Part shown: in pieces, positions 1 through 37,473 of the stretch
Layout of the letters: every line of letters begins with the position of its first letter
Numbering within the stretch: the stretch's first letter is position 1
DNA from: Oscillospiraceae bacterium
Lineage (GTDB): Bacteria > Bacillota > Clostridia > Oscillospirales > Ruminococcaceae
Assembly (NCBI GenBank): GCA_009783205.1
Contig: WRHO01000020.1
Coordinates: 1 to 37,473 of the forward strand
Length of the DNA stretch: 37,473 bases
Direction of reading: 5' to 3'
Notes under the pieces: generated by a model
The model's database searches: none
What the model was told of the DNA's origin: nothing
Seen by the model: the letters and a program-made list of their open reading frames with translations, nothing else
Position numbers and translations under genes: made by a program

Positions 1-837
1 TGCATAAAGGCCAAAAATCTCGTTCAAATCCCTAATTCTGTTCCCTAAATACATTTTTTTATAAAGGCTGTATATTCCTTTAACGCGCCCTTCTATTAAG
101 GGCTTAGGCTTCATGTCGCTTAAACGCGCACTTATTTTATTAGTGACCGTTTCTATGACAAAGCCGCGCTCTTGACTGTGCCGCTTTAAATCCTCCTCAA
201 TTTCTCGGTAAGCGGGTTTATCGAGATACAAAAGAGACAGATTCTGCATTTCGTCTTTAATATGCGCTATGCCCAAACGATGCGCCAAGGATGCGTATAT
301 AGACATTGATTCGTGTGCTATTCGTATACATTTTTCAGAGCTGAACGCGTCTAAGGTTCGCATATTGTGAAGTCTGTCTGCGAGTTTTAATATTATCACG
401 CGCTCGTCATTAGACATCGCAAATAATATTTTACGAATATTCTCGTTCTTTATTTCTTCCTCTAATGAACTCTTTAGCCTTTGTCCTTCGGGATTTTCGG
501 GAAAGCTCATCTTGACCGTCTTAATTTTTGTTACCCCGTCTACTATATATGCTACATCGCTTCCGAATCGCTCGCGTAATTCTTCAAGAGAAATGTCTGT
601 ATCCTCAACAACGTCATGTAACAATGCGGCGACTATTGTATCTGTATCCATCGACAGCTCCAGTAAAATGAAAGCGACGGCAATCGGGTGGGAAATATAC
701 GGCTCGCCCGTTTTGCGAGTCTGTCCCTTATGCGCGGAATCTGCCAATTCATATGCTTCGAAAATCTTTTTTTCGTCATAATCCTTATCTGCCTTACGCA
801 ATTCACTCATTAAGGTTTCAATCGTGTACGTTTCCAT
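1..837 (-). CDS. RelA/SpoT-family (p)ppGpp synthetase/hydrolase, N-terminal part (gene runs off the window)
   Basis: This is the first 279 codons of a long RelA/SpoT homologue, the enzyme that makes and breaks the stringent-response alarmone (p)ppGpp. The visible part is the hydrolase HD domain. His-50 in YISHP and the HD pair at about 74-75 in HDVVEDT are intact, and so is the later LKLADRLHNMRT segment, so hydrolase activity is expected. The sequence stops at the start of the synthetase region (IRDLNEIFGLYA). The ATG at 837 is preceded by GGGAGGGG at good spacing. It overlaps the end of recJ by 20 nt, so the two are translated from one message. Firmicutes often carry recJ next to relA. The synthetase, TGS and ACT domains lie outside the window, so bifunctionality is inferred from family knowledge. 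Confidence 0.95.
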   Translation of the reverse strand, partial: METYTIETLMSELRKADKDYDEKKIFEAYELADSAHKGQTRKTGEPYISHPIAVAFILLELSMDTDTIVAALLHDVVEDTDISLEELRERFGSDVAYIVDGVTKIKTVKMSFPENPEGQRLKSSLEEEIKNENIRKILFAMSNDERVIILKLADRLHNMRTLDAFSSEKCIRIAHESMSIYASLAHRLGIAHIKDEMQNLSLLYLDKPAYREIEEDLKRHSQERGFVIETVTNKISARLSDMKPKPLIEGRVKGIYSLYKKMYLGNRIRDLNEIFGLYA

Positions 838-2893
838 GCTCCCCTCCCTTTCTTAATCTCATCAATACCGAGGATTTTTCCAAATCCTTCTTTCCTTCTG
901 TTTTAATCGTTTTGATATAACCGGTTACCGGGTCAAATTCCACAAGTCCCCTTTCTTTAAAGACATCTATAATAACGCAAAGCATACAATAATTAACCCC
1001 CGCCGTAAAGCTTTTTTGGGAAACCTCATCAATGCAAAACGACGCCTTAATAATATCGTACACCTTCTTCATTTCCGAATCACCCGGAATTATGCGCGGA
1101 TACAATTTTTCGTCTATTTCCTCGTTTCGCGTAAACTTTTCATATATACATTTTGCAGAAAAAAACCTCTCTTGTGCGGTAATACTTATTTCGGAAAGTC
1201 GCATATCTATAATTTTTGCATTTATACTCTTATTATCATTATATTCGTTCACATTAAGGTTTACCATTAAATCAACGGTATCGCCGACTTTATACCAAAA
1301 ATCGGCATAACAACGACCAAAATCGAGAACCTTTATTTCACACCCGTTATAATCAACCGTAAAAGAAATGTACTTCCCTTCCTTTAAAGGTCGCTTATAC
1401 TTGATTTTACAACGCGGAAGATAAAAAACGGGGACGGGGCTTTCTTCTCCAAACGGCTGTAACGCCTCTAACCGCTCTATATTCTCAATTGTAATTTCAT
1501 CTGCGTCGGGCGACAAATCGGCGGTTATCTCCGCGGGCGGCATACTGTCGTGTGTTTCCTTTGCGTAAAGGAAAAGCTTTTCTTTAAAAGCGGATATGTT
1601 TTTATCTTCTACCGTAAGCCCGCCCGCACCGATATGCCCGCCGTATTTGACAAGCAAATCGCCACAGTAGGTTAACGCCGCATGAATCGAAAATCCTTTA
1701 ACGCTTCGACAGCTCCCCTTTGCCGTAACCCCGTCGGTTGTGATAATTACGCAAGGCTTGCCGAAACGGGATACCATTCTTGAACAAATTATTCCTATAA
1801 TCCCGTGATGCCAATTTGTACCCGTTAAAACGAGTACGCGTTCGTTTAATGCCTCGGGATAGTTATTAAGATAAGCTTCAATCTCGCCCGTTATAACGAG
1901 TTCTTCTTCACACCTTCTTTTGTTTAATAAATTTAGTTCTTCCGCCTTAGTCATAGCGAGTTCGTGATTCTCACAAAGAAAAAGTTCAACCGCTTTTCCG
2001 GGGTGCGAAAACCGCCCCGCCGCGTTTATCCTCGGACAAAGCACAAACGCGATTGACGACGAATCCATACCGTAGGTGTCCGAAAGCTTTTCATAAAGTC
2101 CCGTCGTTTTCATAAGACAATGCAGCCCTAAGTTTTCCGAACATTCTATATTTTGAAGCCCCAATGAAACAATATGCCTGTTTTCATCTTTTATGGGGAC
2201 AATATCGGCAACCGTTCCTATTGCGGCGAGGTCGCCGTATTGTTCTATTACATCGAGTCCGCTCGTTCCTTCCAATGCAGAAATGAGCTTTAAGACAACG
2301 CCGCACCCCGCCAAATCTTTAAAAGGATATTCACAATCCTTTTGCTTGGGGTTTACAATTGCGTCGGCAATCGGCAATATGTCCGATACGGTATGGTGGT
2401 CGGTTATAATGAGCGATACGCCCTTTTCCTTGATTAATTGTGCTTCGGCAAAGGCGGTAACCCCATTGTCGACGGTTATAATTAACCCCGTTCCCTCGGA
2501 AATTATTTTCTCGATTGCGTTCACGTTTAATCCGTATCCCTCATCGCGGGAAGGAATATACCACTCCACTTCGCCGCCGAGCGCGCTTAAATAACTGTAC
2601 AACATGACCGTAGCGGTTATTCCGTCACAATCATAATCGCCGTATACCGTGATTTTTTTGCCCTCGCTCAATGCTTCTTTTATTATTTCCACCGCCTTTG
2701 ACATATCCTTCATCAAAAACGGGTCGTGAAGTCGGTCTGCGGAAAAGAAATCGTGTGCGGCGTCAACGCCGACAACACCTCGGACGGCAAGTATATTTTG
2801 TGCGAGCGACCCCAACCCCGCTATAACGGGGCTTATTGTCTCGGAATCGTTCAGCTCATTGTCGATTTTTTTAACCGTCCACTTTTTCATCAT
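818..2893 (-). CDS. recJ: Single-stranded-DNA-specific exonuclease RecJ
   Basis: RecJ is a cytoplasmic 5'-3' single-strand exonuclease used in recombination and mismatch or base-excision repair. The DHH phosphoesterase motifs are visible: DYDCDG at residues 86-91, VDNG at 141-144 and DHH at 165-167. They are followed by the NAAGR motif and the GGHIGAGG motif of the DHHA1 domain. An OB-like region and a Firmicutes-type C-terminal extension bring it to 691 residues, longer than the E. coli protein but normal for Firmicutes. Two ATGs start the frame; the second, at 2890, has the better spacing to the GGGAGAG site. It lies 18 nt after the membrane-protein gene and overlaps the RelA/SpoT gene, so it belongs to a minus-strand operon starting at the MATE gene. 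Confidence 0.96.
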   Translation of the reverse strand: MMKKWTVKKIDNELNDSETISPVIAGLGSLAQNILAVRGVVGVDAAHDFFSADRLHDPFLMKDMSKAVEIIKEALSEGKKITVYGDYDCDGITATVMLYSYLSALGGEVEWYIPSRDEGYGLNVNAIEKIISEGTGLIITVDNGVTAFAEAQLIKEKGVSLIITDHHTVSDILPIADAIVNPKQKDCEYPFKDLAGCGVVLKLISALEGTSGLDVIEQYGDLAAIGTVADIVPIKDENRHIVSLGLQNIECSENLGLHCLMKTTGLYEKLSDTYGMDSSSIAFVLCPRINAAGRFSHPGKAVELFLCENHELAMTKAEELNLLNKRRCEEELVITGEIEAYLNNYPEALNERVLVLTGTNWHHGIIGIICSRMVSRFGKPCVIITTDGVTAKGSCRSVKGFSIHAALTYCGDLLVKYGGHIGAGGLTVEDKNISAFKEKLFLYAKETHDSMPPAEITADLSPDADEITIENIERLEALQPFGEESPVPVFYLPRCKIKYKRPLKEGKYISFTVDYNGCEIKVLDFGRCYADFWYKVGDTVDLMVNLNVNEYNDNKSINAKIIDMRLSEISITAQERFFSAKCIYEKFTRNEEIDEKLYPRIIPGDSEMKKVYDIIKASFCIDEVSQKSFTAGVNYCMLCVIIDVFKERGLVEFDPVTGYIKTIKTEGKKDLEKSSVLMRLRKGGEHGNVHD

Positions 2894-2911
2894 CTCTCCC
2901 TTTAATAATCT

Positions 2912-3685
2912 TTAATAATCCTTCATTTCCATATTTTCAAACGCCTCTTTTTTTGTGCGGAGCATTACGCGCGCCGTCTTATATCTCCCCAATCCTTCTA
3001 CCGTCAAAAACTTAGCCGTATCCCCCTTACAAAGCCAAATGTTCGTTCCGCTTTCCTCGGGGTCAAAGCGAAGGGTCGGAACCTCTATGCGAAATATACC
3101 TTTTATGGTGCTGTTATCTCTTGTGTAAGAATATTTGCACAGTAGAAAATAGCTTTTAAAAAACGAACCTTTTTCCGACTTTACTCCCCACTCTGTTATT
3201 TGACAGGGGTATTTTTCGCCGAGAATCGTCGTGTTTGAATCCAGATAATTCCATTTATTTGTATCGAGCTTAAACTTTGCGTTAATTGCTATAACCGCCA
3301 ATACAGAAGCGGCAAAGCCGTATATTTGGTTAAGCGCGAGGGTCAATAATAACCCAAACAAGAAAAAAAGCGTAAACGACCATACGAGCCTCTTCTCCGC
3401 CGTTACCGGGAACAAAGCGTTGTCTTCTAATTGGAAAACGTAGGTATTGTTTAATTCGTATTCTAAATTAATTGCATTAACGTGTTTTTTTGATTTTGTT
3501 TTTTTGCCGTTGCCTAAACCCGCCGCTATTTTTCTTGTAAATGTGTATAAGAGCATTAACGCGGTACCCGACATGAAGGTTATAAGAATTTCATCAAACA
3601 CAATTCCGTTTATGAATATATTCATAACTATTATCAACGAAAGCGTCACAAAGAATAAAAATATTCTTAACTTTAAATATTTCAT
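2912..3685 (-). CDS. Membrane protein of unknown function
   Basis: I do not recognise this 257-residue protein. The N-terminus has two hydrophobic segments (about residues 8-26 and 32-48). A basic stretch rich in Lys and Gly follows, then two more close membrane segments at about 100-135. The rest, about 120 residues, is soluble and should form a compact domain with many beta-prone stretches. This gives four membrane segments with a C-terminal globular domain on one side. A strong ribosome site (GGAGAGGGGGAGG) precedes the ATG. It sits 23 nt after the MATE gene and 18 nt before recJ, so it is cotranscribed with both. That position alone does not reveal its job. Confidence 0.8.
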   Translation of the reverse strand: MKYLKLRIFLFFVTLSLIIVMNIFINGIVFDEILITFMSGTALMLLYTFTRKIAAGLGNGKKTKSKKHVNAINLEYELNNTYVFQLEDNALFPVTAEKRLVWSFTLFFLFGLLLTLALNQIYGFAASVLAVIAINAKFKLDTNKWNYLDSNTTILGEKYPCQITEWGVKSEKGSFFKSYFLLCKYSYTRDNSTIKGIFRIEVPTLRFDPEESGTNIWLCKGDTAKFLTVEGLGRYKTARVMLRTKKEAFENMEMKDY

Positions 3686-3708
3686 ACCCTCCCCCTCTCC
3701 TTATTTAT

Positions 3709-5094
3709 TCAATAATGATTTCTTAATTCATGCCGCGAAATTTTAGACAATCGTTTAACTAAAACAATTAACACAATAATTAAAAGAATATCCGCAAATA
3801 ACCAAGCTAACGGATTGGCGAAGCATACCGCGTTGAACCCGAAAAACGGAACCAACATAAAAGCGACGCCCCCTCGCGCAAGAAGCTCGCTCACCCCCGC
3901 GAATACCGTAACCCGACTATAGCCCAAGCCTTGTACCGAATTTCTGACGATAAATAGTATTCCGAGCAACCAATATAAAGAGCCGTTCACCAACTGGAAC
4001 CGTTTTATATACCCCATAGCTTCTTTAATACTCTCCGCGTCGGTACCGCTCGTTTCGCCCGAGCCTATAATAAAGAACGCCAAGACCCGCCCCATAAATA
4101 TGATGAAAAGCCCCGCGCAAACACTGTACACTAATACGGTAATCATGCTTAAAAAAATCCCTTTTTTTATTCGATGAAGCTTTGCCGCGCCGAGATTCTG
4201 CGCGCAATATGTCGCCATTGTTATACCGAGAGCTTCCATTGGTTGCATTATTAATATTTGAATCCTCGCCGCCGTCCCGATTGCGGAAACGACGACCGGG
4301 CCAAAGCCGTTTACCGCGCTTTGAATTATAACGCTCCCTACTGCGGTTATCGAGAATTGTAACGCCATCGGAACGCCGTTTTTTATCAACTCGGCACAGC
4401 GTTTTCTGCAAAACCTAAGCTCTTCTTTTTTAAACGCCAAAACCGGATGGTTCTTCTTTATGTGGAACAAACACACAACGCTCGAAAGGCTTACCGAGGC
4501 AACCGTTGCCCAAGCCGCCCCCGCCGTCCCCCATTTGAACGCGGCGATAAACAATACGTCTAAGAGAACATTAATAAAACCGCCTATTGCCAAAAAATAA
4601 AGCGGAGTCCTCGAATCGCCTAATGCTCTGAGTATCGCCACCATAATCTGATACGACATTATTGCGGAAATACCGCCGAACAATACGATTATATAACGAT
4701 AAGCGGCGTCAATCGTTTGAGGCGGCGTCTGCATAACGAGAAGCAGTTGTTTGATAAAAACGACCGTTATGACGGTAAGCGCGATTGAGAATATTCCGCT
4801 TAAATAAAAAGCATTTACGGCGCGCTTTCTCATTTCCGAAACATTTCCCGCGCCGAACGACTTTGATACAGGTATTGAAAACCCGGTGGTTAGACCGATA
4901 ACAAAGCCTATCACAAGAAAATGCAGAGAGCCGGTGGACAATACCGCCCCCATTTCATCAAGCCCCACAAATTTGCGTATTATAAACGCATCGGCGAGAT
5001 TATAAATTTGTTGCAAAAGACTCCCTAAAAAAATAGGGACGCAAAATCTTATAATTATGGGGAAGGGTTTACCCTTTGTCATATCGCGTATCAT
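3709..5094 (-). CDS. MATE-family efflux transporter
   Basis: This is a multidrug and toxic-compound extrusion (MATE) protein of 461 residues with about twelve membrane helices in two halves. The N-terminus (MIRDMTKGKPFPIIIRF) and the segment QQIYNLADAFIIRKFVG are typical of the NorM/DinF-like branch found in Firmicutes. Such proteins export drugs or metabolites by proton or sodium antiport; the substrate here cannot be read. The frame can be extended to a GTG at 5112. I place the start at ATG 5094 because the -10 box of a consensus promoter lies inside the extension and the family N-terminus begins there. No ribosome site precedes this ATG, so the message is probably leaderless. It is the first gene of an operon with recJ and the RelA/SpoT gene, divergent from rpoB. 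Confidence 0.92.
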   Translation of the reverse strand: MIRDMTKGKPFPIIIRFCVPIFLGSLLQQIYNLADAFIIRKFVGLDEMGAVLSTGSLHFLVIGFVIGLTTGFSIPVSKSFGAGNVSEMRKRAVNAFYLSGIFSIALTVITVVFIKQLLLVMQTPPQTIDAAYRYIIVLFGGISAIMSYQIMVAILRALGDSRTPLYFLAIGGFINVLLDVLFIAAFKWGTAGAAWATVASVSLSSVVCLFHIKKNHPVLAFKKEELRFCRKRCAELIKNGVPMALQFSITAVGSVIIQSAVNGFGPVVVSAIGTAARIQILIMQPMEALGITMATYCAQNLGAAKLHRIKKGIFLSMITVLVYSVCAGLFIIFMGRVLAFFIIGSGETSGTDAESIKEAMGYIKRFQLVNGSLYWLLGILFIVRNSVQGLGYSRVTVFAGVSELLARGGVAFMLVPFFGFNAVCFANPLAWLFADILLIIVLIVLVKRLSKISRHELRNHY

Positions 5095-5102
5095 AATTGG
5101 GT

Positions 5103-5131
5103 ATTTTACCACGTTTTCATATAAATGTCAA
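5103..5131 (-). promoter_or_regulatory. Sigma-A promoter of the MATE-recJ-relA operon
   Basis: On the minus strand TTGACA (5131-5126) and TAAAAT (5108-5103) are 17 bp apart. The expected transcription start is near 5096, two bases before the ATG at 5094, so the mRNA would be nearly leaderless. Confidence 0.8.
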
Positions 5132-5180
5132 GCGGGACAAAGCTTTCTAAAAATTTTTTGAAAAATTTTCTAAAAAACGC

Positions 5181-5209
5181 TTGACAAATTTTAGAAATCG
5201 TTATATAAT
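5181..5209 (+). promoter_or_regulatory. Sigma-A promoter of rpoBC
   Basis: Perfect TTGACA (5181-5186) and TATAAT (5204-5209) are separated by 17 bp. The upstream A/T tracts at 5140-5178 could act as an UP element. The start is expected near 5216, giving a leader of about 129 nt before rpoB. The -35 boxes of this promoter and of the divergent MATE promoter are about 50 bp apart. Confidence 0.9.
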
Positions 5210-5240
5210 CATTCATTATTGTCAATATGGGGTCGTATGC

Positions 5241-5262
5241 ACTAATTTTCGTTAAAATTAGT
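5241..5262 (+). promoter_or_regulatory. Perfect 9-bp hairpin in the rpoB leader
   Basis: ACTAATTTT (5241-5249) and AAAATTAGT (5254-5262) pair perfectly around a CGTT loop. A weaker CCCG/CGGG stem follows at 5270-5286. No T-run follows the AT-rich stem, so it is not a typical terminator. It may be an mRNA-stability or regulatory element of the rpoB leader. Confidence 0.5.
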
Positions 5263-5344
5263 CAAAAAGCCCGTTTATTCGCCGGGTAAAACGATTAAGA
5301 ACAGTAGGAATAATGAAACAATATTAAACGGAAGGAAAAAGCAT

Positions 5345-8300
5345 ATGGTTAATGTTAAACCGGTACAATTGGGAAGAACCGAACGAATGAGCTTTTCGAG
5401 GATTAACGAGGTGCTTAACGTGCCTAATCTCATCGAGGTTCAAAAAAACTCGTACAAATGGTTTCTTGAAGAGGCTATAAAAGAAGTTTTCGCGGATGTT
5501 TCCCCTATAACCGACTCAAACGGAAAATTGTCCTTGAGCTTTATCGACTACCGGATTGACGATAAACCCAAGTACACCATAGCCGAATGCAAGGAGCGCG
5601 ACGTTACTTACGCCGCGCCGCTTAAGGTTCGTGTACATCTGCGTAATGAAGAGACGGGCGATGTAATAGAAAACGAAATATTCATGGGTGATTTCCCGCT
5701 CATGACCGACTCGGGAACATTTGTCATAAACGGAGCGGAGAGGGTTATTGTATCGCAGCTTGTGCGTTCTCCCGGTGTTTATTTCGGCTTTGATTACGAT
5801 AAAACCGGCAAAAAGCTTTTTAAAGCGACTATAATCCCGAACAGAGGCGCGTGGCTTGAATACGAGATGGACTCGAACGATATATTCTATGTTCGCATTG
5901 ATAAAAACAGAAAAATTCCCGCTACTGCGTTAATTCGCGCATTGGGGACGGGAACCGACGACGATATATTTGATTTATTCGGAGAAGACGAGCGACTTGT
6001 TCAGACAATAGCCCAAAAGGATACAACTAAAAACAGTGAGGAAGCTCTTTTAGAGGTTTACAAAAAACTGCGTCCGGGCGAACCGCCGACCGTTGAATCG
6101 GCACAGAATCATCTCGACACTTTATTCTTCGACGCAAAGAGATATGACCTTTCTCGATTCGGAAGGTACAAGTATAATAAAAAATTGGGTGTTGCGTCGC
6201 GTATCGCCGGACATAAAGCGGGGGTACCGGTTATAGTCAATCGTACCGGCGAGCTTCTTGTCGAGGCGGGCGATGTAATTACACAGGATAAAGCCGTCGA
6301 AATTGAACAATCGGGTATTAAAGAGGTAATTCTTGATGTAGACGGAAATCTCGTTAAGGTCGTCGGAAACGGAATGGTTGACATTAAGCCGTACCTCCCC
6401 GCGAGCATTAATCCCGAGGATTACGGTTTAAGAGAAAAGGTTTCGTTTGACGTTTTATGGGGGATTCTCGAAAACGCAGATACCGAGGAAGAAATTATAG
6501 AGGGGTTGCGTTCAAAAGCAGACAGCCTTATTTCTAAACATATCACCCTTGACGACATAAACGCGTCGGTGAGTTATTTTTGCAACCTGAGCGAGGGTGT
6601 AGGGGTACACGATGATATTGACCATTTGGGCAACCGCAGAATACGCTCGGTCGGCGAGCTTTTGCAAAACCAATTCCGAATCGGTTTTGCGCGCATGGAA
6701 CGCGTTATAAAAGAAAGAATGGGGCTACAGGTTCAGGACGTCGATAATAAAGTCACCCCAAACTCGCTTATAAATATCCGCCCCGTTGTGGCTTCTATTA
6801 AAGAGTTCTTCGGCTCATCGCCGCTTTCACAGTTTATGGACCAAAACAACCCTTTGGCGGAGCTTACTCATAAAAGAAGACTTTCGGCACTCGGCCCCGG
6901 GGGATTATCGCGTGAACGCGCGGGGTTCGAGGTGCGCGACGTGCATTACTCGCATTACGGCAGAATGTGTCCGATAGAAACGCCGGAAGGCCCTAATATA
7001 GGCTTGATTTCTTATTTAGCGTCATTTGCTAAGATTAATGAATACGGATTTATTGAAGCACCTTACAGAAAGGTTGATAAAAAGACGGGTGTTGTTCTTG
7101 ACGAGGTGGTATACATGACCGCCGATGTTGAGGATATATATAAAATTGCACAGGCGAACGAGCCGCTCGACGACGAAGGAAGATTTACAAGAACGAGGGT
7201 TACCGGCAGATACAGAGACCAAATTTTAGAGGTTGACCGTAAAGATGTCGACTTTATGGATATTTCACCCAAAATGGTTGTTTCGGTCGCGACGGCTATG
7301 ATTCCTTTCCTTGAAAACGATGACGCAAACCGCGCTCTTATGGGTGCTAATATGCAGAGACAGGCGGTTCCGCTCATGATTCCGGACGCGCCGATAATCG
7401 GCACGGGCATGGAGTATAAAGCGGCAATGGATTCGGGAGTAATCGTTACCGCGAAGCACAACGGTACCGTTACCGAGGTTACCGCCGATTCTATTACAAT
7501 CACCGATTTTAAGAAACAAGAGCATAAATACGAGCTAATCAAATTTAAGCGTTCAAATCAGGGGACTTGTGTTAATCAACGTCCTATTGTCAATAAAGGC
7601 GACGCGGTTTCGGTTGACGATGTAATTGCAGACGGGCCCGCTACGCATAACGGAGAAATTTCTCTCGGAAAAAATGTGCTTGTCGGATTTATGACGTGGG
7701 AGGGTTACAATTACGAGGACGCAATTCTAATTAACGAAAAAATTGTTTATTCGGATATGTTTACCTCTATTCATATTGAGGAATATGAACTCGAGTGTCG
7801 CGATACAAAGTTGGGGCCGGAGGAGATTACGCGAGATATCCCGAATTTGAGCGAGGAAGCTTTAAAAGACCTTGATGAACGCGGCGTAATAAGAATAGGC
7901 GCAGAGGTTCAGTCGGGGGACATTATGGTGGGTAAGGTTACGCCCAAGGGTGAAACCGAGTTGACCGCAGAAGAGCGACTTTTACGCGCAATCTTCGGAG
8001 AGAAGGCGCGCGAGGTTCGCGACAATTCGCTTAAAGTCCCGCACGGTGAATCGGGGATAGTTGTTGATGTTAAGGTGTTTACGCGACAAAACTGTGAAGA
8101 GCTTCCCCCCGGTGTAAATATGGTGGTGCGTTGTTATGTTGCTCAAAAGCGCAAGGTGAGCGTCGGCGATAAAATGGCGGGACGTCACGGCAATAAGGGC
8201 GTCGTATCGCGGATTCTTCCGCAAGAGGATATGCCGTTTATGCCCGACGGAACACCGCTCGACATTGTATTAAACCCCCTCGGCGTTCCGAGTCGTATGA

Positions 8301-9070
8301 ATATCGGACAAGTTTTTGAGGTTCATTTGGGGAGAGCGGCGAAGGAATTGGGCTGGAAAATCATGTCGCCCGTATTCGACGGCGCGGAAGAAAAAGATAT
8401 ACTCGATTGTCTCCGTGAAGCGGGGTTGCCCGACGACGCAAAAACCGAATTGACAGACGGTCGTACCGGCGAAAAATTCGACAGTCCCGTAACGGTCGGT
8501 TATATGTATTACCTTAAACTCCACCACCTTGTTGACGACAAAATCCACGCCCGTTCAACCGGCCCGTACTCACTCGTTACGCAACAGCCGTTGGGCGGTA
8601 AAGCACAGTTCGGCGGACAGCGTTTCGGAGAGATGGAGGTTTGGGCATTAGAGGCATACGGCGCGGCATACACGTTACAGGAAATTCTCACGGTTAAATC
8701 CGACGACATTGTCGGGCGTGTTAAGACGTATGAGGCGATTGTGAAAGGCGACCAGATTCCTAAGGCGGGTGTTCCGGAAAGCTTTAAGGTTCTTATAAAA
8801 GAATTACAGTCGTTGGGATTGAATATAAAAGTGCTTGACGAGAGCGAAAACGAAATTGACCTTAAACAAACCTTTGACGAGGAGGACGACGTCGGTATAG
8901 TCAACGCAGATGATTTCGATTATATTGCCGATGAAGCGGAGCTTGAAGAGGCGTATACGGTAGGCAACGTAGAGGACAGCGAGCTTTTCGGCGGCGAAGA
9001 TGACGATGATGACGATGATGAGCTCGGCGAGGATTTGGGCGCGGAAGACATCTATAATGATGAAGAATAA
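5345..9070 (+). CDS. rpoB: DNA-directed RNA polymerase beta subunit
   Basis: This is the beta subunit of RNA polymerase, 1241 residues. The rifampicin-binding region around residues 487-530 reads [20 protein letters not shown] followed by [10 protein letters not shown]. Key Asp, His and Ser positions are of the sensitive type. The [12 protein letters not shown] region, the KVTPKGE motif and the C-terminal [22 protein letters not shown] block are intact. The last 60 or so residues form an acidic tail with a run of Asp residues. The ATG at 5345 follows GGAAGG. Usually rplJ-rplL precede rpoB in Firmicutes; here the upstream neighbour is a divergent MATE operon and rpoB has its own promoter. Confidence 0.99.
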
Positions 9071-9120
9071 TGTCAATTGTCAATTAGGAACTGTTCCTTA
9101 TCAATTGTCAAACTGTAAAA
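9071..9120 (+). repeat. TTGACAATT-type heptamer tract in the rpoB-rpoC spacer
   Basis: The spacer begins with TGTCAATTGTCAATT and, after AGGAACTGTTCCT (itself a dyad), has CAATTGTCAA again. On the other strand these are TTGACAATT units like those found after rpoC, around rpsG and near tRNA-Met. Function unknown; the dyad could form a hairpin in the mRNA. Confidence 0.55.
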
Positions 9121-9129
9121 GAGGTGTAT

Positions 9130-12100
9130 ATGGCTACTGCATTTGATTCAATGAAAATCGGACTGGCTTCCCCGAAACAGATTCGCAATTGGAGCTACGG
9201 AGTTGTTGAACGCCCCGAAACTATAAATTATCGTACGCAAAAACCCGAAAAAGACGGGTTGTTTTGCGAACGGATTTTCGGGCCGCAGAAGGACTGGGAG
9301 TGTAACTGCGGTAAGTATAAAAGGATTCGTTTTAAGGGAAAGATATGCGAACGCTGTGGCGTTGAGGTTACCCGCAATAAGGTTCGCCGCGAAAGAATGG
9401 GGCATATTGAATTAGCCGCCCCCGTATCACACATTTGGTATTTTAAAGGAACTCCGTCAAGAATAGGACAGGTGCTTGATATTTCCCCGAAACGTCTTGA
9501 AGAAGTTTTATATTTCACCAAATATGTGGTTATTGATAAGGGCGAGACCTCGTTGGCAAAGGGTCAGCTTCTTTCTGAAAAAGAATACATGGACGCAAAA
9601 GAAAGATACAAAGAGGACAATGCTTTTTTTGCAAAAATGGGTGCCGAATCAATAAAAGAGCTACTTTCCGAATATGGGAGCAATCGCTTTGATTACTATA
9701 TTTTAGAACACATTAAGGATTTTTCGGCGATTACCGGGCTTTCAAAAATGGAGATTGAGGACTATTTGGCAAAACGCAAGAGAATAGTCACCTTTTTCCC
9801 GGAGGGTATTACCGAGGAAGCGGGATATTCGCGACAGGAAGCGTCTTTTGCCGAGGGCGATATTATCCAACGCAGGGATTATGAAGATGTAATTGTTCCT
9901 TTAAATATTAAGCGCAGGAAAAACGGCTACAAAATAGTCGAAACCGTTACCGGCTCGGAATATATCGAAGAATTGTTCGAGCAAAACGATGAACACCAAT
10001 TGGTACAAAAACACCCCCGCGAGGAATGGGTCAGCAATTTGGTTTGGGTATCGGAGGAGCTGAAGGAGCTTCTTCACAATACCTCACAGGGACAAAAAAA
10101 GCTTAAGCTTCTTAAAAGGCTCGATGTTATTGAGGCTTTCCGTAAAAGCGACGCTTGTCCCGAGTGGATGGCACTTGATGTTATTCCGGTTATTCCGCCG
10201 GATATTCGACCGATGGTATTACTTGACGGCGGTCGTTTTGCAACCTCGGACTTAAACGACCTTTACCGTCGCGTTATTAACAGGAATAACCGTCTTTATA
10301 AGATGATTGAGCTTCGCGCACCCGAAATAATAATACGCAACGAAAAGCGTATGCTCCAAGAAGCGGTTGACGCTTTAATTGATAACGGAAGACACGGGAG
10401 ACCGGTTACAGGCCCGTCCAATCGTCCGTTAAAGTCGTTATCGGATATGCTCAAGGGGAAACAAGGGCGATTCCGTCAAAACCTTTTAGGAAAGCGCGTC
10501 GACTATTCGGGGCGTTCGGTTATCGTTGTCGGACCCGACCTCAAAATGGACCAGTGCGGACTGCCCAAGGAAATGGCAATTGAATTATTTAAGCCTTTTG
10601 TAATGCGGGAATTGGTTGACCGCGGATTATCTAACAATATAAAGAGTGCGCGGAAAATGGTTGAACGCGCAAAAGATGAGGTATGGGACGTTCTCGAGGA
10701 GGTTATTAAAGACCACCCCGTATTGCTCAACCGCGCCCCCACCTTGCACAGACTCGGGATTCAGGCGTTTTCACCCGTTCTTGTTGAAGGACGCGCACTT
10801 AAGCTGCATCCCTTGGTTTGTACCGCTTATAACGCCGACTTTGACGGCGACCAAATGGCTGTTCATCTTCCGCTTTCGAACGAAGCGCGACATGAAGCAA
10901 AATCGCTCATGCTCGCGGCAAAAAATCTGCTCAAGCCGTCTGACGGGCGACCGGTAGCGGTTCCGACACAGGATATGGTTCTCGGCTCGTACTACCTTAC
11001 TCTTTCAAAGGACGGCGAAAAAGGCGAGGGCAAGGTATTCCGTGATTACAATGAAGCTTTAATGGCGTTCCAGGACGGGATTATATCGTTGCACGCTAAA
11101 ATAAAGGTTCAGGTTAAGGTTAATGACGACGAAACCGGCAAATTGCTCAAAAGAGGGCTTATTGATACTACCGTCGGTAAGATTATTTTCAATGAATATA
11201 TTCCGCAAGACCTCGGTTATATCGACAGAAGCGACCCAGCCAATGCTTTAGAGCTCGAAATAAACTTTAAAGTGGGTAAGAAACAGTTAGGGCAAATTAT
11301 AGATAAATGTATAAAAATTCACGGGACAAAAAGAACGGCAAGGGTACTCGATAAAATAAAGGCATTAGGATTCAAATATTCCACAAAAGCGGCAATAACC
11401 GTTGCGGTCTGCGACGCGTCTATACCTCCGGCGAAAAAGGATATTCTCGCGACGGCGGACGAAAAGGTTGACGACATTAACGATTATTTTAACCAAGGTT
11501 TGATTTCCAACGAAGAGCGCAAGGATGCCATTCTGCAGATATGGAACGACGCCACAAACGATGTTTCCAACGCGCTAATAGACAACCTTGATGAATTTAA
11601 CCCCATTTATATGATGGCGGACTCGGGTGCGAGGGGAAGCATTAACCAAATTAGACAGCTTGCGGGAATGAGGGGGCTTATTGCGAATACCTCGGGCGAA
11701 ACAATTGAAATACCGATTCGCTCAAATTATCGTGAAGGATTAAACATTCTCGAATACTTTATCTCTTCTCGCGGCGCGAGAAAAGGATTGGCAGATACTG
11801 CGCTCAGAACCGCCGATTCGGGTTATTTGACCCGTCGTCTCGTTGATGTTTCACAGGAGGTTATAATAAGAGAAGAAGACTGTTCCACCAAAAACGGAAT
11901 TGAAGTCTATGAAATACGCGAAGGAAAAGAGTTAATTGAGCCTCTTGAAGAAAGATTACTCGGCAGATATTTAGTCGACAGCGTCAGAGATAAAAAAGGA
12001 ACAGTTATCGTACCGAACGACCGCCTTATCACAGATGAGGACGCAAAAAAGATAAAAAACGCGCTTATTGAAGCGGGGGTCGAGACGGTAAAAATCCGTT

Positions 12101-13002
12101 CGGTATTAACCTGTGAGGCGGAACAAGGTGTATGCGCCAAATGCTACGGTGCGTCCCTCGCAAACGGAAAGCCGATAAGCAAGGGTGAGGCGGTCGGAAT
12201 TATTGCGGCACAGTCGATAGGCGAGCCGGGTACACAGCTCACCATGAGAACCTTCCAGGTTGGCGGTATCGTATCGGCAGATGATATAACACAGGGGCTT
12301 CCCCGTGTTGAAGAACTTTTCGAGAGTCGCCGACCCAAATCGAGCGCGATAATGACGGAGCTTAACGGCGAGGTTAAGCTTGAGGAAATAAAGAAAACCC
12401 GACACGTTACTGTAACCGATGATGAAGGCAATTCAAAGAGCTATGCGGCTCCGTTCGGATACCGCCTGAAGGTTGAGGAGGGGGAACGCGTAGAAGCGGG
12501 TGACCCGCTTACAGAAGGAAGCCTTAACCCGCACGATGTTCTCGCCGTAAAAGGAGAACAAGAGGTTCAAAATTATATCATAGCCGAGGTACAAAAGGTG
12601 TACCGTTTACAGGGCGTTGACATCAACGACAAGCATATTGAGGTAATAGTGCGACAAATGATGCGTAAGGTCAAGATTGACGACCCGGGCGACAGCTATT
12701 TGTTGCCTAACTCGAGCGTTGACAAAAGCCAAATTATCAGAATTAATGCCGAGCTTGACCAACGTAAGGCGAACGGTGAGGATATCGTGTATCCTACCTA
12801 TACGCCCATGCTTTTGGGTATCACAAAAGCGTCGTTGGCAACCGACAGCTTCCTTTCCGCCGCATCGTTCCAGGAAACAACCCGCGTATTGACCGAAGCG
12901 GCAATTCACGGTAAGGTTGACCCGTTGATTGGGCTAAAGGAGAATGTCATTATCGGTAAGCTCATTCCCGCCGGTACGGGAATGACCTACGACGGCAGTT
13001 GA
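9130..13002 (+). CDS. rpoC: DNA-directed RNA polymerase beta' subunit
   Basis: This is the beta' subunit, 1290 residues. The N-terminal zinc site is present as CNCGKYKR with CERCG. The catalytic NADFDGD motif lies at about residues 567-573. The second cysteine cluster [13 protein letters not shown] and the following [20 protein letters not shown] block are intact. I start at ATG 9130 because the possible GTG at 9124 is part of the AGAGGTG ribosome site. The frame ends DGS-stop, and the TGA stop lies within the first unit of an AGTTGAC repeat tract, suggesting that the repeat set the present C-terminus. It is cotranscribed with rpoB and followed by a clear terminator. Confidence 0.99.
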
Positions 13003-13038
13003 CGGACAGTTGACAATTGACAGTTGACAGTTGACAGT
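12996..13038 (+). repeat. AGTTGAC/AATTGAC heptamer tract spanning the rpoC stop
   Basis: Five AGTTGAC-like units (AGTTGAC, GGAC spacer, AGTTGAC, AATTGAC, AGTTGAC, AGTTGAC) run from the last codons of rpoC into the spacer. Every TTGACA resembles a -35 hexamer, but no TATAAT follows at the right distance. Confidence 0.7.
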
Positions 13039-13053
13039 ATAATTAACCAAGCG

Positions 13054-13090
13054 AACGCCGCAGTGTGTCATCACTGCGGCGTTTATTTAC
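13054..13090 (+). terminator. Rho-independent terminator after rpoBC
   Basis: AACGCCGCAGTG (13054-13065) pairs perfectly with CACTGCGGCGTT (13072-13083) around a TGTCAT loop, followed by TATTTACT. A 12-bp GC-rich stem with a T-rich tail ends the rpoBC message. Confidence 0.88.
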
Positions 13091-13185
13091 TGTTCCTTAA
13101 TGGTCATTTTTGACAAAATACCTCTACATTATACCTCGTAATACAGTAAAAGTCAACGATTTTCTTTAAGAAACCCTTTATTCGC

Positions 13186-13212
13186 TTGACTTTTATTGTG
13201 TTTTGGTATAAT
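13186..13212 (+). promoter_or_regulatory. Promoter of the rpsL-rpsG-fusA operon
   Basis: TTGACT (13186-13191) and TATAAT (13207-13212) are 15 bp apart. The short spacer is compensated by an extended -10 (TGG directly before TATAAT). Start expected near 13219. Confidence 0.75.
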
Positions 13213-13225
13213 ATTACTTAGTGTG

Positions 13226-13252
13226 CTTAATACTAAGTATACAAGTATTAAG
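13226..13252 (+). promoter_or_regulatory. Perfect 9-bp hairpin in the rpsL leader
   Basis: CTTAATACT (13226-13234) and AGTATTAAG (13244-13252) are perfect complements around AAGTATACA, a 9-mer that occurs again at 13250-13258. It lies between the promoter and the ribosome site, where an autoregulatory or stability element could act. No known leader motif was recognised. Confidence 0.45.
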
Positions 13253-13285
13253 TATACACGATTATAAAAAGAAAGGAGAAACAAA

Positions 13286-13705
13286 TTGCCGACTTTAAAC
13301 CAATTAGTCAGAAAAGGGCGAGAGGTATCCGAAAAGAAATCGAAATCGCCCGCGCTTCAAAAGGGTCTCAACACCTTGAAAAAAGCGACAACTGACCAGT
13401 CTTCACCGCAAAAGCGCGGAGTCTGTACCGCAGTAAGAACGCATACGCCGAAAAAGCCTAATTCCGCTATGAGAAAAATAGCGAGAGTGCGCTTATCGAA
13501 CGGAATCGAAGTTACCGCTTACATTCCGGGAATCGGTCATAAGCTTCAAGAACACAGCGTTGTTCTTATCAGAGGCGGACGTGTTAAGGATTTACCCGGT
13601 GTGCGTTATCACATCGTAAGGGGTACTCTTGACGCACAAGGCGTTGACGGCAGGATGCAGTCGAGGTCAAAGTATGGGGCGAAACGCCCAAAAGCGGGAA
13701 AATAA
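13286..13705 (+). CDS. rpsL: 30S ribosomal protein S12
   Basis: S12 is a universal small-subunit protein at the decoding centre, here 139 residues. The conserved [20 protein letters not shown] block and the segment [20 protein letters not shown] are intact. The Lys residues where streptomycin-resistance changes arise are wild type. The start codon is TTG at 13286, behind a strong AAAGGAG site; no better in-frame start exists and the family N-terminus ([12 protein letters not shown]) begins there. It is first in the str operon with rpsG and fusA. Confidence 0.98.
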
Positions 13706-13712
13706 AAAACGG

Positions 13713-13733
13713 TTGACAATTCTAAATTGTCGA
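13713..13733 (+). repeat. TTGACAATT dyad in the rpsL-rpsG spacer
   Basis: TTGACAATT and AATTGTCGA form a 9-bp stem (one G-T pair) around CTA. A second related dyad lies at 13813-13839 before rpsG (GTACATTGAC and GTCGATTGTAC). The 178-bp rpsL-rpsG spacer is unusually long for this operon and largely consists of such elements. Confidence 0.5.
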
Positions 13734-13883
13734 GTAAGGTAAGTAAGCGAAAAACAACCGCATAAGCGGAGATATATATATTAGTATTTCTCTGCACAAC
13801 GGTAAATTAATTGTACATTGACTATTGTCGATTGTACGTCGCCGAGTACCAATGAATTCAATCTTTTGAAGGAGGGAAGAAAA

Positions 13884-14354
13884 GTGCCGAGAAGAGGTAA
13901 TGTACCAAAGCGTGAGGTTTTACCCGACCCAATGTACGGTTCGGAGCTGGTGACGAGACTCATCAACAACATCATGCTTGACGGCAAAAAGGGAGTCGCC
14001 CAAAAAATCGTTTACGGAGCTTTTGATATCGTAGGCGAGAAAACGGGCAAAGATTCACTTGAAATGTTTGAACAGGCGTTGGAGAATATTAAACCCCGCC
14101 TGGAGGTTAAAGCGCGCAGAGTGGGCGGCGCGACTTATCAAGTTCCGATGGACGTGAGCCAAGGCAGACAGAGGACGTTAGGACTCCGTTGGCTGACAAT
14201 GTTCTCAAGAAAGCGCAGTGAAAAGACAATGCGGGAAAGACTCGCAAACGAAATTCTCGATGCGTTAAAGGGACAGGGCAGCGCCTGTAAAAAGCGGGAC
14301 GATACACATAAAATGGCGGAGGCTAATAAAGCGTTCGCACATTTCAAATGGTAA
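13884..14354 (+). CDS. rpsG: 30S ribosomal protein S7
   Basis: S7 organises the head of the small ribosomal subunit. The protein is 156 residues, the usual length, and begins [12 protein letters not shown] from a GTG at 13884 behind GAAGGAGGG. The frame stays open 22 codons upstream, but that extension does not resemble S7 and is encoded by repeat-like spacer DNA. The block [13 protein letters not shown] and the C-terminal FAHFKW ending are typical. The TAA stop is directly followed by the fusA ATG. Confidence 0.98.
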
Positions 14355-16436
14355 ATGGCTGCCGTAACAGCTAAGAGAGAGGTATCTCTTGAAAAAACCC
14401 GCAATATCGGAATAATGGCTCACATCGATGCGGGAAAAACAACCACCACAGAAAGAATATTGTTCTATACCGGTAAATCGTATAAAATCGGCGAAACACA
14501 CGAGGGAACCGCCACAATGGACTGGATGGAACAAGAACAAGAGCGGGGAATTACAATAACCTCCGCCGCGACGACGGCGTTTTGGGCTGACCACAGAATC
14601 AATGTAATTGACACCCCGGGACACGTTGACTTCACCGTAGAGGTCGAGCGTTCGTTGAGGGTTCTCGACGGCTCGGTAACGGTATTTTGCGCTAAGGGCG
14701 GCGTCGAACCGCAAAGCGAAACGGTTTGGAGACAAGCCGATAAATATCAAGTTCCGCGTATGGCATATGTAAACAAAATGGATATTATGGGCGCGGATTT
14801 TTTCCGTGTCGTGGATATGATGAAGGACAGGCTTAAGACAAATCCCGTTCCGATTCAGCTTCCAATCGGCAAGGAAGAGGATTTTAAGGGCATGATTGAC
14901 CTCGTGGAAATGAATGCCCGGATTTACGGCGGCGATAAAGAGGGTAAAACCTTTGAGGAATGTGAAATTCCCGACGATATGCGGGCAATTGCGGAGGAAT
15001 ACCGCAACAATTTGCTCGACGCCGTATGCGAACAGGACGACGACATCTTAAACAAATATCTCGAGGGCGAAGAGCTCACTGTTGATGAGATTAAGATGTG
15101 TATTCGAAAGGCTTGTATAGTGAATGATGTTGTGCCGGTGGTTTGCGGAACATCATATAAGAATAAGGGCGTTCAAAAGCTTCTCGACGCAATTGTCGAT
15201 TATATGCCCGCTCCAACCGATGTTGAGGCAATTAAAGGCGTAAACCCCAAAAACGGAAAGGAAGATGAACGCGCCTCGTCCGACGACGAACCATTCGCGG
15301 CTTTGGCGTTTAAAATCGCCACCGACCCGTTTGTGGGTAAGCTTTGTTTCTTCCGCGCTTATTCGGGCAAAATCAAAACGGGCGACAGCGTTTATAACGC
15401 CTCTAAAGACAAAAAAGAGCGTTTCGGAAGAATACTTCAAATGCACGCTAATTCACGCGAGGATATTGAATACTGTTTCGCGGGGGATATAGCGGCGGCA
15501 ATCGGCTTAAAAAACACATCTACGGGAGACACTCTTTGCGTGGAAAGTCACCCGATAGTGCTTGAATCTATGGAGTTTCCCGAGCCGGTAATTGACCTCG
15601 CTATTGAGCCTAAGACAAAAGCCGGACAGGAAAAGTTAGGCATTGCTTTAGCGCGATTAGCGGAGGAAGACCCGACATTTAAAACCTACACCAACTCCGA
15701 AACGGGACAGACTATCATAGCGGGAATGGGCGAGCTTCACTTGGATATCATTGTTGACCGACTTTTACGCGAATTTAAAGTCGAAGCAAACGTAGGTAAG
15801 CCACAGGTTGCGTATAAGGAAACAATCACGAACGCGGTTGAACAGGATACAAAATATGCGCGACAATCGGGCGGTAAAGGACAATTCGGACAGGTTAAAA
15901 TTAAGGTTGAGCCTAACGAATCGGGTAAAGGCTACGAATTTGTCAATAAAATCGTCGGCGGCGCGATTCCCAAGGAGTACATTCCGGCGGTTGACGCGGG
16001 AATTAAGGGCGCGATGATGGCGGGCGTTTTAGCGGGATATCCCGTGGTCGATGTAAAGGTAACCTTATACGACGGCTCATATCATGATGTTGACTCGTCG
16101 GAGATGGCGTTTAAAATTGCCGGCTCAATGGCGTTTAAAGACGCCTGTAAAAAAGCGGGGCCGATTTTGATGGAGCCGATTATGAAGGTAAGCGTTACGG
16201 TTCCCGAGGAATATATGGGCGATGTAATGGGCGACGTAAGCGCGCGGCGCGGAACAATTATCGGCATGGAGGACAGGAGCGGCGTTAAACAGATAAACGC
16301 AAATGTGCCTTTGTCTGAAATGTTCGGATATTCCAACGATTTGCGTTCTAAAACACAAGGTCGCGGACAATATGTAATGGAACCGAGCCACTATATTCAA
16401 GTTCCGAAGTCAATCGCGGAAACTATTCAAAAATAA
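14355..16436 (+). CDS. fusA: Translation elongation factor G
   Basis: EF-G is the GTPase that drives translocation, 693 residues. The G1 motif [13 protein letters not shown] is at about residues 22-34, the switch region [10 protein letters not shown] follows, then DTPGHVDF and the NKMD motif. Domains II to V are complete to the family C-terminus ([16 protein letters not shown]). The ATG abuts the rpsG stop with no spacer and no convincing ribosome site, so translation probably depends on termination-reinitiation from rpsG. The first nine residues are slightly longer than in most EF-G proteins. The last gene before the separate tuf promoter. Confidence 0.98.
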
Positions 16437-16448
16437 TTCAAAAAACAC

Positions 16449-16477
16449 TTGAATTATTTAACAGAATCTGATACAAT
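16449..16477 (+). promoter_or_regulatory. Promoter of tuf
   Basis: TTGAAT (16449-16454) and TACAAT (16472-16477) are 17 bp apart, with TGA before the -10 as an extended element. It lies in the 92-bp fusA-tuf spacer and gives tuf its own message. Confidence 0.78.
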
Positions 16478-16528
16478 GTAATTTGTATTTAAGTAAATTA
16501 ACAATTTGTTTATTTTTAGGAGGAAAAA

Positions 16529-17728
16529 ATGGCTAAACAAAAATTTGAACGTACTAAACCCCACGTTAATATCGGTACAATCGGTCACGTTGACCACGGT
16601 AAAACGACATTAACGGCTGCGATTACTAAAACCCTCGCGATTTCGGGTAAAGCTAAATTTGAAGATTACGACCAAATTGACAGAGCTCCCGAAGAAAGAG
16701 AACGCGGTATTACGATTAACACGGCTCACGTTGAATACGAAACCGACGCTCGTCACTACGCGCACGTTGACTGCCCGGGACACGCCGACTATATCAAAAA
16801 CATGATTACCGGCGCGGCACAAATGGACGGAGCTATTCTCGTTGTTGCCGGTACCGACGGCCCTATGGCTCAAACCAAAGAGCATATCCTGCTCGCTAAA
16901 CAGGTTAATGTGCCTTCAATCGTTGTTTTCATCAACAAATGTGATGAGGTTGACGATGAGGAATTGCTCGAATTAGTAGACATGGATATACGTGAAATTC
17001 TTACAAAGAACGGTTTCCCCGGAGACGATACACCGATTATCCGCGGTTCGGCAAGAGATGCTTTGACGTCCTCGAGCCAAGACCTTGCCGCTCCCGAGTT
17101 CGCTTGTATTCACGAATTAATGAAAGCCGTTGACGAGTTTATACCGACCCCCGAGCGCAAATCCGACCTTCCGTTCATGATGTCGGTTGAAGCGGTTACA
17201 ACTATTCCCGGACGCGGAACCGTTGTTACCGGTCGTGTGGAAAAGGGACAGCTTAACTTAAACGATAAGGTTGAAATAGTCGGACTTGCCGACGAGCCGC
17301 GTGAAACGGTTGTTACCGGTATCGAAATGTTCCACAAGCTCTTGGACACCGCCGAAGCCGGCGACAACATCGGCGCATTGCTCAGAGGTGTTGCGAGAAC
17401 GGAAATCAGACGCGGACAGGTACTTTGTAAGCCCGGTTCAATCAAACCCGGAACAAAGTTCAAGGGACAGGTATACGTTCTTACTAAGGACGAGGGCGGA
17501 CGTCATACGCCGTTCTTCACTAATTACAGACCGCAGTTCTTCTTCGGAACAACCGACGTTACCGGCGTCGTTACACTTGCGGAGGGCAAAGAAATGTGTA
17601 TGCCCGGCGACCACGTAACGATTAACGTAGAACTGATTACACCTATTGCGATAGAAGAAGGTATGAGATTCGCGATTCGTGAAGGCGGTAAAACGGTAGG
17701 CTCGGGTTCTGTAACGGGAATCGGCTGA
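16529..17728 (+). CDS. tuf: Translation elongation factor Tu
   Basis: EF-Tu brings aminoacyl-tRNA to the ribosome, 399 residues. The GTPase motifs [18 protein letters not shown] and NKCD are intact, as are the domain II and III regions ending [14 protein letters not shown] near-ideal AGGAGG site precedes the ATG. It has its own promoter and terminator, so it can be made in excess over fusA, as usual for this abundant protein. No other tuf copy is in the window. Confidence 0.99.
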
Positions 17729-17739
17729 TTTTATCAATT

Positions 17740-17777
17740 AAAAATTCCCTCTGTGTTTGACACGGGGGAATTTTTTT
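17740..17777 (+). terminator. Terminator of tuf, overlapping the next promoter
   Basis: AAATTCCC with CTGTG pairs with CACGG with GGGAATTT (one bulged base), followed by a T7 run. The loop and descending arm contain TTGACA, the -35 box of the next gene's promoter. Confidence 0.88.
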
Positions 17778-17785
17778 GTTATAAT
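17757..17785 (+). promoter_or_regulatory. Consensus promoter embedded in the tuf terminator
   Basis: TTGACA (17757-17762) and TATAAT (17780-17785) are separated by 17 bp, and the T-run of the terminator forms part of the spacer. The start falls at about 17792, the A of the next gene's ATG. Confidence 0.8.
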
Positions 17786-17791
17786 GTTTTT

Positions 17792-18334
17792 ATGAAAAAC
17801 AGTTCAGCTTTTAAAATAGCATATTGCGGTATAGTATGCGCCATGTCGACATTGATTATGTTTACCTCGGTTATACCCGCTATGACCTATATTATGCCCG
17901 CGCTCGCCGGTATAATCATATGGAGCGTAAGCGGACAAATTAATCGCGGGTGGGCTTTTTTAACATTTGCGGCGTCGGCTTTTTTAGTCTTATTTTTGAC
18001 GCCGGAAATGGAGGCAAAGACATATTTTATAATGTTCTTCGGCTATTATCCTCTTATTCGGGCTACGCTTCACAAAATAAGCTTTATCCCCGCGCAAATA
18101 TTAGCTAAGTTAATATTATTTAACGCGGCGGCGGTGAGCGGGTATCAAATTGTGATTCATATTTTCGGAATAACCGACGTTCTTAACGATTTGTCTGAAT
18201 TTGGCGAAAACGCGGTATATGTATTTTGGGCTTTCGGTAATGTAGCTTTTTTTGCGTATGATTTTGCTCTAAAATACGTCTTTTATGCGTTTGACGCTTG
18301 GATTAAACCGGCTATTAATAAAAAAATAAAATAA
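17792..18334 (+). CDS. Small integral membrane protein, possibly ECF-transporter S-component-like
   Basis: This 180-residue protein is highly hydrophobic with about five or six membrane segments and a short basic end (KPAINKKIK). Its early segment (YCGIVCAMSTLIMFTSVIPAM) resembles S-components of energy-coupling-factor vitamin transporters and related clostridial membrane proteins in layout. I see no diagnostic binding motif, so the substrate is unknown. The frame opens earlier at 17753, but both boxes of the promoter lie in that stretch. The start is therefore ATG 17792, which coincides with the predicted transcription start. There is no ribosome site upstream, so the mRNA should be leaderless. 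Confidence 0.75.
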   Translation: MKNSSAFKIAYCGIVCAMSTLIMFTSVIPAMTYIMPALAGIIIWSVSGQINRGWAFLTFAASAFLVLFLTPEMEAKTYFIMFFGYYPLIRATLHKISFIPAQILAKLILFNAAAVSGYQIVIHIFGITDVLNDLSEFGENAVYVFWAFGNVAFFAYDFALKYVFYAFDAWIKPAINKKIK

Positions 18335-18337
18335 CAC

Positions 18338-18366
18338 TTGAATTTGTCTTAAAATTGGTATATAAT
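18338..18366 (+). promoter_or_regulatory. Promoter of the pduL-like gene
   Basis: TTGAAT (18338-18343) and TATAAT (18361-18366) are 17 bp apart. Start expected near 18373, ahead of the AAAGGAG ribosome site. Confidence 0.8.
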
Positions 18367-18399
18367 GTATATAAATTATTAAAACAAAAGGAGAACAAA

Positions 18400-18969
18400 A
18401 TGAACATATTAATCGAAACGTCGGCGAGACACGTTCATCTTACACAAAAGAGCATCGACACATTATTTGGCGCGGGGTATCAGCTCACTAAGGTCAAAGA
18501 CCTCTCTCAACCGGGACAATTCGCGTGTCAGGAGCGCGTAACAATTGTTGGGGAGAAAAACAAATTAGAGGGCGTTTCTATATTAGGCCCGGCGAGACCG
18601 GCTGACCAGGTTGAGATTTCCGCAACCGATGCGCGTTCTATCGGCGTAAAAGCACCGGTTAGAGAATCTGCCGATTTAGCGGGAAGCCCCGGCTGTACAA
18701 TAATCGGGCCTAAGGGCGAAATTAAAATTTCCGAGGGTGTAATTGTTGCTAAGAGACACGCGCATCTTATTCCCGAAACCGCCGAAAAATGGGGAATAAC
18801 AAACGGGCAGGTTGTGAACTTAAAAATTAATTCAAACGGAAGAAGCGCGGTTTTAGGCGACGTTGTTGCGCGAGTAAGAGCGGATTTTGCAAACGCCGTT
18901 CACATTGATACCGATGAATCAAATGCCGTTTCTGCGGCACCGGGAATGATGGGCGAGGTAGTGTTATAG
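18400..18969 (+). CDS. pduL: PduL-type phosphate acyltransferase
   Basis: PduL interconverts acyl-CoA and acyl-phosphate, an alternative to the Pta enzyme. It is 189 residues with the two zinc-binding His motifs of the fold: RHVHL with His-11 and His-13, and RHAHL with His-120 and His-122. ATG 18400 follows AAAGGAG and matches the family start; upstream codons belong to the promoter. The protein lacks the N-terminal extension that directs PduL into microcompartments and no microcompartment genes are near. I infer a cytoplasmic role in making acetate and ATP together with acetate kinase. The zinc-ribbon gene 69 nt downstream may be cotranscribed. Confidence 0.92.
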   Translation: MNILIETSARHVHLTQKSIDTLFGAGYQLTKVKDLSQPGQFACQERVTIVGEKNKLEGVSILGPARPADQVEISATDARSIGVKAPVRESADLAGSPGCTIIGPKGEIKISEGVIVAKRHAHLIPETAEKWGITNGQVVNLKINSNGRSAVLGDVVARVRADFANAVHIDTDESNAVSAAPGMMGEVVL

Positions 18970-19038
18970 TCGGTCGGCTTAATAACGGTTATCAAATTAA
19001 TATAAAGAACTGTTCAATAAAACTGGGGGTATACGATT

Positions 19039-19314
19039 ATGGCTAATCAAATAGAACACAGGTTTTGTCAGAGTTGCGCTATGCCTATGGGAATAACCGA
19101 TGAACATTACGGAACCGAAACGGACGGAAAAAAGAGCGACGATTATTGTAGCTATTGTTATATGGACGGGAAATTTAAAAAGGAAATCACCTTAAACGAA
19201 ATGCTTGATATCGCGGTGGGGTTTGCGGTCGATGATACAGTCACAGAGAATCAAGCGCGCAGAAGATTAGAAAAGCTTATGCCGACCTTAAAAAGATGGC
19301 AAAATAAGCAATAA
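19039..19314 (+). CDS. Small putative zinc-ribbon protein
   Basis: This 91-residue protein has two CxxC pairs (Cys-10/13 and Cys-37/40) in the layout FCQSCAMPM and DYCSYCYMDG, typical of the 'putative zinc ribbon' family seen alone or at the N-terminus of clostridial regulators. The C-terminal half is helical (ENQARRRLEKLMPTLKRW). Zinc binding is expected, but the function of stand-alone members is not known to me. The ATG follows a GGGGG-type ribosome site. It may be read through from the pduL-like gene. Its stop codon begins an 11-bp hairpin ahead of tRNA-Leu. Confidence 0.85.
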   Translation: MANQIEHRFCQSCAMPMGITDEHYGTETDGKKSDDYCSYCYMDGKFKKEITLNEMLDIAVGFAVDDTVTENQARRRLEKLMPTLKRWQNKQ

Positions 19315-19339
19315 TGAATATATATCCTTATATTCATTA
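19312..19339 (+). terminator. AT-rich hairpin at the zinc-ribbon stop
   Basis: TAATGAATATA (19312-19322) and TATATTCATTA (19329-19339) are perfect complements around TATCCT. There is no T-run, and tRNA-Leu starts 4 nt later. It may be a processing or weak termination signal. Confidence 0.45.
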
Positions 19340-19342
19340 ACC

Positions 19343-19422
19343 GCGCCCGTGGCGGAACTGGCAGACGCGCCGGATTTAGGTTCCGGTGGGAAACCGTGGA
19401 GGTTCAAGTCCTCTCGGGCGCA
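19343..19422 (+). tRNA. tRNA-Leu (anticodon UAG)
   Basis: The acceptor stem GCGCCCG pairs with CGGGCGC, and A73 follows. The anticodon stem CCGGA/TCCGG encloses TTTAGGT, giving anticodon TAG, which reads CUA and other CUN Leu codons. A long variable arm typical of Leu and the GGTTCAAGTCC T-arm are present. CCA is not encoded. The palindromic repeat array starts directly at its 3' end. Confidence 0.96.
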
Positions 19423-19680
19423 AGTTAAACAAGAGCCGAGGTGCGGCGGGCTTGCTCGACGGCAGTCGGCTTGACGACGGTAGGTTAAACAAGAGCGGAG
19501 GCGTCGGTGGCTCTGCCGCCGAACAGTCCGCTTGACGTCGGTAGGTTAAACAAGAGCGGAGGCGTCGGTGGCTCTGCCGCCGAACAGTCGGCTTGACGTC
19601 AATAGGTAAAACAAGAGCGGAGGCGTCGGTGGCTCTGCCGCCGAACAGTCCGCTTGACGTCAATAGGTAAAACAAGAGCG
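19423..19680 (+). repeat. Tandem array of a 61-bp palindromic element (subfamily B)
   Basis: Units start with GGTTAAACAAGAG or GGTAAAACAAGAG near 19483, 19544, 19605 and 19666, so the period is 61 bp. A diverged first unit abuts tRNA-Leu. Each full unit has a core in which CGGTGGC pairs with GCCGCCG around TCT, and ends in CTTGACGTC or similar. The flanks are the same as those of the dispersed element (subfamily A) found downstream, but the core differs. The first unit has yet another core (CGGGC/GCTCG). No protein-coding gene lies in this stretch. The ABC operon starts right after it. Confidence 0.9.
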
Positions 19681-19717
19681 GAGGCGCAACAATTCAATTT
19701 TTATAATGAGGGCTATT

Positions 19718-20455
19718 ATGAAGGAACTATGCTTAGAAACGAAAAATTTAACAAAAAGCTTTGGTAGATTTACGGCATTAGACGGGGTAAATCTGCAAAT
19801 CGAAAAGGGCGAGGTTTTTGGATATATAGGACCGAACGGAGCGGGAAAAACGACGACAATCCGCACCCTTCTCGGAATTTTACAAGCGAGCTCGGGCGAG
19901 GCTTTTGTATTCGGAAAAGACGCATGGACAGACGCCGTGGAAATCCATAAACGATTGGCGTATGTTCCGGGCGATGTCAACCTATGGGGGAATCTCACGG
20001 GCGGCGAGGTTATAGATTTATTTGTAAGCCTGCGCGGGAAAAGCGACAAAGCGCGAAGGGAAAAGCTTTTAAAGGATTTTGACCTTGACCCGACAAAAAA
20101 ATGTCGTACCTACTCAAAGGGTAACAGACAGAAGGTGGCGTTGGTTGCCGCTTTTGCATCTGATGCCGACCTTTTTATACTCGACGAGCCGACATCGGGG
20201 TTAGACCCGCTCATGGAACAAATTTTTCAGGAATATGTACTCGAACAAAAGAACAAAGGAAAAGGAATATTCCTCTCGAGTCATATATTGTCCGAGGTTG
20301 AGCGGCTTTGTGACCGCGTTGGTGTAATTATGAAGGGTAAGCTTATAAAAACCGGCACCCTCGACGAGTTGAAGCAAAGCGCGGCCGACTCCGACGGAAA
20401 GCTCCCCGATTCAATGGAAACGCTTTTCATGCGATATTATAGCAGTTCAGTTTAA
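19718..20455 (+). CDS. ABC transporter ATP-binding protein (exporter)
   Basis: This is the nucleotide-binding subunit of an ABC-2 type exporter, 245 residues. Walker A is GPNGAGKTT at about 38-46, the signature is the SKGNRQ variant, Walker B is LFILDEPTSGLDP and the switch His is in SSHILSE. The start is ATG 19718, behind GAGGG; a more upstream ATG at 19706 lies in that ribosome site. A TATAAT occurs at 19702-19707 but without a clear -35. The partner permease follows 113 nt later, the gap being filled mostly by one palindromic element. Relatives export antibiotics, peptides or lipids; the substrate is not readable. Confidence 0.94.
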   Translation: MKELCLETKNLTKSFGRFTALDGVNLQIEKGEVFGYIGPNGAGKTTTIRTLLGILQASSGEAFVFGKDAWTDAVEIHKRLAYVPGDVNLWGNLTGGEVIDLFVSLRGKSDKARREKLLKDFDLDPTKKCRTYSKGNRQKVALVAAFASDADLFILDEPTSGLDPLMEQIFQEYVLEQKNKGKGIFLSSHILSEVERLCDRVGVIMKGKLIKTGTLDELKQSAADSDGKLPDSMETLFMRYYSSSV

Positions 20456-20481
20456 CCTACGCAGTGTCTATACTTGCCTAA

Positions 20482-20544
20482 AGCCAAACAAGAGATAAGA
20501 CAAAAGGACGGGCTTTGCTCGTCCGAGGGGCGAATCTTGACGTC
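20482..20544 (+). repeat. Palindromic element copy a (subfamily A), inside the ABC operon
   Basis: Starts GCCAAACAAGAG and ends AATCTTGACGTC. The core GGACGGGC pairs with GCTCGTCC around TTT. It fills most of the spacer between the ATPase and permease genes, in the same orientation as transcription. Confidence 0.9.
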
Positions 20545-20568
20545 AGATTAAGGGAGTGATTTTTAACA

Positions 20569-22227
20569 ATGAATAAAGGGAATTTTGACAATACGGGGCG
20601 TCTTGTCCGCTTTATGCTTAGGCGCGAGCGTTTAATCGCGACAATATGGATTATTATTCTCGTGTTGTTTTCTATGGTATTGGCACCGGGTCTCGACACA
20701 ATGTCTGTCGATGACGAGGCGCGGGCACAAATCGCGGGAATATTCGACAACCCTATAATGGTATCAATGATGGGACCGGCATACGGAGATTCAACCGGCG
20801 CATTGTACAGCGGTATGATGTTGTTATGGTATTTAATCGCGGTTGCCGTAATGAACATTTTTTTAGCCGTTCGCCACACCCGCGCCGACGAGGAGACCGG
20901 GCGCGCAGAGGTGGTACGTTCGCTTCCGGTCGGACGTTTGGCGGGAATTAACGCGACAATGTTCACCGCTTTAATTATAAACACAATTCTTGCGTTATCG
21001 ACGGGACTCGGTTTAGCCTTAACCCAAACGCCCACAATGGATTTTGCGGGATGTATGCTTTATGGTGCGGTTTCGGGCGCGGCGGGGCTTGTGTTTGCAG
21101 CAATAACGCTCGTATTCTGTCAACTCTCTCAAAGCACAAGCGGGGCGGTAGGGTTGTCGTTTTTATCATTAGGCGTGTTTTATATGCTGAGAGCCTTCGG
21201 CGACATAGACTCCGATTTTGAAATTCTGTCGTGGTTAAGTCCGCTCGGCTTGGCGTCGCGTGCAAAAACCTTTGCGGGAAACAGTATCGTTCCGCTTTTC
21301 ATTATGTTGATAGCCGCCGCCGCAATTGCCGCGTTAGCATATAAGCTTAATTCGATGCGTGACCTCGGACAAGGATTTATCCCCGCAAAGCCGGGCAGAA
21401 GCTCTGCCGCCGAATCATTGTTATCCCCGTTTGGCTTATCGTTCAGGCTTTTACGAAAAATGATTATAATATGGTTAATTATTATGTTTTCGTTAGGCGG
21501 TTCCTACGGTACAATAATCGGCGATATAGGCACATATGTATCAAATATGCCGCAATACCTCGAGATAATCGGTCTTCCGGAGGAGGTTGTAGCTACCTTA
21601 ACGGACGAACAAATGACCGAGCTTACCGACGAATACGCCGACATGATTATCGAATATTTTGGCGTATTTATAACGAGTATGATGACATTAATCGGGTTAA
21701 TTCCGGTAATGCTCGCCGCGACAAGGCTTCGCGCGGAGGAAAAAGAGGGGCGCGTCGAGCATATACTTTCCCGAGCGGTTTCGCGAAAGAAATACATCGT
21801 CGGGTTTGTTTCAATTGCTTTTGTCGTGTCCGCCCTTATGCAGCTTGCGACCGCGGCGGGTTTATACCTTGTAGCCGCAACCGGCGAGAAAAACCCTTTC
21901 TCATTCGGCGGATTATTAAAGGCGTATATTTCATATGTACCGGCTATGTGGCTCATCATTTCTGCGGCAATATTGCTTATCGGTTTCCTTCCGAAAATAA
22001 GCGGGGCAATTTGGGGGTATTACGGTGTTGTGTGCTTCTTGGTGTTCATAGGCGGTATGCCGGGGCTTCTCCCCGAATGGCTGACATATATCTCACCGAT
22101 GAAGTTTATACCGCAATTGCCGCTTGAAGAGTTTAGTCTTTCTGTGATGTTGATTATGACGGGACTCTCGATAATGCTTACCGTAATCGGAGTTATCGGA
22201 TACGGCAAACGGGATATGACGCTTTAG
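20569..22227 (+). CDS. ABC transporter permease (two-half ABC-2 type exporter)
   Basis: A 552-residue membrane protein with about twelve hydrophobic segments in two similar halves. In both halves a short basic stretch precedes RAEE or RADEETGRAEVVR, followed by LPVGR or AVSRKKY: the doubled-ABC-2 layout of Firmicutes and Actinobacteria antibiotic exporters (tetronasin-resistance type). An extracellular-looking acidic loop (LPEEVVATLTDEQMTELTDE) lies near the middle. The ATG follows AAGGGAG. It works with the ATPase upstream. The true substrate is unknown; a resistance role is only an inference from relatives. Confidence 0.9.
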   Translation: MNKGNFDNTGRLVRFMLRRERLIATIWIIILVLFSMVLAPGLDTMSVDDEARAQIAGIFDNPIMVSMMGPAYGDSTGALYSGMMLLWYLIAVAVMNIFLAVRHTRADEETGRAEVVRSLPVGRLAGINATMFTALIINTILALSTGLGLALTQTPTMDFAGCMLYGAVSGAAGLVFAAITLVFCQLSQSTSGAVGLSFLSLGVFYMLRAFGDIDSDFEILSWLSPLGLASRAKTFAGNSIVPLFIMLIAAAAIAALAYKLNSMRDLGQGFIPAKPGRSSAAESLLSPFGLSFRLLRKMIIIWLIIMFSLGGSYGTIIGDIGTYVSNMPQYLEIIGLPEEVVATLTDEQMTELTDEYADMIIEYFGVFITSMMTLIGLIPVMLAATRLRAEEKEGRVEHILSRAVSRKKYIVGFVSIAFVVSALMQLATAAGLYLVAATGEKNPFSFGGLLKAYISYVPAMWLIISAAILLIGFLPKISGAIWGYYGVVCFLVFIGGMPGLLPEWLTYISPMKFIPQLPLEEFSLSVMLIMTGLSIMLTVIGVIGYGKRDMTL

Positions 22228-22235
22228 ATATAGTC

Positions 22236-22300
22236 GGGTCACGATATACCAATGTTTTACTTCCAACAACGGAAACAAGAACATGGGTGTATCGTGACCC
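22236..22300 (+). repeat. Long inverted repeat after the ABC permease, arms like the tRNA-Glu 3' end
   Basis: GGGTCACGATATACC (22236-22250) pairs with GGTGTATCGTGACCC (22286-22300), with smaller inner stems ATGTT/AACAT and TTCC/GGAA. The outer bases GGGTCACGATA match the 3' end and trailer of tRNA-Glu(CUC). No T-run follows, so termination is uncertain. Confidence 0.7.
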
Positions 22301-22306
22301 GTGGGG
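22290..22306 (+). repeat. 17-bp copy of the tRNA-Glu 3' end (possible attachment site or tRNA remnant)
   Basis: TATCGTGACCCGTGGGG here is identical to 22743-22759, which is the 3' end of tRNA-Glu(CUC) plus its trailer. The two direct repeats bracket the antitoxin, the toxin remnant and palindromic copy b. This fits an att-like scar or the stump of a lost tRNA-Glu gene. Confidence 0.7.
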
Positions 22307-22321
22307 AAAAGGGAGCATATG

Positions 22322-22519
22322 CTAATCCCAATTTATATCATGGTGATTTACATATTCGCCGTTTCTGATTTCATTACGTCCTTTTTCAATCGCCTCTATT
22401 TCGTCGTGCAACGGTGTATCTTCTGATATAAATTTTGATAATACACAAAAAAGCACATCTAATTCGTTAGGATTTACAACATCTATTAAATCGTGTAATT
22501 GTTGACGGTTTACGCTCAT
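22322..22519 (-). CDS. Antitoxin-like small protein of a RelE/ParE-type module
   Basis: This acidic 65-residue protein (MSVNRQQLHDLIDVVNPNEL at the start, GEYVNHHDINWD at the end) resembles clostridial antitoxins that follow a RelE/ParE-family toxin gene. Such antitoxins have a short helical N-terminus and a toxin-wrapping C-terminal tail with DEIEAI and a final hydrophobic-acidic motif. A good AAAGGAG site precedes the ATG. Directly upstream on the same strand is a 26-codon remnant of the toxin gene, under a consensus promoter. No intact toxin is in the window, so this appears to be an orphan antitoxin. Identification is by resemblance and not certain. Confidence 0.65.
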   Translation of the reverse strand: MSVNRQQLHDLIDVVNPNELDVLFCVLSKFISEDTPLHDEIEAIEKGRNEIRNGEYVNHHDINWD

Positions 22520-22542
22520 AACTTAAATTCTCCTTTTGATTA

Positions 22543-22623
22543 TCAATCTTTGTACGCTTCTCCACGAGGATTATTCATTTTATTTATCGCTTTAACAGCT
22601 TGCTTTGAATATTTTATATCCAT
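22543..22623 (-). pseudogene. Internally deleted RelE/ParE-type toxin remnant (26 codons)
   Basis: The frame reads MDIKYSKQAVKAINKMNNPR then GEAYKD and stop. The first 16 residues match the usual start of clostridial RelE/ParE toxins, and the ending RGEAYK looks like their C-terminus. The middle, about 60-70 residues with the active site, is gone, and the join keeps the frame. It is expressed from a consensus promoter with an AAGGA site and lies 23 nt before the antitoxin, the gene order of this TA type. It should be non-toxic. Confidence 0.6.
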
Positions 22624-22643
22624 TATTCACCGTCCTTGTTGTG

Positions 22644-22672
22644 ATTATAGCACGGTTTCGGAGAATTGTCAA
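22644..22672 (-). promoter_or_regulatory. Consensus promoter of the toxin-antitoxin remnant
   Basis: On the minus strand TTGACA (22672-22667) and TATAAT (22649-22644) are exactly 17 bp apart. Start expected near 22637, 14 nt before the toxin remnant's ATG. Confidence 0.85.
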
Positions 22673-22690
22673 TGAATAATCATCGACAAA

Positions 22691-22740
22691 GCTAAACAAG
22701 AGCAAAAGCCCAAAGGACGGGCTTTTGCTCTTGTTTTGGG
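22691..22740 (+). repeat. Palindromic element copy b: 18-bp perfect hairpin
   Basis: The left arm (22694-22711, from AAACAAGAG to AAAAGCCC) and the right arm (22719-22736, GGGCTTTT to CTCTTGTTT) are perfect complements around AAAGGAC. It begins with the element flank GCTAAACAAGAG but lacks the CTTGACGTC end. Placed 8 nt after the 3' end of the tRNA cluster, it may terminate tRNA transcription and shield it from the TA remnant. Confidence 0.85.
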
Positions 22741-22747
22741 CTTATCG

Positions 22748-22819
22748 TGACCCGTGGGGGAATCGAACCCCCGTCACCGCCGTGAGAGGGCGGTATCTTA
22801 ACCGCTTGACCAACGGGCC
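22748..22819 (-). tRNA. tRNA-Glu (anticodon CUC)
   Basis: Acceptor GGCCCGT pairs with ACGGGTC (one G-T), discriminator A. The anticodon stem CCGCC/GGCGG holds CTCTCAC, giving CTC, which reads GAG. The T-arm GGGGGTTCGATTCCCCC is intact. CCA is not encoded. It is the last of three tRNAs on this strand. Confidence 0.96.
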
Positions 22820-22872
22820 CTATTTTGTACAATTCCTAAAACTCTCTATTTCAACTACACTCCTTAGTGAAA

Positions 22873-22935
22873 GCTAAACAAGAGATAAGCCCAAAGGACG
22901 GGCTTTGCTCGTCCGAAGGGCGGAATCTTGACGTC
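22873..22935 (+). repeat. Palindromic element copy c (subfamily A) between the tRNA-Glu genes
   Basis: Full-length: GCTAAACAAGAG at the start, core GGACGGGC/GCTCGTCC, end AATCTTGACGTC. It has one extra G (GGGCGGAATC), a frame-changing difference not present in the copies inside genes. Confidence 0.92.
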
Positions 22936-22975
22936 GGGTAAGCCGAAACAGGGGGGGAATCGCTAAAAAACATCA

Positions 22976-23047
22976 TGACCCGTGGGGGAATCGAACCCCC
23001 GTCACCGCCGTGAAAGGGCGGTATCTTAACCGCTTGACCAACGGGCC
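22976..23047 (-). tRNA. tRNA-Glu (anticodon UUC)
   Basis: Nearly identical to tRNA-Glu(CUC) but the loop is CTTTCAC, giving anticodon TTC for GAA and GAG. Acceptor GGCCCGT/ACGGGTC, discriminator A, no encoded CCA. The pair probably arose by duplication. Confidence 0.96.
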
Positions 23048-23052
23048 TTATT

Positions 23053-23082
23053 TACAGTGTACAGTTGACAATTGACAGTTAA
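23053..23082 (+). repeat. TTGACAATTGACA heptamer tract between tRNA-Glu and tRNA-Met
   Basis: ACAGTTGACAATTGACAGTT here matches the tract after rpoC (13006-13025) base for base over 20 nt. It lies in the 43-bp spacer between tRNA genes. Confidence 0.7.
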
Positions 23083-23090
23083 AGTCGTCA

Positions 23091-23164
23091 TAGCGGCAGT
23101 CGGATTTGAACCAACGACACCCCGGGTATGAACCGAGTGCTCTAGCCAACTGAGCTATGCCGCC
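23091..23164 (-). tRNA. tRNA-Met (anticodon CAU), elongator type
   Basis: Acceptor GGCGGCA pairs with TGCCGCT, discriminator A. The anticodon stem CTCGG/CCGGG holds TTCATAC, giving CAT. The body (TAGCTCAGTTGGCTAGAGC) closely follows the Bacillus elongator tRNA-Met and not the initiator or Ile2 type. It is first in the Met-Glu-Glu cluster, behind a consensus promoter. Confidence 0.94.
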
Positions 23165-23183
23165 TAAACACACAACAAGGCAT

Positions 23184-23212
23184 ATTCTAACACATATTTT
23201 CATATTTGTCAA
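23184..23212 (-). promoter_or_regulatory. Promoter of the tRNA-Met-Glu-Glu cluster
   Basis: TTGACA (23212-23207) and TAGAAT (23189-23184) on the minus strand are 17 bp apart. The -35 box begins inside the descending arm of the terminator hairpin of the PIN/NYN gene. Confidence 0.82.
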
Positions 23213-23237
23213 CAACTTTTTTAAAAAAAGTTGTTGA
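23209..23237 (-). terminator. Terminator hairpin of the PIN/NYN gene, overlapping the tRNA promoter
   Basis: On the minus strand TCAACAACTTTTTTT and AAAAAAGTTGTTGA form a long self-complementary stem. It follows the PIN/NYN stop by about 40 nt. Its arm supplies the first bases of the tRNA -35 box. Confidence 0.65.
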
Positions 23238-23277
23238 TTTTTTTCTGTTTATTTCTTAAACTGTCATTAAACTGTCA

Positions 23278-24210
23278 TTAACCCGTCTTTTTTGCGGAAA
23301 ACTTTGCCTTTATATTACGATATATTTCCACGCCTTTTTTCTGACCAAAACGCTTCACCGTGCCTATATACAACTCATGCGACGACTTCGCCTCGGACAA
23401 AAGCTTATCTACCTCTTTGATTACCTCGATATCCATGCCGTCGGCTTGCGCTGCGGATTCTTTCTTGTTTTCATCTTGAGCTTGCTCAACAATGACTTCT
23501 TTTGTTTCATCTTGTGCCTCAACAGGAAAAAGCGCGAGCGGCTCGGGTTGTTCCGCATTTTTTACGGGGCGTTTTGCAGATTTTATGGGCTTTATCGGTT
23601 TTGCGGGCTTACTCGGTGTAACGGAAACGGCGGGTGCTTCGGCTGTTTCAACCGGTTCAACGGGGATTAAAGGCTCAACCGATTCCTGTACCGTGTTTAT
23701 TGGAAGCTCTGCGGTGTTACCGAGCATTTTAACGGGTTCACCCGACGTCAAGATTCGCCCCTCGGACGAGCAAAGCCCGTCCTTTGGGATTATCTCTTGT
23801 TTAGCTTTTACCGTCTTTGTTTGCCCAAATACCGCTTTTATAGTGAAAAATCGCTTTACACAAGGCTTTACGTCGATATTGCCCGACGCCCAAAAGTCGA
23901 TAACAAAATCAAAGCCCGCATCCCTGCTTATAAGATAAAACTCCGTTTTTTCGTGCGCGTCGGAATGTACATTTATTAGATAACCTAAATATGTTGACAT
24001 TTGAAAATCGAGAGCGTTACGCCCCCCTCTGCGTACTTTATAATAACTCAGCTTTGCCGGACTGAACATAAGCTTATGCATCATTTCGAACGTGATTGTA
24101 TCGGCATTAATGCTGTGAAAAATCACAACCTCATCGTTTTCGGTGAGAGAATCCACCCCCGCGAGCCCTTCAGAATGTACATTTTCAAAATCTATCAAAA
24201 AAATTTTCAT
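23278..24210 (-). CDS. PIN/NYN-like nuclease-domain protein carrying an in-frame palindromic element
   Basis: Residues 1 to about 133 form a PIN/NYN-like fold: LIDFENV with Asp-7, ALDFQ with Asp-68, and SRDAGFDF with Asp-97 and Asp-101 give the acidic cluster of a metal-dependent RNase. A Pro-rich low-complexity linker (about 157-245; SKPAKPIKPIKSAKRPVK) leads to a C-terminal helical segment (VKRFGQKKGVEIYRNIKAKF) typical of these proteins. Residues 135-156 (KQEIIPKDGLCSSEGRILTS) are encoded by palindromic element copy d, exactly at the domain-linker junction. The ATG follows AGGAG with a long 12-nt gap. RNA cleavage is inferred from the fold; the target is unknown. Total length is 310 residues. 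Confidence 0.82.
   Translation of the reverse strand: MKIFLIDFENVHSEGLAGVDSLTENDEVVIFHSINADTITFEMMHKLMFSPAKLSYYKVRRGGRNALDFQMSTYLGYLINVHSDAHEKTEFYLISRDAGFDFVIDFWASGNIDVKPCVKRFFTIKAVFGQTKTVKAKQEIIPKDGLCSSEGRILTSGEPVKMLGNTAELPINTVQESVEPLIPVEPVETAEAPAVSVTPSKPAKPIKPIKSAKRPVKNAEQPEPLALFPVEAQDETKEVIVEQAQDENKKESAAQADGMDIEVIKEVDKLLSEAKSSHELYIGTVKRFGQKKGVEIYRNIKAKFSAKKTG
23744..23805 (-). repeat. Palindromic element copy d, in frame inside the PIN/NYN gene
   Basis: Read along the gene it starts GCTAAACAAGAG and ends ATCTTGACGTC. Core GGACGGGC/GCTCGTCC is intact. One base differs from the usual copy, giving EIIPKDG instead of EISPKDG. Confidence 0.93.
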
Positions 24211-24262
24211 TGTTAAGTATTTCTCCTGTATTTTTTATATGTTTTTTCTTTATCAGAAATAT

Positions 24263-24291
24263 AGTATATCATACTTTTGAATTAAATGCAA
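24263..24291 (-). promoter_or_regulatory. Promoter of the PIN/NYN gene
   Basis: TTGCAT (24291-24286) and TATACT (24268-24263) are 17 bp apart, with TGA before the -10 as an extended element. Confidence 0.7.
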
Positions 24292-24339
24292 GTTTTCGGG
24301 AAATAATATTATTACAATTTTATACTAAGGAGGATTATT

Positions 24340-24519
24340 ATGACACCGAAAGAACTGTTATACCTTGAGGATTCGTTGGGAATGGAGCAACAGCTTCATG
24401 TAAAATGTACCGATTACTCATCGAAAATCCAAAACCCCGCGCTTAAAACAATGTGTTCACAAATGGCGCAGCAACACCAAACTCATTTCACAAGCCTTAT
24501 GAACCAACTCAATGGTTAA
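24340..24519 (+). CDS. Small spore-coat-associated protein (59 residues)
   Basis: This short gene encodes MTPKELLYLEDSLGMEQQLH followed by a helical, Gln- and His-rich chain ending SLMNQLNG. It resembles the small ferritin-like helical proteins that accompany Coat F genes in clostridia. An excellent AAGGAGG site precedes the ATG. A Coat F-domain gene follows after a hairpin. No consensus sigma-A promoter is visible upstream, unlike most other operons here, which fits a sporulation sigma factor. Role in the coat is inferred from neighbours and family resemblance. Confidence 0.75.
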   Translation: MTPKELLYLEDSLGMEQQLHVKCTDYSSKIQNPALKTMCSQMAQQHQTHFTSLMNQLNG

Positions 24520-24555
24520 GCTAAAAAGAGGGAATTTATTTCCCTCGTTTAGCTT
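24518..24555 (+). terminator. Hairpin after the small coat gene
   Basis: AAGCTAAA with GAGGGAA pairs with TTCCCTC with TTTAGCTT around TTTAT, with a small internal loop. It begins in the stop codon. Only the G-A-rich inner stem is strong, and no long T-run follows, so partial termination or RNA protection is likely. Confidence 0.55.
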
Positions 24556-24590
24556 GACGGTTAAAGGCTAAACAAGAGCCAAACAAGTAA
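24548..24590 (+). repeat. Fragmentary palindromic element copy e
   Basis: Contains a TAGCTTGACG end fragment, then GGCTAAACAAGAGCC and AAACAAG, the start flank of the element, without a core. Probably a decayed or rearranged copy between the two coat genes. Confidence 0.55.
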
Positions 24591-24608
24591 AGGAGAATGT
24601 AAAAAACT

Positions 24609-24872
24609 ATGCAAAACAAACAAATGACCGACAGAGAGTATATGGAGGATTTATTGATGACCTCTAAAACCCTTAACGGAATGTACCACTATGCAACCAC
24701 AGAGGCGTCCACCGAACCCATACGCAGACAATTTAAATCCAACCTTTCCGATTCGATTGAAATGCAACACAGTATCTATTCGGCAATGCAGCAAAACGGC
24801 TGGTACCCTCAGCAACAGGCTCCGACACAACAAATTAGTCAAGTTAAAACTAAGTATCAGTCTTCTATGTGA
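24609..24872 (+). CDS. Spore coat protein, Coat F domain
   Basis: This 87-residue protein has the helical Coat F pattern: DREYMEDLLMTSKTLNGMYH, then ATTEAS, then a second helix ending with YSAMQQNGWYPQQ. The C-terminal Gln-rich tail is low complexity. Such proteins sit in the spore coat, so the organism probably forms spores or descends from spore formers. The start has AAAGGAG a few bases upstream. The tandem palindromic array begins one base after its stop codon. Confidence 0.88.
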   Translation: MQNKQMTDREYMEDLLMTSKTLNGMYHYATTEASTEPIRRQFKSNLSDSIEMQHSIYSAMQQNGWYPQQQAPTQQISQVKTKYQSSM

Positions 24873-24873
24873 A

Positions 24874-25051
24874 GTTAAACAAGAGATAAGCCAAAAGGAC
24901 GGGCTTTGCTCGTCCTTTGGGCGAATCTTGACGTCGGGTAAAGCTAAACAAGAGATAAGCCCAAAGGACGGGCTTTGCTCGTCCTTTGGGCGAATCTTGA
25001 CGTCGGGTAAAGTTAAACAAGAGGTAAGCCCCCGACATCAGTTGGGGGCTT
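24874..25051 (+). repeat. Tandem palindromic elements f (two subfamily A copies plus one with a terminator-like core)
   Basis: Units start at 24874, 24943 and 25012 with G(T/C)TAAACAAGAG, period 69 bp (23 codons). In the second, a 15-bp stem (24959-24973 with 24977-24991) closes on TTT. The first has one mismatch in the same stem. The third unit keeps the start flank but has a different core: AAGCCCCCGAC pairs with GTTGGGGGCTT (25026-25051). Confidence 0.93.
25026..25051 (+). terminator. Terminator of the coat genes, built from a palindromic element core
   Basis: An 11-bp stem with five G-C pairs in a row and loop ATCA, followed by CATATTATATCG. It lies between the coat genes and the convergent diguanylate cyclase gene and may serve both directions. 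Confidence 0.65.
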
Positions 25052-25070
25052 CATATTATATCGTTTAACG

Positions 25071-26117
25071 CTATTTTGATTCAGTTTTTTTTGAGTCTTT
25101 TGAATCTTTTGAGTCTTTATCGGGAGCTTCACCGGCGCTTATTTCCGCATTGTACAATTCAACCCGATTTCTGCCGTTAGCCTTAGCCTTATAAAGTGCT
25201 TCATCGGCGGCTTTTATCGCTTCATCATAATTGCGGTCGGGCGACATTTGCGCTACGCCGATACTCGTGGATACCGGAATATCAATCCCCTCAAAATGAA
25301 CGGGGGATTCATTGACAATTAGGCGTATACGTTCGGCAAAGCTTATTGCGATTTCCGAATCCGGCGCGGATAAAAACATTACAAATTCCTCGCCGCCGTA
25401 ACGTCCGAAAAGGTCATACGGTCTTACCGTTCCTTTTATTTTTTCGGCAACAACCTTAAGAACCTCGTCGCCGGCGGCATGACCATAAGTATCGTTGACT
25501 TTTTTAAACAAATCGAGGTCGAGCATACATATGAAGGTCGGCTCGTTTTTCTTAGCCGCAATAACCGCATGGGTTTGAATTAATTCGCCAAAACGCCGCC
25601 GATTGTAAACGCCCGTGAGCGCGTCATAATGCGCGGAGTTTTCAAATTTTTCGGTAAGCCCCGAAAGCTTCATAATATCGTCTATATGCGTCTTAAGCTG
25701 TTTCGTCATTTTGAAATAAACGCTGTTAATCAACGCTATTTCATCTTCCGTATCGTCAGCCATAACAATTCCGATTTCTTCAAGACCCTCATTAGCCTTC
25801 CTTATGCTGAGAATAAGCTCGAGCATTGGCTTACAGATGGCTTTGTGAAGAATTTTTATGGATTTTTTCACAACGACAAAGGTCAGCCACCCGGTTATAA
25901 CTAAGGTGAGTATGGAAAATAAAATACCAATATTCCTAACCGCTTCGGTTCCGTCGGAATTATCTATCTGCGACATAGAATAAAGCGTTATAACTATTAT
26001 CGAAATAATAGAAACCAAAGCGAAAACAACCGCCAATCCGACACAAGCAATTAAAAAAGTCTTTTTAATTTTACTGTCTACCGACGATTTCGCGTAAACA
26101 ACCTTTTTCTTATCCAT
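25071..26117 (-). CDS. Membrane-bound diguanylate cyclase (GGDEF)
   Basis: This 348-residue protein makes cyclic di-GMP from two GTP. Two membrane helices (about 20-48 and 63-85) are followed by a HAMP-like and coiled-coil region and a GGDEF domain. The active site is GGEEF at about 240-244, and the inhibitory RxxD site (RPYD) lies five residues before it, so product feedback is expected. The short extracellular loop is too small for a large sensor domain. The C-terminus has a repeated DSK motif (KDSKDSKDSKK) from a 9-nt DNA repeat. It stands alone behind a consensus promoter. The output (motility, biofilm or fibre attachment) is unknown. Confidence 0.95.
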   Translation of the reverse strand: MDKKKVVYAKSSVDSKIKKTFLIACVGLAVVFALVSIISIIVITLYSMSQIDNSDGTEAVRNIGILFSILTLVITGWLTFVVVKKSIKILHKAICKPMLELILSIRKANEGLEEIGIVMADDTEDEIALINSVYFKMTKQLKTHIDDIMKLSGLTEKFENSAHYDALTGVYNRRRFGELIQTHAVIAAKKNEPTFICMLDLDLFKKVNDTYGHAAGDEVLKVVAEKIKGTVRPYDLFGRYGGEEFVMFLSAPDSEIAISFAERIRLIVNESPVHFEGIDIPVSTSIGVAQMSPDRNYDEAIKAADEALYKAKANGRNRVELYNAEISAGEAPDKDSKDSKDSKKTESK

Positions 26118-26147
26118 TCTATGCTTCCCCCGTTCGTCTTTTTTTAC

Positions 26148-26176
26148 ATTATAGCATATGTAGCGCGTAATGTCAA
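26148..26176 (-). promoter_or_regulatory. Consensus promoter of the diguanylate cyclase gene
   Basis: TTGACA (26176-26171) and TATAAT (26153-26148) on the minus strand, exactly 17 bp apart. The ribosome site GGGGGAAG follows. Confidence 0.85.
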
Positions 26177-26304
26177 CAAATTTTAGGCTCGGTTGTTATT
26201 TTCTACAAAAAACACATATTTTGGTAAATATTTTTGTGAATATTCACCAAATAATCATGTTTTTATCTTGCTTTCGGTATCTGTTCGATATATTTATCTT
26301 AACA

Positions 26305-26391
26305 TAACCTATTATGAAACAACCGCAAAATGCGTTTTAAAAAGCCGCGTTTATAATCAATTTATTTAAAAGCTCTTGACATAATAGGTTA
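26305..26391 (+). promoter_or_regulatory. Perfect 12-bp inverted repeat around the DUF1538 promoter, possible operator pair
   Basis: TAACCTATTATG (26305-26316) and CATAATAGGTTA (26380-26391) are perfect complements 63 bp apart. The right half overlaps the last base of the -35 box and the spacer. The 327-bp divergent spacer (26118-26444) otherwise holds AT-rich DNA, a TTTTGGTAAATA/TATTCACCAAAT-like dyad near 26218-26250 and the two divergent promoters; no gene is seen. Confidence 0.5.
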
Positions 26392-26404
26392 ATTAAATTA
26401 TAAT
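26376..26404 (+). promoter_or_regulatory. Consensus promoter of the DUF1538 gene
   Basis: TTGACA (26376-26381) and TATAAT (26399-26404), 17 bp apart. One arm of a 12-bp inverted repeat overlaps the -35 and spacer, so repression at this site is plausible. Confidence 0.85.
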
Positions 26405-26444
26405 AAGCTTTATTATAACCATTTATAATTTTAGGGGGAGTTGC

Positions 26445-27935
26445 TTGAAATATAAAATTAAAGAACAGTTTATAAAAAAATTATCGGAGGCGATTCGCTC
26501 AATACTTCCGGTCACCGCCCTCGTACTCGTTCTCTCGTTCATAAATGTTCCTATGTCTTTTAATTTGACCGTCAGATTTATAATCGGTTCGGCGTTTTTA
26601 ATAATAGGAATGGCTTTGTTCACTTTAGGCGCAGATGTAGCCATGACGCCGATGGGGAATTTATTGGGCGCGTTCATCTCAAAAAAAGGAACGCGGCTGT
26701 GGTTTATTGCGGCAATGGGTGTAGCGTTAGGCTTTATCATCACCGTTACGGAGCCGGGGCTACAGGTTCTCGCAAATCTCGCGGACGATATCCCGACATT
26801 TGTTCTTGTTGTTACGGTTGCCGTAGGGGTGGGGATTTTTTTGGCGATTTCTTTTCTCAGAGAGGTGCTTCACTTTAGCTTCAGATATCTTCTTTTGTTC
26901 TTTTATTCGCTTTTATTTCTCTTGACGTTTTTAGTCCCAAAGGGCTTTTTGTCAATAGCCTTTGATTCGGGGGGCGCGACAACCGGCTCAATGACCGTGC
27001 CTTTTATTATGGCTCTCGGCGTAGGTATCGCGCTTAAGCAAAGAACGAGCGGCCCAAAGGACGACAACTTCGGTTTAATCGCCATATGCTCAATCGGGCC
27101 TATCCTTACGGTTATGATATTAGGTTTAGTTTATACGCCCGACGGCGAATCGAATTATGCGGCATATCTTCAAGGAATGAACAACGCCGATTCTATTGCG
27201 TCGGCATATATAAGCGCGTTGATTAAAAACTTGCTTGAAACGCTCATTTTGCTTGCGCCGATTGCCGCCTTTTTTGTTATATTCAATTTTATTACCTTAA
27301 AAATATCAAAAAAGAAGTTAATTCGCATTTTTAAAGGGCTTTTTTATACATTTACCGGACTCGTGTTCTTTCTTACGGGGGCAAACGTGGGTTTTTTACC
27401 TGCGGGGAGCGTTATCGGACATTCGCTCGCCGAATCGAATTACAAATGGTTATTGGTCGTCGTCGGTATGATTTTCGGATACTTGATTATTTCTGCCGAA
27501 CCCGCCGTACCGGTATTAATTCATCAGGTTGTGGAAATTACAAAGGGAACGGTTTCCTACAAAGCCTTGAAGCTGTCATTATCAATCGGGGTTGCGTTAG
27601 CTATAGGAATTTCTATGTTCCGCGTGCTTACCGGTCTGCATATTATGTGGTTTTTGTTACCCGGATACCTTATCTCGGTATCTCTCGCCTTTATCGTTCC
27701 GAAAATATTTACATCAATTGCGTTTGATTCGGGCGGCGTGGTGTCGGGCCCGTTATCATCGGCTTTTTTACTCCCTATCGCTATAGGCGCGTCCGATTCA
27801 TTGGGGGGGAGCATAGTGAACGACGCTTTTGGGCTAATCGCAATGGTTGCGATGACTCCGTTAGTCACCGTACAGATTATGGGGTTATATGTGACATTTT
27901 TAAATCGTCGAAAGAATAAAGGTGCTTCTAAATGA
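26445..27935 (+). CDS. DUF1538 integral membrane protein (two tandem repeats)
   Basis: This 496-residue membrane protein has about twelve to fourteen helices in two homologous halves. Each half carries a SIAFDSGG motif (near residues 168 and 423) followed by a small-residue helix, and a TVTEPGLQVL or ISAEPAVPVL segment. That is the DUF1538 family, two copies fused. It is probably a transporter, since the repeated half and the charged motif in a membrane helix fit that, but substrate and direction are not known to me. The start is TTG at 26445 behind AGGGGGAG. It is a single-gene unit convergent with prmC (19 nt gap, no clear terminator). Confidence 0.9.
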   Translation: MKYKIKEQFIKKLSEAIRSILPVTALVLVLSFINVPMSFNLTVRFIIGSAFLIIGMALFTLGADVAMTPMGNLLGAFISKKGTRLWFIAAMGVALGFIITVTEPGLQVLANLADDIPTFVLVVTVAVGVGIFLAISFLREVLHFSFRYLLLFFYSLLFLLTFLVPKGFLSIAFDSGGATTGSMTVPFIMALGVGIALKQRTSGPKDDNFGLIAICSIGPILTVMILGLVYTPDGESNYAAYLQGMNNADSIASAYISALIKNLLETLILLAPIAAFFVIFNFITLKISKKKLIRIFKGLFYTFTGLVFFLTGANVGFLPAGSVIGHSLAESNYKWLLVVVGMIFGYLIISAEPAVPVLIHQVVEITKGTVSYKALKLSLSIGVALAIGISMFRVLTGLHIMWFLLPGYLISVSLAFIVPKIFTSIAFDSGGVVSGPLSSAFLLPIAIGASDSLGGSIVNDAFGLIAMVAMTPLVTVQIMGLYVTFLNRRKNKGASK

Positions 27936-27954
27936 AAGGTTTTCGGAGGTTGCC

Positions 27955-28803
27955 CTATAAAGCCCCCGGTGAAAAAAGCACACGTTCAATCCCGTTAAAA
28001 TCTTTTCTCTTCTCAACGCGAAGCCCGACGTTCTCCATTAATTGACCGACCGCCCCCGCCTGTCCGTCGCCGACCTCACAGGCGAAAAGACGGGCTTTTT
28101 GAAGTCGTTCGCCCCATACGTTGAAAAAGGCGCGGTAAAAGTCAAGTCCGTCGTTTCCACCGTACAATGCCGTTTGGGGTTCATGGCGAACCTCCGCCTG
28201 TAAGCTTTGCATTTCACAGCCCGACAAATACGGCGGATTGATGACAACGATTGACAATTGCTCTGTAATAAACAACAATTGTTTTAAGCTTAGTACATCG
28301 TCTTCGATTATTGTGACATTATTTTCGACGTTATTAAGCTTTATGTTTGATTTGAGGTATTCTGCTGCCTCCTTGTATTTTTCGACCGCAATTACGTTAC
28401 AGCCGATTTCTTTTACAAGGGATATCCCGACGCAGCCCGTTCCGGCGCATAAATCTAAAACTGTTGCCCCTTCGGACGAGCAAAGCCCGTCCTTTGGGCT
28501 TATCTCTTGTTTAGCTCTTATGCAATACTCCTTAACTAAATCAACTAACAATTCCGTTTCGGGGCGCGGAATGAGTACCCCTTTTCCCACTTTGAAAGGA
28601 TAACCGTAAAATTCCCACTCGCCGAGAAGATACTGTAGCGGTTCTCCTTTAATTCGACGATTAACCGTTTCTTTCACAGACGGTGCGTCGAGGTCGCCGA
28701 GACCCGTATATTTTATAATCCAATTTGCTTCTTGTACGGCGTTTTCTATTCCCGCGCATTTTAGAGCCTGTTCAATATCTTTTTGTCTCCATTGTTTTGT
28801 CAG
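27955..28803 (-). CDS. prmC: Release-factor glutamine methyltransferase PrmC, carrying an in-frame palindromic element
   Basis: PrmC methylates the GGQ glutamine of release factors using S-adenosylmethionine. The SAM-binding motif VLDLCAGTGCVGISL and the substrate motif NPPY (about residues 189-192) are present, as is the helical N-terminal domain. That domain (QWRQKDIEQALKCAGIENAV to NRRIKGEPLQYLLGE) extends well upstream of the first GTG at 28677, so the gene must start earlier. The only plausible codon is CTG at 28803, which overlaps the aminotransferase stop as CTGA. Residues 97-112 (AKQEISPKDGLCSSEG) come from palindromic element copy g, placed in the loop just before the SAM motif. Length is 282 residues. 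Translation is probably coupled to the upstream gene. Confidence 0.92.
   Translation of the reverse strand: MTKQWRQKDIEQALKCAGIENAVQEANWIIKYTGLGDLDAPSVKETVNRRIKGEPLQYLLGEWEFYGYPFKVGKGVLIPRPETELLVDLVKEYCIRAKQEISPKDGLCSSEGATVLDLCAGTGCVGISLVKEIGCNVIAVEKYKEAAEYLKSNIKLNNVENNVTIIEDDVLSLKQLLFITEQLSIVVINPPYLSGCEMQSLQAEVRHEPQTALYGGNDGLDFYRAFFNVWGERLQKARLFACEVGDGQAGAVGQLMENVGLRVEKRKDFNGIERVLFSPGAL
28470..28515 (-). repeat. Palindromic element copy g, in frame inside prmC
   Basis: Read along the gene it starts GCTAAACAAGAG and runs through the GGACGGGC/GCTCGTCC core, then stops after TCCGAAGGG; the AATCTTGACGTC end is missing. The remaining 16 codons keep the frame. Confidence 0.92.
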
Positions 28804-29981
28804 TATATCTTTTTGGCGACCTTCGATAAGAGTTCAACCCCTTTTTCAATTTGTTCATCCGTAGGATACGAAAAGTTCAACCTAAACGAAAGACAAGGGT
28901 CTCTCTCGTCTACTAAAAATGCGTTCCCCGGAACAATAGCGACCTTATTTAATACCGCTTTTTTACAAAAATCAACCATATCCCCCCCCGGAAGAGTTCC
29001 CCATATAAAAAGCCCCCCCTCCGGTTCGGTGAAATCAATCGAGACGGGCATAGAAAACTTTAACGAGTCCAACATGAGTCTCGCTTTATTTTTATATAGC
29101 ATTTGAACCTTTTCAATATGCGCGCTAAAATCCGTTTGGGAAACAAACCTGTGCGTCAACATTTGCGGTAATATGGGTGTATGAACCGTCGACGCCTGTA
29201 TACAAACTACCGCTTTTTGGGTAATATGCGTCGGCGCGCACATGAACCCCACCCGTAACCCGGGCGCAAGCGTTTTTGAAAAGCTTCCGGCATATACAAC
29301 CAAGCCGTCGGAATCGAGTTCTTTTAAAGTGGGAATATCCGCACCCGCAAAACGCAAATCACCGTAAGGATTGTCTTCGACAATCATAACGCGATACTTT
29401 TTCGCTAATGCCAAAACTGCTTTTCTGCGTGCTAACGACGTACATTTACCGGTGGGATTTTGAAAATTCGGGATTAGGTATATAAACGCGGTTTTCGGGT
29501 TTGCGCGCAAGGTCGCTTCGAGCTTTTCCAACTCTATTCCCTCGTTGTCCATAGGTACACCCGCCAATTTAGCTCTGTAAGAGCGGAACGCATTGAGCGA
29601 GCCGATAAAAGACGGTGCCTCGCATATGATTGTTTCGCCCTCGTTGCACACTAATTTGGTCATGACCTCCATAACCTGTTGCGCCCCCGCCGTGATAATA
29701 ACATCGTCGTCCTCCGATTTATATATCCCCTTTTGGAGAAGGTCGGCTTTAATCCATTCCCGCAACGGCGAATACCCCTCGGATATGGAGTATTGAAGCG
29801 CGGTTATGGGGTCTTTTTGCATTATTTCGGCGGTAATTCGCGATATTGTTTCAACGGGAAACGCCTCGGGAGACGGATTCCCCGCCGCAAAGCTAATCAT
29901 CTCCGGGTCGTTCATATATTTGAATATCTCGCGTATAACCGATGGTTGAAGCGAAATCATTCTTTCCGCAAAAATGTTCAT
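28800..29981 (-). CDS. PLP-dependent aminotransferase (class I/II, 2-aminoadipate/aromatic type)
   Basis: This 393-residue enzyme belongs to fold-type I aminotransferases of the LysN/MocR-core type. The cofactor lysine lies in YAGSFSKTLAPGLRVGF, the aspartate in VEDNPYGDLRF, and the NFQNPTGKCTS and final RLNFSYP (substrate-carboxylate Arg) blocks are intact. It transfers an amino group between an amino acid and 2-oxoglutarate or a similar acceptor; the exact substrate is not readable. An AAAGGA site precedes the ATG. It is 13 nt after rnr and overlaps prmC by 4 nt, so it belongs to the secG-rnr operon. Its presence where smpB often lies is unusual. Confidence 0.94.
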   Translation of the reverse strand: MNIFAERMISLQPSVIREIFKYMNDPEMISFAAGNPSPEAFPVETISRITAEIMQKDPITALQYSISEGYSPLREWIKADLLQKGIYKSEDDDVIITAGAQQVMEVMTKLVCNEGETIICEAPSFIGSLNAFRSYRAKLAGVPMDNEGIELEKLEATLRANPKTAFIYLIPNFQNPTGKCTSLARRKAVLALAKKYRVMIVEDNPYGDLRFAGADIPTLKELDSDGLVVYAGSFSKTLAPGLRVGFMCAPTHITQKAVVCIQASTVHTPILPQMLTHRFVSQTDFSAHIEKVQMLYKNKARLMLDSLKFSMPVSIDFTEPEGGLFIWGTLPGGDMVDFCKKAVLNKVAIVPGNAFLVDERDPCLSFRLNFSYPTDEQIEKGVELLSKVAKKIY

Positions 29982-29994
29982 ATACTAATATCCT

Positions 29995-32052
29995 TTACAC
30001 AAGCTCAAAATCCACAAGCCCCATTGGTATATTACAACCGACACACTTAATTTTTACTTTGTCGCCGAGGGTATATTTTACACCCGTGACGGAATTCGAT
30101 ATGCTTACGCCGTCCGACTGATACCCTCCCGAGCCGTCGCCGGTTGTTTCGCGTGCGGCGGATATATCGCTCCTGAAGCTCACCCTTCCTTCGACGGTGT
30201 TTTCGAGCATGACATATATGCTCATATCGGTAACGCCCGAGATAACCCCGTCAAATTCCTCATCTATATGCGCCGTCATATATTCGGCAAAGTAAAACTT
30301 GTTACAATCGCGCTCGGCGTTGACCGCCCTAAGCTCTGTGTTGGTCGATTTTAACGCGGCTCCGTGTGCAAATTTTCCGTACCGTTTTTTCATTCGCTCC
30401 GGTTTCTCTTCGACAATATAATCCGATAAAATACGATGAATACTCAAATCGGGATATCGGCGTATAGGCGAGGTGAAATGTGCGTATTCGTTCATGACTA
30501 ACCCAAAATGTCCTAACGGCTCGTGTGAATATTTTGCCTTCATCATAGCGCGTAATACAGCCATATTCACAACGTCAAACCCGCTCGTATCTATTGGGCT
30601 TATCTCTTGTTTAGCTTTAGCGGCGCGTAAAACGCCCGAAAGACTTTCGGCGGTCGGCTTTAATTCGGGAACAGAGATACCCAATCCTTGAAGCGTTTCC
30701 GAGAGTCGCGTAAGCTTTTCGGTTGCCGGTGCCTCATGAACGCGATAAACAAAGGGGAGTTCTTTTTCCATTGCGAGTCGCGCCGCGGCGTTATTCGCTA
30801 AGAGCATAAACTCCTCAATAATGCCTTCCGAAACGGCATTATTGCCGCTTTCTCGCCTTTTTATATCGACAACGCTTCCGTCGTCGCCGCATATAATTTT
30901 ACATTCGGGAGAATCCAACGCGGGGGCGTTTCTTCCCTCGCGATTCTTTTTGAGCGTTGTGGAAAGCTCGAGCATATCGGGTAACTGTTCAATAACGTCC
31001 TTGTACTTGTCGTTGAACTCATTACTTCCGTCGAGAATGGCGTTAATCTCGCTGTACACCCCTTGTACACGCGACCTTATAACGGTTTTCTTAAACTCAA
31101 AGGATTTAAACTCGCCGCTTTTCCCAACCTCCATAAGACAGGAAAAAGCAAATCTGTCTACGTTCGGGTTAAGCGAGCATATGCCGTTAGATAAAGCTTT
31201 TGGGAGCATAGGCACCACCAAATCGGCAATATAAACGCTCGTCCCCCTCGAAAACGCCTCTGTGTTCAATTGACTTTCGGGGGTAACATAATGCGAAACG
31301 TCGGCGATATGAACGCCGAGTCGGTATCCGCCCCGCACCTTCTCGATACTTATTGCGTCGTCTATATCCTTTGTATCCGCGCCGTCAATTGTAAATATAG
31401 AAAGGTCGCGTAAATCCAACCTCTTTGGTATTTCTTCGGCGTTAATGGTACTCCCGCACCATTGTGCCTCTTCCTCCGCCTCCTCGGAAAAGGCTCTTTC
31501 TATGTTCTTTTCCTCTAAGTATGCGTCGACGCATACCCGCGCACTTTGAGAAGAGCCGTAGACGCTCATTATATCGGCTATGTGCAGATGATGCTTCGCG
31601 CCGCGCGATTTTAGCGCAAAGCTTACCTTATCGCCCGCTTTGAGCTTATTTCCCCCCCAACTGCCTATTTCGAGCGGGTAGCGCGAACCGAAGCTGTCCG
31701 GTATCAGACACAGCGTACCGTCATTGTCGACGACGGTACCCACCAATAAAGCGTCGCTCGCTTTTAAAATTCTCGTAACCTTTGCCTCGGGCAACTGGGT
31801 TTCTTCTTTTGTTTTTGGGAGTCGCGACGATTTGCCCATTCTTTCAAAAAGTATTGTATCGCCCGGAACCGCGCCGAGCAAATCTCTTCCCGATACAAAA
31901 TATTCCTGTTCCGAGCTTTCCTCTTTGATAAACCCGTGTGTTCTCGCGACGCGCAGTATTATGCCTTTAAAGGCGGCAACGCTTTTAACACGTTTGCCGC
32001 CTTTTTTCATATTCTTATTTTTGATTTTTAGTTTTTTGGGCTTTTTAGACAT
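29995..32052 (-). CDS. rnr: Ribonuclease R
   Basis: RNase R is a processive 3'-5' exoribonuclease that degrades structured RNA. The protein has 685 residues: a Lys-rich N-terminus (MSKKPKKLKIKNKNMKKGGK), two cold-shock-like domains, the catalytic RNB domain with the acidic cluster TIDGADTKDIDDA at 221-233, and a C-terminal S1 domain (FDGVISGVTDMSIYVMLENT). Residues near 480-487 (AKQEISPI) derive from a short piece of the palindromic element in a loop of the RNB domain. It starts 2 nt after secG, the classic Firmicutes pair. The following genes are an aminotransferase and prmC, not smpB. Confidence 0.95.
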   Translation of the reverse strand: MSKKPKKLKIKNKNMKKGGKRVKSVAAFKGIILRVARTHGFIKEESSEQEYFVSGRDLLGAVPGDTILFERMGKSSRLPKTKEETQLPEAKVTRILKASDALLVGTVVDNDGTLCLIPDSFGSRYPLEIGSWGGNKLKAGDKVSFALKSRGAKHHLHIADIMSVYGSSQSARVCVDAYLEEKNIERAFSEEAEEEAQWCGSTINAEEIPKRLDLRDLSIFTIDGADTKDIDDAISIEKVRGGYRLGVHIADVSHYVTPESQLNTEAFSRGTSVYIADLVVPMLPKALSNGICSLNPNVDRFAFSCLMEVGKSGEFKSFEFKKTVIRSRVQGVYSEINAILDGSNEFNDKYKDVIEQLPDMLELSTTLKKNREGRNAPALDSPECKIICGDDGSVVDIKRRESGNNAVSEGIIEEFMLLANNAAARLAMEKELPFVYRVHEAPATEKLTRLSETLQGLGISVPELKPTAESLSGVLRAAKAKQEISPIDTSGFDVVNMAVLRAMMKAKYSHEPLGHFGLVMNEYAHFTSPIRRYPDLSIHRILSDYIVEEKPERMKKRYGKFAHGAALKSTNTELRAVNAERDCNKFYFAEYMTAHIDEEFDGVISGVTDMSIYVMLENTVEGRVSFRSDISAARETTGDGSGGYQSDGVSISNSVTGVKYTLGDKVKIKCVGCNIPMGLVDFELV
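30592..30615 (-). repeat. Truncated palindromic element copy h, in frame inside rnr
   Basis: Only the start flank GCTAAACAAGAGATAAGCCC remains (20 nt), coding AKQEISP in the same frame as the other copies, followed by unrelated sequence. It may be the residue of a partly deleted element. Confidence 0.75.
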
Positions 32053-32054
32053 TA

Positions 32055-32561
32055 TTACTCCTCAGTATTCTCGCCGTCCTCAGCTTCGTTGTCGCCTTCA
32101 TCGGCATCGTTGTCGGCGTCATTACCCTCGTTGTCAAGTTCTTCGTCGCCTTCGTTGTCGCCAATCGCGTTCCCGTCGTCCATATCGACATCGTCAAAAT
32201 CTTCTTCCTCGTTTATATCGGCGTATTCGTCGTCATAATCGCCCTCATCTGCCCAATCGTCGTCGAGAACGAGCGAATTGTCATCGGCGGGAGCCTCCTC
32301 GGTATCGTTACCGAAATACACGGCTACTAAATTTACGGCAATTGCCACCGTAAAGAAAACGGTAGCCACAACCGCGGTCAGCTTTTTTAGCTTCATTTCC
32401 TTTGACCGCCCCATATTACGTTGATAATAATTATCGTTACTTTGTCCGGTGATACTCTGTGACATTCCGCCTTTTTGCGCCCCTTGAAAAAAAACGACAA
32501 CTATTATTAATATGCAAGATATAATCAAGCAAATCGCGCTAATTAACTCAAATGGGTTCAT
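32055..32561 (-). CDS. secG: Preprotein translocase subunit SecG with a long acidic C-terminal tail
   Basis: SecG is a small membrane component of the SecYEG channel. Residues 3-25 and 61-83 form the two membrane helices, with the family motif FFQGAQKGGMSQSITGQ between them. The start is ATG 32561, behind AGGAGG; an upstream ATG at 32600 would add non-family residues. Unusually, an 84-residue tail follows the second helix. About half its residues are Asp or Glu (43 of 84 by my count) and none is Lys or Arg, so the protein reaches 168 residues against the usual 75 or so. The tail is disordered-looking and on the cytoplasmic or outer face depending on topology. It is first in the secG-rnr operon. 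Confidence 0.93.
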   Translation of the reverse strand: MNPFELISAICLIISCILIIVVVFFQGAQKGGMSQSITGQSNDNYYQRNMGRSKEMKLKKLTAVVATVFFTVAIAVNLVAVYFGNDTEEAPADDNSLVLDDDWADEGDYDDEYADINEEEDFDDVDMDDGNAIGDNEGDEELDNEGNDADNDADEGDNEAEDGENTEE

Positions 32562-32609
32562 TGTTTTATACAACCTCCTGATATTTTTGTGAATTTTCAT
32601 GTAGGGTTA

Positions 32610-32638
32610 AGTATATATTGTTTTTTTGTATTTGTCAA
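32610..32638 (-). promoter_or_regulatory. Promoter of the secG-rnr operon
   Basis: TTGACA (32638-32633) and TATACT (32615-32610) on the minus strand, 17 bp apart. It starts 10 nt after the pcrA stop. An AT-only dyad AGAAAATA/TATTTTCT (32640-32658) overlaps that stop. Confidence 0.82.
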
Positions 32639-32647
32639 TAGAAAATA

Positions 32648-34984
32648 TTATATTTTCTCAATTTTTACGAAATTTGCCATAATTTTCTTTGTGCCTACTC
32701 CGTCAAAGCTTATTTCGAGGAGCGAATCGTTGCCCATTTCCTGAACATCAATAATCGTCCCGTCGCCGAATATTTTATGCTTAATTCGCTCGCCGTTCTT
32801 GTATTTTACGGCGCATGACGGCGGCGACTGCGGCTTTATTCTCGATTTTTGGCGGGCTTTATCTGTGAAAGGAAAACTGCCCGACGTCAAGATTCGCCCC
32901 TCGGACGAGCAAAGCCCGTCCTTTGGGCTTTGCTCTTGTTTTGCCTTATTTAACTTTTTTTGCGGAATAGTCGCGCCTTTTTTTCTCTTTTCGTTAATAT
33001 GAATAAATTCCTCGGGAATCTCCCGAACAAATCGAGAAACCGGGTTCCGCTGTGTCATTCCGTAAAGGAGACGTTGTTTCGCGGTCATGATGTGCAAAGC
33101 TCGTTTTGCGCGGGTAATGGCAACATACATAAGACGACGCTCTTCTTCAATATCCTCCGGCTCGGCGAGCGAGCGAAACGACGGGAACAACCCCTCCTCC
33201 GCGCCTATAAGGAACACACGCCCGAATTCAAGTCCTTTAGCCGCGTGTATTGTCATCATCGCAACCCTGTCCTCGCCGCTTTCATAATCGTCCGTATCCG
33301 AAACGAGCGCAACCTGTTCAAGAAAGTCTTGAAGCTCGGCTTCGGGGTTATCCTCGCTAAACTTAACCGCCGCCGACTTGAGTTCTTTAATGTTCTCGAG
33401 ACGGGACAAGCCTTCGTCGCCCTCCGCCTGTAACATTTTTAGGTAGCCGCTTTTTTCGGTGATAAAGTCTATCAAATCTGAAAGGCTTTTTTCTTCCGAC
33501 GAGTTGACATCTTGGTTAAATTCATCAAACTCCTTAAACATTGCCGCGATTTTTTCGAGCGAGGTCGCTTTTGTTCTCAAGGTCGCAAACATACCCGCCT
33601 CCGCCATGACATCAATCGGACTCATGCCCGTTTCGTCAGAGACGCGCTCAATTTCGCTTTGCGTCACCTCGCCTATTCCGCGTTTCGGTTCGTTTATTAT
33701 TCTTCTGAAGCGGATTGAATCGAGCGGATTTGCAATTATACTCATATACGCCACAATGTCTTTTATTTCCTTGCGGTCATAGAAACGAACGCCGCCGATA
33801 ATACGATACGGAACGGCCGCCCGCGCCAACGCCAATTCTACCGTCCGCGACTGTGCATTTGTACGGTACAAAACGGCGTTTTCGCCGAAGGAAATGCCCC
33901 TTCCCTTCCCCCGTTCAATTTCTCGGGCGATGCTCGTCGCTTCCTCCTGTTCATCGTTTAAAATGTGAAGTTCAACCTTATCGCCGCCTTCTATTGAGGT
34001 AAAAAGGGTTTTTGGCTTACGTTGAGTATTTTTCTTTATAACGCCGTTTGCCGCTCCGATAATTGCCGCCGTCGAACGATAATTTTGTTCGAGCTTAATC
34101 ACCCTTGCGTTAAATTCCTCTTCAAATGAAAGTATGTTTTCAATGGTTGCGCCGCGAAATCTGTAAATACTTTGGTCTTCGTCGCCCACAACGCATAAGT
34201 TGCCCTTTCTCCCCCCCGCCAAAAGAGACACGAGCTTATATTGAGCATAATTTGTATCCTGATACTCGTCAATCATTATATAGCGAAACCGCTCCCGCCA
34301 CTTTTCCAAAATATCGGGGTTGTTCTCAAAAAGCTCAACCGTTTTCATGATTATATCATCGAAATCGAGCGCGTTAGCCGCTTTCATGCGGCTTTGATAC
34401 AATTCGTACACCTTTGCGACCGTTTCGCGAAAAAAATCACGTTTCCCTTTTTCATCAACCTTTTCAAAGCTTTTTGATGTAATAAGCTTGTCCTTGGCGC
34501 GTGAAATTGCAAAAAAAACCTGTTTGGGAGAGGTCGTTTTTTCGGATATATTCAAATCCTTCATGCACGACTTAACCAACCGCAAAGAATCGTCGGTGTC
34601 ATATATAGTAAAACCTTTTTTGTAACCGACCGCCTCAATTCCTCGGCGAAGTATTTTCACACAAATAGAGTGAAACGTCCCCGCCCACGACAAGGAATCA
34701 TTTTGCCCGTCGTATAACCCGGCATCGCCCTCGCCGATATTCATTGAGGACAAGCGTTCGCGAAGCTCTCCGGCGGCTTTATTTGTGAACGTAACCGCTA
34801 AAATTTGCCACGGGCGCGCAAGCCCGCTCTCAATTATATTTGCGATTCGACAGCATAATACCGACGTTTTGCCGCTCCCCGCACCCGCGATAATCAAAAG
34901 CGGCCCCTCGGTATGCGAAACCGCTTCTTTTTGTGCGGGGTTGAGTCTTTCTGTTAATTTATCGTTTAATATATCATTCATCAT
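32648..34984 (-). CDS. pcrA: ATP-dependent DNA helicase PcrA (UvrD/Rep family), carrying an in-frame palindromic element
   Basis: PcrA is the 3'-5' superfamily 1 helicase of Firmicutes, needed in repair and in clearing replication-transcription conflicts. The protein has 778 residues. The Q-motif LNPAQKEAV, Walker A GAGSGKT at 34-40, motif II IDEYQDTN near 236-243 and the later motifs (TIHAAKGLEF, YVAITRAK) are intact. The last 50 residues form the small Tudor-like domain (RIKHKIFGDGTIIDVQEMGN) that binds RNA polymerase. Residues about 680-701 (KQEQSPKDGLCSSEGRILTS) are encoded by palindromic element copy i, in the flexible linker between helicase core and C-terminal domain. The start ATG overlaps the SPFH gene by 4 nt (ATGA). 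Confidence 0.96.
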   Translation of the reverse strand: MMNDILNDKLTERLNPAQKEAVSHTEGPLLIIAGAGSGKTSVLCCRIANIIESGLARPWQILAVTFTNKAAGELRERLSSMNIGEGDAGLYDGQNDSLSWAGTFHSICVKILRRGIEAVGYKKGFTIYDTDDSLRLVKSCMKDLNISEKTTSPKQVFFAISRAKDKLITSKSFEKVDEKGKRDFFRETVAKVYELYQSRMKAANALDFDDIIMKTVELFENNPDILEKWRERFRYIMIDEYQDTNYAQYKLVSLLAGGRKGNLCVVGDEDQSIYRFRGATIENILSFEEEFNARVIKLEQNYRSTAAIIGAANGVIKKNTQRKPKTLFTSIEGGDKVELHILNDEQEEATSIAREIERGKGRGISFGENAVLYRTNAQSRTVELALARAAVPYRIIGGVRFYDRKEIKDIVAYMSIIANPLDSIRFRRIINEPKRGIGEVTQSEIERVSDETGMSPIDVMAEAGMFATLRTKATSLEKIAAMFKEFDEFNQDVNSSEEKSLSDLIDFITEKSGYLKMLQAEGDEGLSRLENIKELKSAAVKFSEDNPEAELQDFLEQVALVSDTDDYESGEDRVAMMTIHAAKGLEFGRVFLIGAEEGLFPSFRSLAEPEDIEEERRLMYVAITRAKRALHIMTAKQRLLYGMTQRNPVSRFVREIPEEFIHINEKRKKGATIPQKKLNKAKQEQSPKDGLCSSEGRILTSGSFPFTDKARQKSRIKPQSPPSCAVKYKNGERIKHKIFGDGTIIDVQEMGNDSLLEISFDGVGTKKIMANFVKIEKI
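32883..32945 (-). repeat. Palindromic element copy i, in frame inside pcrA
   Basis: Read along the gene it starts GCAAAACAAGAGC and ends ATCTTGACGTC, with the GGACGGGC/GCTCGTCC core intact. It has GCAAAGCCC where most copies have GATAAGCCC, changing Ile to Gln in the peptide. Confidence 0.94.
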
Positions 34985-35898
34985 TCTGCATTATCTGCCG
35001 ATTGATTATTTGTCGCCGCGGATATCCTGTCCGTGTCGCCGATTACCACAAACGGGTTCACTCCGTCGCCGATTACCTGCGGAAGAATACCGTCCCAATT
35101 TATTATTTTCAAATATTCGATATATCCCGCGTTTCTCCCGATTTGCTCTTGAATAAGAGCAATAGCCTGTGCTTCCGCTTCGGCTTTAACGAGAACGCTT
35201 TCCGCTTCCGCCTCGGCAGCTATTACAACCTGTTTCGCTTGTTCCTCTTTTTCGCGGGTTATATTAATCATCTGTAACGCTTTTTGCTCGGCAATAACCT
35301 TCGCCTGTATAGACTCCTCAAACTGGCTCTCAAACGCTAAGTTTTCAATTGCGAACGCCGTTACAATAATGCCCTCCTTCGCCAACTCGGTGGTGAGCTT
35401 TTCCTGTATCCTGCTTTGAACCTCGCCACGGGTTTGAACAAGGCTTTCGGCATTAACCCGCCCTATTTCATCTTTTGATATTTTCTGAACATTAGGTACA
35501 AGGAATCGGTCTTGAATATTCATAATGCCGACATCTCTTATCAACCCCGACAAGCGGTCTTGTGAATAGCGATAGGTGACCTTAAGGCGAAGCTCGTTGA
35601 CCTTTTGTGTATCTTTTGTGTAGGCGTCTCCCGCAAATTCGTATATTTGATTCCTTGTGTCGATTTGTTCTATACGCTCGATAAACGGAATTTTCAAATT
35701 AAGCCCCGGCTTAAGCTCGCTCGTAACAATCTTTTCGAGTCGGAATTTGACCCCTATGAACCCCTCGCTGACAAGTGTGAAGCAATTGAGCGCGAGTATT
35801 ATTATAACAATAATAGTAACTGCGGGCGCAAGCCAACCCGTTTTAAATGACGGCGATTTACCGTTATTATTGTTGTCTGTGGAAAACATATTACTCAT
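34981..35898 (-). CDS. SPFH/Band 7 (prohibitin-like) membrane protein
   Basis: This 305-residue protein has one N-terminal membrane anchor (about 21-43), then the SPFH domain (EGFIGVKFRLEKIV to AIENLAFESQFEESIQAK), and a long Glu/Ala-rich coiled coil (REKEEQAKQVVIAAEAEAES) that drives ring or lattice assembly. Prohibitin-like proteins form large membrane scaffolds that often guard proteases or organise membrane domains. No partner protease or NfeD gene is beside it. It overlaps pcrA by 4 nt, so helicase expression is coupled to it. The ATG follows AAAGG. A direct link between membrane scaffold and helicase function is not implied by the family. Confidence 0.94.
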   Translation of the reverse strand: MSNMFSTDNNNNGKSPSFKTGWLAPAVTIIVIIILALNCFTLVSEGFIGVKFRLEKIVTSELKPGLNLKIPFIERIEQIDTRNQIYEFAGDAYTKDTQKVNELRLKVTYRYSQDRLSGLIRDVGIMNIQDRFLVPNVQKISKDEIGRVNAESLVQTRGEVQSRIQEKLTTELAKEGIIVTAFAIENLAFESQFEESIQAKVIAEQKALQMINITREKEEQAKQVVIAAEAEAESVLVKAEAEAQAIALIQEQIGRNAGYIEYLKIINWDGILPQVIGDGVNPFVVIGDTDRISAATNNQSADNAE

Positions 35899-35931
35899 AA
35901 TCGTAACCTTTCTTTATTAAAAATCATTATA

Positions 35932-35959
35932 AGTATATCACAATTGCACAAAATGTCAA
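35932..35959 (-). promoter_or_regulatory. Promoter of the SPFH-pcrA operon
   Basis: TTGACA (35959-35954) and TATACT (35937-35932) on the minus strand with a 16-bp spacer and a TGA extended -10. It is divergent from the xylanase promoter. Confidence 0.78.
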
Positions 35960-35994
35960 GCGTTTTTTTGTTACAAATCACAAATCGGAAATAC

Positions 35995-36023
35995 TTGACA
36001 TATTTTCTTATATATAGTACAAT
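35995..36023 (+). promoter_or_regulatory. Promoter of the xylanase gene
   Basis: TTGACA (35995-36000) and TACAAT (36018-36023), 17 bp apart. Start expected near 36030, ahead of TTGGAGG at 36048-36054. Confidence 0.82.
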
Positions 36024-36061
36024 AAATCTGTATAGGTTCTAATTTTTTGGAGGTATTTTGT

Positions 36062-37473
36062 ATGAAAAAACGCAGTTTAGCTATCCTTGTAGCGGTCACG
36101 CTTTTAATCTCAATTATCCCCGTAATTCCGTCAAAGGCAGATGAAATAACCTTAACATCGAACAAAACGGGGAATCATGACGGTTACGATTACGAATTTT
36201 GGACAGATGTTACACAGGGGTCATCGGGAAATAAAGCGACTATGATTTTAACCGGCGCGGGTTCGTTTAAATCAGATTATGACACCCTGAATGACAAAAA
36301 TACGCTTATGAGGACGGGGAAAAAGTGGGGGACAACGAGCGGTACGGGACAGCTTCCGTCGTATTATGAGAACATTATATGCGAGTATGACGTCGATTAT
36401 CAACCCGGGCCAAAGGGCGCGTCGTATATGTGCGTATACGGTTGGACAAGAAAGGATAATAACGCGCCTCTTGTCGAGTTTTACATTGTTGATGACTGGG
36501 GCGAGTGGCGTCCGCCGGGAAGCGGTTCAAAAGGCGACGTTGTAATCGGCGGTATAACATATGAGATTTTTGAGACAACCCGCGTTAATCAGCCTTCGAT
36601 ATTAGGAGTTACCACGTTTCAGCAATACTGGAGCGTTCGTAAAACAAAGCCGACTCGCGGAGCCAACGGCAATATCAAAGGGACAATCAACGTGAGCGAC
36701 CATTTTAAAGCGTGGGAAGCAAAGTCGCTTAAAATGGGGTCGTTGTATGAGGTTTCTCTTTGTATTGAAGGATATAACAGCACGGGGAAGGCGGACGTAA
36801 AAAAACACGTTCTTACGTGGGGCGGTGCCGCGTCGACGACCGTTTCGGGTGCAACCGAAGCCCCTAAAACTCTCCCCCCTCTCGACCCTAACGGGTATTT
36901 TTTCCACTCGACATTTGAAGGCGGAAGTACCGATTTAGACGGTTGGGGAAGAAGGGGCGACGCCACCGTTGCCAATACGAGCGCACAGGCTTTTGCCGGC
37001 TCGCGTTCACTTTATGTCAGCGGGCGTACCGATACCTGGCACGGTGTATCGCGAACGCTCGACACAAACGTGTTCTCTCCCGGCAATTCATATAGCTTCA
37101 GCGCGATGACAAGGTATACAACCGGAGCGGCGAACGAAACCTTTAAACTGACTCTGCAATATGACGGCTCGGACGGAACAACACATTATGACCAAATCGC
37201 AACGGGTATTGCTTCGCCTAATCAATGGGTTCAGCTCGCCAATACTAACTTCCCGATTCCCTCTGGGGCGACGAACCTCCTTCTTTATGTAGAAACGGAA
37301 AGCACTATTAATTTTTATATCGACGAAATGGTGGGCGCGCCGGGCGGAACGGTTGTGGGATTGCCGAGTTTTACCACCCCCGCGACAACCCCCGCAACAA
37401 CTGTAACAGCGGCGACCTCCCCCGTGACAGACCCCACAACAACGGTTACAACCGCAACCCTGCCCGCCACAAC
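36062..37473 (+). CDS. Secreted GH11 endo-xylanase with CBM22 module (3' end outside the window)
   Basis: This is the first 470 codons of an exported modular enzyme. A signal peptide (MKKRSLAILVAVTLLISIIP, cleavage near SKA) leads to a glycoside hydrolase family 11 domain, about residues 28-255. The catalytic pair is Glu-139 in PLVEFYIV and Glu-236 in CIEGYNS, and the family blocks TTRVNQPSI and FQQYWSVR are intact. GH11 enzymes cut beta-1,4 xylan. After a short linker, residues about 279-428 match a CBM22 xylan-binding module (SRSLYVSGRTDTWHG, NFYIDEMVGA). A Thr/Pro-rich linker (TTPATTPATTVTAAT) then runs to the window edge, so another catalytic or dockerin module probably follows. It has its own promoter and GGAGG site. 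Confidence 0.96.
   Translation, partial: MKKRSLAILVAVTLLISIIPVIPSKADEITLTSNKTGNHDGYDYEFWTDVTQGSSGNKATMILTGAGSFKSDYDTLNDKNTLMRTGKKWGTTSGTGQLPSYYENIICEYDVDYQPGPKGASYMCVYGWTRKDNNAPLVEFYIVDDWGEWRPPGSGSKGDVVIGGITYEIFETTRVNQPSILGVTTFQQYWSVRKTKPTRGANGNIKGTINVSDHFKAWEAKSLKMGSLYEVSLCIEGYNSTGKADVKKHVLTWGGAASTTVSGATEAPKTLPPLDPNGYFFHSTFEGGSTDLDGWGRRGDATVANTSAQAFAGSRSLYVSGRTDTWHGVSRTLDTNVFSPGNSYSFSAMTRYTTGAANETFKLTLQYDGSDGTTHYDQIATGIASPNQWVQLANTNFPIPSGATNLLLYVETESTINFYIDEMVGAPGGTVVGLPSFTTPATTPATTVTAATSPVTDPTTTVTTATLPAT

Follow-up and report, generated by a model that had tools for sequence, protein, structure and literature searches.

Palindromic hairpin elements, probably a non-autonomous mobile family, lie in frame within conserved protein genes of an Oscillospiraceae bacterium

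How does a palindromic repeat come to lie inside several conserved protein genes of one clostridial genome with their reading frames kept open? The question is raised by a 37,473-nt stretch of DNA from an Oscillospiraceae bacterium (the window), which is contig C20 of a draft genome (G000; 1.91 Mb in 49 contigs, 96.6% complete, 0.09% contaminated), and in which a sequence-only reading had reported a palindromic repeat in four protein genes. The repeat is well supported: the window contains 20 occurrences of its 12-base start GCTAAACAAGAG, counted with up to two mismatches, where 2.55 would be expected (100 shuffles, maximum 6). A whole-genome search with a covariance model, proposed by the same reading and carried out here with a model built from ten aligned copies, gave 64 matches in G000 at E<=1, of which 29 have E<1e-8 and are labelled type A in this work, with E-values of the best copies reaching 2e-21. 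Seven of the 29 fall in the window, which makes up 2% of the genome (binomial p ~1e-6, two of the seven being a tandem pair), and five further type A copies are located on contig C40. The window contains the following features:

19424 to 19690, plus strand: head-to-tail array of a sister element, type B, with a period of 60-61 bp, identified by sequence.
20479 to 20547, plus strand: type A, intergenic, between the co-directional open reading frames 19706-20455 and 20569-22227 (E 8.4e-19).
22687 to 22742, plus strand: variant, a near-perfect palindrome AAGCTAAACAAGAGCAAAAGCCC...GGGCTTTTGCTCTTGTTTTGGGC beside tRNA-Glu (E 8.4e-6).
22869 to 22938, plus strand: type A of 70 bp (one base extra), intergenic, between two tRNA-Glu genes (E 1.6e-20).
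23741 to 23809, minus strand: type A in a PIN7/NYN-type gene (23278-24210, minus strand), found by the model at E<1e-8 and read as KAKQEIIPKDGLCSSEGRILTS.
24520 to 24560, plus strand: type C element GCTAAAAAGAGGGAATTTATTTCCCTCGTTTAGCTTGACG, intergenic, read from the sequence.
24567 to 24578, plus strand: lone 5' end GCTAAACAAGAG, from the 12-base start search.
24870 to 24938, plus strand: type A, unit 1 of a 69-bp head-to-tail pair, directly 3' of a short open reading frame (E 2.5e-19).
24939 to 25007, plus strand: type A, unit 2 of the same pair (E 3.4e-21).
25012 to 25023, plus strand: third 5' end of this array (GTTAAACAAGAG), ahead of a GC hairpin that is unrelated, identified by sequence.
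28468 to 28516, minus strand: 3'-truncated type A in prmC (27955-28677, minus strand), read as RAKQEISPKDGLCSSEG; model match at 28448 (E<1e-8).
30594 to 30618, minus strand: 25-nt fragment of the 5' end in rnr (29995-32052, minus strand), read as AKAKQEISP; model match at 30568 (E 1.5e-4).
32880 to 32948, minus strand: type A in pcrA (32648-34984, minus strand), found by the model at E<1e-8 and read as KAKQEQSPKDGLCSSEGRILTSG.

All four window genes read the element in sense and in one frame, named here after its AKQE residues, as AKQEIIPKDGLCSSEGRILTSG (PIN7/NYN), AKQEISPKDGLCSSEG (prmC), AKQEISP (rnr) and AKQEQSPKDGLCSSEGRILTSG (pcrA). The insert follows the PIN domain in the PIN7/NYN protein, and in PcrA it separates the UvrD_C match (to residue 636) from the tudor match (from residue 731). 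The sequence at 22691, which had been counted as a further copy of the same element, is a different near-perfect palindrome that lacks the CTTGACGTC end. The type B array at 19424-19690, the type C element at 24520-24560 and the 5' ends at 24567 and 25012 had escaped the sequence-only reading. Type B has the ends GTTAAACAAGAG...CTTGACGTC and the core hairpin CGGAGGCGTCGGTGGC, and its array begins 2 bp past tRNA-Leu (19343-19422); by sequence, the word GTAG is seen at two of its junctions. Since tRNA is the only Rfam family that reaches the gathering score in the window, identity of the element with a known RNA was rejected.

Type A is a 69-bp hairpin with the ends AAAGCTAAACAAGAG...CTTGACGTCGGGTAAA. 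Its conservation sets in sharply at AAAGCT, six bases 5' of AAACAAGAG, and continues through CTTGACGTCGGGTAAA. In the register of the model the span is exactly 69 bp in 25 of the 29 copies, which is also the period of the head-to-tail units, and the frame-breaking lengths in this set, 70 bp and 67 bp, are both non-coding (loci L026 and L046). The fold comprises three helices with internal loops between them and a 3-base terminal loop, and the GACG end is unpaired in the predicted folds. On the bottom strand this end reads CGTCAAG in most G000 copies, CGGCAAG in a few, and TGTCAAG in the copies of another Oscillospiraceae genome, Emb289P3bin33; seen from the CGTC strand, the other type A end is TTGTTTAGC. 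Covariation within type A is modest: three pairs are changed on both sides among the 41 of 59 element rows used, a count reached or exceeded in 21 of 500 shuffles, the covariation score is reached by 60 of 500 shuffles, and sliding the structure out of register leaves the number of double changes just as high. This is too little to lean on, and the case for a hairpin rests on the folding of different cores. Among 24 hand-picked, sequence-diverse members of the family, 21 have a better fold than their dinucleotide-shuffled versions (z<-2, with a mean z of -3.6), and the shortest forms are among the three that miss this threshold.

Fifteen of the 29 type A copies are found inside long open frames, with the rnr fragment standing outside the 29. 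Eleven of the 15 are in the AKQE frame, namely those in the PIN7 gene, prmC, pcrA, polA, mutS, tsaE, a TerB-domain gene, an MBOAT gene, lepB, a YfhO-like gene (where the copy is shortened to 51 bp, in frame) and one gene that has no match in Pfam. Two copies are read in an antisense frame (comEC, and a second copy in the same YfhO-like gene) and two in another sense frame (an acetolactate synthase (ALS)-like gene and an LRR protein). The earlier statement that frame and orientation are always the same thus describes the four window genes and does not extend to the genome. The sequence-only reading was right about the consensus, where one sense frame (KAKQEISPKDGLCSSEGRILTSG) and two of the antisense frames are open and stops close the other two sense frames; single copies may open others. 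The names polA, mutS, comEC, AddA and FolC used in this work reflect similarity recognized by eye, and Pfam matches support others, PcrA among them, while the open-frame calls for the TerB, MBOAT, lepB, YfhO, LRR, pcrA and family-less genes come from G000 reading frames alone. Several of the carrier genes are essential in model bacteria.

The predominance of one frame could mean that the inserted peptide has been recruited for a function, as a tag or tether, with selection for the peptide favoring that frame. The excess of 11 of 15 has p = 2e-4 against open-frame shares alone, the AKQE frame is hydrophilic (GRAVY -0.7), and DNA repair and replication are represented among the carriers by PcrA, PolA, MutS and an AddA-like protein of G003. 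Nevertheless, once the phase of AAAG in 20 window open reading frames is combined with the open frames, the expected share rises to ~0.50 and the excess to p ~0.01 (with the two other-sense-frame copies left out). The element strand is the sense strand in 13 of the 15 coding copies, and a similar bias is seen outside genes, where no peptide is needed to explain it: 10 of the 14 non-coding copies have a long open reading frame (at least 120 codons, stop to stop) ending no more than 350 bp upstream, and eight of these ten, some of them tandem and so not independent, are in sense to it, five within ~10 bases of its end. Taken together, 21 of 25 copies are in sense (p = 0.016 against a 62% sense share of AAAG in window open reading frames, some tandem copies being double-counted). 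Given also that the insert is missing from the orthologues at all five sites examined, a recruited peptide is quite improbable. The frame bias was rejected as proof of peptide function, and frame and orientation are taken as mainly the result of the insertion mechanism plus purifying selection.

Comparison with orthologues, another check suggested by the sequence-only reading, was applied at five type A sites, using 16 genomes for prmC and tsaE (15 of the same genus plus G041) and seven genomes for mutS, polA and comEC, all of them draft assemblies. The gene is present and the insert absent in 16 of 16 relatives both for prmC, with a net gain of ~15 codons over G003, and for tsaE, where the difference is exactly 23 codons between IGK and GII. 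In comEC the insert is absent from all seven relatives, although in one of them (G006) the site is occupied by a longer loop of unrelated sequence. For polA and mutS, six matches each were obtained, one of them ending short of the site, and all five readable sequences lack the insert in either case; the MutS N-terminus is variable among the relatives. From the alignments, the empty sites of mutS and comEC appear less clean than that of tsaE. No type A site among the five examined is shared between species, and therefore the insertions at these sites look younger than the species. Likewise, no homologue of PrmC, of the PIN protein or of RNase R (the best 119 listed for each protein, the query's own entry excluded) matches the peptide regular expression. 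Chance similarity, ancestral residues or contamination, for which one could cite the draft state of the assembly in its 49 contigs, is hardly credible next to E-values down to 2e-21, occurrence in different genes of three genomes, the 0.09% contamination of G000 and homologues without these residues. The proposal that a palindromic element entered conserved genes in frame in a Clostridia lineage is borne out by these comparisons and by the 15 copies in long open frames. As to the further suggestion of a family that seeds peptides into proteins, in-frame entry, additional copies and sister families were found, and a role for the peptide itself was not.

In an AlphaFold2 model of PrmC with its insert the fold is kept (mean pLDDT 90.1). 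The first residues of the insert are placed at the end of helix 39-58, and the remainder forms a loop ahead of the motif I strand that is predicted with less confidence (mean 62 for residues 61-70); in PDB, the eight best matches of this model are PrmC/HemK proteins. For the ALS-like protein, alignment with a solved synthase sets residues 198-239 of the query (42 residues; insert at 196-218) against only 19, with well-aligned stretches on either side. The rnr fragment matches the element exactly over its 25 bases and falls in a length-variable loop, with about eight additional residues relative to a solved RNase R and a net gain of five over the closest homologue listed. Because of this variable loop, the rnr case is less secure than the other three in the window, and the fragment is regarded as a remnant of the element.

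Two other readings concern the translation of the inserts. According to the first, the insert is spliced out or bypassed in translation and the proteins have their normal length, as can be imagined for a stable, repeated hairpin and as described for Magnusiomyces mitochondria, whose ribosomes skip palindromic elements inside genes (PMC6649704). Frame is kept in our elements, in contrast to those, even in truncated copies (the YfhO-like gene with 51 bp, prmC with about 15 extra codons, rnr with 25 nt), which skipping would not require; the Rfam result for the window offers no family for such a process either. Judged from reading frames, this preservation would argue for translation and against bypassing, and we consider removal of the insert very improbable. 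According to the second, a copy near a start codon belongs to the 5' leader, with the true start of translation lying downstream of it, and only the internal copies are translated, a caution also voiced for other intragenic REP sequences in a wide survey (PMC3733652). The copies in polA, mutS and lepB, as well as those in the PP2C and response regulator genes of G003, are indeed near the start of their reading frames. However, polA retains ATG-AAA 5' of the element and has no ATG between the element and the conserved LLLIDGNS, the element itself containing a TTG, and the argument is inapplicable to prmC, tsaE, comEC, rnr, pcrA and the ALS-like, MBOAT and YfhO genes. The leader reading is considered rather unlikely.

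The family has a narrow distribution. Matches at E<=0.01 occur in five of 41 genomes, the source genome included, and those at E<1e-8 are limited to G000 (29) and G003 (13). A scan of 394 genomes of the order at E 1e-4, strictly filtered and limited to a small number of scored candidates in each genome, gave a match in G000 only. All 31 stretches with the exact 22-base pattern in a genome collection belong to the Oscillospiraceae MAGs Nt197P3bin88 and Emb289P3bin33, which we take to be termite-gut MAGs; strong type A matches were thus obtained only from G000 and from two MAGs of Oscillospiraceae. A separate subfamily, AAAGAAGAG...CTTGACAACA, is present in Emb289P3bin33, and one of its copies lies antisense in a folC-like frame. 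The exact 22-base pattern is absent from viral contigs, and phages and plasmids gave no match at the settings used; carriage by a phage or plasmid was rejected on these grounds.

Traces of target recognition are visible at the insertion sites. In G000 the flanks echo the start of the element (AAAGG/AGAGG at tsaE, AAGCTA at polA, AAAGC at mutS, AGAGC at comEC), and the empty sites of relatives read AAA-GGC at tsaE (G006) and ATG-AAA-TTT at polA (G021). In a test of 67 of 77 type A rows (ten without an anchor were dropped; 48 of the 67 are non-tandem), flanks of the same copy match each other above permuted pairs at p ~0.02 only, with a 10-bp flank repeat standing out at one locus (L043) and a weak signal in the whole set, so that a clear target-site duplication is not established. 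The type A ends, GTCGGGTAAA, have AAA(GC) in common in direct, not inverted, orientation. The model of Y1 (IS200/RAYT-type) transposases, PF01797, has no hit in G000, G003, G006 and G010 and one weak hit in G020, with a positive E. coli control, and an IS200/RAYT transposase was rejected as the mobilizer given its absence from the first four genomes. The box motif of integron attC sites is GTTRRRY, which GTTAAAC resembles, yet no partner box was seen, and this identity was discarded.

Related elements combine the same ends with different hairpin cores. Searches with CAAGAGN{4,34}CTTGACG, whose matches are not all elements, gave an excess over the reversed control in G000 (19 vs 1), G003 (26 vs 3) and G006 (25 vs 0), smaller differences in G020 (7 vs 2) and G041 (12 vs 5), and none in G010 (1 vs 1), G017 (1 vs 3) and G021 (2 vs 4). 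From 20 regions picked from the weaker matches and read by eye, one of which ended at a contig end, several sister elements also seem to sit in genes, overlap with an open reading frame not being accepted as proof by itself. A GtrA-like gene contains ~2.5 units of a 54-bp sister form, with a short form in G006 at apparently the same place; other in-frame sister forms were read in a radical-SAM protein (33-bp units), in a P-type ATPase (antisense), as an N-terminal form and as a C-terminal tail, and further sister elements were located between genes. The GtrA-like site may be an exception to species-specific insertion.

These observations are best explained, with a probability of roughly 0.8, by a non-autonomous mobile hairpin family whose insertions have been filtered by selection for preservation of the reading frame. 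Its past mobility, target recognition, translation and the selection filter are what we infer from the copies. Such elements would consist of conserved ends (AAAGCTAAACAA on one side and GACG, CGTC on the bottom strand, on the other) around a stem-loop of freely changing sequence. They would insert at short A-rich sites resembling their own 5' end, and perhaps into one another's ends, so that the entry of one copy into the end of another would produce the head-to-tail arrays. Gene-breaking insertions would be purged by selection; type A would survive inside genes because its length is a multiple of three and stops are missing from one of its sense frames and two of its antisense frames, and at termini, linkers and loops it would be translated as ~23 extra residues. 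A bolder version, which we put forward only tentatively, is a hairpin superfamily with exchangeable cores, where: i) a host enzyme or one since lost would recognize the ends only, ii) insertion into the coding strand would be built into the mechanism, setting orientation and in part frame before selection, and iii) in-frame peptides would have been seeded into essential Clostridia proteins independently of Rickettsia. If it is true, any palindrome between conserved ends could move, and the GtrA-like gene would represent core turnover in place.

The insert-free orthologues within the same genus form a natural before-and-after set for the acceptance of ~20-residue segments by proteins, and comparisons between species now make it possible to test the choice of core, site and frame. 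The family also offers a case for studying how palindromes without a known transposase move.

Among known systems, classical MITEs are defined by terminal inverted repeats and a target-site duplication; the type A ends have AAA(GC) as direct rather than inverted repeats, and their flanks match at p ~0.02. The GTAG REP sequences with RAYT transposases are similar in being tagged hairpins that are sometimes found in genes, but the type A ends are without GTAG and no Y1 transposase was found in G000. The CGTC-tagged REPs, which include RPE-4 and RPE-6, come closer: in the portions of the survey available to us they are described as having CGTC or TGTC unpaired at one end, an A-T foot of the stem and no dedicated transposase, as occurring within genes in several species of other groups, and as having intragenic copies often in DNA repair genes such as those for a UvrD-type helicase, DNA polymerase I and RecBCD (PMC3733652). 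The same portions give them stems of 8-9 bp, loops of 4-5 bases, tails that are mostly CCA, and dimers that are mostly head-head with a negligible head-to-tail share, and list five phyla without Firmicutes, a word that appears nowhere in the main text (PMC3733652). Our elements likewise have CGTC or TGTC unpaired beside the stem and A-T pairs at its foot, and notably share the DNA-repair hosts (PcrA, PolA, MutS and the AddA-like gene of G003), but have an interrupted stem of three helices, a 3-base loop, an AAACAA-type tail and adjacent units seen head-to-tail; differing in stem, loop, tail and dimer type, they are not filed as CGTC REPs.

The closest parallel in behavior is provided by the Rickettsia palindromic elements (RPEs), reportedly the subject of Ogata et al., for which we know of no mobilizer. 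As the sequence-only reading had surmised, our element appears to work like an RPE, a palindromic repeat lying in frame in conserved protein genes, the likeness being one of behavior. RPEs, as characterized in three reports, are dispersed palindromic repeats of 100-150 bp in Rickettsia and Wolbachia that occur in conserved protein genes with the frame kept and also between genes, and in R. japonica the eRPE-4 peptides are located in solvent-exposed areas, at sites common to rickettsial orthologues (PMC3767692, PMC2229807, PMC10969869). The best-ranked matches in the open-licence literature include no report of coding palindromes in Bacillota. In contrast to the RPEs, the present family has a 69-bp unit with shorter sister units, other ends, head-to-tail arrays and Oscillospiraceae MAGs as hosts, and none of its five tested type A sites is shared between orthologues. 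Palindromes within coding sequence have been known chiefly from Rickettsia and its relatives, and here they are encountered in a different phylum and with different ends.

The elements also adjoin tRNA genes in the window. A head-to-tail array of a sister hairpin element, with four to five units and a period of 60-61 bp, starts 2 bp past the end of a tRNA-Leu gene (gene and array together, 19343-19690). Two tRNA-Glu genes occupy the units of an 82-nt duplication (22744-22825 and 22972-23053; 96% identity), with element copies located both alongside the pair and in between.

Some coding sequences of the window's genome contain more than one unit or element. One YfhO-like gene on contig C40 has two in-frame copies of the type A hairpin, one antisense and the other sense (loci L037 and L052), and the N-terminal part of a radical-SAM-like protein (L001, C1:106025) includes approximately 2.5 units of the 33-bp form, read as AKQERSLTS. 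The window's prmC ORF (27955-28677; 240 aa, GTG start) is N-terminally short; the PrmC N-terminal domain PF17827 is present in many homologues among the matches listed, and is not listed for this protein.

Among possible target-site duplications, the best candidate is found at the element copy L043 (C6:6471-6539), which is enclosed by a 10-bp direct repeat, GTTTTGTAGA; if this is taken as such, the element end at this locus would fall at CTTGAC.

Two sites involve the relative G006. Its comEC orthologue (L148) has a loop at the insertion site that exceeds those of most relatives in length and shares a few bases with the element at the DNA level (TCGGACG), and this loop is possibly a decayed element copy. 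The GtrA-like proteins of the window's genome (L188 480-1060, contig C23) and of G006 (L156) carry elements of different size at apparently the same position, which may reflect either an insertion hotspot or core turnover following a single old insertion.
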